A stretch of 64,000 nt of DNA. Origin: Actinomyces qiguomingii. GTDB lineage: Bacteria > Actinomycetota > Actinomycetes > Actinomycetales > Actinomycetaceae. Below are positions 1 through 64,000 of this stretch, in pieces. The notes beneath the pieces were generated by a model. The model was not told the DNA's origin and ran no database searches. It was given only the letters and a program-made list of their open reading frames with translations. Made by a program: the position numbers and the translations under genes. Within the stretch, counting starts at the first letter, position 1. The number at the start of each line of letters is the position of its first letter. The stretch covers positions 1,426,001-1,490,000 of the forward strand of contig NZ_CP025228.1 of NCBI RefSeq assembly GCF_004102025.1. The letters are read 5' to 3'.

Positions 1-8
1 TGCGGGGG

Positions 9-542
9 CTACCGGCGCCCGAAGAGGCCGCGCAGGAAGCCCGACGCGCGGCTAACGAGGCGGGCTCGGCGGCGTGGCCTTGGCAGCGCTGCGAGTTGGG
101 TGCGCCGGACCTGCTCCAGGTCGCGCACATCCCACACCTCCACGGTGCCGTTCAGGACGTTCGCCCCCAACATCCCCACCAGGTTCACCGGGTCCTTCGC
201 CTGACCGAAGGGCGGGGCGTAGGCCAGGTCCAGGTAGATCAGGTCCGCAACGCCCAGCCCGGCGCGGTCGGCGCCGGTGACCGCCGCCGTCATCTCCCCG
301 GCGCGCACAATGGCGGTTCCCAGCGGCGCGGGAATCGGCCGGGCGTGCTCGGGATCCATGATGAAGTCGGCCACCAGCCGCCCCGCACGGTTCGCCGGGC
401 CGGCCAGGGGAATGGGACGGCGGACGCCGGTGATCGGATCGGTGGACACGGTGGCGTCGCCGACGGTGGTGGTGATGCCGCGCTTGGCCAGCACCTCGGC
501 GGCCTCAATGCCGATCGCGTCGTCGTGCCGTGGGGGCGACAT
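9..542 (-). pseudogene. CoA-disulfide reductase-like flavoprotein remnant
   Basis: The translation keeps the C-terminal part of the CoA-disulfide reductase/NADH oxidase family: the IPLAGPANRAGR stretch before the dimerisation domain and YAPPFGQAKDPVN inside it. The N-terminal FAD domain is absent. A short piece resembling the NAD-binding domain (IGIEAAEVLAKRG) runs straight into the GDATVSTDP segment, so most of the nucleotide-binding region has been deleted in frame. Intact family members have about 450 residues or more; about 177 remain here. The reading frame is open further upstream, but that sequence has no resemblance to the family. A non-functional deletion derivative is the best reading; a small stand-alone protein is less likely. 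Confidence 0.6.
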
Positions 543-722
543 TTGGCGCCCATTCTGGGCGCGGGCGCCTGCCCGGGAAGATGCCCCAGGGGGTATTTGG
601 TGTACGGTGTGCGCGCGGTGACCTCGGTCACTGACCGCCGCCGACCGTGGTCGCGCAGCAGGCGGCTGAGCACGGCGTTCCTGCCGGATTTGGACAGTTT
701 GACGGCGAGGCGCGCCGGTGAG

Positions 723-736
723 CGGGCTGCAGCCCG
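723..736 (-). terminator. 14-bp perfect palindrome after uppP
   Basis: CGGGCTGCAGCCCG lies 3 bases beyond the uppP stop and could form a compact stem or act as part of a terminator. No T-run follows on the minus strand. Its centre is CTGCAG, the sequence recognised by the PstI/BsuBI family encoded at 10.9-13.3 kb. The terminator role is an inference. Confidence 0.3.
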
Positions 737-739
737 ATC

Positions 740-1603
740 TCAGGCGGCGATCGTGCCGGTGGCAACCAGCACAATGATCACCAGCCCCAGCAGTACGCGG
801 TAGATCAGGAAGCCGGTGAACTTGTTGGACGAGACGAAGCGCAGTAGCCAGGCGATCGTCGCATAGGCGACCAGGCCGGAAACGACCGTGGCGATCGCCG
901 TAGCCCCCCATCCGACCGTATTGGAGATGTCCCCGGCGGCGGTGACGGCCTCCAGGGCGCCGGCGGCCAGCAGCGCCGGGATGCCCATGAAGAAGGACAG
1001 ACGGGTGGCGGTGACCCGATCAAAGCGCAGGAACAGTCCCGCGGAGATCGTCGCCCCCGAGCGGGAGATACCCGGCAGCATAGGAGAGAGCGCCTGGAAA
1101 CAGCCGATGATGAGGGCGTCCTTGATGGAGACCTCCCGCATTCCCTTGCCCGCAGAGGTATGGGCGGCACCGCTAGGGCCTTCACTGCGCCGGTCGGCCA
1201 GCCACATGACCCCGGACCACAGGATCAACGCTCCGGCGATCACCCACAGGGATCGGGAAGTGACCTCAATGAAGTCCTTCAGTACCAGGCCTACCACGGC
1301 CACGGGGATCGAGCCGAGGATGATGCCCCAACCGAGCGTGTAATCGGGGTCGGTGCGGGCATCGGCGTTGGTCAGGCCCTTGAGCCAAGCGGTCACAATG
1401 CGCACGATGTCGCCCCAGAAGTAGACGACGGCGGCCAGGATCGCGCCGACCTGGATGACGGCGGTGAAAGCGGTCATGCCAACATCGTTGATCTTGTAGT
1501 CCAGTAGCTTCTCAACGATGTTCAGGTGTCCGGTGGAGGACACGGGCAAGAACTCGGTGATGCCCTCGACAATGCCGAGGATGACGGCGTGCAGCCAGTT
1601 CAT
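740..1603 (-). CDS. uppP: undecaprenyl-diphosphatase UppP (BacA family)
   Basis: This integral membrane enzyme dephosphorylates undecaprenyl pyrophosphate to recycle the lipid carrier of cell-wall synthesis; overexpression in other bacteria gives bacitracin resistance. The 287-residue protein starts MNWLHAVILGIVEG and has both family motifs: the EGITEFLPVSSTGH segment near the N-terminus and PGISRSGAT in the second half, with several hydrophobic segments between. The ATG at 1603 was chosen because it begins the conserved N-terminus and has a GGGAG-like site just upstream; an in-frame start at 1672 would add 23 unconserved residues. It lies downstream of the phosphatase gene on the same strand. 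Confidence 0.95.
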   Translation of the reverse strand: MNWLHAVILGIVEGITEFLPVSSTGHLNIVEKLLDYKINDVGMTAFTAVIQVGAILAAVVYFWGDIVRIVTAWLKGLTNADARTDPDYTLGWGIILGSIPVAVVGLVLKDFIEVTSRSLWVIAGALILWSGVMWLADRRSEGPSGAAHTSAGKGMREVSIKDALIIGCFQALSPMLPGISRSGATISAGLFLRFDRVTATRLSFFMGIPALLAAGALEAVTAAGDISNTVGWGATAIATVVSGLVAYATIAWLLRFVSSNKFTGFLIYRVLLGLVIIVLVATGTIAA

Positions 1604-1725
1604 GAGGCTCCCAGGGCTCGGATGCGGTTGACTCCCTGAGAGGCTACCGGGCGGGGACTGCCCCGTGAGCACTCGGAGGTGTGGAACAGGCCTCAGCGGT
1701 TCCGGACTCGACGTGATCGTCCGGA

Positions 1726-2559
1726 TCAGTCGGTCTCGGCGGACAGGTGCTCCAGCACCGCCTCGTGCAGCAGGGTGTTGGTGGCTACCGCACTGCCGCC
1801 CCAGGGGCCCGACTCTCCTGCCAGGGAGGTGAAGCGGCCTCCGGCCTCGGTGACGATCGGCACCAGCGCGCCCATGTCATACAGTTCCAGCTCCGGCTCG
1901 GCGGCCAGGTCCACGGCTCCCTCGGCCAGCAGCATGTAGGACCAGAAGTCCCCGTAGGCGCGGGTGCGCCAGCACGCCTGCATCAGCGACAGCATGCCGC
2001 GCAGCCGCCGCCGCTCCGCCCAGCCGGACAGTGAGGAGTAGGACAGGGAGGCGTCCTCAAGGCCGGCCACACTGGACACGTGCAACTGGCGGGCCGAGGC
2101 CAGGGAGCGGCCGGTCCAGGCGCCGCCGCCGCGCACCGCCCACCAGCGCCGCCCCAGTGCGGGCGCGGAGACCAGGCCGACGACGACCTCGCCATCCTCC
2201 ACCAGGCTGATGAGGGTGGCCCATACGGGCACGCCCCGCACGAAGTTCTTGGTCCCGTCGATCGGGTCGATCACCCACTGGCGGGGGGAGTGGCCGGTGG
2301 TGCCGAACTCCTCCCCGAGCACGGAGTCGCGGGTGCGGGCGCGGGCCAGATAGTCGCGAATCATCCGCTCGGCCTCGCGGTCGGCCGCGGTCACGGGTGT
2401 CAGGTCGGGCTTGGTCTCCACCTCGAAGTCCTGGGCGTCGAAGCGTGCCTGGGTGAGCGGGTCCACCTGGTCGGCGATCGTATGCGCCAGATGCAGGTCA
2501 TCGCGCCAACGGCGCTCGGCGGCGGGCGGCGTGGGGGAGGAACCGGCGTTGCTGCTCAT
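1726..2559 (-). CDS. hisN: inositol monophosphatase-family phosphatase, HisN-type histidinol-phosphatase
   Basis: This 277-residue protein belongs to the Mg2+-dependent inositol monophosphatase superfamily. The metal-site motifs are GEEFG and DPIDGTKNF, with the ELELYDMGALVPI segment in the C-terminal half matching the last metal/substrate region. Overall it looks most like the actinobacterial HisN group, which performs the histidinol-phosphate step of histidine synthesis, but inositol-phosphatase activity cannot be excluded from sequence. No other his gene is nearby. It is co-directional with uppP, with a 122-bp gap, and divergent from the first FtsX-type permease. Confidence 0.8.
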   Translation of the reverse strand: MSSNAGSSPTPPAAERRWRDDLHLAHTIADQVDPLTQARFDAQDFEVETKPDLTPVTAADREAERMIRDYLARARTRDSVLGEEFGTTGHSPRQWVIDPIDGTKNFVRGVPVWATLISLVEDGEVVVGLVSAPALGRRWWAVRGGGAWTGRSLASARQLHVSSVAGLEDASLSYSSLSGWAERRRLRGMLSLMQACWRTRAYGDFWSYMLLAEGAVDLAAEPELELYDMGALVPIVTEAGGRFTSLAGESGPWGGSAVATNTLLHEAVLEHLSAETD

Positions 2560-2638
2560 GGCACGAGAGTAGACGCCCGCGGCTCGTCTCCGGCTCCGGC
2601 ACCGCCGCGAGCGGCCCGATTGCCGCGGCGAAAGGGCA

Positions 2639-2667
2639 GCCGGCCTCCTACCTCGGGAGGAGCCGGC
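2639..2667. promoter_or_regulatory. imperfect inverted repeat in the hisN/permease divergent region
   Basis: GCCGGCCTCCT and AGGAGCCGGC form a stem with one bulged base inside the 259-bp divergent intergenic region. It may be a regulator site or an attenuator; nothing in the sequence separates these options. The rest of the region presumably holds both promoters. Confidence 0.25.
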
Positions 2668-2818
2668 GCGAATCTAAAGGCGCAGGAGGCGGTGCCGCTT
2701 TCATACCGCGGGACCCCGGAGAGTTCCGTCAAAGTGAGGTTTCGGGTGCTACGGGCGGCTCGTAGCGTGAGCCTCAGCCGCTCGGAGCACCCGGAACCCA
2801 AGCGAAGGAGCCCCACCC

Positions 2819-5287
2819 ATGCCCGCCATGCTCGACCTGCGCCGTACCCTGGCCGCCCTGGTGGCGGTGGCCATGAGCGCGGCCCTGATCGTCTTCAGCT
2901 TCATCATCTCCGACACGGCCACCACCCAGATGACCGCCGCCGCCCGTGCCAGCGTCGGAAACGCCGACGTCGTCGTACTGCCCGAGCAGGGCGGGGAACT
3001 GTCCGAGGCCGCGGCCTCCACCATCGCGGCGGCTCCGGGCGTGGCCGGCGTGCGTAGCTATTCGGAGGGAACGATCTGGATCGACCGCATGGGTGATTCC
3101 GGCGGCACCGAATTCACCTATGTACTGGACGTGCCGCCCCTGTCCGGCGGCACTCGCTTGGTCGAGGGACGCCTGCCGGAGAAGGAGGGAGAGATAGCGG
3201 TCTCGCCCTCGGTGGCTAGGCAGGACGTCGCGGTCGGCAGCGCCATCGCCCTGAAGGAGGACCGGGCGGGTACGCATACCGCCGCCACAGTAGTGGGCGT
3301 GATCGCCCCTGGGCCCGAGATCACCCGTTGGGACGCCGGTGAGCAGTACATCTTCGCCACCGCCGACGAACGCGCCGCCCTGGGCCTGTCGACGGCGCCG
3401 GCGGCCCTGTACGTGACCGGCTCGGCGGGCACGAGCACACAGGATCTCATGGACTCCGTCTCCCAGACACTCCACGCGAACGGCCTGGGCGCCAGCGTCT
3501 ACACCGCCTCCGACATCGTCATGATGCGCGCGTCCAACATGGGTGACATGAACTCCACCACGCAGATGCTGCTGCAGCTGCTCGGCCCGGTGTGCGCGGT
3601 GGTGGCCGGGATCGTGATCGCCACGACCTTCTCCACCCTGTTGGCGCGGCAGGCCCGGCAGACCGGTCTGCTGCGCTGCATCGGTGCGGGGCGGACCCAG
3701 GTGTTCGGTTCGGTGCTGCGCAGCGCTCTGGCGACCGGCCTGGTCGGCTCAATCATCGGCTCCCTCCTGGGCGTGGCGCTGGCCTCGCTGGTGGCTCGCT
3801 CCGGACTGGTGGAAGGCTTGGAGGCGCACTACCTGACGGTCAACCGGCAGACGATGGTGCTGTCGGTGGTGCTCAGCACCGCGGTGACGCTGGCGGCGGT
3901 GCTGCGCCCGGCCCGTCAAGCCACCCGCGTGTCTCCACTGGTGGCCCTGACCGGGCAGGTGGCCGACGAGCGTACGCTCAGCCGCCGCCGGATGGGGACC
4001 GCCGCTGCCGGGGTGGTGGTGGCCCTGATCGGCCTGGGCATCACCTGGCTGAGCATCTGGGCGCAGGTGGTCATCTACACGGCCCTGGGCGCGGTGCTCA
4101 TGGTGCTGGGCGTGCTGGCGGGGCTGCCGTTGATCGTGGTCGGCGGGGCCCGGCTGGTGGAGCGGCTCGGCGGCGGGGCCCGTCGGCCCGTGCTGCAGCT
4201 GGCGGCCCGCAACCTCGCTCGCAACCCGGGGCGTGCCGCCGCCACCACCGCCTCTCTACTGGTCACGGTTACGGTAGGTGCCACCCTGCTGGCCGGCCTT
4301 ATCAGCCTGAACGCGTCTATGAATGCAATCATAGCCGCCAACGCGCCGGTTGACATCCGGGTGGACGGAATCGCCACCGCCGATGACGCGGCGGCACTGG
4401 CCGCCCGGGTTGAGCAGGCGGACGGCGTTGAGAAGGCGACGGTGATTCCAGCGCTCGAAGCGGGCATCACTCCGAGCGCCGACGACGTCGATGAGATCAC
4501 CGTCTCCGCAGTGGATACGGCCGCGGCCGCCCCGGTGGTGCGCTCCGACAAAAGTCTGGAGGGCCTCGACGACGACACCCTCGTCCTCTCCCGCGAGTAC
4601 CGCCTGGAGGAGGGCGCCGCCGTCACCCTCACCGGCTCCAGGGGCAGCAGGGAACTGACCGTTCACCTGGCCGAGGGCGGCCTCGGGCCGGTAGTCTCCC
4701 CGGCGGTCGCCAGCCAGTTGGCGGGAGATGAGCCGACGGCCCTGTCCCTATGGGTGCGTACCGTCGGTGACGGTACCGACACGAGTGTGGTCACCGCGGT
4801 GCGTGACGCGCTGCAGCGGCCCGAACTGGTGGTCAGCAGCTCTGCCACCGAGCGTGCCGGCCTTTCCAGCGAGGTGAACCGCATTGTCACCATCATCGTT
4901 GCGGTTCTGGCCTTCACGCTGTTGATCACCCTGTCTGGGCTGGCCAACACCACGGACGTTAGCGTGTTGGAACGCTTCCGGGAGATCGGGGTGCTGCGCG
5001 CCACTGGGGTGCAGCGCGGCCAGGTACGGAGCCTGTTCATCACCGAGGCCGTGCTCACCTCCCTGCTGGGCGGGGTGCTCGGGGCGGTTATGGGGACGGT
5101 GTTCGGCATGGCGGCCCTGGTTGCCGTATTCGGGCTCGATGCCGCGGACAGCCTGGTGTTGCAGGTGCCCTGGCTGGGACTCGCCGGGATCCTGGTGGCC
5201 TCGGCGACCATCGGCGTGCTGGCGGCGCTGCGGCCCGCCGGCCGCGCCGCCGCCGTCGTCCCCTTGAGCGCGCTGGCGCAGGAGTAG
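2819..5287 (+). CDS. FtsX-type ABC transporter permease (paralogue 1)
   Basis: This 822-residue protein has the two-repeat layout of large FtsX/MacB-type permeases: a membrane segment at residues 6-30, a long extracytoplasmic domain to about 255, a block of membrane segments to about 460, a second half-repeat starting near 475, and three more membrane segments at the C-terminus ending in the conserved RPAGRAA-type tail. The start is supported by a GAAGGAG site 8 bases upstream. It has no ATPase directly attached; the nearest is 390 bp downstream, and the second permease behind that is a clear paralogue (both begin MPxMLDLRRT). Substrate unknown; relatives export peptides, lipids or antibiotics, or take part in envelope-stress detoxification. 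Confidence 0.88.
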   Translation: MPAMLDLRRTLAALVAVAMSAALIVFSFIISDTATTQMTAAARASVGNADVVVLPEQGGELSEAAASTIAAAPGVAGVRSYSEGTIWIDRMGDSGGTEFTYVLDVPPLSGGTRLVEGRLPEKEGEIAVSPSVARQDVAVGSAIALKEDRAGTHTAATVVGVIAPGPEITRWDAGEQYIFATADERAALGLSTAPAALYVTGSAGTSTQDLMDSVSQTLHANGLGASVYTASDIVMMRASNMGDMNSTTQMLLQLLGPVCAVVAGIVIATTFSTLLARQARQTGLLRCIGAGRTQVFGSVLRSALATGLVGSIIGSLLGVALASLVARSGLVEGLEAHYLTVNRQTMVLSVVLSTAVTLAAVLRPARQATRVSPLVALTGQVADERTLSRRRMGTAAAGVVVALIGLGITWLSIWAQVVIYTALGAVLMVLGVLAGLPLIVVGGARLVERLGGGARRPVLQLAARNLARNPGRAAATTASLLVTVTVGATLLAGLISLNASMNAIIAANAPVDIRVDGIATADDAAALAARVEQADGVEKATVIPALEAGITPSADDVDEITVSAVDTAAAAPVVRSDKSLEGLDDDTLVLSREYRLEEGAAVTLTGSRGSRELTVHLAEGGLGPVVSPAVASQLAGDEPTALSLWVRTVGDGTDTSVVTAVRDALQRPELVVSSSATERAGLSSEVNRIVTIIVAVLAFTLLITLSGLANTTDVSVLERFREIGVLRATGVQRGQVRSLFITEAVLTSLLGGVLGAVMGTVFGMAALVAVFGLDAADSLVLQVPWLGLAGILVASATIGVLAALRPAGRAAAVVPLSALAQE

Positions 5288-5314
5288 AGCTCAGCTGACC
5301 TTGCCTACGCATTT

Positions 5315-5349
5315 GACTGCGCCACCCGCACCGAGCGGGTGGCGCAGTC
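5315..5349 (+). terminator. strong hairpin terminator after permease 1
   Basis: A perfect 15-base inverted repeat (gactgcgccacccgc and its complement) with a 5-base loop begins 28 bases after the permease stop. The T-tract is weak, as is common in actinobacteria. It suggests permease 1 is mostly transcribed apart from the ATPase-permease 2 pair. Confidence 0.75.
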
Positions 5350-5676
5350 ACGTTGTATCGGCCAGCACCGACTCGACGTGAAAGGTTCGGCTATGCCGGT
5401 TCCGGACATTCTGGGGTAGCCCAATTGCGTTAGTCCCTGCCGCGGGCCCCAGCTCGTACTGGGCGGTTGGCCGGCGTCAGGGATTACCCCGAGCGGGTGT
5501 GGCTGTGGTCTCGTCCTGGAGGGTGATGGTGGGGTGGTGCGGAGGTAGTAGGTGGCGTTGAGACTTTCGTTCGTGTCTGGCCGGTAGTTCCGCCTTTCAG
5601 CGTATTTTCAACGGATTCTACGGATTCTAGAGTTGGTTCCGTCAAGCTAATAGAACCCGTTACGGAGGAATCCCCC
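5350..5676 (+). promoter_or_regulatory. 327-bp region upstream of the ABC ATPase
   Basis: No gene is apparent here. It ends with a good ribosome-binding site (ACGGAGGAA) before the ATPase ATG. GTTCCGTCAA at 5636-5645 is also found at 2723-2732 upstream of permease 1, so the two transcription units may share a control element. Confidence 0.4.
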
Positions 5677-6465
5677 ATGTCCGCCCCCACCGAGTCCACC
5701 TACTTGGGTCTGTCCGGTGCCGACCCCGCCGTGCCGAAAGTGGTTGAGGCCCGCATGCTCACTAAGATCTACGGTACCGGCGGCGCGCAGGTCACCGCCC
5801 TGGACCACGTATCGCTGGCCGTCAGTCGGGGCCAGTTCGTGGCCGTCATGGGGCCCTCTGGTTCGGGCAAGTCCACCCTGCTGCACTGCCTGGCTGGCCT
5901 GGATACCCCGAACTCCGGCGCCGTGTTCATCGCCGGGAAGGACCTGGCCCGTATGAATGACCGCCAGCTGACGGCGGTGCGTCGCGACCGGCTCGGTTTC
6001 GTGTTCCAGGCCTTCAATCTGCTGCCGCAGTTGACCGCGGAGGAGAACATCTTGTTGCCGTTGCGGCTGGCCCACCGCAAACCCGAGCGGGACTGGTATG
6101 ACGCCGTCATTGATTCCCTGGGGATCGGGGACCGGTTGGAGCATCGGCCCAGTGAGCTGTCCGGTGGCCAGCAGCAGCGTGTGGCGGTGGCCCGTGCGCT
6201 GGTGGGGCGGCCGGAGGTCGTCTTCGCCGACGAGCCCACCGGTGCTCTGGACACCGCGTCGGCCGCCTCCCTGCTGGAGACGCTGGCCCGCATGTGTGAG
6301 GCCCTGGGGCAGACGGTGGTCATGGTCACCCATGATCAGAACGCGGCCGGGGCCACCAACCGGATTATTCGGCTGCGCGATGGGCGGATCGTCGGCGACG
6401 ACGTGCTCGCCCGCCCTGCCGGCCAGCACGCCGCCCCACCGACCGCAGTGCAGGGGGCCCACTGA
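5677..6465 (+). CDS. ABC transporter ATP-binding protein (MacB/LolD type)
   Basis: The 262-residue cytoplasmic ATPase has Walker A GPSGSGKST (59-67), a Q-loop at VFQAFNLLPQ, signature LSGGQQQR (161-168) and Walker B VVFADEPTG with the family's catalytic E (181-189). The sequence is typical of ATPases that drive FtsX-type permeases. Its stop codon overlaps the start of permease 2 by one base, so the two are translationally coupled. Because permease 1 is a paralogue of permease 2 and has no ATPase of its own, this protein probably serves both. Confidence 0.93.
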   Translation: MSAPTESTYLGLSGADPAVPKVVEARMLTKIYGTGGAQVTALDHVSLAVSRGQFVAVMGPSGSGKSTLLHCLAGLDTPNSGAVFIAGKDLARMNDRQLTAVRRDRLGFVFQAFNLLPQLTAEENILLPLRLAHRKPERDWYDAVIDSLGIGDRLEHRPSELSGGQQQRVAVARALVGRPEVVFADEPTGALDTASAASLLETLARMCEALGQTVVMVTHDQNAAGATNRIIRLRDGRIVGDDVLARPAGQHAAPPTAVQGAH

Positions 6466-8954
6466 TGCCTCCCATGCTCGACCTGCGCCGCACCGTCGCC
6501 GCCCTGGTGGCCGTAGTCATGAGCGCAGCACTCATCGTTGTAAGTCTCATCATCTCCGATTCCTCGACCGCCCAGATGACGGCGGCGGCTCGCGCCTCGG
6601 TCGGCGACGCCGACGTGGTCGTCATCGCCGACAGCCATGACGACGCCACGGACGGGACCCTGCCCGAGCAGGCGGTTCAGGACGTTGCCGCCGCCGACGG
6701 CGTGGCCAGTGTGCGCCCCTACATTGAGGGGTCGACGTGGATTATGCATCCGGCCGGTTCTGCGTACGACTCGCATCCGTTCGTGCTGGAGGTGCCGGAG
6801 ATACGCGGTGGCACGCGTTTGACGGCGGGGCGCCTGCCGGAGAAGGAAGGAGAGGTAGCCCTCTCCCCGGCGGCTGCGCAGACCCAGGATCTTGAAGTCG
6901 GAAACACCGTTTCCTTCCAACCGGATTCTGATGCCGAAGCGAGTTCAACTGCAACGGTTGTGGGCATAATCCAGCCTGGTGCCGAGATCACTCGGCTGGG
7001 GGCAGGCGCGGCTTATGTATTTGCGACTGCGGAAGAACGTGTGGTGCTCGGTGTTCCGGAGACTCCCGTAGTCCTCTACGTGACAGGTGCGGCTGGTACG
7101 AGCATCGAAGCGCTCATGACATCAGTCGAAAAGGCCGCGCAGACTTCTCAGCCTGGGGCGGGTGTTTACAGCGCCTCCGATATTGTGGTCATGCGGAGTT
7201 CCGGACAAAGTTCGGTGAATTCGGTGACAATGACACTGTTCCGGTTGCTGGGGCCGGTATGTGCCGTCGTGGCGGGAATCGTGATTGCGACTACCTTCAC
7301 TACGCTGGTGGCCAGACAGGCGCGCCAGACCGGTCTGCTGCGCTGCATCGGCGCAACCCGCCGTCAAGTGCTCGGGTCGGTGCTGCGCACCGGCCTGATC
7401 ACCGGGTTACTTGGTTCGGTTATGGGCGCCGGGCTTGGCATTGGATTGGCCACGCTGGTGTCACGCGCAGGCCTGATCGAAGGTCTGGAATGGCAGTACT
7501 TCACGGTATCATGGCAGTCGCTTCTCCTGGGTGTCTTCCTGAGTACCTTGGTGACGTTGGTGGCGGTGCTGCGTCCGGCCCGCCGCGCCACCCGGGTCTC
7601 GCCCCTGGTAGCCCTGACTGGGCAGGTGGCCGATGAACGGTCACTTAGCCGCGGGCGCGTGGTGAGTGCCATCGTTGGGCTTGTGGTAGTCGTGATCGGT
7701 TTGGTGATCACCGGATTGAGCATTCAGGCGCGAGTCGTCGAGTACACGGCAGCTGGCGCAGTGCTTCTGGTACTGGGCCTGCTAGTGGGACTTCCGTTGC
7801 TGGTTATCGGCGCCTCCCGCGCCACGGAGCGGCTCGCAGGTGGTGACCGGCGCCCGGTGCTGCAACTCGCCACTCGCAATCTCGCCCGTAACCCGGGGCG
7901 CGCCGCCGCTACCACTGCCTCGCTGTTGGTGTCCGTGGCTGTTGCCTCCACCCTGGTCACCGGTATTGCCAGCGCTCGGGCATCCATGAATGGATATATC
8001 AACAGCGGTAGCCCCGTAGACATCCGGGTCAGTGGTATCCCCGCCAATTCCGATACATCGAAACTGATCGCCCGGGTAGAGAACCTGGAAAATGTAGACC
8101 GGACGGTCCTGGTGCCGACATTTGATCTGGGGATTACTCCGGAAACGACGGCAGACAACGAGATAACCGTATCTGCGGTGGATGTAGCTGAAGTCGCTCC
8201 GGTCATACGCTCCCACAACGGACTGGAGGGTCTTGACGACAACACGTTGATTGTTGGAGAGATCTACGGCCGTCCCGAGGGTACGTCCGTGACGCTCACG
8301 GGGCCTGCGGGCAGTGTGGAACTTACCGTACACGTGGAGGAGGGCGGCTTCGGGCCGGTTATTACGCCCGCGGTCGCGGAGAAACTAGTCGGGGACAATC
8401 CGACGAGTTCATCCCTGTGGGCGCGCACTGTGGGTGACGGGAGTAACGCTGATCCAGGTTCGCAGGTGCGTCAACTCCTACAAGGCGAGGGTTACTACAT
8501 CACGACCACGGCAGCAGGTCGAACCGCGTTTGCTGAGTACCTCAACTGGATAATCTCGGTCATCGCTGTGGTCTTGGCTTTCACGTTGCTCATCGCTTTG
8601 TCCGGCATGGCCAACACCACGGATGTGAGCGTGCTGGAGCGGATCCGGGAGATCGGGGTACTGCGTGCTATGGGCGTGCAACGGCGTCATGTAGGAGGAC
8701 TTTTCATCACGGAGTCGGTCATGACCTCGCTGCTGGGAGGCGTGATCGGAGTTGTCCTGGGGGCGGTCCTGGGCTTGGCCGCCGTAGCGGCGGTCATGGG
8801 CGCCGACGGCGGGTCGGAACTCGTACTGCGAGTGCCCTGGCTACAACTAGTGGCAATCCTGCTGGCGGCTGCAGCCGTAGGCGTGCTCGCGGCCCTGCGT
8901 CCCAGCAGCCGTGCCGCGTCGGTGGTCCCTGTCACCGCGATTGCTCAGGAGTGA
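6465..8954 (+). CDS. FtsX-type ABC transporter permease (paralogue 2)
   Basis: The 829-residue membrane protein is paralogous to the one at 2819-5287, with the same start, order of membrane segments and C-terminal tail (RPSSRAASVVP). The N-terminal membrane segment is followed by an extracytoplasmic domain to about residue 260, a four-helix membrane block, a second half-repeat and three terminal helices. The middle of the gene (about 6.9-8.5 kb) looks less GC-rich than permease 1, so the copies have diverged in composition or one was acquired separately. The start overlaps the ATPase stop. It ends 12 bases before the convergent response-regulator gene, which suggests that two-component pair controls it. 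Confidence 0.9.
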   Translation: MPPMLDLRRTVAALVAVVMSAALIVVSLIISDSSTAQMTAAARASVGDADVVVIADSHDDATDGTLPEQAVQDVAAADGVASVRPYIEGSTWIMHPAGSAYDSHPFVLEVPEIRGGTRLTAGRLPEKEGEVALSPAAAQTQDLEVGNTVSFQPDSDAEASSTATVVGIIQPGAEITRLGAGAAYVFATAEERVVLGVPETPVVLYVTGAAGTSIEALMTSVEKAAQTSQPGAGVYSASDIVVMRSSGQSSVNSVTMTLFRLLGPVCAVVAGIVIATTFTTLVARQARQTGLLRCIGATRRQVLGSVLRTGLITGLLGSVMGAGLGIGLATLVSRAGLIEGLEWQYFTVSWQSLLLGVFLSTLVTLVAVLRPARRATRVSPLVALTGQVADERSLSRGRVVSAIVGLVVVVIGLVITGLSIQARVVEYTAAGAVLLVLGLLVGLPLLVIGASRATERLAGGDRRPVLQLATRNLARNPGRAAATTASLLVSVAVASTLVTGIASARASMNGYINSGSPVDIRVSGIPANSDTSKLIARVENLENVDRTVLVPTFDLGITPETTADNEITVSAVDVAEVAPVIRSHNGLEGLDDNTLIVGEIYGRPEGTSVTLTGPAGSVELTVHVEEGGFGPVITPAVAEKLVGDNPTSSSLWARTVGDGSNADPGSQVRQLLQGEGYYITTTAAGRTAFAEYLNWIISVIAVVLAFTLLIALSGMANTTDVSVLERIREIGVLRAMGVQRRHVGGLFITESVMTSLLGGVIGVVLGAVLGLAAVAAVMGADGGSELVLRVPWLQLVAILLAAAAVGVLAALRPSSRAASVVPVTAIAQE

Positions 8955-8966
8955 ATTCCGAGTATC

Positions 8967-9647
8967 TCAGGATGGCTGGTGGCCGGCCTTGTTGGCCGTG
9001 ACGACGAGCCGGAGCCGAGAGTTCACCCCGTACTTGCGCATCAGGCTGGACACGTGTCGCTTCACCGTGCTCTCCGACTCGACCAGCTCTTCCGCGATTT
9101 CCGCATTGGACATGCCGTCGCACAACAGGGTGAGCACTTCGTGCTCCGCAGCGGTTATGCCGGACGGCCGGTCCGGCATAACCGGGCGCAGGTGGTTTGC
9201 GACCAGTCTGGAGGCAGCTTCCGGCGATAGGGGAGTACCGCCGTCGTAAGCGGCGACGACAGCGCGGACCACATCATCCGGTTCGGCGCTCTTGAGGAGG
9301 AAACCGTTCGCATGGCGGCTCAGCGCATCCATCATGGTCGCGTCGTCGTCCAAGCCGGTGAGTACCACGACGGCTGTAGTTGGGGATTCCTGCTTCAGCC
9401 GCGACAACAGTTCCAGGCCGTCCATGCCGGGCATGGCCACATCGGTGAGGACGACATCGGCGTGGGTCCCCCGTAGAAAGGAGAGTGCGTCGGTGGCGGA
9501 GGGGAAGGCGCCGAGGACCTGTATCTGCGGAGACTTGCTGAGGTAGGCCTGCAGGGCCCGCAGTACGTAGATTTCATCGTCTACCACGACTACCCGAATC
9601 GGTTCGACGTCGGGCTTCCCGTCGGGACGGACACTAGAAGTGGGCAC
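8967..9647 (-). CDS. NarL/FixJ-family two-component response regulator
   Basis: The 226-residue protein has a receiver domain with acidic pair D23-D24, phospho-acceptor D69 in VVLTDVAMPG and the conserved lysine K119 in GFLLKS. A LuxR-type helix-turn-helix follows in the C-terminal 65 residues (SNAEIAEELV and STVKRHVSSL). It is divergent from a histidine kinase of the matching HisKA_3 class, its likely partner, and convergent with permease 2. TCS-FtsX/ABC neighbourhoods often sense and remove envelope-acting compounds; that link is an inference here. Confidence 0.92.
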   Translation of the reverse strand: MPTSSVRPDGKPDVEPIRVVVVDDEIYVLRALQAYLSKSPQIQVLGAFPSATDALSFLRGTHADVVLTDVAMPGMDGLELLSRLKQESPTTAVVVLTGLDDDATMMDALSRHANGFLLKSAEPDDVVRAVVAAYDGGTPLSPEAASRLVANHLRPVMPDRPSGITAAEHEVLTLLCDGMSNAEIAEELVESESTVKRHVSSLMRKYGVNSRLRLVVTANKAGHQPS

Positions 9648-9694
9648 ACCGCTAAGCTTAGGTTGGAAACCGTCCTCGCTGAACCTTCCTCGCC

Positions 9695-10876
9695 ATGCTT
9701 CACTTCCTCCCGCGATCGTATCGTTCTTCCGGCCATGACGAGCCTGGTGCGTGGCGTCCCACGCTGCGCACCCACCTGCTACACGCGGGCATGGCAGGCT
9801 TCTTTTTCACCTTCGCGCTCTTCTTCGCGTCGCTCCCGAGAGAACCAGCGGCGATCAGTCTTACTGCACTGGCGGTGCTTGCTCTGCCCCTGACATCGGC
9901 AGTGCCTGCGATCGGTACCACTCTGAGCGTTGTGGTTACTTGGTTCGCCGTGTCTGTCCCTCAAGACACGGGGATCGTGGCGTCTATAGCCGCGTGGGGC
10001 TCGGTTTCCATACTGATGGCACGAGGCCGGCCGCGGTGGATGGTTTACTCGCTCGTCTGCATCATCACGCTGCCGCTGTTGTTGCTGCCCGCCGCGGACG
10101 AGCCCTTGTGGGCCGCGTTCGTGTGGCCGGTAACCACGGGCGTTCCCTGCCTGGTGCTGGGGGAGATGCTCCGCCAGCAGCGCGATCAGGCTCGCCGTGA
10201 CGTCCGTCGCAGGCGTGTGGCCCGGCTTCGGCAGCGCAGGCTTATGGCTGCGGAACTGCATGACACGGTCGCGCGCGACCTTACGTATGCGGTTATGACA
10301 GGCGAGCAGCTGAAGATCGCCCACGCAGGTGACGAGCAACTGAGTCGGGAACTCGACGCAATCATAGAGCCGGTGCGCACGGCGGTAGCGCAGTTGCGAC
10401 GCGGTCTACAGAGCATGACCACAGACGCCGGTGACGATGTCGTACTCCGTGTGGCGTCGAGGCCGCCACGACCGCTCGCGCAGACCCTGGCGGATGCACG
10501 TCGTGTGCTTGCTGATCGCGGGGCTTCGCTGGAGGTCGACGGGGTGCAACTATTGGCCGAAGAGGTCTTCACCCCAGGCACTCACCAGCAGGTTCTACGC
10601 GTGATCGACGAACTCGTTGACAACGCCGCCAAACACACGGCCTCCGATGGGTTGGCCAGAGTAGTGATGGATGCCGATGACGATGTCTTCGACTGCATGG
10701 TCACCAACACAGTCGATGCGACACAGAATACGGACGCCGCATTGTCCTCCGGCCTGGGTCTGGTTGACGCGCGGCGCCGCGTGGAGACGCTCGGCGGTGA
10801 GTTCGTCGTATACCGGGGTGAGGCGCGGTGGACGGTGACTTTCAGCGTCCCTGTCCGAGTCGCAGCCACTGGGTGA
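9695..10876 (+). CDS. HisKA_3-type sensor histidine kinase
   Basis: The protein has 393 residues. Four or five hydrophobic segments lie between residues 30 and 155 with almost no extracytoplasmic loop, as in sensors that detect membrane signals or a partner transporter. The dimerisation/phosphotransfer helix carries H189 in AELHDTVARDL, and an HATPase domain follows with N-box ELVDNAAKHT and a GLGLVDARRR G-box. The start is uncertain: the ATG at 9695 lacks a clear ribosome site and an ATG at 9791 is possible. It is divergent from the response regulator, with only 47 bases between. Confidence 0.88.
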   Translation: MLHFLPRSYRSSGHDEPGAWRPTLRTHLLHAGMAGFFFTFALFFASLPREPAAISLTALAVLALPLTSAVPAIGTTLSVVVTWFAVSVPQDTGIVASIAAWGSVSILMARGRPRWMVYSLVCIITLPLLLLPAADEPLWAAFVWPVTTGVPCLVLGEMLRQQRDQARRDVRRRRVARLRQRRLMAAELHDTVARDLTYAVMTGEQLKIAHAGDEQLSRELDAIIEPVRTAVAQLRRGLQSMTTDAGDDVVLRVASRPPRPLAQTLADARRVLADRGASLEVDGVQLLAEEVFTPGTHQQVLRVIDELVDNAAKHTASDGLARVVMDADDDVFDCMVTNTVDATQNTDAALSSGLGLVDARRRVETLGGEFVVYRGEARWTVTFSVPVRVAATG

Positions 10877-10905
10877 CATGGGACAGCTGCCGGGGATTAC
10901 CCACG

Positions 10906-11844
10906 TCAGTGCTGGTACGGCCCTAAGAACTTCTCGCCGTTCAGGTGGATCATGTGTGTGGGTTCGGAAGCCAGCCAGACCTCCGTCTCCCAGGCCAGGT
11001 CGGGGAGGAATCTGCGCATGACCGAGCGGTCGGGGAAGCAGGACACGTATACGAGGTCGGCGGTTGATCGTGAAAACAGGCTGGATAGTTCGCTGTAGCG
11101 AATGTGGTCCACGGGACCGTGGGTCGATGCCGCCTCCATGAGGAATAACCAGTTCTTGTCCGCGTGGTAGACCACGAGGTCTGGCATTTTTCCGTGCTTG
11201 TCCACATTCACGCCGAGTGCCGCGAGACGCTCGCGCTCGAACGTTGCTAGCTTGTCGTCGGCATCGCCGACGTATAGCACCTCACCGCCGGGCACGAAGC
11301 AAGCACAAAACTCCTCGACCATCGCCTTGATGAGGACGTTCTGCCCACCTGCCTTCAACGTGAAAGTATCCCCCTCGGGCGTGGTCACTGGGATACGGGC
11401 CAGATCGCGGGCCGCTTGGTACTTGGCGGCGAGACTGCCCGCCTCAGCGACGTATTCCTCAATAGCGGGACCGAAGTCGGGGGTTCCGTAGAGCCGGATC
11501 GTCAGCAAGGCCTCCGGATTCAGGCGGTAGTTGTTCTTCGACGAGTTGGTCGCCCGCGAAGGGTCATCGTCGTTATGGAGGCAGAAGCCTGCGTCAACGA
11601 ACTGGTGTAGCACGAACCTACGTATGGTCTCCCGCGTGTTCTCCGCGATTGGATGATGTAGCGGCCCGCGCATCCAGTCTAGGATCTGCCGCACGCCCAT
11701 CCGCTTGTTTGTAGCATCGGCCCACGCGCTGTTCTCATCCAACCCTGCCAGAGCAAGTAGCGTGCGGCCGGCCTGTTCGTTTGTCCGTTGCCGGTCGAAG
11801 TCGAATGCGCGGAGTATTGCCTGCGCCTCCTGGACGGTGCTCAT
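10906..11844 (-). CDS. type II restriction endonuclease, BsuBI/PstI family
   Basis: The 312-residue protein ends in the BsuBI/PstI catalytic domain: GDADDK, HGKMPDLVVY, the FLMEAASTHGPV segment and the C-terminal IHLNGEKFLGPY are all recognisable. PstI and BsuBI cut CTGCAG, and the same specificity is predicted here by family only. The start codon overlaps the methyltransferase stop (ATGA), so nuclease synthesis is coupled to and follows the methyltransferase. Confidence 0.88.
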   Translation of the reverse strand: MSTVQEAQAILRAFDFDRQRTNEQAGRTLLALAGLDENSAWADATNKRMGVRQILDWMRGPLHHPIAENTRETIRRFVLHQFVDAGFCLHNDDDPSRATNSSKNNYRLNPEALLTIRLYGTPDFGPAIEEYVAEAGSLAAKYQAARDLARIPVTTPEGDTFTLKAGGQNVLIKAMVEEFCACFVPGGEVLYVGDADDKLATFERERLAALGVNVDKHGKMPDLVVYHADKNWLFLMEAASTHGPVDHIRYSELSSLFSRSTADLVYVSCFPDRSVMRRFLPDLAWETEVWLASEPTHMIHLNGEKFLGPYQH

Positions 11845-13283
11845 GCGGCCTCCATGCGCGTCATGCCCATTACCCTGCGGATGGCCTCTTCAGGATCGTG
11901 CGTGCTCTCGCCGAGTCGGCGCAGCTGGTCCAGGCTGGGGAACCGCATCTGCCGCAGATCACCGGCGTTGACCTGGGTGTGGCCGGAGAAGACTCGGAAG
12001 TAATCGTCAACCGGTTTAGAGTTCAGCCAGACCGCTAAGCCGGCAGCAACCTCCGGGTCCAGGCCGTGGCCAGCGCAGTGGATGTAGTTCAACTTGTTGT
12101 CGAACGCCGGCCGTCTGCCGTCGTCGGACCACACGGCGGCGACCAGGCGCCGCTTCTCCTCCTTCGCGGAGAAGCGCTTGACTAGAACATAGGTGCCTGC
12201 CGGTACCAGGAACTTGGTACGCACCGGTTCAGTCGCACGGAACCACTGCGGTTTCCTCACGCTATCGCGGGGATGCACCACTCGCTGCCGGGTAATATTG
12301 GATGGGTACACCATCGGCACGGCATCGTCAGCCGTTTCGTATGCCAAGTATTCGCGGGATCGGAAGTCCACCACCCGCCCGGTTGAGACCATCATGCCAA
12401 GATCGGCAAGCGTGTGTCTGGCGCAAGCCATCCACTCGATCGCCTCGGCATCCTGGGAGGAGGCGGGTACGAACACGAAGTCATCTGTTACTACCCGGGA
12501 GGCCGGTACTCGGCGAACTGCCGGCTCGTCGCGGTGATCCACCGACGAGGAGAGACGAACTGTGTTCGGCTGCGGGCCGTTGATGGCAGACACGATGATC
12601 GTCTCCTGAAGCACTCCCAGGTCACCGAACACCTCGGATCGCGACTGGAATGTGTGGATGGCGTCGATCCCGAAAGACGCCAGCAACGTGCGGCGGAAAT
12701 GGCCGAAATAGGTGCCGTTCATCCATGAACGGGGCGTGATGGACACCTGTTGCCCGCCGCCGGCGTCCAGCAGGAGTGTGCCAAGTGCCATGAAGCCGGC
12801 GTAGATGTTCGGTACGGCTATGCCCGCGCTACGAAGATCGGAATCCAGCGTCGAGCGAGAGCGGATCTTGCGGTAAGGCGGATTCTGAATCACCAGGTCG
12901 AAGCGCTCATCTGTGTGCAGCGCCCACTGCACGAAGTCGCTCTTGACCAACGACGTGCGTACTGCCGACTCAGCAGCACAGTCGGCAAGCGTCTCCGTCA
13001 GTGCCGGCCACAACCGCGCGTCCAACTCCACCGCGGTGAGCGACACCTGGAGATTCGGGCGTTCCCGCCGCAGGCGATCCACGAGGGCGGCGGACAACAC
13101 GCCGGACCCTGCCCCGGGATCCAGAACCCGCAACGTACCCGACTCCGGCAGACGAACCAGATCCGCCATGATCCGCGCGACCGCAACAGGCGTGAAGAAC
13201 TGCCCCAACGCGGCCTGATTGGCCGCGTCAAGGCTCCCCAGTGCCGCCTGGCGTCGGTTCGCGGCACGCTCCAGAAGATTCAT
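11841..13283 (-). CDS. DNA adenine-N6 methyltransferase of a BsuBI/PstI-type system
   Basis: The 480-residue class I methyltransferase has SAM motif LDPGAGSGV (54-62) and catalytic NPPY (134-137), with a C-terminal target-recognition region. It is the protective partner of the overlapping endonuclease and is expected to methylate the adenine of CTGCAG. The ATG at 13283 is preferred because the MNLLERAANRRQAALG segment is the usual start of these enzymes; an upstream in-frame start at 13466 would add 61 unconserved residues overlapping the intergenic hairpin. CTGCAG occurs in this window (for example 727-732), as expected if sites are protected rather than purged. Confidence 0.9.
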   Translation of the reverse strand: MNLLERAANRRQAALGSLDAANQAALGQFFTPVAVARIMADLVRLPESGTLRVLDPGAGSGVLSAALVDRLRRERPNLQVSLTAVELDARLWPALTETLADCAAESAVRTSLVKSDFVQWALHTDERFDLVIQNPPYRKIRSRSTLDSDLRSAGIAVPNIYAGFMALGTLLLDAGGGQQVSITPRSWMNGTYFGHFRRTLLASFGIDAIHTFQSRSEVFGDLGVLQETIIVSAINGPQPNTVRLSSSVDHRDEPAVRRVPASRVVTDDFVFVPASSQDAEAIEWMACARHTLADLGMMVSTGRVVDFRSREYLAYETADDAVPMVYPSNITRQRVVHPRDSVRKPQWFRATEPVRTKFLVPAGTYVLVKRFSAKEEKRRLVAAVWSDDGRRPAFDNKLNYIHCAGHGLDPEVAAGLAVWLNSKPVDDYFRVFSGHTQVNAGDLRQMRFPSLDQLRRLGESTHDPEEAIRRVMGMTRMEAA

Positions 13284-13414
13284 GTCGGCCAGCGTACCGG
13301 CACCCCATGACACGAAGTCACCGGCTAGCGATCCTCGGTGCTGAGAAACGCGCCCAGGTACTCGGCCAACTCGGGCGGGTCCTTGAATGAGCCTGCCGCT
13401 CCACTGAAACGGGT

Positions 13415-13450
13415 GAGGGGAGCCGGGCTGTTGGCGGGTCGGCTCCCCTC
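13415..13450 (-). terminator. hairpin downstream of the MFS gene
   Basis: GAGGGGAGCCG and CGGCTCCCCTC are perfect 11-base arms around a 14-base loop, 41 bases beyond the MFS stop codon. A T-tract is lacking. It probably separates the importer gene from the restriction-modification genes. Confidence 0.55.
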
Positions 13451-13491
13451 GGTGGTGCGGGATCATGAATCAAACGGATTTGTGCAAGTGT

Positions 13492-14859
13492 TCAGGCCCT
13501 CTTCTCACCCTCGACGACCTCACGGTCTTCCATGGCGACCGTGGCGCGTGGGGTCTTCGAGCCGGTCTCGGGGATCGTGAAGTAGATCAGCAGGCAGATA
13601 AGCACGATGACGCTCATGTAGATCGGGATCCAATTCGGGTGGCCGGCGTTGATGAACGCAGTGGCGATCAGCGGGGCGGTGCCGCCCAGGGTTGCGATGA
13701 CGAACTGGTGCGCCACCCCAATACCGGAGACTCGCAGGGAGGCCGGGAAGAGCTCCGCCTGGATCGTCGGGTAGACCGCCTGCCAAATTCCCAGCACGAC
13801 CCATCCGCTGGCGGCTACGGCGACGTAGACGCCGAAGCCGGGGTACCTGAGAGCCATCATGAGGGGGTAGAAGAGTACTACCATACCGATGGCGCCGATG
13901 ATGGGGAAGATCAGGCGCCGTCCGATGCGATCTGACAGCCAGCCGCAGAAGGGTACGACTACGACCAGAATGCACAGACCGATCACGGAGCCGGCGAGAG
14001 TCGAAGTGTTGTCACGACCCGACGTGAGTTCCGCGTAGGTGGGCAGGAAAGTCGCCCAGGTGTAGTAAGCGACAGCAGGCGCCGACAGGGCGGCGGTTTG
14101 GATCAGTTGCTTGGGGTAGTGGCGCAGAAGGTAACCGACGCGTCCCTTCGAGGGCTTCTTGTTGGCTTTCGACTGGGCCTCATATTCTGGGCTCTCGTCG
14201 GAGTGAGTACGCAGAATGAGCCCGAAAATGCCCAGTACGCCGCCGACGATGAAGGGGACGCGCCAGCCCCATGCGTCCAGAGTCTCGGGAGAAAAGGCTG
14301 CAGTCGACAAGGCCGCGGCTCCCGTGGCGGCCAAGGTCGCCAGTCCGGATGCCGTGTTCGAGAAGGAGCCGTACAGGCCGCGGCGGTGGGCCGGAGCGTG
14401 TTCAACCATGAAGGAGATCGCCGACTGGGCCTCGCCTCCGGCCGATATGCCCTGCATGATGCGAGCTATCACGAACAGGATTGGGGCTGCAACGCCGATG
14501 GTCTCGTAGCCGGGCGTCAGGCCGATGATCAGGGCGCCGAGCGCCATACCGGACACCGACAGCGACAGCACGATCCTGCGTCCGAAGCGGTCTGCGAGGG
14601 GAGAGATGATGAATCCGGACATCGGTCGGATGATGAAGCCGATCGCGTAGGTCAGGAAGGCGGCCAAGAGGGAGGCGAGTCGGGAATCGCTGGGGAAGAT
14701 ATGTGGCGCGAAGATGGCCGCCATCAGCCCGTAGACGTACCAGTCGTACCACTCGACGAAGTGGCCGACCGTTCCGGCAATGAGGTTGATGGTGTGGGGC
14801 CGTGCCGATGCCTCAGCGGGAGGCGTCGGCCCAGCGACCGCAGGTGGGTTCGTCGACAT
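13492..14859 (-). CDS. MFS transporter, metabolite:H+ symporter (MHS) type
   Basis: The 455-residue protein has 12 predicted membrane segments. The MHS subgroup is shown by the N-terminal GTVGHFVEWYDWYVYG stretch and the DRFGRR loop after helix 2, with a second GWLSDRIGRR loop in the C-terminal half. Members import carboxylates such as shikimate, ketoglutarate, citrate or betaine. The ATG at 14859 has an AGGAG site 7 bases upstream. It is divergent from the aldolase gene, with a LacI-type operator candidate between, and is presumably the importer of the substrate of this locus. An acidic substrate fits, but it cannot be named. Confidence 0.88.
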   Translation of the reverse strand: MSTNPPAVAGPTPPAEASARPHTINLIAGTVGHFVEWYDWYVYGLMAAIFAPHIFPSDSRLASLLAAFLTYAIGFIIRPMSGFIISPLADRFGRRIVLSLSVSGMALGALIIGLTPGYETIGVAAPILFVIARIMQGISAGGEAQSAISFMVEHAPAHRRGLYGSFSNTASGLATLAATGAAALSTAAFSPETLDAWGWRVPFIVGGVLGIFGLILRTHSDESPEYEAQSKANKKPSKGRVGYLLRHYPKQLIQTAALSAPAVAYYTWATFLPTYAELTSGRDNTSTLAGSVIGLCILVVVVPFCGWLSDRIGRRLIFPIIGAIGMVVLFYPLMMALRYPGFGVYVAVAASGWVVLGIWQAVYPTIQAELFPASLRVSGIGVAHQFVIATLGGTAPLIATAFINAGHPNWIPIYMSVIVLICLLIYFTIPETGSKTPRATVAMEDREVVEGEKRA

Positions 14860-14950
14860 TGAGAGCTCCTGGTGGATGTGGGTAGCGGCATTCGGCGAGG
14901 GCGGCGGTGCACGAGCCGAATGCAAGGCGATTGCGTCTTGCCGCAATGAG

Positions 14951-14998
14951 ACCGATTGCTGAGATCGGTTGCAAGAAGGGTGCGCATCGTGCCATGAT
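14951..14998 (+). promoter_or_regulatory. LacI-type operator candidate and promoter for the aldolase operon
   Basis: ACCGAT and ATCGGT form an inverted repeat around tgctgag at 14951-14969. The 21 bases from 14953 to 14973 recur exactly at 21753-21773, upstream of the LacI-containing operon. A promoter fits on top: TTGCAA (14969-14974), an 18-base spacer and CATGAT (14993-14998), so a bound repressor would cover the -35 box. The divergent MFS promoter could be controlled from the same site. Confidence 0.65.
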
Positions 14999-15032
14999 CT
15001 TGTCAACCACCCCGCCCCGACGGAGGACAAAG

Positions 15033-15680
15033 ATGTTCAAGAAGCTCACAACCCTCAACACGATCCACGACTCCGGAGCAGTGCTCATTGTCCGCCTTCC
15101 GGAACTCGACTCCGCCGAGCGAGTCTGCCACGCCGCCATCGAGGGCGGCTTCCGTGCGCTTGAGATTCCCCTGACCGTGCCGGGGGCGATCGGACTGATC
15201 AACCGCTTGTCCGAGCAGTACCGCGCCGACGGCGTCGTCGTCGGCGCGGGAACGGTCCTCGATGGTTATGCCGCCTACGACGCGATCTCCCACGGAGCCT
15301 CATTCCTCGTTAGTCCGCAGCTCAACCCGGAGATGATCCGAGTCGCCAACCGCTACCAGATCCCGACCATCAGCGGTGCCTTCACCCCGACGGAGGTAGT
15401 CAACTCGGTCCAGGCCGGAGCGGACATTATTAAGATCTTCCCCACGGAGAACAACGGGATCCCCTTCGCCAAGGCGCTCCTCGCCCCGCTCGATCAGGTC
15501 GCCGTTCTGCCGGCCGGCGGCGTCACCGCCGACAACGTCAAGGACTGGTTCGACCTGGGTGTCCTCTCCGTCGGCGTGGGCTCCGCCGTCACCAAGGCTT
15601 GGCAGCGCGACGGCGACTTCACCCGAGTCACCGATGCGGCCCGTACCTTCATGGCAGCTGTCGAGGCGGTCGAAAGGTGA
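15033..15680 (+). CDS. KDPG/KHG aldolase-family protein (Eda-like)
   Basis: The 215-residue TIM-barrel class I aldolase has the family signatures LEIPLT, GAGTVL, the Schiff-base lysine region ADIIKIFP and the phosphate-binding end LPAGGVTADN. Family members cleave 2-keto-3-deoxy-6-phosphogluconate or related 2-keto-3-deoxy acids to pyruvate and an aldehyde, which would make it the terminal step of sugar-acid breakdown. The start at 15033 has a GGAGGA site 6 bases upstream. It is the first gene of a plus-strand operon whose next start overlaps its stop. Confidence 0.88.
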   Translation: MFKKLTTLNTIHDSGAVLIVRLPELDSAERVCHAAIEGGFRALEIPLTVPGAIGLINRLSEQYRADGVVVGAGTVLDGYAAYDAISHGASFLVSPQLNPEMIRVANRYQIPTISGAFTPTEVVNSVQAGADIIKIFPTENNGIPFAKALLAPLDQVAVLPAGGVTADNVKDWFDLGVLSVGVGSAVTKAWQRDGDFTRVTDAARTFMAAVEAVER

Positions 15681-16252
15681 CTACGCCCACGGTCTACATC
15701 ATCATCGGCACGGCGGGATCGGGTAAGTCACTGCGGGCCCGGCGAATCGCCCGCCACCTGCACGCCACCTACCTGGATAAGGACGCGATGAGCGCCCGCT
15801 TCGTCGAGGCGGGTCTCGTCGCAGCGGGCTACGAGGCCGGAGACCGAGAGTCGAACGACTACTACACCACGACGCTGTTGCCGCTCGAGTACGACTCCCT
15901 GCTCGACGTCGCCGGCCAGAACCTGCGCCTGGGCAACTCGGTCGTCCTCGACGCCCCCTTCAGCCCCTTCCTCGCCGACCCCGACTTCGTCACCTCGGCC
16001 CGTCGCCGCTTCGACTGGCCCACCGAGACCCGCATCAAGGTCATCCAGATCCACGTCGCGCCCGAACTGCTTAAGGCCCGCCTGCGCGCACGCGGACTGG
16101 CACGCGACGCCGCCAAACTCGCTGACTGGGACTCCTACTGGGCGCAGCACGGCAATATCACCTGCGCCTGGAGGGGCGTCGAACTGCGCGAAATCCACAA
16201 GGATGCCGACGAGGACGACGAACTCACCGACGAGTCCAACCTCCTCATCTGA
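15677..16252 (+). CDS. P-loop NTPase, small-molecule kinase-like
   Basis: The 191-residue protein starts with GTG overlapping the aldolase stop (GTGA). It has a P-loop GTAGSGKS near the N-terminus, a DKDAMSARF segment like the acceptor-binding region of gluconate-kinase/zeta-type P-loop kinases, and a VVLDAPF Walker B-like strand. The context of aldolase, dehydrogenases and importer suggests phosphorylation of the sugar acid or cyclitol intermediate before cleavage. The substrate is not deducible. Confidence 0.65.
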   Translation: MTTPTVYIIIGTAGSGKSLRARRIARHLHATYLDKDAMSARFVEAGLVAAGYEAGDRESNDYYTTTLLPLEYDSLLDVAGQNLRLGNSVVLDAPFSPFLADPDFVTSARRRFDWPTETRIKVIQIHVAPELLKARLRARGLARDAAKLADWDSYWAQHGNITCAWRGVELREIHKDADEDDELTDESNLLI

Positions 16253-16283
16253 TCCGTCCCGCCCAAACCTCAAGGAAGAGACC

Positions 16284-17123
16284 ATGACGCTCAGCGGAAA
16301 CACCATGATCATCGCCCACTTGGGCTATCCCACACGCACCTTCAAATCATCCCTGATCTGCAATCCCTGGTTCGACGCCCACGGCCACGACGTGTGCGTT
16401 GTGCCCATGGGGATCAAAGCCGATGACTACCCCGGCTTCTTCCGCGCCGTCATGCGGCTGACGAATCTGCGCGGAGCCCTGGTCACCATGCCCCACAAGA
16501 TCTCCACGATTGAACTCGTCGACGAGGTGACCGCCACCGCCGCCATCGCCGGCGCAACGAACGCCGTCCTCCTGCGCGACGATGGCACGACCCTAGCCGA
16601 CCAGTTCGACGGCGCAGGCTTCGTCCGCGGCATGCGTGGCAAGGGTATCGATCCCGAAGACAAACGCGCCCTCGTGGTCGGCAGCGGCGGGGTCGGCTCG
16701 GCGATCGCGGCCTCGTTGGCCGGCGCCGGCGTCAGTGCGATCGCCCTGTCGGATCCGAACAATGCGGCCTCCGAGGCCCTTGGCGAGCGCATCCACAACT
16801 ACTACCCGAACGTGGAGCTGCGGATCGGATCGAACGATCCCGAGGGATACGACGTCGTCATCAACGCAACTCCCCTCGGTATGAAGCCAACCGACCCGAT
16901 GTCGGTCGATGTAGATCGGATCGCGCCCGGGTCATTCGTCGGCGACGTAGTGCTGAGCACCGACGACACCCCCCTCCTCCGGGCGGCGGCCGCGCGCGGC
17001 TGCACAGTTCAAGGCGGTTCGACGATGCTGCTCGAGTTGATCCCGGCCTACCTCGAGTTCTTCGGCTACCCCGGCGCGACCGCTGAAGAACTGCGCGCAT
17101 CGGCGCATCACCTGTTCTCCTGA
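16284..17123 (+). CDS. shikimate dehydrogenase-family oxidoreductase
   Basis: The 279-residue protein has the AroE two-domain layout. The catalytic lysine K72 is in MPHK, the partner aspartate D109 in QFDGAGF, and the NAD(P) loop VVGSGGVGSA lies at 131-140. Two substrate-site features differ from biosynthetic AroE: the N-terminal serine pair of the HSLSP motif is replaced by TRTFKS, and the usual NTDG reads QFDG. With its place in a catabolic operon, this suggests a quinate/shikimate-like or other polyol-acid substrate rather than aromatic amino-acid synthesis. An AAGGAAG site precedes the start. Confidence 0.82.
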   Translation: MTLSGNTMIIAHLGYPTRTFKSSLICNPWFDAHGHDVCVVPMGIKADDYPGFFRAVMRLTNLRGALVTMPHKISTIELVDEVTATAAIAGATNAVLLRDDGTTLADQFDGAGFVRGMRGKGIDPEDKRALVVGSGGVGSAIAASLAGAGVSAIALSDPNNAASEALGERIHNYYPNVELRIGSNDPEGYDVVINATPLGMKPTDPMSVDVDRIAPGSFVGDVVLSTDDTPLLRAAAARGCTVQGGSTMLLELIPAYLEFFGYPGATAEELRASAHHLFS

Positions 17124-17192
17124 ATTGGTCCGGCACGCAGTGCGCAGGTACTCGGCGACACCCGCGGACACCGCCAGCGGCGCTATTTCCGA

Positions 17193-17229
17193 AGGCGGCC
17201 CCGCAGCCTCATTGGCTACGGGGCCGCCT
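17193..17229. terminator. bidirectional terminator between convergent operons
   Basis: Perfect 11-base arms (AGGCGGCCCCG and complement) extend inward through one mismatch to AGCC/GGCT around a 5-base loop, giving a 16-base-arm stem. It lies 69 bases after the plus-strand AroE-like stop and 17 bases beyond the minus-strand oxidoreductase stop. Confidence 0.8.
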
Positions 17230-17246
17230 GGTCAATTCTTGCCCGG

Positions 17247-18230
17247 TCACTTCTTGGCGTGGCTGGACCAGACACGGCCGGGCTGTTCGTCTGTTGGCAG
17301 ACCGCTGACTTCCAGGATGCGTTCGAGCAGCTGCTGGGTTTTCACAGCCTCTGTCCCCGAGACCAGTGGGACGCCACGGTCCCGGACGCGATCGAGGAAG
17401 TGGTGGACGGCACCGGCGAATCCCATGGTCTCGGTGGCCGTGGCCCAACCGAAGTTCTCAGGGGTCATCTCGCGCAGCGAGGTGCCCTCCGGGCGGGTGA
17501 TCGTCACCGAATCGGGGGCGATCACCGATGCGGACGTCATTTGCCCGTAGGCGTCCAGCCTCTCATTCCAGCCGCCAGCATTGCGCGCGCCGACGACGAC
17601 ACCGGTATGCCCGTTGTCGAAATGGATCAGCGCCGAGATGCCGTCCTCCTCCCATTCGTCCTCTCCGGCCGCGTAGGCGGTGACCTCGACGGGTTCGCCG
17701 CCGCAGAACCAACGGACCAGGTCGACCATGTGGATGGCGTTCTCGAAGGTGGCACGATATTCGGAACCCGCGCGGTTCTTCTGAGCGACGCAGAAGGTCG
17801 CTCCGGCCTCACCGAAGGATTCGTGCGCCGCGGCATACACCGGGGCGAAGCGGCGGTTGAAGCCGACCTGGAGGATACGGCCATTCTTCTCGGCGGTCTC
17901 AGCGAGCATTTGCGCGCCGGTGGCAGTGGTGGCCAGAGGCTTTTCGCAGAAGACGTCGACGCCCGCTTCCAGCGCGGTCCTGGTCATGGCGAGATGCTCG
18001 GAGCGGGGAGTCAAGACGAAGACCGCATCGAGATCCTGGGCATCGAGCGCAGCCTCAAGTGTCGGGTAGGCGTGCTGGAAACCCCAACGGCGCTTGACCG
18101 GTTCGGGGTCAGGCAGAATGCTGACGAGTGCAGCCATCTCGACGTCGTCACGGGTAACGAGCGTCGGCAGCTGGGCGATGGTGGCGATATTGCCGTGGCC
18201 GACGACGCCGACGCGAAGTGCGTTGCTCAT
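17247..18230 (-). CDS. Gfo/Idh/MocA-family oxidoreductase 1
   Basis: This 327-residue NAD(P)-dependent dehydrogenase has an N-terminal Rossmann motif (VGVVGHGNIA), the family EKP motif in VFCEKPLA and a C-terminal substrate domain with the NAIHMVDLVRWF helix carrying the usual catalytic H/D region. Family members oxidise or reduce sugars, inositols and their ketones. The start overlaps the isomerase stop by 4 bases (ATGA). It is the last gene of a minus-strand operon with LacI regulator, VOC protein and isomerase. Confidence 0.88.
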   Translation of the reverse strand: MSNALRVGVVGHGNIATIAQLPTLVTRDDVEMAALVSILPDPEPVKRRWGFQHAYPTLEAALDAQDLDAVFVLTPRSEHLAMTRTALEAGVDVFCEKPLATTATGAQMLAETAEKNGRILQVGFNRRFAPVYAAAHESFGEAGATFCVAQKNRAGSEYRATFENAIHMVDLVRWFCGGEPVEVTAYAAGEDEWEEDGISALIHFDNGHTGVVVGARNAGGWNERLDAYGQMTSASVIAPDSVTITRPEGTSLREMTPENFGWATATETMGFAGAVHHFLDRVRDRGVPLVSGTEAVKTQQLLERILEVSGLPTDEQPGRVWSSHAKK

Positions 18231-19114
18231 GCGTTTGCCTCCTTGAGAATCTTGTTGAGATTGATCACGGACTGCGCGAAGCCGACGGCGGGTTCGGGCA
18301 GGTCCTGCGGATGCCAGCGGTATTCGTACTCGAGCGATAGGGCGCCGTCGTAGCCGGTGGCGATCAGCGCGCGGAGAATCTCGGGCCAGGGGAGTACTCC
18401 TGTACCGACCACGCGCGAGCGCACGGCCCTTTCATCCGCCTCGACGCGGGCGGTTCCCGCGGCGCGGAAGGGGGCATCGGGGTCCTTGAAAACAAGGTCC
18501 TTGACATGGACGTGGCCGATGAGATCGCCCTGCACGGCGAAGGCGTCCTGCCAGGCCTCGTCATGGGTGAAGGTGAGATTCGCCTGGTCGTACAGGACGC
18601 GGACGCCGGCGTCGTCGACCTCACGCACTAGCTTGGCGGTGTCGGCGGCGGTCTGGGTCATGGTGCCGAAGTGGTTCTCCACGCAGAGCACGGCGCCAGC
18701 GGCGCGCGCCTCGGGCCCCAGGAACGCCAGCGCCTCGCGCAGCCTGGCCCACTGCGCCTCGTGCTCGGTGTCCCCAGGATGCCAGGAGCCCGCGTAAACA
18801 CGGATCGCCGTGGCTGCAAGCGTGTGTGCGGCGTCGATGCAGTAGCGGAACTCGTCGATTCCGGCGTGCCATTCGGCGTCGTCGAGGCTATTGATCGAAG
18901 TCGTGTAGGGGGTGAGCCCGATAATTGGTACGCCCTCGCCGTCGGCGATGCGGGCGGCTTCGGCGGTGGCGCCCGGAGCCGCCGTGGGTATGCCGCTGGG
19001 GTAGTCGTCCTGATAGATCACTTCGGCGGCCTCCAGGCCGGCGTCACGGAAGAGGCGCAGCGCCCCCGCCAGGTCGTGGTCCGGAGTGCCCATGGTATGA
19101 CCGGCGATAATCAC
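18227..19114 (-). CDS. sugar phosphate isomerase/epimerase (AP endonuclease 2-like TIM barrel)
   Basis: The 295-residue TIM barrel belongs to the xylose isomerase-like/IolE-IolI group. Metal-ligand regions visible include CVENHFG, VLYDQAN, GHVHVKD and LSLEYEY. It probably isomerises, epimerises or dehydrates a keto-sugar or inosose made by one of the neighbouring Gfo/Idh/MocA enzymes. It overlaps oxidoreductase 1 and lies 3 bases downstream of the VOC gene. Confidence 0.85.
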   Translation of the reverse strand: MIIAGHTMGTPDHDLAGALRLFRDAGLEAAEVIYQDDYPSGIPTAAPGATAEAARIADGEGVPIIGLTPYTTSINSLDDAEWHAGIDEFRYCIDAAHTLAATAIRVYAGSWHPGDTEHEAQWARLREALAFLGPEARAAGAVLCVENHFGTMTQTAADTAKLVREVDDAGVRVLYDQANLTFTHDEAWQDAFAVQGDLIGHVHVKDLVFKDPDAPFRAAGTARVEADERAVRSRVVGTGVLPWPEILRALIATGYDGALSLEYEYRWHPQDLPEPAVGFAQSVINLNKILKEANA

Positions 19115-19117
19115 GGT

Positions 19118-19654
19118 TCATTGCTCCTTCGGAGAGATCCAGTCTGCGGGGCCGACGAAGCGCGGGGGATCGGCTACGCGGGAGCGGTCCACTAGCTCCA
19201 TCAGGAGCCCCCACGGAGTGACCAGGTAAATCCAGCGGTTTCCGGCGACCAGGGGGCTGTCCGCGGCGACCTCCTTGCGCTCGCCCAGGATGCGCACGCC
19301 CTCAATTGTCTTCAGATGAGCCACTGCCGCGTCGACGTCGTCGACGACGAAGCACAGGTGGTGGCCGCCCCGGTCGCAGTGGCGCGGATGCTCCATGCGC
19401 TGGCCATCGGCCTGCCACTCGAAGAGCTCGACATTGAGATTCGGGGGCAGACGGAGCATGGCGAGAGTAAGCGACGCATCGTCGGGGACGTCGAAGTTCA
19501 CAGACATGTAGTCCCCCTCCGGCCCGCGGCGCGAGCGGTATAGCTCCTCGGCGCCGAGCACCTCAACGAAGAAGTCGACGGCTTCGTCGAGGTTCGGCAC
19601 CGTGAAAGCGACATGATCAACGTACTGCAGGCCTGGTAGTAGCCGATCGGTCAT
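19118..19654 (-). CDS. VOC-family metalloprotein (glyoxalase/dioxygenase-like)
   Basis: The 178-residue vicinal-oxygen-chelate protein has the three expected metal ligands: H in YVDHVAF, H in GGHHLCF and E in LMELV. The family covers lyases, epimerases and ring-cleaving dioxygenases. The conserved GDYMSVNF and WGLLMELV stretches do not fix the reaction. Its start overlaps the LacI stop (ATGA), so it belongs to the same operon. Confidence 0.82.
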   Translation of the reverse strand: MTDRLLPGLQYVDHVAFTVPNLDEAVDFFVEVLGAEELYRSRRGPEGDYMSVNFDVPDDASLTLAMLRLPPNLNVELFEWQADGQRMEHPRHCDRGGHHLCFVVDDVDAAVAHLKTIEGVRILGERKEVAADSPLVAGNRWIYLVTPWGLLMELVDRSRVADPPRFVGPADWISPKEQ

Positions 19655-20652
19655 GAAATCCTCCTCGTCGATGAGCGAATGAGCAGATCGGGTTCGAGCA
19701 CAATGTGTTCAACCGGCGCGCCTTCGGCCACCCGCTGGGCGACTCCCAGGGCGGCGGCACCCATTTCGGTGATCGGCTGACGCACCGATGTGAGCGGTGG
19801 GTTGAACGAGGCACCCAGGGGCAACCCGTCGAAACCGGTGATGGAGATATCCTCGGGAACGCGGATTCCGCGCGTTCCGAGCGCACTGATGAGGCGGAAT
19901 GCGACAAGGTCGTTGCCTGCAATGATGGCGGTGGGACGCTCCTGCATCGCCAGAATCTGGTCGGCGACGGAATCACCGAGGTCGGCGTCGAGGGCGGTTG
20001 CGGACAGCTCGGTGGGGACGAGGCCGCGCTGCTCGGACAGGGCGAGATAGGCTTCACGCCGATCGGCCGCTGTGCGCGTACCTGCCAGTCCCGACACGTA
20101 TGCGATCGCCGTATGGCCGAGTTCGCACAGATGCTCCAACGCCAGGGCAATTCCCCGCGCGTTGTCGAGGCTGACAGTGGACACTCCATCCCCGCCCTCG
20201 CCCCGGTCGATGACGACACCGCGGCGTCCGAACCCGGCGATACGAGCGCCGTCGGGGTACTCGTAGGAGTAGGGAGCGATGATCGCGAAAGGGGCGTACA
20301 TCGACTTCATCGCCTCGAGGTAACGCGTCTCCGCATCGGGGTCGTTACCGGTGACGCACAGCACCAGCTGATACCCGCGTTCGTCGGCGGCGGCCGTCAT
20401 GGCCTTGGCCAGCTCCGCGAAGTACGGGTTGGTGATGTCGGGGACGAGAAGGGGCACCAGGGTGCTGGTCTTCGTCCGGAGGGCCTGGGCGAGGGGACTC
20501 ATCTTGTACCCCAGCTCCTCGGCCACGCGGAGCACATGCTCGCGGGTGGATTGCTTGACGGCCTCGGGCCGTGAGAATGTGCGTGACACGGTCGATCGGT
20601 GAACTCCGGCTGCTGCTGCAACATCGTCAATGCTCGGGGTGGTGCTTGTCAT
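19651..20652 (-). CDS. LacI-family transcriptional regulator
   Basis: The 333-residue repressor has an N-terminal helix-turn-helix (SIDDVAAAAGVHRSTVSRT), a hinge helix (LAQALRTKT) and a periplasmic-binding-protein-like effector domain. It lies inside the catabolic operon, overlapping the upstream oxidoreductase by 26 bases and the VOC gene by 4. The operator candidates at 14953-14973 and 21753-21773 flank the locus and are the natural targets, so it likely represses both arms until the substrate is present. Confidence 0.9.
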   Translation of the reverse strand: MTSTTPSIDDVAAAAGVHRSTVSRTFSRPEAVKQSTREHVLRVAEELGYKMSPLAQALRTKTSTLVPLLVPDITNPYFAELAKAMTAAADERGYQLVLCVTGNDPDAETRYLEAMKSMYAPFAIIAPYSYEYPDGARIAGFGRRGVVIDRGEGGDGVSTVSLDNARGIALALEHLCELGHTAIAYVSGLAGTRTAADRREAYLALSEQRGLVPTELSATALDADLGDSVADQILAMQERPTAIIAGNDLVAFRLISALGTRGIRVPEDISITGFDGLPLGASFNPPLTSVRQPITEMGAAALGVAQRVAEGAPVEHIVLEPDLLIRSSTRRIS

Positions 20653-21625
20653 GGCTGTCTCCTCGTCGGCTGTAGTCGTAAGCCAGCCAGATCAGAGACA
20701 TGGTCTTCTCGAGATCATCAATCGTCGGGAGGCCCTCGAATCCACGATCCAACCGCTCGGCGACATTATCGACGAACACGGGGTATAGCGGATCAGAGTC
20801 GACGTCGAACTCCGAGGTCTCGGTGGACCCGTCCACCGAGGTGAACCAGGCGCGCCCATCGGACCAGACGCTCGCCGTCCCGTGCGGTCCGATGCGCATG
20901 TAGGAGCAGTGCCGTTTGAGAGGAGAGGACGGGAAGGCGTATCCCGTCTCGATCGTCGCGATGCGGCCATCGCCGGTGCGGATCGTCAGCGTGGAGTAGT
21001 CCTCCACCTCGGTGCCATGCAGGGCCGATGACATCGCGGCAACGACCGAGGCGTCCTCCGCCTGCGCGGATTGGAGGAAGAGATCGACGAAGTGGGGAGC
21101 AAGGTTGACCGTACAGCCGCCTCCGGACCGGGCGGCGTCAAGCATCCAGGGGCTGGTCTCCTGGTAACGCGAGGGAGGACCGGCGATGAACTGCACCGAC
21201 TCGTACACGCAGCGGCCGGCCTTTGACAGCCACAGGTCGACGGGACCACCCCGCTGGACCAGGGGAACTGCGATCGGGACGCCAGCGGCTTGTGCGGCGT
21301 GCTTGATGTCGCGCAGTTCTGCCTGCGAGATGCCCGCAGGCTTTTCGACGACGATTGCGACTCCGCGTTCGATGAGAGCCAGGCAGGCCCGCCTCATCTG
21401 GGAGTGAGGAACGAAGACGTAGGCAAGATCGATGTCTTTGGACTCATCGATCATCCGGCGCCAGTCGGTGTAGGCGGGTGTTTCCCACAGGTCCGCCAGG
21501 CGTTGGATCCGCCGGGCGTCCGGATCCGAGAGGCCGATGACGTTGTGCCGGGCAGCGATTCTTTCGGCATACAGCGGCACGTGCCAATGGGAGGCTCCCA
21601 GAACAAGGGTTCGGGCCTTGTCCAT
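20627..21625 (-). CDS. Gfo/Idh/MocA-family oxidoreductase 2
   Basis: The 332-residue dehydrogenase is the first gene of the minus-strand operon. It has the Rossmann start TLVLGASHWH, the EKP motif in VVEKPAGIS and the NLAPHFVDLFLQ helix of the substrate domain. The N-terminal glycine pattern is unusual (GASHWH rather than GxGxxG), which also occurs in family members with altered cofactor binding. It differs clearly from oxidoreductase 1, so the pathway may use two separate redox steps. Confidence 0.85.
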   Translation of the reverse strand: MDKARTLVLGASHWHVPLYAERIAARHNVIGLSDPDARRIQRLADLWETPAYTDWRRMIDESKDIDLAYVFVPHSQMRRACLALIERGVAIVVEKPAGISQAELRDIKHAAQAAGVPIAVPLVQRGGPVDLWLSKAGRCVYESVQFIAGPPSRYQETSPWMLDAARSGGGCTVNLAPHFVDLFLQSAQAEDASVVAAMSSALHGTEVEDYSTLTIRTGDGRIATIETGYAFPSSPLKRHCSYMRIGPHGTASVWSDGRAWFTSVDGSTETSEFDVDSDPLYPVFVDNVAERLDRGFEGLPTIDDLEKTMSLIWLAYDYSRRGDSHDKHHPEH

Positions 21626-21752
21626 ATGTCGTCATCACCATGCCTTCGGTTGGGGTGTTGGACTCAGCGCATTGACCGGTGAGGACTATCCGGTGGCCGG
21701 GCGGGAAAGGTCGTACAGCTCGACCGACACCGCGATCGCTCCTCTTCGAGAT

Positions 21753-21773
21753 CGATTGCTGAGATCGGTTGCA
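21753..21773 (-). promoter_or_regulatory. second copy of the LacI-type operator candidate
   Basis: Twenty-one bases identical to 14953-14973 (including gctgagatcggttgca) lie 128 bases upstream of the first gene of the minus-strand operon. Outside the match the two regions differ, so the identity is not explained by a larger duplication. Confidence 0.6.
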
Positions 21774-21800
21774 TCAGGATAGTCATGCTCCGCCAACAGT

Positions 21801-21814
21801 GTCAACACGTTGAC
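21801..21814. promoter_or_regulatory. 14-bp inverted repeat near the catabolic promoter
   Basis: GTCAAC-AC-GTTGAC, perfect 6-base arms, lies 28 bases beyond the operator copy. It could be a second protein-binding site for this promoter. Confidence 0.3.
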
Positions 21815-21900
21815 GAGCAGCAGTCCCTGCGGATGTCGGTGCGCCTCACGCCGCGACGATGGTCGCCCGGGCCCCGGCGCCCTCACTCGTAAGCGCACCG

Positions 21901-21955
21901 CACCCACCAAACACGAAGAGCCGGATAGGCTCTTCCGGTTTGAAGGTGTAGTGCG
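21901..21955. mobile_element. two abutted ISL3-like termini
   Basis: A right-type end (…AAACACGAAGAGCC, finishing at 21922) and a degenerate left-type end (GGCTCTTCCGGTTTG, from 21928) face away from each other across GGATA. They match the termini of the element at 61113-62604. No transposase lies on either side, so these are relics or a junction-like structure. They could also fold as a hairpin. Confidence 0.5.
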
Positions 21956-22135
21956 TGGGTGTGGGTCGGTCTGCAACCAGACGCCTGCTCGCCCCACCAG
22001 GGCGGCGGGCCGGCACATGAAACGACAAAGTGTCCAGAATCGGTATGAGCGCGCTGTCTGCGCGGGTAGGCGCCCTCAGATTCGTTGGACCCATGCGGAC
22101 CTGGTAGGCGACGCCGGGCGGGGAGCATCGTTTGT
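21956..22135. other. stretch with no recognised gene
   Basis: No convincing coding sequence or RNA was found between the abutted ISL3-like ends and the block at 22136-22200, which is duplicated at 37261-37325. Short open frames on both strands have no family resemblance. Confidence 0.4.
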
Positions 22136-22176
22136 GTCGAATCTGGGCAATTTCCCCGGGCCCGCCGGCCCACCAA

Positions 22177-22273
22177 CCGAACTCGTTGGTCATATCGACC
22201 GAACTCGTTGGTTATATCTACCGAACTCGTTGGTTATATCGACCGAACTCGTTGGTTATATCTACCGAACTCG
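22177..22273 (-). repeat. 22-bp repeat array A (5 copies, TTGGT subtype)
   Basis: CCGAACTCG starts at 22177, 22199, 22221, 22243 and 22265, an exact 22-base period. The copies are joined by TTGGT(C/T)ATATC(G/T)A. The sense strand of the neighbouring acetyltransferase reads CGAGTTCGGT. Its last copy is 128 bases beyond that gene's stop. There are no spacers between copies. Confidence 0.9.
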
Positions 22274-22401
22274 GCGAACGCGGCCTCAACCGGAAGAGCC
22301 GTGAAACTCCCGGGAAACTTTGTTTGCCGCTACGCCACGTACAGTGTAGTTCCACATCAGCGCGTCGGTCCGCAGGGGATCAGCGGGAGACCAGGCCGCC
22401 G

Positions 22402-23049
22402 CTAGCCCGACGCCGTTTTCACCTTGCGCAGCACCCGGGCGGGCACGCCGCCCACCACAACGCCCGCGGGCACGTCCCGAGTGACCACCGCTGCGGCGGC
22501 CACTATCGCACCGGCCCCGACGCTTACCCCCGGGCAGACGACGGCGCCCGCCCCGATCCACACGTCGTCGCCGATGGAGATGGGGGCGGGCAGCAGCGTG
22601 CCGCGCTCGGCCACCGGCTCGGCGTGGTTGAGGGTCGCCAGCACCACGCGGTGGCCGATCAGCACTCGATCGCCGATGGTGATGCCGCCCTGGTCCTGGA
22701 AACAGCACCCGGCGTTGATGAAGACGTTTTGGCCGATACGAATATTGCGGCCGAAGTCGGTGTGGAATGGCGGCACCAGCCCGAGGGTTCGGTTCACGGG
22801 CGTGCCGGTCAGGCGCGCGAAAAGATCCTGAACCTCGTCGGGGGTGTGGTACGGCCCGTTGAGTTCGGCCGTCACCCGCAGAGCCTCCTGCGTCGCCCTC
22901 CCGGCGACCGCTGCGAGCGGCGAGCCACTGGGGATCGGCAGCCCCGCGGCCGTATGGGCCACAAGGTCCTGTGGGCCGAGGGCGGCGCCGTTGCCCGGCC
23001 GCATGCCCGACGACGGCGCCGCCCCCTGCGGATCAACAGTGGGTGTCAC
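22402..23049 (-). CDS. maltose/sugar O-acetyltransferase (left-handed beta-helix)
   Basis: The 215-residue protein belongs to the hexapeptide-repeat acetyltransferases of the Maa/LacA/NodL group. The N-terminal helical region carries NGPYHTPDEVQ, the active-site histidine is in LATLNHAEP, and hexapeptide coils run from ITIGDRVLIG to GAGAIVAAAAVVT, ending with the VVGGVPARVLRKV tail. It acetylates a sugar or galactoside using acetyl-CoA. A GTG at 23049, 4 bases after the dehydrogenase stop, is chosen; an ATG at 23004 would shorten it by 15 residues. Confidence 0.85.
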   Translation of the reverse strand: MTPTVDPQGAAPSSGMRPGNGAALGPQDLVAHTAAGLPIPSGSPLAAVAGRATQEALRVTAELNGPYHTPDEVQDLFARLTGTPVNRTLGLVPPFHTDFGRNIRIGQNVFINAGCCFQDQGGITIGDRVLIGHRVVLATLNHAEPVAERGTLLPAPISIGDDVWIGAGAVVCPGVSVGAGAIVAAAAVVTRDVPAGVVVGGVPARVLRKVKTASG

Positions 23050-23053
23050 CGGC

Positions 23054-24100
23054 TCAGACCTCAAGCAAGACCTTGATCTCGCGGCGCTCGTCCATGGCCT
23101 TGTAGCCCTCGGCGGCGTCGTCCAGTGGGATACGGGTGGTGAAGACCTTACCAGGGTGGATCTCACCGGCCTGGATACGCTTGATCAGGTCGGGTAGGAG
23201 ACGGCGCACAGGGGCCGGGCCGCCGTGCAAGTGCACCTGGGAGAAGAACAGGCCCAGGCCCTCGATCTGCTGGTCGTGGCTAACACCCACGAAGCCGACG
23301 TAGCCGCCGGGTCGGCAGGAGGCGATGGCCTGGTCCATGGAGACCTGGCTGCCCACCGCCTCGACCACACCGTGGGCGCCGTAGCCGCCGGTCAGCTCCT
23401 TGACCTTGGCGGCACCCTCCTCGCCGCGCTCGGGAATGACCACGTCGGCCCCGAATTCGCGGGCCAGGGCGGCCCGGTCCTCGTGGCGGGAGAAGACGAT
23501 GACCTTCTCGGCGCCGAGAGTCTTGGCGGCCAGCACCGCGGACAGGCCCACGGCGCCGTCGCCGACAACGGCGATGGTCTTGCCGGGCCCGGCCTCGGCG
23601 GCTTCGGCGCCGAACCACCCGGTGCCCAGCACGTCGGAGGCGGCCAGGTAGTCGGCCAGGCGGTCGGGGTCCTCGGGCTCGCCTCCGGGCACGGCCACCA
23701 GCGAGCCGTCGGCCAGTTCCACACGCATGTACTGCGCCTGGGAGCCGGTGTAGTGGCCGGCGTTGGCGCAGCGAGACGGGTAGCCGGCCTGGCAGATCTC
23801 ACAGGTGCCGTCCGACAGCATGAAGGAGCCGATCACGAAGTCGCCGACCTTGAGGGTCTTGACCTGCTCACCGGCCTCCACGATGGTGCCCACGTACTCG
23901 TGTCCCATGGGGCGGTTCTCTACAGGTTCCAGGCCGCGGTAGGGCCACAGGTCGGAGCCGCAGATGCAGGCGGCTGCCAGTTTGATGACGACGTCGGTGG
24001 GCTTGACCACGCGGGGCACTTCCACGTCCTCGACGACGACGTCGTCGGGGCCGCGCATAATCACGGCACGCATGGTCTCGGGCAGGGCGGTGGCAGTCAC
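23054..24100 (-). CDS. zinc-dependent alcohol dehydrogenase family protein
   Basis: The 348-residue medium-chain dehydrogenase has catalytic zinc ligands in CICGSDLWPYRG and GHEYVG, a structural-zinc loop CEICQAGYPSRC with one fewer cysteine than classical enzymes, and a Rossmann motif VVGDGAVG. The GTG at 24100 has an AAGGAG site 5 bases upstream and precedes the conserved MRAVIMRGP. The substrate is unknown. It is co-transcribed with the acetyltransferase (4-base gap). Confidence 0.87.
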   Translation of the reverse strand: MTATALPETMRAVIMRGPDDVVVEDVEVPRVVKPTDVVIKLAAACICGSDLWPYRGLEPVENRPMGHEYVGTIVEAGEQVKTLKVGDFVIGSFMLSDGTCEICQAGYPSRCANAGHYTGSQAQYMRVELADGSLVAVPGGEPEDPDRLADYLAASDVLGTGWFGAEAAEAGPGKTIAVVGDGAVGLSAVLAAKTLGAEKVIVFSRHEDRAALAREFGADVVIPERGEEGAAKVKELTGGYGAHGVVEAVGSQVSMDQAIASCRPGGYVGFVGVSHDQQIEGLGLFFSQVHLHGGPAPVRRLLPDLIKRIQAGEIHPGKVFTTRIPLDDAAEGYKAMDERREIKVLLEV

Positions 24101-24253
24101 GAGAACTCCTTGATTCGGGATGGGCCGGGCGGCATTTGGCACCAAATGCTCCTCACTGCATAGGTTAAGGCCGATTGCCGCCGCTACGCCAGGTATTAAC
24201 AGTGCCTGGAGACGCGCCAGCCGGTGCCGTGCGACCCACGAAACGAGGGTGTG

Positions 24254-25087
24254 CTACCTCTTACCACGCGGCACCGGCAGCACCAGCGGAGTGTCAGTGA
24301 GCGGGTCCCGGATTACGTGAACTTCCAGGCCGAACACCTCAGCAACCAACTGCGGGGTGATCACCTCCCGCGGGGCGCCGTTGGCCAGGATGCGGCCCGC
24401 ACGCATGGCGATGATTCGATCGGCATAGCGGCACGCCTGATTCAGATCGTGCAGCACGGCAACGATCGTGGTGCCCAGCTCGTTATTCAGCTCCCGGCAC
24501 AGCTCCAACACATCCACCTGGTGGGCCAGGTCCAGGTACGTGGTCGGCTCATCCAGTAGCAGCACATCGGTGCGTTGGGCCAGCGCCAAGGCGATCCACA
24601 CGCGCTGCCGCTGCCCGCCCGACAGGGAGGCGACCCGCCTGCGGGCCAGGTCGGTGACATGAGTGCGCGCCATTGCGGCTGTCACCGCCTCGTCGTCCTG
24701 CCTGGACCACTGGTGCAGCAGAGACTGGTGGGGGTAGCGGCCCCGCGCCACCAGTTCGTGCACCGTGATCCCTGCAGGCGCGATAGAGGACTGCGCCAAC
24801 AGCCCCACCCTGCGGGCGAAGGACTTCGGGCGGATGCGCGCGGCATCCTCCCCGTCGAGTAGCACCTGCCCGGAGTCCGGGACGAGCACCCGGCTCAGGG
24901 CGCGCAGCAGCGTGGACTTCCCGCAGGCGTTTGGGCCCACGATCAAGGTCACCTCGCCCGGAGGCACGCGCACACTCAGGTCGGACACCACCGGGTGCTC
25001 GGGATGGTAAGACAGGCACACGCCCCGAGCCTGCAGCTCGCTGCGCCGACTCGGGGCGGCCTGATCCCCGGCGGTCTTGGCGGACAT
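24254..25087 (-). CDS. iron-siderophore ABC transporter ATP-binding protein
   Basis: The 277-residue ATPase is of the FecE/FepC type: Walker A GPNACGKST, signature LSGGQRQR, Walker B LLLDEPTTYLD and the H-loop in AVLHDLNQ. It energises the FecCD-type permeases encoded on the opposite strand at 26.2-28.4 kb. It lies 44 bases downstream of the binding-protein gene. The start at 25087 is set by the beginning of conserved sequence; the ribosome site is weak. Confidence 0.92.
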   Translation of the reverse strand: MSAKTAGDQAAPSRRSELQARGVCLSYHPEHPVVSDLSVRVPPGEVTLIVGPNACGKSTLLRALSRVLVPDSGQVLLDGEDAARIRPKSFARRVGLLAQSSIAPAGITVHELVARGRYPHQSLLHQWSRQDDEAVTAAMARTHVTDLARRRVASLSGGQRQRVWIALALAQRTDVLLLDEPTTYLDLAHQVDVLELCRELNNELGTTIVAVLHDLNQACRYADRIIAMRAGRILANGAPREVITPQLVAEVFGLEVHVIRDPLTDTPLVLPVPRGKR

Positions 25088-25131
25088 GGTGTGTGGCTCG
25101 CCGTTTGTTACCCGGGCCCCGTGACCGGCGC

Positions 25132-26178
25132 TCACTTCACCGTGGTGCTGACTGCGTCCAGGACGAACAGGGCCGCTGTCGGGCCAGCATTGAGGTAGAA
25201 GGGGTCGTCCTCCACCTGCACGACCTGGTCGGCCCGCACGGCCGAGAGCGTCGGCCATAGCGACATGCCCGTCAACTCGGAGGCGTCCCCGCCCTGCACG
25301 CCGAACAGGATCCAATCGGCGTCGGCTTGGTCGAGCTGCTCCTCGGAGATGTCGATGGAGGTGTCGTCGGTGAAGGTCTGGGTGTCCGGTCGGGCCACCC
25401 CCATGTCGGCCAGTACCGAGCCGGCGAAGGATACGGCCCCGAAGATGCGGGTGCGGTCGCCGTTCTTACGCAGCAGGGACACGGTGGTGCTCGCGGGCAC
25501 GCCGCTCCCGGCGGAGGCGGCGTCGGCGTGGAAGGCGTCCAGCCAGGCCTGGGCCGTCTCCGGCTTGCCCAGGGCGTCGGCCAGCAGCAGGAAGTCCTGC
25601 TTCCAGTATTGCCCGGTGCCCTGCGTGGCCACCGTCGGGGCGATCTCGGTCAGTGAGCTGTACAGGGATTCGGCGTCTTTGCCGGCGACGTTCATCAAGA
25701 TCAGGTCGGGGGACAGATTCGCGATCTTCTCCACACTCGGCTCGGTGCGCGAGCCCACGTCGGTGATCGCGGCCAGGGCGTCGGCGTGCTCGGGGAAGGC
25801 TGCAGGAAGATAGTCCGGTACGGTGCCGGCGCCGTCGCCGGAGGTGGCACCCACCGGCACGACTCCCAGCGTCAGGGACGCATCCAACTGTCCGGTAGAG
25901 ATGATCACCACCCGCTTCGGGGTGGCACCAATGGCGGTCTCGCCCAGGAAGTGGGTGACGGTGCGGGGGAAGACGTCGTCGCCGGATCCGGAGCCCATGC
26001 CCTCGGGGATGGTGGCGGGGACGGCGGTGTTGGCCGTATTCGCGGCTCCGGAGACGCTGGAGGCGGTAGAGGCCTCGGTGTTGGAGGACGTCGAGCCGGA
26101 GCAGGCGGCTAGGAGGGGGACGGTGACGGCGGCGCCGAGTGCGCCCAGGGCGGTGCGGCGAGAAAGTAGAGAAATCAT
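25132..26178 (-). CDS. iron-siderophore substrate-binding lipoprotein
   Basis: The 348-residue FecB/FhuD-type binding protein has a lipoprotein signal peptide (RRTALGALG, then LLAAC with the lipid-modified cysteine near residue 26), a low-complexity Ser/Thr/Ala linker and a helical-backbone binding fold beginning at RVVIISTGQLDASLTLG. It captures ferric siderophore outside the membrane for the FecCD permeases. Its ATG overlaps the DtxR-like box, so iron repression and a leaderless transcript are likely. Confidence 0.92.
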   Translation of the reverse strand: MISLLSRRTALGALGAAVTVPLLAACSGSTSSNTEASTASSVSGAANTANTAVPATIPEGMGSGSGDDVFPRTVTHFLGETAIGATPKRVVIISTGQLDASLTLGVVPVGATSGDGAGTVPDYLPAAFPEHADALAAITDVGSRTEPSVEKIANLSPDLILMNVAGKDAESLYSSLTEIAPTVATQGTGQYWKQDFLLLADALGKPETAQAWLDAFHADAASAGSGVPASTTVSLLRKNGDRTRIFGAVSFAGSVLADMGVARPDTQTFTDDTSIDISEEQLDQADADWILFGVQGGDASELTGMSLWPTLSAVRADQVVQVEDDPFYLNAGPTAALFVLDAVSTTVK

Positions 26179-26196
26179 GTGGTGAGGCTATCCTAA
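26178..26196. promoter_or_regulatory. DtxR/IdeR iron box between divergent siderophore genes
   Basis: On the minus strand the 19 bases read TTAGGATAGCCTCACCACA and match the DtxR consensus TTAGGTTAGCCTAACCTAA at 15 of 19 positions. The site overlaps the binding-protein start codon and ends 6 bases before the permease GTG. One regulator dimer pair could control both operons. Confidence 0.75.
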
Positions 26197-26202
26197 AGAA
26201 CT

Positions 26203-27219
26203 GTGTATCGTGCAAGTGATGTCCGCCCCTTCGCATTGAATGCCGGAGCACTGCTGGGCGGCCTCGGCCTGCTGGCCGCTCTGTGTCTGCTCAGTCTCGC
26301 CGTCGGCTCCCGGCCAATGGGGATCTCCGAGGCCTGGCAGGGGCTGCGCGCCCACGATGACACGATCGCCTCCCTGATCGTATGGCAGTTGCGTCTACCC
26401 CGCACCGCCCTCGGCGTCGTCACCGGCGCCGCCCTGGCCGTGGCCGGAGTGGTTATGCAGGCCCTGACACGCAACCCCTTGGCTGAGCCCGGCATTCTCG
26501 GGGTGAATGCCGGTGCCTCCCTGGCGGTGGTGCTGTCCGTATGGCTGGGCGGCATCACGGGTGTATCCGGATACTTGTGGTTCGCCTTCGCAGGTGCGGC
26601 ACTGGCAGCCGGCCTGGTCCAGCTAATGGCTGGCCGTAACGTTCAGGCCGGCCCTACCCGACTGGTTCTGGCCGGCATCGCCCTGGGTGCAAGCCTGAAC
26701 GCGATCACCGGCACCATCACCATGTACGACACCAGAGCCTTCGACTCCTACCGCTTCTGGGTGGTCGGCGCACTCGAGGGCCGCGACGCCACCCTACTGG
26801 TCTGGGTGGCACCGTTTCTGGCCGTCGGACTGGTCCTGGCCCTCACCTCCGGGCACACGCTCAATGTCCTGGCGCTGGGGGAGGAGCAGGCAACCGCACT
26901 CGGTGCGCGGCTGAAACGGGCTCGGGTGCTGGCGCTGGTCTCCATCACCCTGCTGTGCGGAGCGGCGACGGCTGCGGTCGGTCCCATCTCATTCGTCGGG
27001 CTGGTGGTGCCCCATGTGCTGCGGTTATTCCTGGGTGCCGATCAGCGCCGGTTGTTGGTCGTCTCCCTGCTTGCCGGGCCGATCCTGCTGCTGACCGCCG
27101 ACATTGTGGGGCGCATCCTGATCCGCCCCGACGAGTTGGAGGCGGGCGTGGTCACCGCCTTCATCGGCGGGCCCGTGCTGTTGTCCATGGTGCTGCGACG
27201 CGGGGAGTCGACCCGGTGA
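26203..27219 (+). CDS. FecCD-family iron-siderophore permease 1
   Basis: The 338-residue membrane permease has the FecCD signatures RLPRTALGVVTGAALAVAG, TRNPLAEPGILGVNAG and the GPISFVGLVVPH loop that contacts the ATPase. About nine or ten membrane segments are visible. A GTG start at 26203 sits only 6 bases after the iron box, and a TATCCT-like -10 just upstream fits leaderless transcription. Its stop overlaps the next permease start (GTGA). Confidence 0.92.
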   Translation: MYRASDVRPFALNAGALLGGLGLLAALCLLSLAVGSRPMGISEAWQGLRAHDDTIASLIVWQLRLPRTALGVVTGAALAVAGVVMQALTRNPLAEPGILGVNAGASLAVVLSVWLGGITGVSGYLWFAFAGAALAAGLVQLMAGRNVQAGPTRLVLAGIALGASLNAITGTITMYDTRAFDSYRFWVVGALEGRDATLLVWVAPFLAVGLVLALTSGHTLNVLALGEEQATALGARLKRARVLALVSITLLCGAATAAVGPISFVGLVVPHVLRLFLGADQRRLLVVSLLAGPILLLTADIVGRILIRPDELEAGVVTAFIGGPVLLSMVLRRGESTR

Positions 27220-28358
27220 TTGATACCCCGCGTTGCGAGCGCGCCCACGAACCGTCAGAAAACGGGGCCGCGCCGCCGGACGACAGCGGCTTTTGGCGCT
27301 CCGGTTCCCTTAAAGCCGTAGGTCCGCCGGCCGGGCGCCTGTTGCTGCGCCCGGGAGCGGGCACCCTGCTGGTGCGTCGCCGCGCCCTGGCGGTGGCGAT
27401 GACACTGGCGGCAGTGGCCGTTGGGGTCGGCGTATACACGCTGCTTACCGGTGCCTACGAGCTGTCGACCACCGAGGCGTTGCGCGTGGTGGTCGGCGGC
27501 GGCAGCGACCTGGACCGGTTCATCGTGCTGGGGCAGCGTCTGCCCCGCGTGATCGCCGCCGTCCTGATCGGCGGCATGCTGGCCGTCTCCGGCGCCGTGT
27601 TCCAGAGCCTGTCCCGCAACCCGCTGGGCAGCCCTGACATAGTCGGCTTCACCACCGGCGCCACCACCGGCGGCCTGCTCGTCATCCTGGTTTCCACCGC
27701 CTCCTCCACCCTAACCATCGCCCTGGGCACCACAGTCGGCGGATTGGCCACCGCCGTTGTCGTGGTCGCTGTGGCCATGCGCCGCGGGGGCGCCGGTGAG
27801 AACCTGGTGCTGGCCGGCGTCGCCCTCTCCCAGACGCTGTCTGCGCTCAATGACTACCTGCTCTCGCGCGCAACCATTCAGGAGGCTGAGGTGGCCCGCG
27901 CCTGGCAGTACGGTTCGCTCAATGCCATCACCTGGGTGCAGGTAAGGCCCCTGATCCTCGCCGCCGCCCTCCTCATCCCACTGTCAATCGGGCTCGGCCG
28001 CCCGGCGGCGGTCCTGGAACTGGGCGACGACGCCGCCACCTCCCTCGGGCTGGGTGTGGGACGGCTGCGCGCCGCCATGCTCGGCTACGGGGTGGTGCTG
28101 GCGGCCGTATGCGTATCCGTGGCCGGTCCCATCGGATTCCTGGCGCTGGCCGCGCCCCAACTGGCGCAGCGGCTGGCCCGGACGGCGGGATTGACCCTGT
28201 CTGTCTCCGCCGCCATGGGATCCGCGCTGCTGGTGGTCGCCGACCTGCTGGCGCAGCGGCTGCTGGCCCCCTTCCAGATCCCGGTCGGGCTGCTGTGCGC
28301 CGCCTGCGGTGGGCTGTACCTCATGTGGTTGCTGGGGTTGCGTCGCCCCGTGTCCTAG
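27216..28358 (+). CDS. FecCD-family iron-siderophore permease 2
   Basis: The 380-residue permease pairs with the preceding one. Conserved segments are QRLPRVIAAVLIGGMLAVSG, SRNPLGSPDIVGFTTG and GPIGFLALAAPQ. It carries a longer, polar N-terminal extension of about 55 residues before the first membrane segment. It starts with a GTG overlapping the upstream stop and converges with pafA, the stop codons overlapping. Confidence 0.92.
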   Translation: MIDTPRCERAHEPSENGAAPPDDSGFWRSGSLKAVGPPAGRLLLRPGAGTLLVRRRALAVAMTLAAVAVGVGVYTLLTGAYELSTTEALRVVVGGGSDLDRFIVLGQRLPRVIAAVLIGGMLAVSGAVFQSLSRNPLGSPDIVGFTTGATTGGLLVILVSTASSTLTIALGTTVGGLATAVVVVAVAMRRGGAGENLVLAGVALSQTLSALNDYLLSRATIQEAEVARAWQYGSLNAITWVQVRPLILAAALLIPLSIGLGRPAAVLELGDDAATSLGLGVGRLRAAMLGYGVVLAAVCVSVAGPIGFLALAAPQLAQRLARTAGLTLSVSAAMGSALLVVADLLAQRLLAPFQIPVGLLCAACGGLYLMWLLGLRRPVS

Positions 28359-29776
28359 TCGGTGCCCAGAGCGGGGCCGAGTGCCGCAATGCGTTCCAGC
28401 AAGGCCTCGACCTGTGGGTCGTCGGTAGCCTGGGGATCGGGCAGATCAATCTGTGGGCTGGGCGGGCGGTCCAGGCGTACATGCGCCCAGCCTATGGAGG
28501 CATGGCGCCGTGTGTGGTTGCAGGCCTCCACCACCCGGCCCCGCAGGGAGGCCCGAGTGCCATCAGGAGCGCGCTGACATGCCGTCTTGACCTGCTCGGG
28601 CCCCACCAGCGGCGCCATCAGGCCTGCTGCCGTAAGCGGTTCGCGCAGACCCGTTGCGGGGGACAGGTCGTGGTAGGCAAGTTCGGCTCTTCGCACCCGG
28701 GGATCGGCCCAGCCCTGCGGGGAGCGTTCGGCCACACGCGCCAGCACCGTGTATTTGATGGCCCAGTCCAGCTCGGTGCTCACCGTCGAGGTATCACCCG
28801 TGCGCAGCGCATCAGTACCGCGCCGTGCTAGATCCATGACTCGCGCCTTCAGACAGTCGCGCTCCTGCTCGAGGGCCTCAAGGCGGATCAGGGCGGTCTC
28901 CAACAGCTGCGGGCAGGTCACCGGTGCCCGCTCAGGCCGTGCACAGGGCGTGAGCGGGTCCAGGCTCCACGCCCGGGCCGCCGCGGCCGGGTCTACCAGC
29001 TCACATTCGGCCAGATCCCACAGCCCCCGTTCGGCCGCGGTCAGGGCGGCGTCCAGGAGCACGACCTTCAGCGCCGTCGTCCAGGGACTTATGGCCGAGT
29101 CCCCGGCCACCACATGCAGGCGACGCCACCGATCGGCGTCGGCATGCGGTTCGTCGCGGGTGTTGATGAAGGCCCGCTCGTGGGTGGGATCATCGGAGGC
29201 CGCCGCGCGGATGTGCTCGGCGCGTGCCGAGTAGCGCAACGGACCTATCGCCCCCGTGAAGTCGGGCTCCTGAGCCGGACCGGGCAATACGCCGGCACCG
29301 GCGAGCACCTGGCGTGCCGCCAGCAGACCTATGAGTCCGCCCAGCGGCAGTCGAGCGTCGCGTGCGACCTGATAGTTCTCGTGGCAACCGAAGGTTGCCC
29401 CCCACCCGTCGGTGTTGGACTTAAGTACGTGCACGCGCACACCGCGCGCAGCCAGGCGGTCATTGGCGGCCTGCGCCATCGCGCACAGTCGGGCGTCCCC
29501 GGCCAGATCCTGAGCGACGACGTCGCTGGTCCACAAGCACTCCGGGCCCGCGAACTCCGGGTGCTGGCCGATGTCCACGTACAGGCGCGCTCCGGAGGTG
29601 GTGAAGCGGTGGGTGCCGCTGGGCACGGAATCGGCGCCGTGAAAGATCTCCTGCACCGCCTCCTCCACGCTCAGCGGTGCGACCTCGTGGACCTGGGTAC
29701 CCAGGTAGGAGCTGGTGACCCCGTACTCGGTCTCAATGCCGACGACGCGGTGTAGGCGCCCCTTAGGGGCGATCAT
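28355..29776 (-). CDS. pafA: Pup-protein ligase PafA
   Basis: The 473-residue ligase belongs to the carboxylate-amine ligase-like Pup ligase/deamidase family. It starts with VVGIETEYGV, carries GARLYVDIGQHPEF and has the nucleotide-binding/metal segment NTDGWGATFGCHENYQ plus NTRDEPHADADRWRRLH. It attaches Pup through its C-terminal glutamate to lysines of target proteins. It overlaps the pup stop by 4 bases (ATGA). The order arc-dop-pup-pafA is the usual one, but the prcB and prcA genes that normally sit between pup and pafA are absent. Confidence 0.92.
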   Translation of the reverse strand: MIAPKGRLHRVVGIETEYGVTSSYLGTQVHEVAPLSVEEAVQEIFHGADSVPSGTHRFTTSGARLYVDIGQHPEFAGPECLWTSDVVAQDLAGDARLCAMAQAANDRLAARGVRVHVLKSNTDGWGATFGCHENYQVARDARLPLGGLIGLLAARQVLAGAGVLPGPAQEPDFTGAIGPLRYSARAEHIRAAASDDPTHERAFINTRDEPHADADRWRRLHVVAGDSAISPWTTALKVVLLDAALTAAERGLWDLAECELVDPAAAARAWSLDPLTPCARPERAPVTCPQLLETALIRLEALEQERDCLKARVMDLARRGTDALRTGDTSTVSTELDWAIKYTVLARVAERSPQGWADPRVRRAELAYHDLSPATGLREPLTAAGLMAPLVGPEQVKTACQRAPDGTRASLRGRVVEACNHTRRHASIGWAHVRLDRPPSPQIDLPDPQATDDPQVEALLERIAALGPALGTD

Positions 29777-29958
29777 TGCCCGCCCTGCTGGCGGAAGTTC
29801 TGCACGAAGGTAAGGGCGTTAACCTCCAGGACGTCGTCGATGCCGTCGAGCACCTCGTCCAGGCCCTGGGACTGGGCCTGCGGCGGAGCCGCCGGCGGGC
29901 TCTCGGGTTCGGACTCGGAGTCGTCGTGGGAGACCCGAGCATGGATACGTTCTGACAT
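29773..29958 (-). CDS. pup: prokaryotic ubiquitin-like protein Pup
   Basis: This 61-residue, highly charged and probably disordered protein ends in QQGGQ. The final Gln must be deamidated to Glu by Dop before ligation, which explains the dop gene upstream. The central LDEVLDGIDDVLEVNALTF region corresponds to the coiled-coil segment bound by the ARC/Mpa ATPase. A strong AAGGAGGAA site precedes the start. Confidence 0.93.
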   Translation of the reverse strand: MSERIHARVSHDDSESEPESPPAAPPQAQSQGLDEVLDGIDDVLEVNALTFVQNFRQQGGQ

Positions 29959-30004
29959 GGGTTCCTCCTTTAGGTGTCAGGTTGCGGCTGACGGTCGGTG
30001 GTGT

Positions 30005-31845
30005 TCACGTGGCCTGCGGGCGTTGCTGGTGCTGGGCGTAGACGCCCTCGTCCCATCCGTAGGTCTTCGGCTCGGGCGGAACCTCCAGGCCCAGTGCCTC
30101 CAGCGTCGCCACGAGTACGGCGGCCTCCTGAGACCTGGGGGAGGGGGGCGTGGAGCCAGCATCGGCGTCGGAGGGGATGACGGCGCCGGAATCTGGGCGG
30201 GACAGGCGCTCACGGGCGGCGCGCGCCGCCTGCTCGACCTGCGCCGCCGTCGGGCTGCCAGGATCGGACAGGGTGACCCGCAGCAGGTGGCGGGCGCCGA
30301 TGTCAACCAGCACCGAGGTCCAACTGGCCGCCCAGACCCGCTCGGGGAAGAGCCGCAGCAGCGCCGCCCGTCCCCCGGCCCTAGTGTCGGCCGGAGCCGT
30401 CGTCACCGCGGCCTGTACCTCGGCCTCGTCCAGCACGGTGCGCACCGAGCCGGCCCGCTCCAAGCGGGCGGCTAGCGAAGTGGTCGGATCGACCACGCTG
30501 AACTGCAGGTCGGCGGCCCGCAGCCGGGCGTCGTCCCAGCCGCAGCCGTAGCGTGAGCGCAGCTGCTCCAGCAGTGTCAGTTTTGCACACCACTCCACCA
30601 GGTGGGCGGCGTGCTCGGGGCCAGCCCGCAGGGCGTCGAGGGCCTCACCCCACAGGTCGAGCACCAATGCGGTCTCCTCCTCCGGGCGCACTCCATGCGC
30701 CGGGGTATCCACCCCCGTAGTGCCGGATGGCTGAACCGCAGCCTCCCGCACCTCCTGGAGGAAGACCCGCTGCATCTCCAGGGCGCTCACCTCACCACCG
30801 GCGGCCAGAGGGCAACGCACCTGCACAGTCGGGTCATGGGAGAAGGCCCTGATGGCCGTCACCGGGTCGGCCAATGCCAGGCGGTCGGCCAGTGCCCGGG
30901 CGCGTTCGGGGAAACTCTCCACCAGCGACAGCAGCGCTGCTGTGGACCCCAGTCGCAGCAGGGCGCTGACGGCCAGGCTCGAAGAGTCTGCGGTGATGAC
31001 GTGCAGACGGCGCCAGCGGGAGGCATCGGCGTGGGGCTCGTCACGCGTGTTGACGATGGGACGCTCGCGCGTGGTGTATAGCGAGACCTCCTGCTCCACG
31101 AAGTCAGCGCGGGCCAGCATCTGGAAACCGGGTACCTCACCCGCCGGCCCTATGCCCACTCTCCCCGAGCCACACAGAACCGTCCGGCTTACGAGGAATG
31201 GCACAAGCAGGTCGGTCAGCAGTTTCCAGGGAACCCCCCGGTCAACCGCGTAGGACTCGTGGGCGCCCCAGGCCGAGCCGTGTCCGTCGGTGTTGTTCTT
31301 AATGACCTGGATGCGGCCGGGACGCCGAGCCGACAGCGCTTGCTCCGCGCGATGCATGAGCCGGTCGCCGGCGCGGTCGTAACGCACCGCCTCCAGGGGC
31401 CGTACGCCTCCGGTGCGGCGTACTCGGGATGGGTGTGGTCCACGTATATGCGTGCGCCGTTGGTGGTGTGTGTGGCCGAACCCCGGTAGTAGTGCTGGCC
31501 GAAGCGGTCAACCCGCTGGATCCAGCGGACCGGAGCTCCGGTGAGCACCGCCCCCGCCTCCAGATCGGTGCGGGCCTCCCGGGCAAGAACGTGGTCACGC
31601 CCATCGCGGGCATCACGGGTGGGTAACTCCCCGGAGTAGTCGAAGCGGCAGCCCGCTCCCCACTCGAGTTCACGCGAGTCCTCGGCTGGAACATGCAATG
31701 TGGAGGGGGCGCCCTCGGCGGCCGCCTGGCGGGCATAGGCGTAGAGCAACTGCGAGGCCAGGGTCTCAGGGTCGGCCGCGGGGTCATCTCGGTCGATCAG
31801 GGCGTACTCGGTCTCTACGCCCATGACTCGCCGCACGGTGATCAT
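30005..31845 (-). pseudogene. dop: dop (Pup deamidase/depupylase), interrupted by a one-base frameshift
   Basis: Two overlapping frames together encode a full Dop. The first, from ATG 31845, begins MITVRRVMGVETEYAL and runs to PEYAAPEAYGP. The second continues EAVRYDRAGDRLMHR through NNTDGHGSAWGAHESYA to the C-terminus at 30005. The break is at a four-base G run (31396-31399 on the plus strand); adding one base restores GPLEAVRYD. The rest of the gene has no other lesion, so a recent mutation, a sequencing error or slippage are all possible. Dop deamidates Pup and removes it from targets. The start overlaps the ARC stop (ATGA) and has a GGAAAGGAG site. Confidence 0.85.
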
Positions 31846-33503
31846 AGTGACTCCTTTCCACCCGCCGGGACCAGGGCGACGACAGGGTCGGTGCGTCTGC
31901 CCCTGCCGACCACCCGCGCCCACTCCTCGGGATCGGAGGCGCCGGGCAGGTCGGCGGTTTCGGTGACCTCCGCGCGAACCGCCTCCAGCAGATGGCGGGT
32001 AGTCAGTCCTGGCCTGCCCGCCAGTGCCTCCTGGATGGCGGCGGCCTTGGCGCGCCCGACCACTGAGGAGATCATGGCCCCGGAGACCAGATCCGCTAGA
32101 TGCCAGGTCTCCACAGCACCCGAGCGCCGATGCACCTGCAGCACGGCGGTGGTCTGGTCCCGGGTGAACAGGGCGGCCAGCAGCGCCTCACCCATAACGG
32201 ACACCGCCGCCTGTGGTGATCCCGCGGCGTCGATCTCCTCCGGGGCCAGGGGCAGGTCGGTGGTGAGATAACGCGAGAGGATCTCACGGCAGGCCTCCGG
32301 ATCGGGGCGGTCAATGCGAACCCGCACGTCCAGACGCCCTGGCCGCAGGATCGCCGGATCGATCATGTCCTCGCGGTTGGAGGCTCCGATGACCACGATA
32401 TTGCGCATCTCCTCCACGCCGTCGATCTCCGCCAGCAGCTGTGGGACCACCGTGGTCTCCACGTCCGAGGACACCCCGGTGCCGCGGGTGCGGAACAGCG
32501 ACTCCATCTCGTCGAAGAAGATCACCACCGGCACGCCCCGGTCGGCCTTGTCTCGGGCCCTGGTGAAGATCAGACGGATGCGGCGCTCGGTCTCCCCGAC
32601 ATACTTGTCCAGCAACTGTGGCCCCTTGATGCTCAGGAAATGGGTACGCCGCCCGGTCGTATACGCCAGGGAGGTGGCCACAGCCTTGGCTATCAGGGTC
32701 TTGCCCACACCCGGCGGCCCGTAGAGCAGCAGGCCTCGCGGCGGCCGCAGTCGGTGTTCGGCAAAGAGTTCGGGGTGGGTCATGGGCAGCTCGATGGTGT
32801 CGCGTATGCGCTTGATGGTGGCGTCCAGGCCGCCGATGGCCTCCCAGGGGGTGTTCGGGGCAGTCTCCAACAGCAGATCCTCAACCTCGCGCCGGGCCAC
32901 AATGGACAGGGCAAAACCATCCTTGAGGTCGGCCATGAGGCTGTCACCGGGGCGCAGGCGCTCGCGGGCCAGCGCCGGAGTCAGGCGCAAGACGCGCACA
33001 TCCTCACTGCGCACGGCGACCAGCACATGGGTGTCGTCCAGACGCTGCTCCAGACCCACCAGTTCACCGACATCGCCGGTGGGGGCGGTGGACACGGCGT
33101 CGAGGTTGGCGTTGAGCAGCAGGCTCGTGCCGGGCTCTAGGCCGCCAAGGGGCAGAGCGGTCGCGGCCCGCACCCGCATGCGGCGCCCGGACTGGGAGAC
33201 GTCGAGGGTGCGCTGGAGGGGGTCGGCGACGCGTAGCAGGGTGGCGTAGGTCAGGGCCGGGGCACTCAGGCGCTCGATTTCGGCTCGGGCGGCGGCCAGT
33301 TCGGAGCGGGCGGTGCGCAGGGCCTCGGCCAGGCTGCGATTCTTGCGTTCGACCAGTTCGAGCTCGATCGCCGGAGTGGTGGGCCGGGCGTGGTCGGCCT
33401 GTTCCGGTGGCGCCGACGCGCCGTGGTCGGTCGGGGTGGGTGAATCGTCCACGGCCAGCTCCTTTGCGAGGTCTTGATGCCCGACACCGCCAGAATGGGA
33501 CAT
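31842..33503 (-). CDS. arc: AAA+ ATPase ARC/Mpa of the Pup pathway
   Basis: This 553-residue ATPase has an N-terminal coiled coil (about 48-80) for Pup binding, OB-fold region (about 85-200) and an AAA module with Walker A GPPGVGKT (262-269), Walker B VVIFFDEMES and sensor residues in VIGASNRED. It unfolds pupylated proteins. The C-terminus reads PAGGKESL and lacks the GQYL-type docking tail that mycobacterial Mpa uses on the 20S proteasome, which agrees with the missing prcBA genes. It is first in the arc-dop-pup-pafA unit. Confidence 0.9.
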   Translation of the reverse strand: MSHSGGVGHQDLAKELAVDDSPTPTDHGASAPPEQADHARPTTPAIELELVERKNRSLAEALRTARSELAAARAEIERLSAPALTYATLLRVADPLQRTLDVSQSGRRMRVRAATALPLGGLEPGTSLLLNANLDAVSTAPTGDVGELVGLEQRLDDTHVLVAVRSEDVRVLRLTPALARERLRPGDSLMADLKDGFALSIVARREVEDLLLETAPNTPWEAIGGLDATIKRIRDTIELPMTHPELFAEHRLRPPRGLLLYGPPGVGKTLIAKAVATSLAYTTGRRTHFLSIKGPQLLDKYVGETERRIRLIFTRARDKADRGVPVVIFFDEMESLFRTRGTGVSSDVETTVVPQLLAEIDGVEEMRNIVVIGASNREDMIDPAILRPGRLDVRVRIDRPDPEACREILSRYLTTDLPLAPEEIDAAGSPQAAVSVMGEALLAALFTRDQTTAVLQVHRRSGAVETWHLADLVSGAMISSVVGRAKAAAIQEALAGRPGLTTRHLLEAVRAEVTETADLPGASDPEEWARVVGRGRRTDPVVALVPAGGKESL

Positions 33504-33545
33504 CTGTGCCAGAAATTCTAGCGCCTCTGCGCAGCCGGTGGGGCA

Positions 33546-33578
33546 TACTCGCCCCCTACTCGCCCCCTACTCGCGCCC
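33546..33578. repeat. three tandem 11-bp repeats at the modBC 3' end
   Basis: TACTCGCCCCC occurs twice, followed by a third copy with one change (TACTCGCGCCC). The modBC stop codon falls at the boundary of copies 2 and 3. Confidence 0.6.
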
Positions 33579-35681
33579 CCATGAGGGCACGATGCGCACC
33601 TGGGCTGCCTTGATCACCGCCGTCACCAGCAGCCCAGGACGCAGCGACAACTCGGCGACCGCGGCCGCCGTTAGCAGGGCGCGCAGCAACTGCCCGTCGT
33701 CCAATTCCAGCACCACCGTCATGAGCCCTCCGCCACCTATCTCCCGCACCGTTGCGCTCAGAGCATTGCGGGGGCTGCCCGCCGGGGCGGACGCGGCCGC
33801 GGAAGCGGTTCCGGGATTGCGGGGATACAGGGCCACCGCCTCGGGCGGCAGCAGCACCAAGGCCGGCTCGCCGCGCCTGAACTCATTCCGTGCGCTCGCT
33901 TCGGCGACCGGGGCGGCCGCCACCTCGGTGCCGTCCGCCAGCCGCAGGAGCGGACGGTCGGAACTTCCGGCGAGGGTGCCGCGCAGCAGCGTCGTCCCGG
34001 TCAGTCGGGCCGTGAACGCGGTCTTCGGGGTGGCCAGGACCTGGGATGTAGGCCCGGATTCAATCACCCTTCCCCGACTCAGTACGGCGACGTCGTCGGC
34101 CAGAGCGGCCACCTCCGCCACATCGTGGGTGACCAGCAAAACCGTCAGTGCGTCACGGGCAGTGCGGCGGGCCAGCAGGGAGCGCAGCTGCTGGCGTGCC
34201 GCCACATCGATGGCAGCGGTCGGCTCATCCAGCACCAGCACCGCGGGACGGGTGGCCAGGGCGCGGGCCAGAGCGACGCGGGCCGCCTGTCCGCCGGACA
34301 GCTCGTCCCCGCGACGTTCCGCCAGATGTGTGGCGCCGACGGCGGCCAACTCCGCGTAGGCAACCTGTCGGGCGGCGGTGCGTGAGGTGCCCAGGCAGCG
34401 TGGGCCGAAGGCGACGTTGTCCAGCACCGACATGTGGGGAAAGAGGCCGGGGGACTGAGCTAGCAGAGCCACGCCGCGACGACCGGCGGGTACGAATCCT
34501 TCCGGGCCGTCCACCACCCGCTCGCCCAGGCGGACCTGTCCGCCGGTGGCATCCAGCAGCCCCGAGACCACGTCACACACGGTGGATTTCCCCGAGCCGT
34601 TGGACCCGATCAGGGCCAGAGTATGGCCGGCCGGAATGCTCAGATCAACGGCCACGTCCCGGGCGGCGCAGGTGAAGCACACGTGCACCGCCCTGCCATA
34701 CGGGACGGGCGTGTCCGCCGGCGGCGACTCCGAGGGAGTGGCGGGGACGTCGTCGTCGTCGGGGACGGCCGTGCCGCTCGCGAGGGCGCCGACGTTGCGC
34801 GCAGGCCGCCCAATTCCGGTCAGACGACGACCAAGGGCGTCCCAGCGTACGCTCGTGGCGCCGACCACCAGGAACGAGGCGGCGATGAGTACCACTGCTA
34901 GGGCCAGGGCGGTGGGGGCGTCGTGCTCCCGCTCCAGGTATACCGCCAGCGGCACGGTGCGGGTGACGCCCTCGCGTGAGCCGGCGAAAGCGATGGTGGC
35001 ACCAAACTCGCCCAGGCTGCGTCCCAGCGCCAGGGCCGTGCCGCGCGCCAGGGCCGGAGCGGCCAGCGGCAGTGTGATACGGGTCAGCACCGTCGTTGGA
35101 CGGGCGCCGAGTGTGCGGGCGATCATCTCCGGGCGGGTGTCGCGCGAGCGCAGAGCCGCCTCCAGCGTGACCACCAGGTAGGGCAGGGAGACGAACACCT
35201 GGGCGATCACCACGGCGGCGGTGGTGAAGGAGATCTGCACGCCAAGTACGTCCAGAAGCGGGCCGAGCAAGCCCCGTTTGCCCAGCGTGGCCAGCAGGGC
35301 CGTGCCGGCCACCACCGGCGGCATGGTCATGGGCAGCACCGCCAGCACCCGGGCCAAGCGCACGCCAGGCCATTCGTGGGACAGCACGATCGCCAACGGC
35401 ACACCCAGCACGACCGCGATGACGGTCGCCAGCAGGCAGGTGCGCAGCGACAGACCCAGCGCTAGACGGGCGGACTGCGAACCGAGCAGTTCGGGCAGCT
35501 GGGCCCAGGCCACGCGGGTGCCCAGGCCGACAAAGGGCAGGATGGTGGCGCAGGCGCCGATGACGGCCAGGAGTACCACCCAGACCGGTGGCTGGGCGCG
35601 GGTAGCCCGCGAACGCCCGGCAGACCGGTGTACGCCACCGGTGCGGGCAGGGACCGCCTCGTCGGTCATCGGTCGGCTCAC
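33567..35681 (-). CDS. modBC: molybdate ABC transporter, fused permease-ATPase (ModB-ModC)
   Basis: The 704-residue protein joins two usually separate subunits. Residues about 30-290 are a ModB-type permease with the GRSLGEFGATIAFAG loop that contacts the ATPase. After a 50-residue acidic/Pro linker comes ModC with Walker A GSNGSGKST, signature LSGGQAARV and Walker B VLVLDEPTAAID, then a C-terminal TOBE-like molybdate-binding region (NALSATVREIGGGG). It overlaps modA by 4 bases (ATGA). It supplies molybdate for the cofactor of NarG. Confidence 0.9.
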   Translation of the reverse strand: MSRPMTDEAVPARTGGVHRSAGRSRATRAQPPVWVVLLAVIGACATILPFVGLGTRVAWAQLPELLGSQSARLALGLSLRTCLLATVIAVVLGVPLAIVLSHEWPGVRLARVLAVLPMTMPPVVAGTALLATLGKRGLLGPLLDVLGVQISFTTAAVVIAQVFVSLPYLVVTLEAALRSRDTRPEMIARTLGARPTTVLTRITLPLAAPALARGTALALGRSLGEFGATIAFAGSREGVTRTVPLAVYLEREHDAPTALALAVVLIAASFLVVGATSVRWDALGRRLTGIGRPARNVGALASGTAVPDDDDVPATPSESPPADTPVPYGRAVHVCFTCAARDVAVDLSIPAGHTLALIGSNGSGKSTVCDVVSGLLDATGGQVRLGERVVDGPEGFVPAGRRGVALLAQSPGLFPHMSVLDNVAFGPRCLGTSRTAARQVAYAELAAVGATHLAERRGDELSGGQAARVALARALATRPAVLVLDEPTAAIDVAARQQLRSLLARRTARDALTVLLVTHDVAEVAALADDVAVLSRGRVIESGPTSQVLATPKTAFTARLTGTTLLRGTLAGSSDRPLLRLADGTEVAAAPVAEASARNEFRRGEPALVLLPPEAVALYPRNPGTASAAASAPAGSPRNALSATVREIGGGGLMTVVLELDDGQLLRALLTAAAVAELSLRPGLLVTAVIKAAQVRIVPSWGRE

Positions 35682-36526
35682 CGGCCGATGGGGGCACCGA
35701 AGCCGTGCTCGGCCAGGATCGCCTGGCCGGCGTCGGACAGGACCAGATCGATGAAGGCCTGTGCGGCGTCGGGGTTCACGGTGTCCCGTGTGAGCGCGAT
35801 CGGGTAGTGGTTGACAACGCGGTTGTCGGGCAGGGAGATGACTTCGACGGCGTCGCCAGCAGCGGCTGCATCGGTGGTGTAGACGATACCGGCGTCGGCC
35901 TCGCCGGATTCAACCTTGCCGCGCACGTCGGTGACTTTCTGTTCCTCAGAAACCGGGGTCAATGTGACGCCGAGCTGCTTGGCGAGGGTTTGGGCGGCTT
36001 CGCCACAGGGCACTTCGGGCGCGCAGATGACCAGGTCGACACCGTCCAGGGAGCCGTCGTTGATGCCGGTCACGCCGGCGGGGTTGCCGGGCGGGACGAT
36101 GAGGGCGAGCGCATTGGTGGCGAACTCGGTCGGCTCGGCGAGCAGAGACCGGCTGGCGGCGTCGTCCATGGTGGAGTTGCTGGCGGTGGCAAGCACATCG
36201 GCCTGCGCGCCTTCGGACAGCGCAGTCACCAGGTCCTGCGAGCCCTGGAAGTCGAAAGTCACGGAGGCGTCGGGATGTACCTGTTGGAACTGCACGGCGA
36301 TGTCCTCGAAGGCATCTTGCAGGGAGGCGGCGGCTAAGACTACGACCTGGCCGGAAAGGCCCGTGTCGGTTGTGGAGGCGCCGGTGGCGGGGGAAGTCGC
36401 ACCTGAGGAGGGGGCGGTGGCGGAGCAGGCCGCAGCCGACAGCGCGGTCAGGAGCGCGGCGGCGCTCAGGGCGGCGCGGCGAGTGCATGGGGCCGTGAGC
36501 GAGTTGCTGCGGCATGACAGTTGCAT
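35678..36526 (-). CDS. modA: molybdate-binding lipoprotein ModA
   Basis: The 282-residue binding protein has a lipoprotein signal (RRAALSAAALLTAL then AAC), followed by a ModA fold: VVLAAASLQDAFEDIA, a FDFQGSQDLVTAL segment and the C-terminal LVLSDAGQAILAEHGFG. It captures molybdate or tungstate outside the cell. The ATG at 36526 has a GAAGGGA site; the frame stays open upstream through repeat and insertion-element sequence but that part is not coding. It is coupled to modBC. Confidence 0.92.
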   Translation of the reverse strand: MQLSCRSNSLTAPCTRRAALSAAALLTALSAAACSATAPSSGATSPATGASTTDTGLSGQVVVLAAASLQDAFEDIAVQFQQVHPDASVTFDFQGSQDLVTALSEGAQADVLATASNSTMDDAASRSLLAEPTEFATNALALIVPPGNPAGVTGINDGSLDGVDLVICAPEVPCGEAAQTLAKQLGVTLTPVSEEQKVTDVRGKVESGEADAGIVYTTDAAAAGDAVEVISLPDNRVVNHYPIALTRDTVNPDAAQAFIDLVLSDAGQAILAEHGFGAPIGR

Positions 36527-36627
36527 GCGGATGTTCCCTTCGATTCGTGGGCGTTCTCGAGGCGCGCTGTCGGGCCGGGTTCCAAGCGCCAGGCTACCGG
36601 CACGCTCCCCGACTTCCCGACTTCCGT

Positions 36628-36680
36628 CGAGTTCGGTCGATATAACCATCGAGTTCGGTCGATATAACCGTCGAGTTCGG
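36628..36680 (+). repeat. 22-bp repeat array B (3 copies, AYGGT subtype)
   Basis: CGAGTTCGG starts at 36628, 36650 and 36672, joined by TCGATATAACC(A/G)T. It is 23 bases left of a 506-bp element with ISL3-like ends and is inverted relative to array C on the other side, which has the same linker subtype. Confidence 0.88.
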
Positions 36681-36703
36681 TCGATATGGTGGTTGCCTAA
36701 ATC

Positions 36704-37209
36704 GGCTCTTCGTGTTTGGGTGTGTGGTCGGCGGTGTGTTCTGGTCGGCCGTGTGACGGCCCCTCCCTCACTCGAACGCAGCCTCCCGTGTTCGAACGCG
36801 GTGCGGCGCCCGAGGACGGGCTTCGCGTGGTTGTTCCGGGCGGCCGCGCCCTGGGGCGCGAGGTGCTGGTTCTTGACATCCATGGGACGGTTTCATCAGA
36901 TGGCCTCACGGGGCAGACGGTTCCTCAGGTGCCACCAACGATTCGGTATGAACAACCACGGCTCGTACAACCCGCCAAACCGCCGAAACAAGCGGCGAAT
37001 CATTGACCGCAACACACGAACCGTCGGGCACGAACCGTCGGGCACGAACCGTCGGGCCAGCACCCGAACTGTCGGGCACGATCCACCGCGAGCCACCAAG
37101 ACTCACGGCGAGCCATCCCGCCGCCGCCCGCCGCGCCCACCGGGACCTACACACAAACCACCACCCACACACCCCGCCCATCCACCACACCCTTCAAACA
37201 CGAAGAGCC
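36704..37209. mobile_element. non-autonomous 506-bp element with ISL3-like ends
   Basis: The left end starts GGCTCTTCGTGTTTGGG and the right end, read inward on the minus strand, starts GGCTCTTCGTGTTTGAAG; both match the termini of the ISL3-family element at 61113. No transposase is encoded between. The 8-base flanks differ, so no target duplication is visible. It is best read as a decayed or MITE-like derivative. Confidence 0.6.
37015..37056. repeat. three tandem 14-bp repeats
   Basis: CACGAACCGTCGGG is repeated three times exactly and followed by degenerate copies to about 37084, inside the non-autonomous element. It is unrelated in sequence to the 22-bp family. Confidence 0.75.
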
Positions 37210-37235
37210 ACAAAACCCGGGGCTTGACAGCACCC

Positions 37236-37260
37236 ACCACACCCACAAACACAAAGAGCC
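37236..37260. mobile_element. solitary ISL3-like right end
   Basis: CCCACAAACACAAAGAGCC differs by one base from the terminal 15 bases of the other ends in the window. It directly precedes a block shared with 22136-22200, so the end and the block may have moved together. Confidence 0.5.
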
Positions 37261-37301
37261 CCGAATCCGGACACTTTCCCCCGCCCCGCCGGCCCCACCA
37301 A

Positions 37302-37354
37302 CCGAACTCGATGGTCATATCGACCGATCTCGATGGTAATAATGACCGAACTCG
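37302..37354 (-). repeat. 22-bp repeat array C (3 copies, ATGGT subtype)
   Basis: CCGAACTCG or its variant CCGATCTCG starts at 37302, 37324 and 37346. The nearest copy is 18 bases beyond the narI stop. The 41 bases to its left are shared with the flank of array A. Confidence 0.85.
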
Positions 37355-37372
37355 GTGAAGCGGGGGCGGTTA

Positions 37373-38167
37373 TCAGGCGCCCTGGGAGGGGGTGAGGTCG
37401 TCGGCGCCCTGGTTGCCGGTGCCCTGCGTGTGCACCGGCAACCAGCCGCGGCGCGGCCGCACGGTGGCGGTGGCGCCCGGGCGGGAGCGGTAGACCACGT
37501 AGGGCCGGGTCACATACCCCACCGGCGCGGAGACCGCGTGGACGAGTCGGGTGAAGGGCCAGACGGCGAACAGCAGCAGGCCCGCCACCACGTGCAGTTT
37601 GAACACCATGGGCACGTCCGCCATCAGTTCCGGGGCCGGATGCAGGGCGAAGATCGACCGGAACCAGGGACTGATCGTCTCCCGGTAGTCGTAACCGCCG
37701 TCGGCGCCGCCCAGCAACTGTGTGGACAGCGTCGCCCACGCACCCAGGCACACGGGCACCGCCAGCAGCACGTACATGAAGATGTCGTTGCGCGTGGTCG
37801 CCAGGCGCACCGACTTGACCACGATGCGCCGGTAGAGCAGTCCCGCCAGACCCACCAGGGTCATCAGCCCGGCAATCGATCCGGGGATCACGGCCATGAG
37901 GTGGTAGATGTGCTCGGGGACACCGGCCGCTTCGGTCCAGCTCTTGGGGATCACCAGGCCCATGAAGTGCCCCAGCGCCACCAGCAGGATCCCGAAGTGG
38001 AACAGGGGGGATGCCCAGCGCAGGATGGCCGACTCCTGCCACTGCGAGGAGCGGCTGGTCCACCCGAACTGGTCGGTGCGGTAGCGCCAGATCAGTCCCG
38101 CCGCCAGCAGGACGAAGGACGCATAGGGCAGGGCGGTCCACAAGACCGCCGACTCGAAGGTGCTCAT
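37373..38167 (-). CDS. narI: respiratory nitrate reductase gamma subunit NarI
   Basis: The 264-residue diheme cytochrome b membrane subunit takes electrons from menaquinol and passes them to NarH. It has five membrane segments and the histidines expected for two b hemes, in FHFGILLVALGHFMGL, IYHLMAVIPG and LHVVAGLLLFAVWPFTRLVHA. Its start overlaps the narJ stop (ATGA). It is the last gene of narGHJI, with a 22-bp repeat array beyond its stop. Confidence 0.93.
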   Translation of the reverse strand: MSTFESAVLWTALPYASFVLLAAGLIWRYRTDQFGWTSRSSQWQESAILRWASPLFHFGILLVALGHFMGLVIPKSWTEAAGVPEHIYHLMAVIPGSIAGLMTLVGLAGLLYRRIVVKSVRLATTRNDIFMYVLLAVPVCLGAWATLSTQLLGGADGGYDYRETISPWFRSIFALHPAPELMADVPMVFKLHVVAGLLLFAVWPFTRLVHAVSAPVGYVTRPYVVYRSRPGATATVRPRRGWLPVHTQGTGNQGADDLTPSQGA

Positions 38168-38970
38168 GACTGCTCCTGGTTACTGGTGGGAGTGAATCCG
38201 GCGGGAGATGTCGGCGGGTTGGAGGCAGGTGGCGGGTCGGTGCGGGTGGCGTGAACGGGCAGGTGTCGCGGTGGGAGGCCAACGGGCGTCGTCGGCGGCA
38301 TGGTCGGGAAGGGCAGCGTGTCGGTGACACCCACCGTCTCGGTGGGCGGGCCAGCGGCGACCAGGGCCCGCACCCGCTGCGCGGTGGCCTCGTCCACCGG
38401 CTCCAGGGTGGCGACGACGGCGTCGAGTAGGCGGGCATAGGGGGAGGCGGCGTCGGCCAGGGCCCGGCGCAGCACCTCCAGGCCGTCCCGATGCGAGGAC
38501 AGCAGCACATCGGCGACCTCATCCCCGCTGCGGGCGCTCAGCTCCAGCACCACCGGCAGGTAGTCGGGCAGTTCGTCGCGTTCCAGCTCGTAGCCGGTGG
38601 CGGCCAGGGCCTGCTTGAAGGCCAGCAGCGCGGCGCCCCGGTAGCGGGTGTCGCCGACGGCGTAATAGCTCAGGTACAGGCAGCAGCGGCGGCGCCGGTC
38701 GAATACCTCCACATAATGCTCGGCCAGGGCGCGCGTACCCCTGCTGCGCGCCTGCGCCACAAAGTCCTCCAGCGGCGCGCGGAGTGCCTCCGGCAGCCCA
38801 GGGGCACCGGCCAGGGTTGCGGCGACGGCGTCGAGCCGCTCGGTGAAAGTGCCCTCGGCCGGGTAGTCGAGCAGCAGGGAGGCGCTCATATGGACGATGG
38901 CCCGCGCGGCGGCGTCAACCCTCACCGCGGCCACCGGCGGCGCCACGTCTTCACCGGTCTTCATCGCCAT
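38164..38970 (-). CDS. narJ: nitrate reductase assembly chaperone NarJ
   Basis: The 268-residue cytoplasmic chaperone is required to insert the molybdenum cofactor into NarG before membrane docking. The helical TorD/NarJ-type core is at residues 25-185 (HMSASLLLDYPAEG, then YVEVFDRRRRCCLYLSYY and DELPDYLPVVLEL). The C-terminal 80 residues are a low-complexity Pro/Thr tail longer than in enterobacterial NarJ (about 235 residues). Confidence 0.92.
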   Translation of the reverse strand: MAMKTGEDVAPPVAAVRVDAAARAIVHMSASLLLDYPAEGTFTERLDAVAATLAGAPGLPEALRAPLEDFVAQARSRGTRALAEHYVEVFDRRRRCCLYLSYYAVGDTRYRGAALLAFKQALAATGYELERDELPDYLPVVLELSARSGDEVADVLLSSHRDGLEVLRRALADAASPYARLLDAVVATLEPVDEATAQRVRALVAAGPPTETVGVTDTLPFPTMPPTTPVGLPPRHLPVHATRTDPPPASNPPTSPAGFTPTSNQEQS

Positions 38971-38971
38971 G

Positions 38972-40576
38972 TCAGCGGCCCTCGGCTCGACCGGCCTGGC
39001 CCACCCCGAGGCCGGGGCCGGCGGACGGCACCGGGGAACGGCGCACGGTCGGCAGCGGCAGGCTCACCGGGCCGCCCACGCCCTGGGATGCGGCGGCGGC
39101 GCCGCAGGCGGCGGGGGCGCCCTCACCCAGCAGCGTGCGCACATCCTCACCCATGGCGGTCATGCCCCGCGGCACCTCCGGGCTGGCGGTGGGAATGACG
39201 TAGCGGTCGTCGTACTTGGCGATGGCCAGCAGCCGGTACATGGCCTCCAGCTCCTGTCCGCTCATGCCGACGGCGGCGGCGATGGCCGGGTCGGCCTCAC
39301 GTCCCAGGCGCACCTGCCGCATGTGGGAGCGCATGGCCGCCAGCCGGCGCAGCACCAGCTCCACCGCGTCGGTGTCCCCGGCGGTGAACAGGCCCGCCAG
39401 GTACTCCAGGGGAATGCGCATCTCGGACACGGCGGTCAGCAGCACCCTGTGGTCCTCCCCGTCCAGGCCGGCGGCGGCGACCTCGTCCACCACCGGCGAC
39501 AGCGGCGGGATGTACCAGACCATCGGCATGGTGCGGTACTCCGGGTGCAGCGGCAGCGCCACCCGGTAGGTGGAGATCAGGTCCCACACCGGGGAGTTCT
39601 GGGCGGCCTGCACCCAGGAGGCGGGCACGCCCGCCTGGCGGGCCGCCCGCACCACCTCCGGATCGTGGGGGTCCAGGAGGATCTCCCGCTGTGCCGGGTA
39701 CAGGTCCTGCGGGTCCGCGACGGCTGCCGCCTGAGAGACCCGGTCGGCGTCGTACAGGAGCACCCCCAAGTACCGCAGGCGCCCCACGCAGGTCTCGGAG
39801 CAGACGGTGGGCTCGCCGGCCTCAAGGCGCGGGTAGCACAGGGTGCACTTCTCGGCCTTGCCGGTGGCGTGGTTGAAGTAGACCTTCTTGTACGGGCAGG
39901 CGGACACGCACATGCGCCAGCCGCGGCAGGCGTCCTGGTCCACCAGTACGATGCCGTCCTCGCTGCGCTTGTACATGGCTCCGGAGGGGCAGGCGGACAC
40001 GCAGGTCGGGTTCAGGCAGTGCTCGCAGATGCGCGGCAGGTAGAACATGAAGGCCTGGTCGATCTCGGTGGCGATCTTCTGACTCATGCCCGCCACGATC
40101 GGGTCCTCGGACAGCGTCTGGGTGGAGCCGCCCAGGTCGTCATCCCAGTTGGGGCCCCACTGGATCGTGGGCAGGTACTCGCCGGTCAGCTGGCTCTTGG
40201 CGCGCGCCACCGGAATGTTGGGGGAGTCCTTCGGGGCGGACAGCAGTCGATCGTACTCGTAGGTCCATGGCTCGTAATAGTCCTGAACGCTCGGCATGTC
40301 CGGGTTGGCGAAGATCTGCGCCAGGCGGCGCAGCCTCCCGCCGGAGCGGGGCCGCAGCCGTCCGCCGGCGGTGCGCTCCCAGCCGCCGCGCCAGCGTTCC
40401 TGGTCCTCCCAGCCCTTGGGGTAGCCGACGCCGGGGCGCGTCTCGACGTTGTTGAACCACATGTACTCGGTGCCCTCGCGGTTGGTCCACGCCTGCTTGC
40501 AGGTGACCGAGCACGTGTGGCAGCCGATGCACTTGTCCAGGTTCATCACCATGGCGATCTGGGCCATCACCTTCAT
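38972..40576 (-). CDS. narH: respiratory nitrate reductase beta subunit NarH
   Basis: The 534-residue iron-sulfur subunit carries electrons from NarI heme to NarG through four clusters. The first Cys group is at 16-26 (DKCIGCHTCSVTCKQ); later groups are CEHCLNPTCVSACPSG, CRGWRMCVSACPYKK and CTLCYPRLEAGEP, the second group with the Trp that marks a 3Fe-4S site. It begins at the narG stop (1-base overlap) with a GGAGGTGA site. Membrane-associated, cytoplasmic side. Confidence 0.95.
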   Translation of the reverse strand: MKVMAQIAMVMNLDKCIGCHTCSVTCKQAWTNREGTEYMWFNNVETRPGVGYPKGWEDQERWRGGWERTAGGRLRPRSGGRLRRLAQIFANPDMPSVQDYYEPWTYEYDRLLSAPKDSPNIPVARAKSQLTGEYLPTIQWGPNWDDDLGGSTQTLSEDPIVAGMSQKIATEIDQAFMFYLPRICEHCLNPTCVSACPSGAMYKRSEDGIVLVDQDACRGWRMCVSACPYKKVYFNHATGKAEKCTLCYPRLEAGEPTVCSETCVGRLRYLGVLLYDADRVSQAAAVADPQDLYPAQREILLDPHDPEVVRAARQAGVPASWVQAAQNSPVWDLISTYRVALPLHPEYRTMPMVWYIPPLSPVVDEVAAAGLDGEDHRVLLTAVSEMRIPLEYLAGLFTAGDTDAVELVLRRLAAMRSHMRQVRLGREADPAIAAAVGMSGQELEAMYRLLAIAKYDDRYVIPTASPEVPRGMTAMGEDVRTLLGEGAPAACGAAAASQGVGGPVSLPLPTVRRSPVPSAGPGLGVGQAGRAEGR

Positions 40577-43500
40577 CAGAAGGTCACCTCCTGGTTGGTG
40601 CGACGACGAATGAGGGTGACCTCGTCGCGGTTATTGCCGGTGGGGCCGATGTAGTTGAAGGCGTAGGACAACTGGGCGTATCCGCCCGCGAAGTGGCTGG
40701 GCTTGAGCACGATGCGGGTCAGCGAGTTGTGGGTACCGCCGCGGCGTCCCGAGGTCTCGGTCAGCGGCGTGTTCATGGTGCGATCCTGGGCATGGTGCAT
40801 GAACACCGTGCCCTCGGGTATGCGGTGGGAGACGACCGCCCGGGCGGACACGATCCCGTTGCGGTTGTAAGCCTCCACCCACTCGTTGTCCCGCACCCCG
40901 ATCTTGTCTGCATCGGTGGGGCTCATCCAGATGGTCTGGCCGCCCCGGCCCAGGGTGAGCATGTGCAGGTTGTCGTAGTACTGGGAGTGAATCGCCCACT
41001 TGTTGTGAACCGTCAGGTAGCGCACGGCCACCTGCACTGCACCGTCGGGGGTGGTGCCCACCTGCCCGGGTGCGGCCTCCCCGTACAGGGCGGCGAAGTC
41101 CAGGGGCGGGCGGAAGGTAGGCAGCGACTCACCCATGTCCCGCATCCAGTCGTGGTCCAGGTAGTAGTGCATGCGGCCGGTGAGCGTGTGCCAGGGCTTG
41201 GCGTGCTCCACATTGACCACGAAGGCCGAGTAGCGCCTGCCGCCGTGCTCCGAGCCGGACCACTCCGGGGTGGTGATCACCGGCTGCGGCTTGACCTGGG
41301 TGTCGGCGAAGGTGACCTGCTTGCCGGCCTCCTCCTCGCTCAGCTCCACCAGCGGGGTGCCGGTGCGCTGGGACAGGGTCTGCCAACCCTGGGTGGCCAG
41401 GTGCCCGTTGGTGGCGCCGGACATGTGCATGACGGCGTCGCCGGCCCGGATGGGGGTGTCGATCAGTGGACGGCCCGCCGCCGCGCCGACGCCGGTGCCG
41501 TGGGCGCGCCGCAGCCGCTCCATCTCCCGCTCCGGGTGCAGCATGATGCCCTTGATGGGGATGCCGGGGGACTCCACCAGGGGGCCGACGGCGTCGAACT
41601 TGTTGCGGATCTGGGTGTAGTCCCGCTCGATCGGCACCAGCTTGGGCATGGTCACGCCCGGCACCCACGCCTGCGGCAGGGCGGAGACATCCCCGTGCGG
41701 CATGGTCATGGCGTCGGGGGTGTCGTGGGTCAGCGGGGCGGCCACCACGTCGGTCTGGGTGCCCAGGTACTTGGGCGCCCAGGCGCTGACCAGCTCGGCC
41801 AGCTGCTGGTAGATGTCGAAGTCGCTGCGCGCCTCCCACGGCGGGTCGATCGCCAGGTTGAAGGAGTGGATGAAGGGGTGCATATCCGTAGTGGACAGGT
41901 CGTACTTCTCATACCAGGTGGCCGCCGGCAGCACGACGTCGGAGTGCAGCGTGGTGGAGGTGTTGCGGAAGTCCGCCGTCCACATCAGGTCCAACTTGCC
42001 CTGGGGCGCCTCCTCCCGCCAGGTCATGGACACCGGACGGCGTCCGGCGGGGGTCTCCACGGCGTTCACGTCGCCGCCGGAGCCGACCATGTGGCGCAGG
42101 AAGAACTCGGTGCCCTTGGCGGAGGAGCCGAGCAGGTTGGTGCGCCAGGAGGCCAGGATGCGGGGGAAGTTCTCCGGGGCGTCCGGGTCCTCGCAGGCGA
42201 AGCGCAGCTCACCCCGGTTCAGCTGGTCGACGACGTAGTCCTTGGGGCCCATGCCCGCGGCGGCGGCCTGCTGCCCCAGCAGCAGCGGATTGCGGTCGAA
42301 GGTCGGGTAGGAGGGCGTCCAGCCGCGCCGCATCGCCTCCACCAGGGTGTCTGAGGCGGTCTTGCCCGCCAGGGTGCCGGCACCCAGCGGGGAGGCCAGC
42401 CGGTCGGCCGGGGTGTCGTCGTAGCGCCACTGGTCGGTGGTCAGGTACCAGAAGCCGGTGGAGATCATCTGCCGCGCGGGCCGGTGCCAGTCCAGGGCGA
42501 AGGCGAACTGCGACCAGCCGGCGATGGGGCGGACCTTCTCCTGGCCGACGTAGTGGGCCCAGCCGCCGCCGTTGACGCCCTGGGTGGCGCACATGGAGGT
42601 CAGCGCCAGCAGGGTCCGGTAGATCTGGTCGGCGTGGTAGTAGTGGTTGATGCCGGCCCCCATGACGATCTGGGAGCGGCCGCCGGACTCGATGGCGTTG
42701 ACGGCGAAGTCCCGCGCCACCCGGATGGTGGCCGGGCCGGGCACGCCGGTCAGCTCGGCGGCCCAGGCGGGTGTGCCCGGGACGGTGGCGTCGTGGTAGT
42801 CGGCCGGCCACTGGCCGGGCAGGCCGGGACGGGCCACCGCGTAGTCGGCAAGCAGCAGGTCGTAGACGGTGGTGACCAGGCGCCCGTCGGGCAGGCGGGT
42901 GGCGGGCACGCCCCGCCGGACCACGCCGCCGCCGACGCTGCCGGTGGGGGTCTGCGAGCCGGGCAGATCGAAGCGGGGCAGCAGGATCTCCGTCGGCTCG
43001 ACGACGACGTCGCTTGCCGGGGCGGGTGGGCTCGCGGGGTCGGCGGCCGCGCCGCCGGCGAGGTCGGCGATGGACATGATCGGGTCCACGCCCTCCATGA
43101 GCAGGTTCCACTTGCCCTCGCCCTCGGGGGTGAAGCGGTCGGCCAGTGTGCCGCCGGGGTCGGCGGGGCCGCGCTCGCGGTCCCACACCAGAGGGCGGAA
43201 CTCGCCGCGGGGCAGGTTGTCGGCCACCCCGGCCACGCCCTCGGCGGTGACGAAGCGGCCCGGAACCGTTCCGGAGCCGTCGGGGGCGGGGACCAGCTCT
43301 ACCAGGAACGGGGCGTCGGTGTGACGGCGCATGTACTCCAGGAAGAAGGACTCGCGCCGTCCGACGTGGAATTCGGACAGGATCACGTGCCCCATGGCCA
43401 TCCCGAGTGCTCCGTCGGTGCCGGGGGCCACCCGCAGCCACTGGTCGGCGAACTTGGTGTTGTCGGCGTAGTCGGGGGAGACGGCCACCACCTTCTGGCC

Positions 43501-44376
43501 GTGGTAGCGGGCCTCGGTCATGAAGTGTGCGTCCGGGGTGCGGGTCAGCGGCAGGTTCGACCCCCACATGATCAGGTACTGGGCGTTGTACCAGTCGCCC
43601 GCCTCCGGGACGTCGGTCTGGTCGCCGAACACCTGTGGGGAGGCCGGCGGCAGGTCCGCGTACCAGTCGTAGAAGGACAGCATGGTGCCGCCGATGAGCT
43701 CGTGGAAGCGGGCGCCGGCCCCGTAGGAGATCATCGACATGGCCGGGATGACGGAGAAGCCGACGCACCGGTCCGGCCCCCAGTTGCGAATGGTGTGCAC
43801 GTAGGCGGCGGCGATCAGCTCCATCGCCTCGTCCCAGCCGACCCGCACCATGCCGCCTCGCCCGCGCGCCGACTTGTAGGCGCGGGAGGTCTCCGGATCT
43901 CCAGTGACCTGTGCCCAGGCGGCGACGGCGTCGCCGTCGTGCTGACGGCGGGCGGTGCGGAAGGCGTCCAGCAGCACGCTGCGCACATACGGGTAGCGGA
44001 TGCGGGTGGGGGAGTAGGTGTACCAGGAGAAGGCGGCGCCGCGCGGGCAGCCGCGGGGTTCGTACTCGGGCATGTCCGGCCCGGTAGTGGGGTAGTCGGT
44101 GATCTGCTTCTCCCAGGTGATCACGCCGTCGGTGACGTATACCTCCCAGGCACATGAGCCGGTGCAGTTCACCCCGTGGGTGGAGTGCACCGTCTTGTCG
44201 TGGCTCCATCGATGCCGGTAGAAGGTGTCGGCGTCGCGGCCGCCCTCGAGGAATAGCCGGCGGGCGTCGGCGGATGGCTTCCCCCGGCGCAGGTAGGAGC
44301 CCAGGGCGAACAGTCCCGGGGCGTTCTCAACCCTGACGTCGGGTCCGGGGACGATCGGGGCGGTGGGTGTGCTCAT
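40576..44376 (-). CDS. narG: respiratory nitrate reductase alpha subunit NarG
   Basis: The 1266-residue catalytic subunit reduces nitrate to nitrite at a molybdenum bis-MGD centre. The N-terminal FS0 cluster ligands are H67, C71, C75 and C110 (HGVNCTGSC, EPRGC), a His-plus-three-Cys pattern specific to NarG. The nearby DWYNAQYLIMWGSNLP segment holds the Asp region that ligates Mo, and TRTPDAHF follows. Full length for the family, no lesion seen. It is the first gene of narGHJI and lies 117 bases after narK. Long open frames on the opposite strand are by-products of high GC. Confidence 0.97.
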   Translation of the reverse strand: MSTPTAPIVPGPDVRVENAPGLFALGSYLRRGKPSADARRLFLEGGRDADTFYRHRWSHDKTVHSTHGVNCTGSCAWEVYVTDGVITWEKQITDYPTTGPDMPEYEPRGCPRGAAFSWYTYSPTRIRYPYVRSVLLDAFRTARRQHDGDAVAAWAQVTGDPETSRAYKSARGRGGMVRVGWDEAMELIAAAYVHTIRNWGPDRCVGFSVIPAMSMISYGAGARFHELIGGTMLSFYDWYADLPPASPQVFGDQTDVPEAGDWYNAQYLIMWGSNLPLTRTPDAHFMTEARYHGQKVVAVSPDYADNTKFADQWLRVAPGTDGALGMAMGHVILSEFHVGRRESFFLEYMRRHTDAPFLVELVPAPDGSGTVPGRFVTAEGVAGVADNLPRGEFRPLVWDRERGPADPGGTLADRFTPEGEGKWNLLMEGVDPIMSIADLAGGAAADPASPPAPASDVVVEPTEILLPRFDLPGSQTPTGSVGGGVVRRGVPATRLPDGRLVTTVYDLLLADYAVARPGLPGQWPADYHDATVPGTPAWAAELTGVPGPATIRVARDFAVNAIESGGRSQIVMGAGINHYYHADQIYRTLLALTSMCATQGVNGGGWAHYVGQEKVRPIAGWSQFAFALDWHRPARQMISTGFWYLTTDQWRYDDTPADRLASPLGAGTLAGKTASDTLVEAMRRGWTPSYPTFDRNPLLLGQQAAAAGMGPKDYVVDQLNRGELRFACEDPDAPENFPRILASWRTNLLGSSAKGTEFFLRHMVGSGGDVNAVETPAGRRPVSMTWREEAPQGKLDLMWTADFRNTSTTLHSDVVLPAATWYEKYDLSTTDMHPFIHSFNLAIDPPWEARSDFDIYQQLAELVSAWAPKYLGTQTDVVAAPLTHDTPDAMTMPHGDVSALPQAWVPGVTMPKLVPIERDYTQIRNKFDAVGPLVESPGIPIKGIMLHPEREMERLRRAHGTGVGAAAGRPLIDTPIRAGDAVMHMSGATNGHLATQGWQTLSQRTGTPLVELSEEEAGKQVTFADTQVKPQPVITTPEWSGSEHGGRRYSAFVVNVEHAKPWHTLTGRMHYYLDHDWMRDMGESLPTFRPPLDFAALYGEAAPGQVGTTPDGAVQVAVRYLTVHNKWAIHSQYYDNLHMLTLGRGGQTIWMSPTDADKIGVRDNEWVEAYNRNGIVSARAVVSHRIPEGTVFMHHAQDRTMNTPLTETSGRRGGTHNSLTRIVLKPSHFAGGYAQLSYAFNYIGPTGNNRDEVTLIRRRTNQEVTF

Positions 44377-44493
44377 CGCGGGTCCTTGGCGGTGTGGCTG
44401 GAGGTATGGGCGGAACTTGGAGCGGTGTGATGAGTCGGCCGGGCCGCCGATTCAGTGTGGCTGGGACGGCGACGGCGTCGTCGTCGGGGGGTG

Positions 44494-45822
44494 TCAGCCG
44501 GGCCGTTTGGCGGAGGGGCCGGCGTAGCGGATCCAGCAGATCACGGCGCACAGCACGCAGAAGACCGAGCAGCCGTAGAAGAAGGCGTGAGTGGGCATCA
44601 GGGTCAGGGCGATGCCGACCAGGAAGGGGCCGAGCGCCGCCACGGCGGCGGTGAAGCCGATGGCTCCGCCGGCCTGACGCTTAGGCATGATCATGGGCAT
44701 CTGTTTGAAGGTGGAGGCGTTGCCGACTCCGGCGAAGAAGAACATGGCCAGCAGGCCGATCATGAACACGGGGAAGTCGCCGGCGCTGTCGGCGGTGGCC
44801 ACCTGCCAGCCGCAGAAGGCCATGGTTGCGGACATGCCGACGGCGGAGACGAAGGTCCAGATCGCACCGCCGAAGCGGTCGCACAGGGGTCCCCAGGCGA
44901 AGCGCAGGAAGGAGCCCAACAGTGTGCCAATAAAGGCGTAGGAGGCGCCCTTGGGCAGGTCGGCGGCGGCCAGCGTCTGCGCCAGCGGGGAGGTGGCGCC
45001 GTAGTTGTTGTTGATGATGTTGGCGGTCTGCGCGGCGAAACCGGAGAAGATGCCGAAGGTCATGATGTACAGGACCGTCATCAGCCAGGTGTCGACGTTG
45101 CCGAAGATGTCAAGCTGCTGGCGGACATTGGCCTTGACCGGCACGTCCTTGATGTAGGCGAAGGCCAGGGCCGCAGCGATCACGGACCACGGCAGGAAGA
45201 AGACGGTGGCGTTGAATACCCGTGGGGCGCCGTCGGCGTAGGGGGTCACCCAGGTGAGCCCGAGCAGGCTCGTGCTCATCAGGAATGGGGCGGCCAGCTG
45301 GATAACGCTCATACCCATGTTGCCCAGGCCGCCCTGCAGGCCCAGGGCCGTGCCGGACAGGCGCTTAGGGAAGAAGAAGCCGGTGGAGGGCATGTAACCG
45401 GAGAAGGTGGCGGCACCGATGCCGCAGGTGAAGGACAGTGCCAGCAGCGTGCCGAAGGAGGTGGCCGGGTTCTGTACGGCGAAGAACCAACCGAGCATCG
45501 GCAGGACGTACAGCAGGGAGGACCAGCCGATCATCTTGCGCGAGCCGATAGTGGCCGGCAGGAACATGTAGATCAGTCTCAGCGCCCCGCAGGACAGGCC
45601 CGGCATGGAGGTGATCCAGTAGATTTGGTTGTTGGTCAGCTCGAAGCCGATCTCGTTCAGGCGTGGGGCGACGGCGCTGGGCAGGAACCACACCGTGAAG
45701 CCGAGCATGAGTGAGAAGGTAGTGATGGCCAGGGTTCGCCAGGCGATTGACGCCGACCAGCCGTCCGGCTCCTCCGGGTTCCAGCCGCTCAAGACGCGGC
45801 CGGAAGTATCGAGCTGACTCAT
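44494..45822 (-). CDS. narK: nitrate/nitrite transporter NarK
   Basis: The 442-residue MFS protein of the nitrate/nitrite porter family has 12 membrane segments. Family motifs seen are FTCGIGAATFSGYMPSTGFF and, near the C-terminus, FFAGVGNASTFKQMP, corresponding to the two nitrate-signature regions with the GxGNA/GxGAA pattern. It imports nitrate or exchanges it for nitrite. The ATG at 45822 has an AGGAG site 10 bases upstream. It lies upstream of narGHJI on the same strand. Confidence 0.93.
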   Translation of the reverse strand: MSQLDTSGRVLSGWNPEEPDGWSASIAWRTLAITTFSLMLGFTVWFLPSAVAPRLNEIGFELTNNQIYWITSMPGLSCGALRLIYMFLPATIGSRKMIGWSSLLYVLPMLGWFFAVQNPATSFGTLLALSFTCGIGAATFSGYMPSTGFFFPKRLSGTALGLQGGLGNMGMSVIQLAAPFLMSTSLLGLTWVTPYADGAPRVFNATVFFLPWSVIAAALAFAYIKDVPVKANVRQQLDIFGNVDTWLMTVLYIMTFGIFSGFAAQTANIINNNYGATSPLAQTLAAADLPKGASYAFIGTLLGSFLRFAWGPLCDRFGGAIWTFVSAVGMSATMAFCGWQVATADSAGDFPVFMIGLLAMFFFAGVGNASTFKQMPMIMPKRQAGGAIGFTAAVAALGPFLVGIALTLMPTHAFFYGCSVFCVLCAVICWIRYAGPSAKRPG

Positions 45823-46165
45823 GGTGCTGTGACTCCTGGGGGTAGGGGGCGAAGTAACAGTGAGTTGACCGGGCGTGACCCCGACGTTGTCCGCGGGGGT
45901 TGGTCCGCGGGGTGATTGGTGATTCCCGCATGATGCCCGACCGGGCAACGGGTCGGCGACCGGAGAATCTTTCGGCTGGAATCAGGCCGACTGCACCCCA
46001 TATCTTTTTTACGGCGGATTCCGTAATAAGGAAGATGGTTGTGAGCTAATAGGCGGTGGTGGGCCGTGGCCCACGGTCGATGGGCACTGGGGAGGGCGGT
46101 TGCGGGAGCGCGGTGGAATACGGGTGGGCGGATGAGAATCGCCCTCGCCTACTACCGTGGTCGGT
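45823..46165. promoter_or_regulatory. narK / mogA divergent region with an 18-bp inverted repeat
   Basis: TTACGG-cggatt-CCGTAA (46009-46026) is a perfect 6-base inverted repeat preceded by CCCCATATCTTTTT. A related CCCCATATTTTA-TTACGG stands at 53600-53616 before the nirK unit. No FNR-type TTGAT-ATCAA site was found. A regulator common to nitrate and nitrite genes is possible. Confidence 0.45.
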
Positions 46166-46759
46166 ATGAGTCGAATGACGCCCCATCACTCCAACTCCGG
46201 CTCGGCGGCAGAGCCTTCCAGCACAACGCGGGTGGTTCCTGTACGCCAGAAGGCTCTCCACCCATTGCCGGTGCCGGTAAGTGGCGCCGTCATCACCGTC
46301 TCCGACCGCTGCGTCAGCGGGAAGCGGGAGGATGTCTCCGGGCCGCTGGCCGTGCGGCTGCTGCGGGAGCACGACGTCGTGGCCGATGCCGTGAAGGTGG
46401 TTCCCGACGGGGTGGAGTCGGTGCGTGCCGCCATTGAGGATGCTGTTGCGGGCGGTGCCCGGGTGGTGTTGACCACCGGTGGCACCGGTGTCACTCCGCG
46501 CGACCTGACCCCCGAGGGCACCGCGCCGCTGCTGGCGGTGCGGCTGGAGGGTATTGAGGCGCAGATCCGCGCCTACGGACTGACCCAGACGCCGTTGTCG
46601 AGTCTGTCGCGCGGGCTTGTGGGGGTGACCAGTCGCGATGCCGATGGTGCGCTGGTGGTCAATGCCCCCGGGTCGCGCGGCGGTGTTAAGGACACCATCG
46701 CCGTGGTGGGGCCTTTGGTTCCGCACATTCTGGAGCAACTCGGCGGCGGTGACCACTGA
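46166..46759 (+). CDS. MogA/MoaB-family molybdopterin adenylyltransferase
   Basis: The 197-residue protein activates molybdopterin by adenylation before metal insertion. The conserved core starts at GAVITVSDRCVSGKRED; it has VVLTTGGTGVTPRDLTPEGT and the C-terminal NAPGSRGGVKD. An N-terminal extension of about 38 residues is polar and unconserved. The start may be this ATG or a GTG at 46157; neither has a good ribosome site. The sequence does not separate MogA from MoaB, so no symbol is given. Repeat array D begins 14 bases after the stop. Confidence 0.88.
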   Translation: MSRMTPHHSNSGSAAEPSSTTRVVPVRQKALHPLPVPVSGAVITVSDRCVSGKREDVSGPLAVRLLREHDVVADAVKVVPDGVESVRAAIEDAVAGGARVVLTTGGTGVTPRDLTPEGTAPLLAVRLEGIEAQIRAYGLTQTPLSSLSRGLVGVTSRDADGALVVNAPGSRGGVKDTIAVVGPLVPHILEQLGGGDH

Positions 46760-46773
46760 ATCCGCCTCCCCTC

Positions 46774-46848
46774 CGCCGAGTTCGGTCGATGTGACTGCCG
46801 AGTTCGGTCGATGTGACTGCCGAGTTCGGTCGATGTGACTGCCGAGTT
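46774..46848 (+). repeat. 22-bp repeat array D (4 copies, GCAGT subtype)
   Basis: CGAGTTCGG starts at 46774, 46796, 46818 and 46840, joined by TCGATGTGACTGC. It is inverted relative to array E, which has the same subtype; together they bracket the AbiEi-like gene. Confidence 0.9.
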
Positions 46849-46946
46849 CGGTTGCCGCCGTCCACAGGAGTACTTCAGAGCAGCCCCGTGCTTTGGCATT
46901 CACAGGCGTTCGTCACCGAGTGGCTCCGTTCCTGCACCCTGTCCTC

Positions 46947-48092
46947 ATGAACAACAGCATGTCTTGTCATAACCCTTCACAAGCCATCCCGCCGGTGTTG
47001 GTGCGACGCTCTACTGTGGGGCGCAGTCTGCTGGAGGCCGGTGTGGTTTCCGGCCGGCTCACCCAGATCCAGCGGGACACCTACGTGCACGTCGCACATG
47101 ACGCCGCGGTATGGGAGCAACAAGCGGCCACGCACAACGCAATGCTCGAAGCCTTTCGGGTGGATGCCCTCAAGGGGGTGGTTGTGCTCGAGAGCGCAGT
47201 TCTGCTGCACGGCGGGGCGACCTGGCGCACGCCGCAATCGCTGCACCTGGCGGTGCCTTACCGCCCCACCGGCCTGCGTCGCCCTCCGACGCGGCATGAC
47301 CCCACGCGTCCTCCTAGCCGAGACCTCCATCCTCTCGATCGCCGTCGGGCACTCGCGTCACGCCCCATCACTCGACACCGCTTTCCAATCCCCGAGGACG
47401 ACATCATTGTAGTTGGAGGGCTGAGAGTCACCAGGATCGAACGCACTATTGAGGACTGCGCGCGTTTCCTCGAACCGGACGCGGCAATGGTCGCCGTCGA
47501 CTCCCTGTTCGCGGTGGTCACCGGTGCCATGCCGCTCAACTCCAGCGGGCGGCAGGGCGCCGACGTCGTCGACCGCCCCTGGGATCGCGCCGATGAAATC
47601 AACCGAGAAGCGAACGCCTTACGCGCGCGAGTCATGGCGCGGTTGGATGGACGCCGTCGTGAGCGTGGGGTAAGGCGAGCCCGTGCCGTGATCGAGGCCG
47701 CATCCCCCTGGAGTCAGTCGCCATATGAGACGGAGCTGCGTCGGATCTGCCTGGCCAATGGGATCATTGCGCCTACGCCGCAGATGCCGCTGCACACCGG
47801 AGCGACCACCTTCTACGCGGATCTCGGCTGGCGGGAAGTTCGCAGAGCTGCGGAGGTTGACGGCATGATCAAGCTGGCGAACGGCGTCGACGCCGTGCTT
47901 GCGAGGAGAGCCGCGCGTGATGAGGCATTCGCGGAATGCGGTTTCGAAGTAGCCCATTTCTCCCCGGAAGAGGTGCGAGATACCGACGGTGCACTGAGCA
48001 TGCTGCACATGCTGCTGCCGCGCACGGCATGCGAAGAACGCCCGATCAGCGGGCTGAGGACGAAGCGAGAGTTGCGTCGTCTAGCCGGGTGA
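46947..48092 (+). CDS. AbiEi-like protein with a possible nuclease-fold C-terminus
   Basis: The 381-residue protein has an N-terminal winged-helix region (VGRSLLEAGVVSGRLTQIQR, then DTYVHV) and middle segment VVGGLRVTRIERTIEDCARF as in AbiEi/type IV antitoxin-like proteins common in actinobacteria. The C-terminal part (YADLGWREVR, AEVDGMIK, then ARRAARDEAFAECGFEVAHF) resembles a DUF559-like PD-(D/E)XK fold. No partner nucleotidyltransferase (AbiEii) lies beside it. It interrupts the molybdenum-cofactor genes and is bracketed by inverted repeat arrays. The ATG at 46947 begins the conserved part. Function unknown; defence or conflict role is an inference. Confidence 0.65.
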   Translation: MNNSMSCHNPSQAIPPVLVRRSTVGRSLLEAGVVSGRLTQIQRDTYVHVAHDAAVWEQQAATHNAMLEAFRVDALKGVVVLESAVLLHGGATWRTPQSLHLAVPYRPTGLRRPPTRHDPTRPPSRDLHPLDRRRALASRPITRHRFPIPEDDIIVVGGLRVTRIERTIEDCARFLEPDAAMVAVDSLFAVVTGAMPLNSSGRQGADVVDRPWDRADEINREANALRARVMARLDGRRRERGVRRARAVIEAASPWSQSPYETELRRICLANGIIAPTPQMPLHTGATTFYADLGWREVRRAAEVDGMIKLANGVDAVLARRAARDEAFAECGFEVAHFSPEEVRDTDGALSMLHMLLPRTACEERPISGLRTKRELRRLAG

Positions 48093-48136
48093 CCATTTGG
48101 CAGGCAGCGGCGGCGATGCGTTGAGCGTCATATCGA

Positions 48137-48233
48137 CCGAACTCGGCAGTTATATCGACCGAACTCGGCAGTCATATCGACCGAACTCGGCAGTCATATC
48201 GACCGAACTCGGCAGTTATATCGACCGAACTCG
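48137..48233 (-). repeat. 22-bp repeat array E (5 copies, GCAGT subtype)
   Basis: CCGAACTCG starts at 48137, 48159, 48181, 48203 and 48225, joined by GCAGT(C/T)ATATCGA. The last copy overlaps the 3' end of mobA. Confidence 0.92.
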
Positions 48234-48911
48234 AGGATGGGGGTGGGAGGCGTAGGCACGGATGTCCGCCCAGGTGTCCAGGTCGCGGGCGACGTGTGCG
48301 AGCTTTTCTCCTCGCTTGGAAAGCTCGAGACGGATCAGATCCATGCCGCCCAGCGTCCGTCGCACCGCCACATCCCGAAGTGCCGCGCCTCCCGGCGCAA
48401 CCCGCTCCGCCAGTGCGGCAGTCCGGTATATGCCCAGCAGGTACTGGACCTGGCCGTGGTCTACGGCGCAGGCTCCGTCGGCACCCGCGTGATCCTCCAG
48501 CTCTTTCGCCAGCGCTGGCAGGGCGCGCCACGCCTCTGGCGCATCACAGGTGACGACGGCGGTAAGCGGTGCGGGCACGTCCGTAACCGTCCCGCTCATT
48601 GTCTCCTCCGATCCATTGCCGGAGACGGTCGTGCTGAGCCGCGCCAGTCCGGCCGCTATTCCTGCCACAGGTCCGCCTAAAGGGGGATCTTCGAGGGCAC
48701 GTAGTACCCCGGGTGGGACCAGCACGCTCTCAGGGGCCACTACGACCACTTGACCGGGCGGCAGCCGGTCCCGTACGAATGCCACTCCGTCCAACACATG
48801 GTCGAGCAGACGCGCCCCGCCCACGACCACATCCGGCTTCGACGCTCCGTCCAGGCGTCGCGCGGTGCCCCCGGCCAGCACGACGACGTCCAGCCGCTCA
48901 CCTGTTGTCAA
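48216..48911 (-). CDS. mobA: MobA-like molybdenum cofactor guanylyltransferase
   Basis: The 231-residue nucleotidyltransferase begins VVVLAGGTARRLDGASKPDV, the GTP-binding start of MobA, and has CDAPEAW in place of the usual CDxP metal site. It would attach GMP to molybdopterin to make the MGD cofactor that NarG needs. The last five residues and stop (RVRSI then TAA) are encoded by repeat array E, so the native 3' end may have been replaced. It is coupled to the moeA-moaC fusion (ATGA overlap). Confidence 0.85.
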   Translation of the reverse strand: MTTGERLDVVVLAGGTARRLDGASKPDVVVGGARLLDHVLDGVAFVRDRLPPGQVVVVAPESVLVPPGVLRALEDPPLGGPVAGIAAGLARLSTTVSGNGSEETMSGTVTDVPAPLTAVVTCDAPEAWRALPALAKELEDHAGADGACAVDHGQVQYLLGIYRTAALAERVAPGGAALRDVAVRRTLGGMDLIRLELSKRGEKLAHVARDLDTWADIRAYASHPHPRVRSI

Positions 48912-50866
48912 GAGAGCTCCTGCCCGGCCCCGTCCGGGGCATTCGCCTCCACGATGTTGCCCGCATCGGCGCCATCCGGCCGCACCCAGTCACCGGAGCG
49001 GCCCCCGGACTTGGCAATCACTCTTGCCTCGCGCAGCGCCACCTCCCGGTCTACGCCCTTGACCATGTCGATCACTGCCAGCCCGGCAACGGTGACTGCG
49101 GTGAGCGCCTCCATCTCCACTCCCGTGCGGTCGGCAGTGCGCACCGTGGCCTCTACGCGCACACCGTCGTCGGTGACCTGAAGGTCCACCTGGCAGCCGT
49201 GGATACCAATGACGTGCGCCAGGGGGAGCAGATCAGGCACCTTCTTGGTGGCAGCTATGCCTGCTACGCGTGCCACTGCGAGCACATCCCCCTTGGGTAC
49301 GGCATGGTCCCGCAACGCCCTGATGATCGCCGGCGAGCACGCCACGAAGGCCGTGGCGGTCGCGGTGCGGACGGTGGTCCGCTTCCCCGACACGTCCACC
49401 ATCCGGGCGGTGCCCGAGGAGTCCAGATGCCCGAGGCGGAGGGCCGCCTCTGTTCGTGGGGACGCGGCGGACGGGGCCGGCCTTGAGGATTTGGCGACGG
49501 GGGGCCCATATGCGGGTGGCAGCGGCCCTGCGGGCGATGACAGTGGGAGCAACAGCACCTGGTCGCCCGCCGCGACGGCGTCGTCGTCGGTCTCCACGAC
49601 TGCCAGTGCCTGCGCCGTCGGCAGTGAGGCGACTAGGTGGGAGCCCGATCCCAGGTAGTGCGACGGTGCCACCCAGATACCTCCCGGTAACGCTCCGGTG
49701 GGAAGCGGCTTCGGCGGGGCGACGAAGCGTACCGGCACATACTGGCGGCGCCGGCGCGGGCTGCGCCAGCCGACGGCGGCCCGCGCCCTAGTCAGCCGTG
49801 TTTCCCCGTCCCGGGAGCCGCGCCCGCGGGTGGTGTCGTGGCCGGACAGCCGGGCTAGGGCGGGGGCGACGATCGTCGTAAATGACACCAGCACGCTCAC
49901 AGGATTGCCGGGCAGTCCTATCACCGGCACCAGGCGCCCGTCCCGGGCACGCACGGATCCGTAGCCCTGGGGCTTGCCCGGCTGCATCGCAACCGCGGCC
50001 GTGGTCAGTTCGATGTCGTTCCCGGCGGGGCCATCTGCCTGCCCGCGTGCGGCGGCCAGTGCGGTGAATGGATCAAAGGCCCCCGCCGACACGCCCCCGG
50101 AAGTAACGATCAAGTCGACGTCGATGGCCGCCTCGCGCAGGGCATCGGCCAGTGCCGCCGGAGTGTCGGCGCTGCGTAGGACGGCTACGAGTCGGGCACC
50201 GTGCTCGCCCACCAGTCCCGCCAGCATTGGGCCGTTGGAGTCCGGGATGGTGCCGGCTGCGGGCTGGCGACCCGCCTGTGCCAACTCTGCGCCCGTGACC
50301 ACGACGGCGACTCGGGGGCGCGGCACCGCTCGTACCATCCGGTGGCCTGCGGAGGCGGCGGCCGATACCGCGGTGGCCTTCAATACGGTCCCGCTCTTCA
50401 ATACGGTTTGGCCCGCCGCCACGTCCTCACCGGCTTGCCGCACGTTGGTGCCCGGGGCGACGGCGGTGCGAACCTCTACCTGCCTGGGCAGCGGTACAGC
50501 CCCGGGCGGCTGATCGGTGTCCTCTACCCTGACAACCGCATCGGCTTGCGCGGGCAACATGGCGCCGGTCATGATCCGCTGCGCGGTTCCCGCGGCCAGC
50601 GGTTCCGGAACCGCCCCGGCGGGCACGTCACCCATCACCGGCAGGATTACGGGGGCATGCATGGCCCCGACGACGTCGGCCGCGCGCACCGCGTAGCCGT
50701 CCATGGCCGAGTTTGTCCAGGGGGGTACTGGTGCGGCGGCCGGCACATCCTCGGCCAGGACCAGACCGTGGGCCTGTTCCAGCGGGACCTCGACCGGGGC
50801 GAGCGGCGTCAGCGCAGCGAGCACCTGGGCGAGGTAGTCCTCGGGCGGCAGCATGGTTGAGGTCAT
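48908..50866 (-). CDS. fused MoeA-MoaC molybdenum cofactor enzyme
   Basis: The 652-residue protein combines two steps. Residues 1 to about 410 are MoeA, the molybdate insertase: NSAMDGYAVR, IMTGAMLPAQADAVVRVED, TSGGVSAGAFDP and GLPGNPVSV. After a Pro/Ala-rich linker, residues from about 471 are MoaC, cyclic pyranopterin phosphate synthase: LGHLDSSGTARMVDVSGK, KGDVLAVARVAGIAATKK, TGVEMEALTAV and DMVKGVDRE. The MoaC LCHP motif reads LAHV, a change in the substrate-pocket region that keeps the histidine. MoaC normally works with MoaA (52.1 kb). The start is the first ATG of the conserved MoeA sequence. Confidence 0.9.
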   Translation of the reverse strand: MTSTMLPPEDYLAQVLAALTPLAPVEVPLEQAHGLVLAEDVPAAAPVPPWTNSAMDGYAVRAADVVGAMHAPVILPVMGDVPAGAVPEPLAAGTAQRIMTGAMLPAQADAVVRVEDTDQPPGAVPLPRQVEVRTAVAPGTNVRQAGEDVAAGQTVLKSGTVLKATAVSAAASAGHRMVRAVPRPRVAVVVTGAELAQAGRQPAAGTIPDSNGPMLAGLVGEHGARLVAVLRSADTPAALADALREAAIDVDLIVTSGGVSAGAFDPFTALAAARGQADGPAGNDIELTTAAVAMQPGKPQGYGSVRARDGRLVPVIGLPGNPVSVLVSFTTIVAPALARLSGHDTTRGRGSRDGETRLTRARAAVGWRSPRRRRQYVPVRFVAPPKPLPTGALPGGIWVAPSHYLGSGSHLVASLPTAQALAVVETDDDAVAAGDQVLLLPLSSPAGPLPPAYGPPVAKSSRPAPSAASPRTEAALRLGHLDSSGTARMVDVSGKRTTVRTATATAFVACSPAIIRALRDHAVPKGDVLAVARVAGIAATKKVPDLLPLAHVIGIHGCQVDLQVTDDGVRVEATVRTADRTGVEMEALTAVTVAGLAVIDMVKGVDREVALREARVIAKSGGRSGDWVRPDGADAGNIVEANAPDGAGQELS

Positions 50867-51079
50867 TGAGGAGTCCTAATGATGCGATCGTGCAGTTGTG
50901 ACGGGGGCGGGCGGAGTGGGGAGAAGGCGTGTCGACCGGAACATCATGCCCTGTCGCCGCAGTGGGGTGGGACCGTGGCAGGCGGCTGGCGTGTAACCTC
51001 CTCAGCGCCCCAGTGCCGCATCCTTTGGCCGCGCCGCGGCCCATTCGGAGATTCTGCGACTTGCGAACAGGAGACCACA

Positions 51080-51568
51080 GTGACCCAGACCAATCCGTTC
51101 CCCGGACATGTCGAGGACGTCGCCGACGTCGGGACGTCGTCGCCCCGGGCCCTGGTCATCTGCGCCGACGTCACCCCGGAGCCGATCGACACCGCTCGGC
51201 TCGCCGACGCCGTCGCGGATCCGGCGGCCGGCGCCGTCGCCACCTTCGATGGCAGGGTCCGCAATCACGACGGCGGGCGTGGGGTCATCGCTATCAACTA
51301 CGCGGCGCACCCCAGCGCGAATGCGGTCATCGCGGGGATCGCAGCCGAGATCGCCGACCGCCCGGGGCTGCGGAAGGTGTGCGTCATGCACCGTGTGGGA
51401 GATCTGGCCGTGGGGGACACGGCGTTGGCGGTGGCGGTTAGTGCCGATCATCGTGTCGCCGCCTTCGACGCCGTGCATGACATCGTTGAGGAGGTTAAGA
51501 CGCGCCTGCCCGTCTGGAAGCAGCAGTTGTTCACAGACGGTTCCAGCACCTGGTCGAATCTGCCCTGA
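51080..51568 (+). CDS. moaE: molybdopterin synthase large subunit MoaE
   Basis: The 162-residue protein, with the small subunit MoaD, converts cyclic pyranopterin phosphate to molybdopterin. Family segments are GAVATFDGRVRNHDGG, the CVMHRVGDLAVGDTALAV strand pair and the catalytic VKTRLPVWKQQ with the active-site lysines. A GTG at 51080 has an AGGAG site 7 bases upstream and is the chosen start; about 25 residues precede the core. It is transcribed opposite to its neighbours moeA-moaC and moaD. Confidence 0.92.
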   Translation: MTQTNPFPGHVEDVADVGTSSPRALVICADVTPEPIDTARLADAVADPAAGAVATFDGRVRNHDGGRGVIAINYAAHPSANAVIAGIAAEIADRPGLRKVCVMHRVGDLAVGDTALAVAVSADHRVAAFDAVHDIVEEVKTRLPVWKQQLFTDGSSTWSNLP

Positions 51569-51608
51569 TCCTGCCAGATCCTGCACGGTAGATCCGCTGT
51601 CCACCGAC

Positions 51609-51938
51609 TCAGCCACCCGCGAAAGGAGGCAGGACGTCCACCCGATCGCGCTCGTGCAGCTCCGCCAGTGAATCGGCCGGAGTTGAGAGCGAATTGATCA
51701 GGTAACTGGATACGCCGATCACCTTGGCCATCTCCAGGCCACGCCCGGCCAGAAGCTCACGCAACCCTGCCAGGGTCGTGCCGGTAGGCAGCTCCAGCCT
51801 CTCCTCGGTGCGACCGGCGGCATCTGCCGCCGCGGCGAAGTAGTGCACCTCGATGGCTATGGTGTCGGTGGCATTTGTGCTTGTGCGGGTCTCGACGGTG
51901 TCGGCCAAGCGTTTCTCCTTGTAGTCGTCTGCGCCCAA
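51609..51938 (-). CDS. moaD: molybdopterin synthase sulfur carrier MoaD
   Basis: The 109-residue ubiquitin-fold protein ends in the required double glycine (LPPFAGG), which is thiocarboxylated to deliver sulfur to molybdopterin. The core VHYFAAAADAAGRTEERLEL and VLPPF are typical. The N-terminal 28 residues are polar and may be untranslated; a start inside them is possible. It is convergent with moaE, stops 40 bases apart. Confidence 0.9.
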   Translation of the reverse strand: MGADDYKEKRLADTVETRTSTNATDTIAIEVHYFAAAADAAGRTEERLELPTGTTLAGLRELLAGRGLEMAKVIGVSSYLINSLSTPADSLAELHERDRVDVLPPFAGG

Positions 51939-52053
51939 TGATTACTGCCGCAGGGCGGTCACCGGAGGCGGTCTTAAGTGTTGACCTTATAACCGCGGAT
52001 GCCGCGGTCGCCATGTCGGGCCTTCGGCGCTGGCCGACAGCCTGCCACTTCAA

Positions 52054-52084
52054 CCGAACTCGATGGCTATAGAAGGCGAACTCG
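52054..52084 (-). repeat. 22-bp repeat array F (2 degenerate copies)
   Basis: CCGAACTCG at 52054 and gCGAACTCG at 52076, 22 bases apart, 22 bases beyond the moaA stop. There is no inverted partner nearby, so it may be a solitary or empty site of the family. Confidence 0.65.
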
Positions 52085-52106
52085 AGGTGGTGGAGTCGTG
52101 GCCGTA

Positions 52107-53195
52107 TCAGCCGCCGATAGCAGACATGGTCCGCGTGGGCGCGGTGAACCCGCCGGATATCGTCTGTGGATCGTCGGTGCCGTGCGCCCTGGGCTTGTCC
52201 CAGGCGGCACGGGCCCAAATGCGGGCTAGTTCCTCGTCGCTCGCCCCGGCTCGCATGGGACCACGCAGGTCCACTTCCGCGGTCCCGAACAGACAGCTCA
52301 GCAGTTTGCCATCGGCAGTCAGCCGGGTGCGGTCGCAGTCGTCGCAGAACGGCGCTGTCACCGAGGCTATTATCCCGACCCTTCCCGCCGGATAGTACTG
52401 GCCGTCCGACTCGCTGCCCGCGGCCACCTCCCACAGCGCCGCAGGGCGCCGGTCGGGCCGGCCGACGGGTGTAAGCGCGAAGCCCGCCTCCCGCAGCACC
52501 GTCAACACCTGCTGTGCCCCTACGACCTCCTCCGCCCGCCAGGAACCGTGCGGCCCCAGCGGCATGTGCTCAATGAAGCGGAGTTGCCAGCCGCGGCGCA
52601 GACACTGAGCCAACAGCCGCGGCGCCCGCTCGGTGAGTTCACCTGGCACGGCCACCGCATTGACCTTGATGGGGAACAAGCCGGCCGCCTGCGCTCCGTC
52701 CACTCCGCGCAGCACGTCCGCCAAGCGATCGCGTCGCGTCAGAGTCGCATATTCACGCTGGTCTAGGGTGTCGATGGAGATGTTCACGCGGTCCAGTCCG
52801 GCGGTGCGCAGCCCGGCTGCTCGCCGGTCCAGCCCCAGACCGTTGGTGGTCAGGCCGATGTCCGGCTTATCCCCGGTATGGCGCGTGCGCAGGGCGGCGA
52901 CGGCGGCGACTATGTCCTCCAGGTCTCGTCGCAGTAGCGGCTCCCCTCCGGTCAGGCGGACGCGTTCGACCCCCAGTTGCTCCACGGCCAGGCGTGCCAG
53001 GCGGGCGATCTCATCCACGGTCAGCAACTGTGGTCCCGGCAGCCACTGCAGTCCTTGCGCTGGCATGCAGTAAGTGCAGCGCAGGTTGCAGCGGTCGGTA
53101 ACCGACAGTCGCAGGTCGCGCACGGTACGCCCGAAACGGTCCACCAGCTGCTTGGGGACCGTCGTGGACGCAGTGGTGAGGGCCGACGCACTCAT
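52107..53195 (-). CDS. moaA: GTP 3',8-cyclase MoaA
   Basis: The 362-residue radical-SAM enzyme performs the first step of molybdenum cofactor synthesis with MoaC. The N-terminal cluster motif is CNLRCTYC, the C-terminal 4Fe-4S cluster lies in FCDDCDRTRLTADGKLLSCLF, and the protein ends in the functional GG (SAIGG). RLTGGEPLLR binds SAM. The ATG at 53195 begins just before the conserved DRFGRTVRDLRLSVTDRC. It is upstream of moaD on the same strand, with repeat F between. Confidence 0.94.
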   Translation of the reverse strand: MSASALTTASTTVPKQLVDRFGRTVRDLRLSVTDRCNLRCTYCMPAQGLQWLPGPQLLTVDEIARLARLAVEQLGVERVRLTGGEPLLRRDLEDIVAAVAALRTRHTGDKPDIGLTTNGLGLDRRAAGLRTAGLDRVNISIDTLDQREYATLTRRDRLADVLRGVDGAQAAGLFPIKVNAVAVPGELTERAPRLLAQCLRRGWQLRFIEHMPLGPHGSWRAEEVVGAQQVLTVLREAGFALTPVGRPDRRPAALWEVAAGSESDGQYYPAGRVGIIASVTAPFCDDCDRTRLTADGKLLSCLFGTAEVDLRGPMRAGASDEELARIWARAAWDKPRAHGTDDPQTISGGFTAPTRTMSAIGG

Positions 53196-53208
53196 ACGGC
53201 GATAGTAA

Positions 53209-53511
53209 TCAGCCCACCCGGATGATCTCCACGCGGGCGAAGCCGTCCTCGGCCTCCACCAGCGTGTGCTTGACGGTGATGGGCAGCTGGTCGATCTGGG
53301 CCAGCAGTGGCGTGGGCACATGTGGGGCGAGCAGGTCGAAACCCTCGCCCACGCGCAGAGAGGAGACTGCGCCGAGCACAGCCGGGTGGCGCAGACGATG
53401 CGGTATCGGGCGCACGTCCAGCGCCAGGCGCTCCTCATGGGCCGCGCCGCAGCCGCAGGTGCTGTGAGAGGGAGCCTCCTGGATGGGGATGAACTTCGGG
53501 TCTTCGCTCAC
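53209..53511 (-). CDS. DUF2249 domain protein
   Basis: The 100-residue protein matches DUF2249, a small domain common beside nitrite and NO genes: LDVRPIPHRLRHPAVLGA, GEGFDLLAPHVPTPLLAQI and the C-terminal ARVEIIRV. A CGCG motif (HSTCGCGAAHEE) precedes the domain and could bind metal. A GTG at 53511 with AGGAG 7 bases upstream is preferred over an ATG at 53529. It may handle NO-related or redox stress; its biochemical role is unknown. Confidence 0.75.
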   Translation of the reverse strand: MSEDPKFIPIQEAPSHSTCGCGAAHEERLALDVRPIPHRLRHPAVLGAVSSLRVGEGFDLLAPHVPTPLLAQIDQLPITVKHTLVEAEDGFARVEIIRVG

Positions 53512-53599
53512 GGATGTCTCCTGGTGCATGGTTCGGTTCAGATGTTCCCAACGTGCGGCGGCGGATGCCTAGGTGTGCCGCACGCAATTGTTGGCAACC

Positions 53600-53616
53600 C
53601 CCATATTTTATTACGG
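53600..53616 (+). promoter_or_regulatory. CCCATAT-TTTA-TTACGG motif before the nirK unit
   Basis: It resembles the sequence at 45998-46014 (CCCCATATCTTTTTTACGG) in the narK/mogA region. The AT-rich part could serve as a -10 region for the membrane-protein gene. Confidence 0.4.
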
Positions 53617-53666
53617 TAGTGGGCGTGGAAAACAAGGTGGCTGCAGTCCCAGTCGGGACCCGCCCG

Positions 53667-55010
53667 ATGAGTAGAGCGGGCGGTCGGGTACACCCGCCCA
53701 GGCGTCGTCGGCGGCGCACCCAGATTCGCCGCAACGCCGTGGTGCTGGCCTGGTTCGTCACCGCGGCAGTGCTCACCATCGGGGTCATTGGCGGGCCCCT
53801 GGCAGGCTGGGGCGCCTGGCTGCCGCTGCATGCGCTGCTGCTCGGCGGGATCGGCTCGGCCATAACCATCTGGTCCGCCCATTTCGCCGATACCCTGCTG
53901 CACCGTCCGGCCCTGGGCGGGGCGACCCTGATTGATGTGCGTCTGTACGCTCATAGCCTGGGTGCGGCCGCAGTGCTGGCCGGCATGACCTCCGGACGGC
54001 ACGTTCTCACCCTGACCGGAGTGGTGCTGGTGATCGGCTGCGCGTTGACGGGTATGACAGCGATCTGCGTGCAGTACCGGCGTGCGCTCGCCCCCGCAAT
54101 GGCGCCGCTGGCCAGTCACTACGTGGCAGCACTCGGCGCGTTCGCCGTCGGCGCGGCGTTCGGCTACCTGACGTCATGGGCGGATGGGAGCGGTGCCGCC
54201 GCACTCGCCGACATCCTGTACCTGGCTCACACCGCCACCATGCTGCTGGGCTTCGTCGGCATCACCGTACTGGGAACACTCACAGTGCTCTGGCCGACTA
54301 TGTTGCGCACCAGAATGGAGCCCACTGCGGCGCGCTGGGCCGCTCGCGGCCTGCCGGCCCTCATAATCGGCACCACCGCCACCGCCTGCGCGGGACTGTG
54401 GCAACCGGTCGCGGGTATCGGCGTGATTGTGTACCTGCTGGGTGCCGCCACCGTGATCCTGCCGGCCGCGGTCACGGCTCGGCGCGTGCCACCCACGTCA
54501 TTTGCCACCATGAGCGCGGCGGCCGCCGTGGGCTGGCTGGGAGTCTGCATGGGCTATATCGGAACCGGCATTGCCCTCGCCGACGACCTCGCCTCTTCTC
54601 GGGAGGTCGTACACACCGTCCGCATCGCCCTGGGGGCGGGTTTCGCCTTGCAGATCGTGGCCGCCGCACTGAGCTATTTGACGCCCGTCATGCTCGGCGG
54701 CGGTCCCGCTGCTGCCCGAGCCACCAACGCCATCATGGACCGGGCCGCGACCTATCGGACGGTGGCCGCGAACCTGTGCCTGTTATTGGCCGTCGTACAG
54801 GTGCTGCCCTGGGAGATACGGCTGGCCGGGGCGATGGGTGCTGGCGCCGTGGTCGGCTATGTGCTTGTGGGAATCATCCTGGCCGTGCGGCGGGTCGTAC
54901 ACGGCGGGAGAGGCGAACCGGATCGGGGGGTATCGGCCACCCGCGCCGAGAACGCCGCCGGCAAACCGGAGGGAACCAGTGGGAAGGACACCGATGAGCA
55001 GCAACCATGA
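53667..55010 (+). CDS. polytopic membrane protein of the nirK operon
   Basis: The 447-residue protein has about 12 hydrophobic segments and several histidines near membrane faces (PLHALLLGG, WSAHFAD, LYAHSLG, LASHYVAAL, YLAHTATM), an arrangement suggesting a heme- or copper-binding oxidase-like membrane protein, as in the NnrS/NO-response type of neighbour of nirK. No catalytic motif is certain. The start could be this ATG or GTGs at 53619 or 53625. Its 3' end overlaps nirK by 17 bases, so both are made together. Confidence 0.65.
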   Translation: MSRAGGRVHPPRRRRRRTQIRRNAVVLAWFVTAAVLTIGVIGGPLAGWGAWLPLHALLLGGIGSAITIWSAHFADTLLHRPALGGATLIDVRLYAHSLGAAAVLAGMTSGRHVLTLTGVVLVIGCALTGMTAICVQYRRALAPAMAPLASHYVAALGAFAVGAAFGYLTSWADGSGAAALADILYLAHTATMLLGFVGITVLGTLTVLWPTMLRTRMEPTAARWAARGLPALIIGTTATACAGLWQPVAGIGVIVYLLGAATVILPAAVTARRVPPTSFATMSAAAAVGWLGVCMGYIGTGIALADDLASSREVVHTVRIALGAGFALQIVAAALSYLTPVMLGGGPAAARATNAIMDRAATYRTVAANLCLLLAVVQVLPWEIRLAGAMGAGAVVGYVLVGIILAVRRVVHGGRGEPDRGVSATRAENAAGKPEGTSGKDTDEQQP

Positions 55011-56544
55011 AACAAAAGGGCCCGGTCGGGACCAGGAACGGGTGGGCGATCAGGAAGCATCCAATGCCGGGGCGGACTCCCGCATGTTGCCGAACCGGGC
55101 GGCCGTAACCGCGGGTACCGCGCCCGCCGTCAGCAGTGGCGGAGGTATCGGCGCCGCCGGCGGGAAGGAGCCGGCTACGGCGCGGCTGGACCGCCGTGGG
55201 GTACTACTGGGTCTGCTCACGGCTGGCGGAGCGGTTGTTGCCGGCGCCGGCGCGGCCGCTTGGCGGGCCTGCAGCACCATGCCAGCCGACGCCGAGGGCG
55301 CTGCGGCCTCTGGTAGGACCACCGCGGTCACAGTGGAGGTGGAGGGGATGCGTTTCGTGCCCGAAACAGTGGAAGTGCCTGTCGGCGACCGGCTGGTGCT
55401 CGCCCTGAGCAACACCGGCGATCAGGTCCACGACCTGGTGGTCCAAATGGCCGACGGCACCACCGTGTCCACCGGAAGGGTCGCAGTCGGAGATACCGGC
55501 AGCCTCGACGCAGGTATCGTCTCTGGTCCGTTGGAGGCCTGGTGCTCCATTGCCGGCCATCGCGCCCAGGGCATGGTGCTTCATATCACCGCCTCCGGGC
55601 GGGTTGCGACCGCCCCGACCACCACGATCGCGCCTGGCCGGGGCGGCGCTGCCGTAGCTGACCACGCTGCCGTCCTGCCCGAGGGGGTGGCGGCCTTCGA
55701 CGCCGCCCTGGCGCCTGCAGACACCTCCACCACCGTCCACGAATACACCTTCAACGTCACCGAGCAGACCATGTACGTGGGCGGCGGCGTCACGCAGAGG
55801 CGCATGACTTACAACGGAGGGGTCCCCGGCCCGGTGCTGCGCGGAAAGGTGGGTGACACCTTCCGCGTCACCCTGGTCAACGACGGATCTATGAGTCATT
55901 CGATCGATTTCCATGCCGGTGTGATCCCACCCGATGAGGTGATGCGCTCTATCGACCCCGGCGAGTCCCTCGTCTATGAGTTCGCCGCACAGCGCTCCGG
56001 CATCTGGCTGTACCACTGCTCCACCGCGCCCATGAGCGTGCACCTGGCCTCCGGCATGCACGGCGCCGTCATCATCGATCCGCCCGGACTGGGGCGGGCG
56101 GACCGCGAGTACGTGCTGATCCAGTCCGAGATCTACCTCGGTCCCGAGGGCGGCGAGACGGATGCGGACAAGGTGGCGACCAAGACACCCGACCTAATAG
56201 CTTTCAATGGCATCGCCTTCCAATACCGGGACCGGCCCCTGACGGCCGAGCCGGGCGAACGCGTGCGCATCTGGGTGCTGGATGCCGGGCCATCGTTGCC
56301 GACGTCATTCCACGCCGTTGGACTGCAATTCGATCAGGTCTTCAGCGAAGGGAACTGGACGCTCGGCGGCCCTGCGCACCTGGGTGCCGCCTGGTCCGGT
56401 GGAGGACAAGCACTGGGGCTGCAACCCGCCCAGGGAGGCTTCGTCGAATGCGTGCCGCCCGCGCCCGGAACCTACACCCTGGTGAGCCACGCCTTCGCAG
56501 ACATGGAGAAGGGGGCCATGGGGTATCTGAAGGTCACCGGTTGA
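54994..56544 (+). CDS. nirK: copper-containing nitrite reductase NirK with extra N-terminal cupredoxin
   Basis: The 516-residue protein reduces nitrite to NO. A twin-arginine-like signal lies at residues 66-92 (DRRGVLLGLL), followed by a cupredoxin domain (about 108-200) with type 1 copper ligands in GDQVHDLVVQ and WCSIAGHRAQGM. The two NirK cupredoxin domains follow: SHSIDFHAG, YHCSTAPM and HLASGMHG carry the type 1 and type 2 site residues, and SFHAVGLQFD supplies the remaining type 2 His. The extra domain could pass electrons directly to the catalytic centre. A GGAAGGA site precedes the start. Confidence 0.9.
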   Translation: MSSNHETKGPGRDQERVGDQEASNAGADSRMLPNRAAVTAGTAPAVSSGGGIGAAGGKEPATARLDRRGVLLGLLTAGGAVVAGAGAAAWRACSTMPADAEGAAASGRTTAVTVEVEGMRFVPETVEVPVGDRLVLALSNTGDQVHDLVVQMADGTTVSTGRVAVGDTGSLDAGIVSGPLEAWCSIAGHRAQGMVLHITASGRVATAPTTTIAPGRGGAAVADHAAVLPEGVAAFDAALAPADTSTTVHEYTFNVTEQTMYVGGGVTQRRMTYNGGVPGPVLRGKVGDTFRVTLVNDGSMSHSIDFHAGVIPPDEVMRSIDPGESLVYEFAAQRSGIWLYHCSTAPMSVHLASGMHGAVIIDPPGLGRADREYVLIQSEIYLGPEGGETDADKVATKTPDLIAFNGIAFQYRDRPLTAEPGERVRIWVLDAGPSLPTSFHAVGLQFDQVFSEGNWTLGGPAHLGAAWSGGGQALGLQPAQGGFVECVPPAPGTYTLVSHAFADMEKGAMGYLKVTG

Positions 56545-57328
56545 GTGAGCGGGGAGCGGCGCCGTAACCCGCCGATTCGGTGTCCGTCTGGGTGTGCGTT
56601 TCGGCGATTGCCGTGAGGTGACAGCCGTCGGCGCACAGCGGAGTCAGCGTGAAGCGGAGCCCGACGTCAGCGGCGCCGTCGTCGGCGTCGTGGTGCCCGC
56701 CGGCCGGCGCCTGGATGTAACGCTCGTTCAGAAACCCCTCATGCATCATGCACACCAACGGGTGCGGAGGACGGGAGGCGGTGACCAAGGGGCAGGCCTT
56801 CAGGATGATATGTCCACCGTCGAAGGCGGGGGCGAATCCCATGAGCGACAGGTGGGGCAGCAGGCGGGACAACTGCTCTGCCGAGGTGGTAGCCCGCGCG
56901 GGAGCACTAGCAGGCTCCGGGGGAGTCAGTTGCGCCCATTGGCGGCCGATCTCCAGGGCCCGGTGTCGGGCCTGCTCCCCGTCGCCGAGGTGCTCAATGA
57001 TTGCGTCCAACAGGGCCAAGAAGGAACCGACTACCTGTGCCGGATCGGGGCCGGCAGGCGTATAGCGCAGGGCGGGGCGCCCCCGGCGTCCGGTGGGGCT
57101 GGTGGAGACTGTGACCAGGCCAGCCTCCGCCAGGGCGTCCAGATGCTCGCGCACAGTGTTGTGGTGCAGATTCAGCGCCCGGGCCAACTGTGCAGCAGTC
57201 AACGGGGAGGGGGCGTGTTCGACCTCCTCGAGCACCCGCCTGCGTGCCTGAGACAGCTCGGCCCGCGTGGACAGGTCCACCCAGGCGGGACGGGGCGGAC
57301 GCGCCGCGGCAGTAGGGGGAGCGGACAT
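56534..57328 (-). CDS. ArsR/DeoR-type HTH regulator with C-terminal cysteine cluster
   Basis: The 264-residue regulator has an N-terminal winged helix (LTAAQLARALNLHHNTVREH) and a C-terminal effector region with C179, C193, C232 and C236 (ILKACP, PLVCMMHEG, PLCADGC), resembling the cluster-binding half of SufR-type regulators. It converges with nirK, overlapping it by 11 bases. An iron-sulfur sensor of NO or oxygen that controls nirK is plausible but unproven. Confidence 0.75.
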   Translation of the reverse strand: MSAPPTAAARPPRPAWVDLSTRAELSQARRRVLEEVEHAPSPLTAAQLARALNLHHNTVREHLDALAEAGLVTVSTSPTGRRGRPALRYTPAGPDPAQVVGSFLALLDAIIEHLGDGEQARHRALEIGRQWAQLTPPEPASAPARATTSAEQLSRLLPHLSLMGFAPAFDGGHIILKACPLVTASRPPHPLVCMMHEGFLNERYIQAPAGGHHDADDGAADVGLRFTLTPLCADGCHLTAIAETHTQTDTESAGYGAAPRSLNR

Positions 57329-57772
57329 GCGCTCAGGCTAACACCCGCTGCGGCCGGGCAGGGAGGAAGCAGACCGCCGAACCGGGGGCGTTTCTGCCGC
57401 AAATACGGTTATCGCTCCCGTGGGTGCGCGGGGCGGGTGAGGGCCCAGTAAACCGGCAGCGGCGGGGCGTCGAGCGCGGCCCAAGGTGAATCCCAGGCAT
57501 GTCAAGGCTCTGGGCAGGGTCACCCCCTCGGCTAGACCGACCGACGTCACGTCCCCCAACATGCGCCCACACACTGCAGTTTCCTGCTCTCGCACTCACC
57601 CCGAAGGAGATCTTCTCCCGGAACAGTCGGACCTACAACAAGCTGTGTCATTCCAAGCAACGCAGAGCACCGCTGCTTCACCCACCACCCCATGATCCCA
57701 CCCAACCAACCGTTTAAGAACTAACGACACGCGACACTAGTTCTCGACGCATGCAGAGAGACGGTGGTGTAA
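57329..57772. other. 444-bp stretch without a gene
   Basis: Nothing coding was recognised here. It ends with an operator-like inverted repeat, AGAACTA and TAGTTCT (57717-57744) around a 14-base spacer that contains two ACxCGACAC-like half repeats. This may be the old control site of the MFS remnant that follows. Confidence 0.4.
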
Positions 57773-58380
57773 GTGACGCGGCAAGTCGCTCCGGGCCGCA
57801 GCAGGCTTGTGACACGCTCGCGGCAGGCGATGCTTTTCGGCTGGGTCTTGTCAGCCACGGGCTCGGCGGTGGTGACCGGGGTCGCGCCCGCGCTGGTGGT
57901 AGCCGCGACCCTTCCGGCGGTCTGGATCGCCTTTTAGTCCACCCTGACCAACATTGAGGATCTGCTCGCACCGCTCATGGTCAAGGCCGTTGCGCGGTGG
58001 CGGCCGGGCCGGGTGCTGACCGCGTGCGAGGTATACGACGTCGCACTGCTGCTGATCGCGCTGGTGCTGGAGGGCGCCGGTATGGGGGTCGGTCCGGTGC
58101 TGGCCGGGTACCTGATCGCCTCCTCGCCGATCCCCTTGGTTTTGGACGTTGCCGAGGAACTGTACGGCGCGGAGATGGCGGCGGTGGACACCGAGATGTC
58201 CTTCCGCTTCACCTCGCACCTGCATTCAATGACCGCGCTTATCTCCCGGGTCATCGCTCCGCCTGTTGGAGCCGCCTTGACATTCCTGTCTCCTGCGGCG
58301 GTTCTCGCAATCAACCTGGTGCTGCCGGTAGCGACGGTGGTGAGTGTGACCGCGCTCGGAAGCCGATACGCAGCGGGAAA
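57773..58380 (+). pseudogene. MFS transporter remnant
   Basis: Starting at GTG 57773 the frame reads an MFS-like N-terminus (RSRQAMLFGWVLSATGSAVV), meets an in-frame TAG in VWIAF-stop, and continues in the same frame with STLTNIEDLLAPLMVK and several hydrophobic segments up to VTALGSRYAAG. Only about half the length of a normal 400-residue MFS protein remains. The open frame continues to 59095 but that part is antisense to rsgA and not MFS-like. The end coordinate is approximate. Confidence 0.55.
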
Positions 58381-58420
58381 AAGCTGCAGCCACCCAGCCG
58401 TAGGCCCCAGGCGAACGCAT

Positions 58421-58456
58421 CCGTGCCGGCCCCGGCTCACTGCGGGGCGGGCACGG
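58421..58456 (-). terminator. hairpin terminator after rsgA
   Basis: Fourteen-base arms with one mismatch (CCGTGCCGGCCCCG against CGGGGCGGGCACGG) around an 8-base loop, 2 bases past the rsgA stop. Confidence 0.65.
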
Positions 58457-58458
58457 TC

Positions 58459-59559
58459 TCACCGGCGGTGCGCCGTCGGCGTCGTCGGGTCCTCCGCCTC
58501 CAGGGCGGGGGCCAGCAGGCGCCGGAAGGAGTCCACGCGGGATCGGCGCCGCACGCGGTCCGCCGGATCCAGCGCGGCCTCGGCGGACCACTCGTCCAGG
58601 GCGCACTCGATCACGCCCGCCTCGTGCGTGCAGCCGCGCGGGCAGTCCTCGGCGACGGCGGCCAGGTCCGGGAATCCGCGCAGCACATCCGTGCTGGACA
58701 CGTGCGCCACCCCGAAGGAGCGCACCCCGGGGGTGTCGATCACCCAGCCGCCTCCCGGTAGCTCCAACGCCTGCAGGTTGGTGGAGGTGTGGCGGCCGCG
58801 ACCGGTGACCACGTTCACCTCCCCGGTGACCCGCTCCGCCCCGGGCACGAGCGCGTTGATGAGCGTCGACTTGCCTACCCCGGAATGGCCGACGAACACC
58901 GAGGTGCGCCCGCCGATAAGCGCCCGCACCGCCTCGACGCCCTCGCCGGCGCGGGAGGCCTCGGCCCGGCTGGAGGGATCCAGGTGCGTGGCGACCGAGC
59001 GCAGCCCCAGCGGCTCGTACAGCTCCAGCAGCGCATCGGCGTCGGCCAGGTCCGCCTTGGTCAGGATCAGCAGTGGCTCCATGCCGGCGTCGTAGGCGGC
59101 CACCAGATACCGGTCGATCATGCGCGGGCGCGGTTCCGGGTCCGCCAGGGCGGTGACGATCACCAGCAGGTCGGCGTTGGCCACCACCGGCTTCTCCGTG
59201 CCGGCCGTATCCCCGTCCTCCGCGCTGCGGCGCAGCAGGGCGTGGCGCTCCTCAATGCGCACCATGCGGGCGAGAGTGTCCTTGCGGCCGGAGACGTCCC
59301 CGACTACGGCGACCCGGTCCCCGACCACGACCTTCCCGCGTCCCAGCTCGCGGGCCTTCATCGCCGTGATGTCCCCGGAGCCGTCGGCGGTGAGAGCGGG
59401 GTCCTCCAGGCGGATGCGGTAATGGCCGCGGTCGATGCGGGTGACCATGCCGGGGACGGCGTCGGCGTGGGCCGGGCGCTGCTTGGTGCGCGGGCGTGAG
59501 CGCTTACCGGGGCGCACCCGTACGCGCGGATCGTCGGTGCCGATGTCGCGGCGGGCCAT
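58459..59559 (-). CDS. rsgA: ribosome small-subunit-dependent GTPase RsgA
   Basis: The 366-residue circularly permuted GTPase assists late 30S subunit assembly. In order: N-terminal OB fold (about 30-115), G4 LTKADL, then G1 GHSGVGKST and G3 DTPGV, as expected for the permuted order, and a C-terminal zinc finger in DCPRGCTHEAGVIEC. The start overlaps the aroA stop (ATGA) and matches the beginning of conserved sequence. An N-terminal basic extension is usual in actinobacteria. Confidence 0.93.
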   Translation of the reverse strand: MARRDIGTDDPRVRVRPGKRSRPRTKQRPAHADAVPGMVTRIDRGHYRIRLEDPALTADGSGDITAMKARELGRGKVVVGDRVAVVGDVSGRKDTLARMVRIEERHALLRRSAEDGDTAGTEKPVVANADLLVIVTALADPEPRPRMIDRYLVAAYDAGMEPLLILTKADLADADALLELYEPLGLRSVATHLDPSSRAEASRAGEGVEAVRALIGGRTSVFVGHSGVGKSTLINALVPGAERVTGEVNVVTGRGRHTSTNLQALELPGGGWVIDTPGVRSFGVAHVSSTDVLRGFPDLAAVAEDCPRGCTHEAGVIECALDEWSAEAALDPADRVRRRSRVDSFRRLLAPALEAEDPTTPTAHRR

Positions 59560-60989
59560 CAGTGCCCCTCCCGGTCGGCGAGCAGCTTGGCCCACAGGCC
59601 GGGGAAGTCGGGCAGGGTCTTGGCGGTGCAGGCGATGTCGTCCACCTCCACGCCGCTCACCCCCAGGCCGACTACGGCCGCGAAGGTCGCCATCCGGTGG
59701 TCGGCGTAGGCGCGCAGCCGGGCCGGGTGTAGGCGCTGCCCGGCGGGCAGGGCGGCGATTTCCAAGCCGTCGGCGGTCTGGCGGGCCGTCCCGCCGATGC
59801 GATTGATCTCGGTGGTCAGTGCGGCCAGGCGGTCGGTCTCGTGCCCGCGCAGGTGGCCGATGCCGCGTAGGCGCGAGGCGTGCCCCTGCACCGAGGCCAG
59901 GGCCGCCAGTGCGGCGACCGTGGGGGTCAGCTCCCCGACGGCGGACAGGTCGGCGTCGATCCCGCGCAGATTACCGGTGCCGACGGCAGACAGCGTGAGC
60001 GAGCCGTCCGCATCACGGGTTTCCTCGACGGTGCCGCCCAGGACGGGCAGCAGCCACCGCCAGGCGTCTCCGGCCTGAGTGGTGCGCTTCGGCCAGTGGC
60101 GCACGCCCACTCGTCCGCCGGCCACCAGTGCCGCCGCCAGGAAGGGGCCGGCGTTAGACAGGTCCGGCTCAATTGACACCGCGCCGTCCCGTGGCGCGCC
60201 CGGGTGCACCGTCCAGGTGCGCGCGCCGACGGGGGCGTCGGCGTCCGGCTCGTCCACGGTGAGGCCGCGCTCGCGCAGGAACTCCACGGTCATGGCCACA
60301 TGCGGCAGGGACGGCACCGGCCCGGTGGGGGTGACGGCCAGTCCGCCGGGCAGCAGGCATCCGGCCAGCAGCAGCGCGGACAGGAACTGGGAGGAGCCGG
60401 AGGCGTCCACACCCACCCGGTGCGGTGCGTCGGGACGCACCGGGTCGGCGGGGCGCCGCAGGCGCCCGTCACCCGGCCCCACCCGTGCGGGCAGGAAGCC
60501 GGGCTCACCCAGATAGGCGACCTGCGCGCCGAGATCCTCCAGGGCGTCCAGGAGCGGGGCCAACGGGCGCTGGCGGGCGGCGGCGTCGCCGTCGAAGAGA
60601 ACCGGCGCGTCGGCCAGCGCGGCCAGCGGCGGTATGAAGCGCATCACCGTCCCGGCCAGGCCGCAGTCGATACGGGTCACGCCGTCGGCGCCGGCGCCGG
60701 CCGGGAACGGGCGCGGCGCGGGCGTGACCCGCAGGGCGGTGGAGGAACCGACGTCGGGCTGCCCGGACAGTTCCTCAAAGCGCGCCCCAAGCGTGGTCAG
60801 GGCGGCGCGCATGAGCTCGGTATCGCGCGAGCGCAGGGTGCCGCGCAGCGTCGTCGGGCCCTCCGCCACCGCCGCCGCCACCAACACCCGGGCCGTAAGC
60901 GACTTCGAGCCCGGCAGGTCCACGACGGCGTCCAGCGGGCCGGTGGGCGCTGGGGCTCGCCATGGAATTGCGGAAGGAGCGGTACTCAT
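59559..60989 (-). CDS. aroA: 3-phosphoshikimate 1-carboxyvinyltransferase (EPSP synthase)
   Basis: The 476-residue enzyme performs the sixth step of the shikimate pathway. Family segments seen are LPGSKSLTARVLV (the usual TNR is TAR here), CGLAGTVMRF, SSQFLSALLLAG, EPDLSNAGPFLAAAL and DHRMATFAAVVGL. It is translationally coupled to rsgA, an arrangement common in actinobacteria. The ATG at 60989 begins just before the conserved N-terminus; the ribosome site is poor. Confidence 0.93.
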   Translation of the reverse strand: MSTAPSAIPWRAPAPTGPLDAVVDLPGSKSLTARVLVAAAVAEGPTTLRGTLRSRDTELMRAALTTLGARFEELSGQPDVGSSTALRVTPAPRPFPAGAGADGVTRIDCGLAGTVMRFIPPLAALADAPVLFDGDAAARQRPLAPLLDALEDLGAQVAYLGEPGFLPARVGPGDGRLRRPADPVRPDAPHRVGVDASGSSQFLSALLLAGCLLPGGLAVTPTGPVPSLPHVAMTVEFLRERGLTVDEPDADAPVGARTWTVHPGAPRDGAVSIEPDLSNAGPFLAAALVAGGRVGVRHWPKRTTQAGDAWRWLLPVLGGTVEETRDADGSLTLSAVGTGNLRGIDADLSAVGELTPTVAALAALASVQGHASRLRGIGHLRGHETDRLAALTTEINRIGGTARQTADGLEIAALPAGQRLHPARLRAYADHRMATFAAVVGLGVSGVEVDDIACTAKTLPDFPGLWAKLLADREGH

Positions 60990-61112
60990 AATGACATGAT
61001 GCCAGGTGAAAGGCGGTAGATGCATATGTATGCGCCATCAGTGCGGAGTGTAGCCGTCAGCGCCGTGGTCAGGCAGGTATACGCCGGGTGAAGGCCTTGA
61101 TGCGAGTAAAGT

Positions 61113-62604
61113 GGCTCTTCGTGTTTGGGGGTGTGGTGGTGGGTAGTGGCGGGTGCGTGTGTCGCAGGGGCGGGTGTGGGTCGAGGTCCCCGATGATTGG
61201 TGGGCTTCTTAACACTACCGATCACGGAGACCTCGACATGGCTGACACTACCTTCACTGCTGCTGATCTTGCTAGTTTCCTGGGCCTGGACGCCCTGGGG
61301 CTGGTTGCCACCGGCCAGCGGATCACCCCTTGCGAGGCGCTGGTGGAGTGCCGCCTACGGGTGGCTGAGGAGGATGCGTTGTGTAGGCGGTGTGGGGCCC
61401 AGGGCGTGGCGGTGGGGACCGTGTCCAGGCGCCTGGCGCACGTGCCGTTGGGCTGGCGTCCCACACACCTGCTGGTCCGGTCGCGGCGGTGGCGCTGCCA
61501 GGGATGCGATCGCGTGTGGCGCCAAGACTGTTCTAGGGCCGCGGCCAAGCGGGCTTTGCTGACCCAGGCGGCCAAGGAGTGGGCGATCCGGGCCGTGGGG
61601 GTGGAGTTCATGTCCGTGGCGCGCGTAGCAGCGTCGCTGGGGGTGTCCTGGCACACCGCCAATGAGGCCGTCCTTGAGCGGGCCAAGGACCGCTTGATCA
61701 ATGATCCCGGCCGTCTGGCCGGTGTGGAGGTCCACGGGGTAGACGACTCCCCCGCGCGCTGGCGCTCTCAAGCGAGAGGTGCCCCCATTGCCTGGCGGCA
61801 TACCCGCAAGGGCGACCGGTACGTCACCGTCATCATTGACCTGACCCCGGTGCGCGACCGGACGGGCCCCTCCCGTCTGCCGGGGCATGGCCCCGGGCCG
61901 GTCCAAGCAGGTTTTCAAGCAGTGGCTCCAGGATCAGCCCGAGGCCTGGCGCAGCCGGATCGAGGTGGTCGCTATGGACGGTTTCACCGGTTCCCAGGAC
62001 CGCCACCGCGGCCCTACCCGGCGCAACGGAGGTGATGGACCCCTACCCGCGTAGTAGCACTGGCCGCACACAAGCTGGACCAGTGCCGTCGCCGTACCCA
62101 GCGCCAGACCACCGGGCGGCCGGGGGCGTAAGGACGATCCCCTGCACCAAGGCCAGGCGCCTGCTGCGCACCGGGGCGGGGCTGGTGAGCGACAAGGGCT
62201 GGGAGCGTCTCGAGCAACTGTTCGCCGACCCCCACAACAAACCGGAACAGACCACCTGGGCGGTGTACCAGAAGATTATGTCCGCCTACCGCGCCAAGAC
62301 CCCCACCCAGGGCAAGCAGTTGATGAGCGAGGTCATCGACTCGCTCACCACCAGTGTGCCTGACGCCCTCGAAGAGCTGAAGTCGCTGGCCAAGACCCTC
62401 AACCAGCGGCGCGACGACATCCTGGCCCACTACCGATCACCGCGACACATCCAACAGACCCACCCAAGCAGTCAACGCCCCGCCTGGAACACCTACACGG
62501 CATCGCCCTGGGCTACAGGAATCTAACCAACAACCACCATACGCAGCCTCATCCACGCCAGCGGCTCCCGCAACCAACTACTACACCCCTAAACACGAAG
62601 AGCC
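61113..62604 (+). mobile_element. ISL3-family insertion sequence, decayed
   Basis: The 1492-bp element has 21-bp terminal inverted repeats with one mismatch (left GGCTCTTCGTGTTTGGGG, right complement GGCTCTTCGTGTTTAGGG). The adjoining 8 bases agree at only 5 positions, so the target duplication has decayed or was lost. The same termini recur as solitary ends at 21.9, 36.7 and 37.2 kb. Confidence 0.85.
61238..62573 (+). pseudogene. ISL3-family transposase with several frameshifts
   Basis: The first frame encodes the zinc-finger N-terminus (CRRCGAQGVAVG, then RRWRCQGC), HTH region and the DDE start GVEVHGVDDS. After about 61880 the family sequence moves to another frame (SKQVFKQWLQ, VVAMDGFTGS), and after about 62030 to further frames (LAAHKLDQCRRR, then KGWERLEQLFAD and LALG-like YRNL at the end). 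At least three shifts make it inactive on its own. Confidence 0.8.
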
Positions 62605-62619
62605 GGATAAGTGTGTGGG

Positions 62620-62844
62620 CGGAGTCGATGGGCGCGACACTGAAGAATGAGCGCGTGCATCGTATGGTCTAACCCACCCGGGACAAGGCGATACGGGATG
62701 TGGTGTCGTGGATTGAATTGACGTATAATCAGACACGTCTGCACTCGGGGATCGGTTACCGCACACCCAACCAGTTCGAACGCGAACTACAACAGGCCGC
62801 CACCCCGAAAGCAGCCTGACAAACACACAACAACCAAGAGTCCA
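62620..62844 (+). pseudogene. 3' fragment of an IS3-family transposase (OrfB)
   Basis: The frame reads ESMGATLKNERVHRMV, an in-frame TAA, then the C-terminal integrase-core tail IELTYNQTRLHSGIGYRTPN to a stop at 62817-62819. The right terminus of the element probably ends near AGTCCA at 62839-62844. The ISL3 element sits just left of it and removed or displaced the 5' part. Confidence 0.75.
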
Positions 62845-62854
62845 AAAAACACCC

Positions 62855-62947
62855 AGCATTCCAGATGAGGTCATGGATTTCTACAATGAAGCGGTTCGGC
62901 GCGGACTGCGATTCCTTGAATACGGTGACGCAGCCCTCTACTTATGA
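62855..62947 (+). pseudogene. QueA-like C-terminal fragment
   Basis: Thirty codons before a stop (IPDEVMDFYNEAVRRG, then LRFLEYGDAALYL) resemble the last helix and strand of S-adenosylmethionine:tRNA ribosyltransferase-isomerase (QueA), whose C-terminus reads like YRFxSYGDAMLI. The remainder was probably lost when the IS3 element inserted. The match is short. Confidence 0.4.
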
Positions 62948-63009
62948 TCGGAACCTAGTCCAACTATTCTGCGACGGGCCCCGGAGCCCATCTCGTCAGA
63001 GGAGAGCAT

Positions 63010-63429
63010 ATGAAGATCGCATGGGGAAGTGACCAGTCTGACCACCCTGTTGTGCGTAGGCTTGAAGAAGTGCTGATCGAGCTGGGGCATGACATACATT
63101 CCGTCCCTGCACACGGGGGTGATTGGGTAGATGTGGGGCATCAAGTGGGTAACGCTGTCGCTTGCCGGCGCGCGCGACGCGGAGTTGCGTGCTGTTCAAC
63201 CGGTACGGGCGTAGCTATGGCGGCGAATAAAATACCAGGTGCGCATGCGGCGGTATGCAGCGACCGGGAGCCGGCCGAACAGGTCAGGCTATTTAATCAC
63301 GCCAATGTACTCGCGTTGAGCCTCGAGCGGACAGCTCCTGAAGACGTCGAGGAGATCGTGAAGGTGTGGCTGCGTACCCCAGACGGTGCCGAACAGCGGG
63401 ACAGCGTGGATAGGTTGGAGACACGATGA
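63010..63429 (+). CDS. RpiB/LacA/LacB-family sugar-phosphate isomerase
   Basis: The 139-residue protein begins MKIAWGSDQSDHPV and has the active-site cysteine and phosphate loop in GVACCSTGTGVAMAANKIPG, followed by HAAVCSD, as in ribose-5-phosphate isomerase B and galactose-6-phosphate isomerase subunits. The SDHAG motif of RpiB reads SDQSD, so the substrate may differ. A GAGGAGAG site precedes the start. Lower GC than the main genome and overlap with the next gene (ATGA) suggest a transferred operon. Confidence 0.82.
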   Translation: MKIAWGSDQSDHPVVRRLEEVLIELGHDIHSVPAHGGDWVDVGHQVGNAVACRRARRGVACCSTGTGVAMAANKIPGAHAAVCSDREPAEQVRLFNHANVLALSLERTAPEDVEEIVKVWLRTPDGAEQRDSVDRLETR

Positions 63430-64000
63430 CATACATGGATGGACTAGAGGCTGGGGATAGTGCAGAGATTCGGGCCGCAACCGATTGGTCGGCCTTGGTG
63501 CGTCGCCACTTGTGGATGGGCAATATGCGGCGTGACCAGATCGAATACCACGGGCCCCTTGTCCTAGACAAAGCTGAAGGCATCTATCTTTCTAAAGCAG
63601 ACGGCACGCGCGTCATCGACGCAATGGCGGGTGCGTGGGTTGTGAACGCGGGCCATGGCCGCACGGCAATCGTTGAGGCTATTGCGCGCCAGGCTCAACG
63701 GCTGCCGCTCATACTCAATGAGGGATATACTAATTCGACTACCGTCGCGTTGGCGGAACGACTGCTGGCTCTCGTTCCCGGTACTTACGATCGGGTCTTT
63801 TTCACATCAGGTGGGTCGGAGGCGGTAGAGACGGCGCTGAAGATGGTCCGTCAGCGCTGGGCAGTACGGGGTACCCCGCGATACAAAGTGATCGGCCGCG
63901 AGTTGTCGTATCATGGCGCGACCTGGGGCGCATTGAGCGTCACTGGTTTTCCCGAGTGGCGCTGGCCCTTCGCGCCACCGGTCCCCGGTGCTTCGTTTAT
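63426..64000 (+). CDS. class III aminotransferase, cut by the window end
   Basis: The first 191 residues of a PLP-dependent class III (omega) aminotransferase are present: DAMAGAWVVNAGHGR, the GSEAVETALKMVRQ cofactor-phosphate region and YHGATWGALSVTG. The catalytic lysine lies beyond the window. The start overlaps the isomerase stop, so the two act together, perhaps on an amino-sugar or keto-acid; the substrate is unknown. Confidence 0.88.
   Translation, partial: MTYMDGLEAGDSAEIRAATDWSALVRRHLWMGNMRRDQIEYHGPLVLDKAEGIYLSKADGTRVIDAMAGAWVVNAGHGRTAIVEAIARQAQRLPLILNEGYTNSTTVALAERLLALVPGTYDRVFFTSGGSEAVETALKMVRQRWAVRGTPRYKVIGRELSYHGATWGALSVTGFPEWRWPFAPPVPGASF

Follow-up and report, generated by a model that had tools for sequence, protein, structure and literature searches.

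Phased tandem repeat arrays at gene borders in Actinomyces, candidate sites for a putative DNA-binding protein

Six places in a 64,000-nucleotide stretch of the Actinomyces qiguomingii genome (the window) hold short tandem arrays with a common core, and these raise the question of whether such repeats serve the genes beside them or only their own spread. A search of the window for the core CCGAACTCG followed by six bases of any kind and ATATCGA, with up to three mismatches, returned 16 matches, against a mean of 0.38 and a largest count of 2 in 100 dinucleotide shuffles. Fifteen of these matches fall within arrays A to E (Table 1), for which Tandem Repeats Finder reports a period of 22; array F lies beyond three mismatches. 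The other match, at 29721 with three mismatches, stands alone outside any array.

A preliminary description of this DNA had proposed a dispersed, intergenic and exactly phased repeat family, which is borne out both by direct reading of the sequence and by genome-wide counts. Its six arrays stand as placed except for array D, which shifts to 46777-46851, and its copy counts hold for arrays A to E, while array F retains only one intact core. The core proved less uniform than described, since array C includes one CCGATCTCG core, and the second motif, ATATCGA, is present yet variable (ATATCTA in A, ATAATGA in C and ACATCGA in D). Five-letter linkers are uniform within arrays A, C, D and E, but array B mixes ATGGT and ACGGT. 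The spacing of exactly 22 bases applies to the window arrays; elsewhere a spacing of 23 is a real subtype, and the step depends on the species. The MITE flank on arrays A and C, the polarity of arrays relative to genes, the palindromes of one species and the variation of linkers and step among species, all described below, go beyond that account.

Table 1. Arrays, associated elements and neighboring genes in the window. The strand of an array is that on which CGAGTTCGG reads in the sense direction.
Feature	Positions	Strand	Description
MITE-type segment around array A	22027..22300	+	AAAGTGTCCAGAATCGG ... GAATCTGGGCAATTT ... array ... CCGGAAGAGCC right end; left end not fixed
Array A	22177..22273	-	5 cores, step 22; class I, within MITE-type sequence
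Array B	36628..36680	+	3 cores, step 22
ISL3-type remnant between B and C	36703..37212	.	GGCTCTTCGTGTTTGGG ... CAAACACGAAGAGCC; limits set by eye
Array C	37302..37354	-	3 cores (one is CGAGATCGG), step 22
narI (Nitrate_red_gam)	37373..38167	-	Tail gene of array C
mog/moaB-type gene (MoCF_biosynth)	46271..46759	+	Tail gene of array D
Array D	46777..46851	+	4 cores, step 22; directly after the mog/moaB-type stop codon
Gene between D and E	47016..48092	+	No Pfam/NCBIfam match; weak AbiEi-like match
Array E	48137..48233	-	5 cores, step 22; overlaps mobA 3' end
mobA-like gene	48216..48881	-	Tail gene of array E
moaD-like gene	51609-51938	-	Next after moaA, same direction
Array F	52054..52084	-	2 cores, the first intact and the other degenerate (GCGAACTCG), step 22; downstream of the moaA stop
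moaA	52107..53195	-	Tail gene of array F

Read in the sense direction, each unit consists of CGAG-N-Y-CGG-T and a linker, repeated with a step of 22 or 23 bases. Only the 9-10 base core is conserved, and both the linkers and the step (22 or 23) vary by species. Among 120 core-to-core steps of 10-60 bases in the sample from the host genome (G000), 112 are exactly 22 and five are 23; the steps of 18-26 bases in another species, G047, are 22 in 88 cases, with single exceptions of 23 and 18. In 37 of 47 comparisons of neighboring equal-length linkers in G047, at least five of the 13 bases differ. Because the step stays constant while the linkers diverge, the earlier suggestion that proteins line up on the same face of the helix remains the most plausible account of so strict a step, with binding itself still putative. 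Some features that the search did not impose also recur, namely T10, at 1.8-2.0 bits in every one of the seven species shown except G053 (1.2 bits), and unit columns 12, 16 and 19, which are elevated in the G000 and G051 units. Both core and linker follow species dialects: the core is CGAGTTCGG in 158 of 205 units at dispersed loci of G000, CGAGATCGG in 125 of 130 units of G047 and CGAGACCGG in all 27 units of G041. Linkers of 13 bases recur between loci, which argues against a CRISPR array.

The host genome holds 437 units and its reversed control none, and thus the 22-base period is not reducible to chance clusters. Short dispersed arrays, in the hundreds, adjoin gene ends and point away from the gene in many Actinomyces genomes. 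At least 24 tandem pairs occur in 19 of 49 genomes of the genus and at most seven in the other 30; no three-unit match was found in 28 other Actinomycetaceae genomes. Neighbors in the protein tree can differ, with 172 tandem pairs in G012 against two in G008, and 82 in G041 and 198 in G046 against two in G054. The preliminary description had not recognized the family, and Rfam 15 likewise has no match in the window at its gathering score; a search of five loci at E values up to 10 gave five weak matches, none on an array. Array E with its flanks matches no plasmid or phage record, and we found nothing on these repeats in the titles and abstract openings that the literature search covered. A viral scan returned two contigs: a short simple repeat, and a tandem of four 22-base units whose linkers are identical, set in sequence with a GC content of 56%.

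Placement relative to genes is distinctive. Among arrays outside MITEs, two of 117 lie inside coding sequence, and the tail points toward the nearer gene in 95 of 115 (P 7e-13), as judged with gene borders from a purpose-written simple codon-usage caller (not a standard tool) and with a sample that includes 864 kb of G000, containing the window, itself picked for its arrays, and some stretches of G051, G046 and G041 picked for known arrays. Taken by species, this polarity is significant in G000, G047 and G051, and not in G044 or in G041 with G046. In G044 the tail lies at a 5' end in nine of 12 arrays, and in the window the tail of array B points to the 5' side of a modA-like gene (35678-36526). 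Arrays D and E face each other and have a common linker subtype. A strict 3'-end rule, drawn from the window, was dropped because 16 arrays occur in divergent gaps and, in codirectional gaps, the excess of sense over antisense arrays (31 versus 22) is not significant (P 0.27). Plain terminators would not be expected in divergent gaps.

Several gene ends bear arrays across species despite different linkers and steps. An array follows the mog/moaB-type gene of array D in four of six relatives compared, with a step of 22 in G000 and of 23 in G051, G053, G056 and G058, and one follows moaA, as array F does, in G051, G053, G047 and G044. Under strict counting, positional conservation is weak (pairwise P 0.04 to 0.51, with the 3' end of the gene at 47016-48092 scored as array-bearing, which we take as a looser-core artifact). 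When the count starts from the arrays of other species, arrays are common to four of 25 and two of 11 orthologous ends in two checks. The gene A ortholog set covers 25 of 26 genomes, with G006 omitted for a split match. Between the close pair G041 and G046, one array has been gained or lost. At a site compared between the sister species G012 and G008, the region has one array and the site differs through other insertions. Apart from those at the mog/moaB-type gene and moaA, these ortholog, positional and species-pair comparisons, like those of G041 palindromes and arm linkers below, listed or highlighted units with a looser core (CGA followed by either A or G), which picks up antisense units as well.

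In two of the three species tested, RNA hairpins are significantly weaker at gene ends that bear an array. Measured as the best 45-base window with the T-run left unscored, hairpins at array-bearing 3' ends of G000 reach -16.3 kcal/mol, versus -23.8 at convergent and -21.6 at codirectional ends (P 5e-6); the corresponding difference has P 0.0025 in G051 and P 0.066 in G047. Close inverted pairs excepted, the arrays thus do not supply the stable hairpin of an intrinsic terminator. AT-rich linkers may account for part of the deficit within arrays, and past the array head only G000 shows a significant deficit (P 0.003; 0.46 in G047 and 0.28 in G051). The 15 bases before an array are 65-73% pyrimidine, compared with 50-51%. 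At one gene end, the array-less G050 and G061 have an ordinary hairpin, as judged by eye, and G046 and G041 have arrays only.

The explanation that we favor, with a probability of about 0.4, is that the arrays are phased sites for a putative DNA-binding protein and act as boundaries or roadblock terminators. They would then be genus-specific binding sites spread over the chromosome, in which each 22-23 base unit may form a two-patch site, with the near-fixed CGAG-N-Y-CGG-T accompanied by a weaker patch roughly one turn of the helix beyond it. Tandem units would show the same helix face about every two turns, and copies of one protein could bind side by side. Arrays lie at the margin of an intergenic gap, their tails against a gene and their heads directed inward, and often two of them face each other across the gap. 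When bound at gene 3' ends, an array might form a roadblock to RNA polymerase that replaces a hairpin terminator, and elsewhere it might shield the gene from transcription or element activity in the gap. The family, its phasing, dialects, placement and polarity, and the weaker hairpins in two of three species are observed; the protein, its binding and the roadblock or boundary effect are what we infer, and no array-binding protein was found in this analysis. Counting against this reading are the arrays in divergent gaps, the lack of a significant sense preference, the 5' tails in G044, the deficit past the array head that reaches significance in G000 alone, the weak positional conservation, the array gained or lost between G041 and G046, and the 30 genomes with at most seven tandem pairs. 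A more elaborate proposal, that Actinomyces has a protein-read punctuation system in which arrays mark gene borders as polar roadblock terminators and insulators in place of hairpins, with a dialect co-evolving with one putative protein, seems to us rather doubtful.

Two known systems resemble such sites in part. Plasmid-origin iterons, such as the tandem 22-base repeats of R6K, also repeat head to tail in one orientation at intervals of about two turns of the helix, but the arrays lie at hundreds of chromosomal gene borders rather than at one origin, and array E has no plasmid match. Eukaryotic examples of roadblock terminators are TTF-I and Reb1. In roadblock termination a DNA-bound protein stops the polymerase, much as a putative array-bound protein would halt it at 3' ends; unlike these terminators, arrays also occupy divergent gaps, and the protein here is putative. 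Such terminators are the subject of a review (PMC10310618).

Nearly as likely as the boundary-protein reading is its main rival, in which the arrays are selfish REP-like repeats, palindromic or tandem elements spread by some enzyme or by replication slippage or template switching, tolerated at harmless sites and without a host role. The REP and BIME elements of enterobacteria and pseudomonads are short intergenic repeats scattered in hundreds of copies, frequently in inverted pairs and close to gene 3' ends, and their units are imperfect palindromes able to form hairpins (the partial dyad of the array unit is described below). The arrays share the dispersed intergenic copies, the frequent nearness to gene 3' ends, species-specific sequence and inverted pairs, but they are direct tandem repeats with an exact step of 22-23. 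The palindromes of G041 speak for selfish spread. There, pairs of arrays serve as the arms of perfect 70-base palindromes whose loop is 8 bases long, five of them in the three stretches read, and these recur in convergent, codirectional and divergent gaps. At least 10 inverted equal-linker pairs 8 bases apart occur among the G041 matches listed, at least seven of which share one linker, and the two arms have identical linkers in five of six pairs. Arm linkers match beyond expectation in the close pairs of G041 (P 0.04), with P values of 0.96 in G047, 0.85 in G044, 0.16 in G051, 0.16 in G000 (where one pair, with a gap of -54, was taken as a looser-core artifact) and 1.0 in G046. Fast change in copy number, such as the array gained or lost between G041 and G046, also fits a selfish element, and inward pairing together with tails at least 48 bases from most 5' ends suits tolerated insertions. 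Against this, Y1 (RAYT) transposase (PF01797) is absent from all 20 Actinomyces genomes searched, 12 of them array-rich, with the control positive in five of 14 named genomes. Moreover, stand-alone arrays have no conserved terminus or target duplication by eye, and the 22-base step survives in diverged arrays.

It is improbable that the arrays act through RNA, forming hairpins in the transcript that terminate transcription or shield the 3' end. Close inverted pairs in G041, G044 and G046 do form very strong hairpins (-83.6 to -96.0 kcal/mol with 30-base flanks for the five G041 palindromes; z -7.5 in G044 and -10.4 in G046, one pair each), and the solo arrays of G051 fold more stably than shuffles (z -3.3, n 10), as do those of G000 to a mild degree (z -1.7, n 33). 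However, G047 solo arrays fold like shuffled sequence (z 0.03 in sense orientation, n 21), and G044 solo arrays show hardly any advantage (z -0.57, n 6). The unit contains a partial dyad, CCGANNTCGG, but the possible stem within it lacks covariation among 492 units matched with the CGAG core only: 416 pairings were seen versus 416.7 expected for positions -1/10, 104 versus 105.6 for -2/11 and 352 versus 327.1 for -3/12. An RNA hairpin within the unit was set aside on this basis.

Mobile elements nonetheless carry some of the arrays. About 19 of the 49 arrays sampled in G000, including A and C, have an ISL3-type MITE flank; MITE-borne arrays were recognized by a flank expression in G000 only, and another rule, applied to a set enlarged by targeted loci, identified 20 of 70. 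The MITE-type segment of array A is common to other copies in the host genome. Array C lies 18 bases beyond the narI stop, and its head side has the class I flank without a visible MITE right end. The class I left end, GGCTCTTC, is present in all seven copies displayed, and the right end, GGAAGAGCC, is exact in one, has one mismatch in four and is broken in two. An exact GAAGAGCC stands at the expected right position in six of 20 class I copies (one with a longer array). The 8-base target duplication of the MITE is clear in two of seven copies (2432127 and 526179), partial at 463490 and unseen in four. Ten full-length ISL3 copies in the host genome have ends like those of the MITE, nine with an exact 8-base target duplication. 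It is well supported that an ISL3-type MITE carries and spreads an array in this host: class I arrays lie inside such an element, with GGCTCTTC on the left and GAAGAGCC or a near form on the right, but this covers only about 19 of 49 sampled arrays, and stand-alone arrays lack a MITE frame.

Repeated transposase-binding sites occur at the ends of Tn7, Mu and IS21. That all arrays are such ends of a mobile element is very unlikely: array pairs often face inward with other sequence or genes between the arms, and both MITE-flanked arrays and intact ISL3 copies are present, but none of the ten full-length ISL3 copies has the core in its outer 400 bases at either end, stand-alone arrays show no conserved outer ends by eye, one gene scanned from each of four arm pairs yielded no transposase, and the families searched were Y1 (20 genomes) and ISL3 (G000 only).

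Should the arrays prove to be boundary sites, a bacterial genus would terminate the transcription of many genes with a dedicated DNA-bound factor, whose co-evolution with its sites could be traced through the dialects. If they are selfish, then a REP-like family would be spreading without a known REP transposase. Either way, the arrays are a large feature of many Actinomyces genomes, apparently one without a name in the titles and abstract openings searched, and the comparison of array-rich with array-poor species offers a direct route to the responsible gene.

Direct inspection of the window sequence found all six repeat arrays (A-F) reported in the preliminary description, whose pattern, at up to three mismatches, gave 16 matches there against 0.38 expected. 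The 22-base period that it had assigned to every array was recovered by a tandem-repeat finder for A-E. In F, the second core is degenerate. The genome-wide count that it had called for returned 437 units at up to two mismatches in the single-contig host genome (G000; 3,988,549 bases, with the window at C1:1426001-1490000) and none for a reversed control pattern. A sample of 864 kb, made up of the window and 40 stretches of 20 kb each, contained 49 arrays with intact cores.

The sense unit reads (Y)CGAG-N-Y-CGG-T followed by 12-13 more bases. With the columns fixed by the search set aside, T10 carries 1.8-2.0 bits in six of the seven species compared; information is also elevated at columns 12, 16, and 19 in the host and in a second Actinomyces genome, G051. 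The core occurs in species-specific forms, or dialects: TT in the host, AT in G047 and G044, GT or AT in G051, and AC in G041 and G046. Core-to-core distances of 10-60 bases, counted with cores in genes included, are 22 bases in 112 and 23 bases in 5 of 120 cases in the host. G051 has 24 of 47 at 23 and 22 of 47 at 22, and G047 has 88 at 22, 11 at 44, 2 at 33, and one at each of a few other distances. Recent slippage cannot explain this constant step, because neighboring linkers in G047 have diverged (at least five of 13 bases are different in 37 of 47). Judged from the sequences, a constant step with diverged linkers suggests selection on helical phase. By eye, linkers in G047 and G046 arrays also tend to alternate (A-B-A-B), forming a 44-base super-unit.

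About 19 of the 49 host arrays are class I arrays, which carry an ISL3-type MITE flank; the other 30 in the 864 kb lack it. In the window, this flank is present at A and C and absent from B, D, E, and F. The element that bears a class I array is ~520-750 bases long, and the array is close to its right end. Among the seven copies displayed, the left end is ISL3-like in all, the right end is exact or has one mismatch in five, and 8-base duplications are clear in two. The host also carries ten copies of the ISL3 family, each 1,448 bases long, with the same score and the same ends, and nine of these have exact 8-base duplications. Because ISL3-like ends and duplications are shared, and because the outer 400 bases of the ten full copies contain no core, the simplest reading is that class I arrays travel as passengers in an ISL3-type MITE. 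A second tandem, built of 19-base units like TTGGACCGCGTTACTGCGG and the inverse, is present inside host MITE copies (e.g., C1:2282386-2283200).

Features of the window associated with the arrays or with ISL3 sequences
Feature	Window position	Genome position	Remarks
ISL3-type remnant flanked by B and C	36703-37212		Holds 14-base tandem CACGAACCGTCGGG at 37015-37057
358-residue protein, weak AbiEi-like match; gene flanked by D and E	47016-48092		Matched by reciprocal best hits in G053, G056, and G058, other Actinomyces genomes with arrays
Partial ISL3 transposase match	62140-62439	G000:C1:1488140-1488439	Full-length copies elsewhere in genome

Across six species, only 2 of the 117 arrays not borne by a MITE are in coding sequence. 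Arrays adjoin gap edges, with the tail closer than the head to a gene in 95 of 115 (P 7e-13). The gaps are convergent for 46, codirectional for 53, and divergent for 16; sense and antisense orientations in codirectional gaps (31 vs 22) do not differ significantly. Of the tails at 3′ ends, 25 of 37 in G000 and 19 of 27 in G047 are no more than 60 bases from the stop; tails at 5′ ends are mostly at least 48 bases distant.

In G047, the 11 inward pairs, in which two arrays face each other, are close together at 21-851 bases and enclose no gene, and outward pairs there are at least 1,193 bases apart. In the host, inward pairs span 435-6,557 bases and have genes inside in 6 of 12, besides the D-E pair; outward pairs are at least 4,588 bases apart, with one exception at 76. 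In the pairs inspected, the arms enclose MITE-like elements, remnants of IS elements, or a gene, as in the B-C and D-E pairs (table). The minimal form, found in G041, is a perfect 70-base palindrome in which an 8-base loop joins two arms of two units each; three stretches contain five such palindromes, and at least 10 inverted pairs of this type are among the matches listed. In G047 (stretches L177-L186), a short element with ends GGTGTTGCACATGGGAGC ... GTGCAACACCC lies between inward arrays in several places.

A sister-dialect scan of named genomes returned 26 matching stretches, all from Actinomyces. Within the genus (49 genomes), the narrow first pattern matched 12, and a generic two-unit pattern had at least one match in 36, with at least 24 matches in 19 genomes and at most seven in the other 30 (controls total one); counts include 576 in G047, 514 in G000, 362 in G051, and 330 in G044. 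When three units at a 22-base step were required and one mismatch was tolerated, 8 of 396 genomes of the order matched, namely four Actinomyces and four elsewhere whose matches are simple or GC-rich repeats by eye. Its reversed control matched three of the 396, and the pattern matched none of 28 other genomes of the family. On a one-protein tree of 25 genomes, the array label requires six changes. Array E had no match among plasmid and phage records. A viral scan matched two contigs, one by a simple repeat and the other (L313, 2543-2634, 56% GC) by a four-unit 22-base tandem with core CGAGATCGG and identical linkers.

Downstream of moaA, the core alone is conserved among relatives: past the stop, G047 and G044 have CGAGATCGG repeated every 22 bases, and their linkers are markedly different. 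At the molybdenum and nitrate genes of the window, arrays occur in five of seven species past moaA (degenerate copies counted), past mog (step 22 in G000, 23 in the other four), and near mobA (some copies decayed), and in all seven in the narI-modA gap, one with lone cores only. Strict pairwise counting of intact arrays finds weak positional sharing (P 0.04 to 0.51), and of the orthologous ends in two comparisons begun from other species' arrays, 4 of 25 and 2 of 11 share an array. At one locus, a single array distinguishes G041 from G046. Given this mixture, array positions appear to be partly retained and partly turning over. At the locus from the 25-end comparison, G046 and G041 have arrays, and the array-less G050 (L253) and G061 (L254) show a strong, symmetric, ordinary hairpin by eye.

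No literature on these repeats was found in a search that covered mainly openly accessible papers. We class the arrays among dispersed intergenic repeats; they may already be listed under some name. They most resemble iterons in geometry, from which they differ in location, and REP/BIME elements in distribution.

We favor, with a probability of roughly 0.4, a putative DNA-bound factor over a purely selfish repeat, because RNA structure is not general to the arrays and because hairpins are weaker at array-bearing than at array-less 3′ ends in G000 (26 ends) and G051 (9), with G047 (19) borderline. AT-rich linkers may account for part of this deficit. A pyrimidine-rich stretch precedes arrays at 3′ ends in all three genomes. 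The existence of dialects points to a reader acting in trans, a role that the spreading enzyme of a selfish repeat would likewise fill. A Y1 search of 20 genomes found no RAYT, the Y1 transposase of REP elements, which sets the arrays apart from REP/BIME elements. The purely selfish reading is only slightly less probable than the DNA-bound factor. Evidence against RNA structure as a general property comes from solo-array folding (mean z 0.03 in G047, −0.57 in G044, −1.7 in G000, and −3.3 in G051) and from the absence of covariation within the unit. The putative DNA-bound factor, assembled on an array, would form a phased roadblock or boundary.
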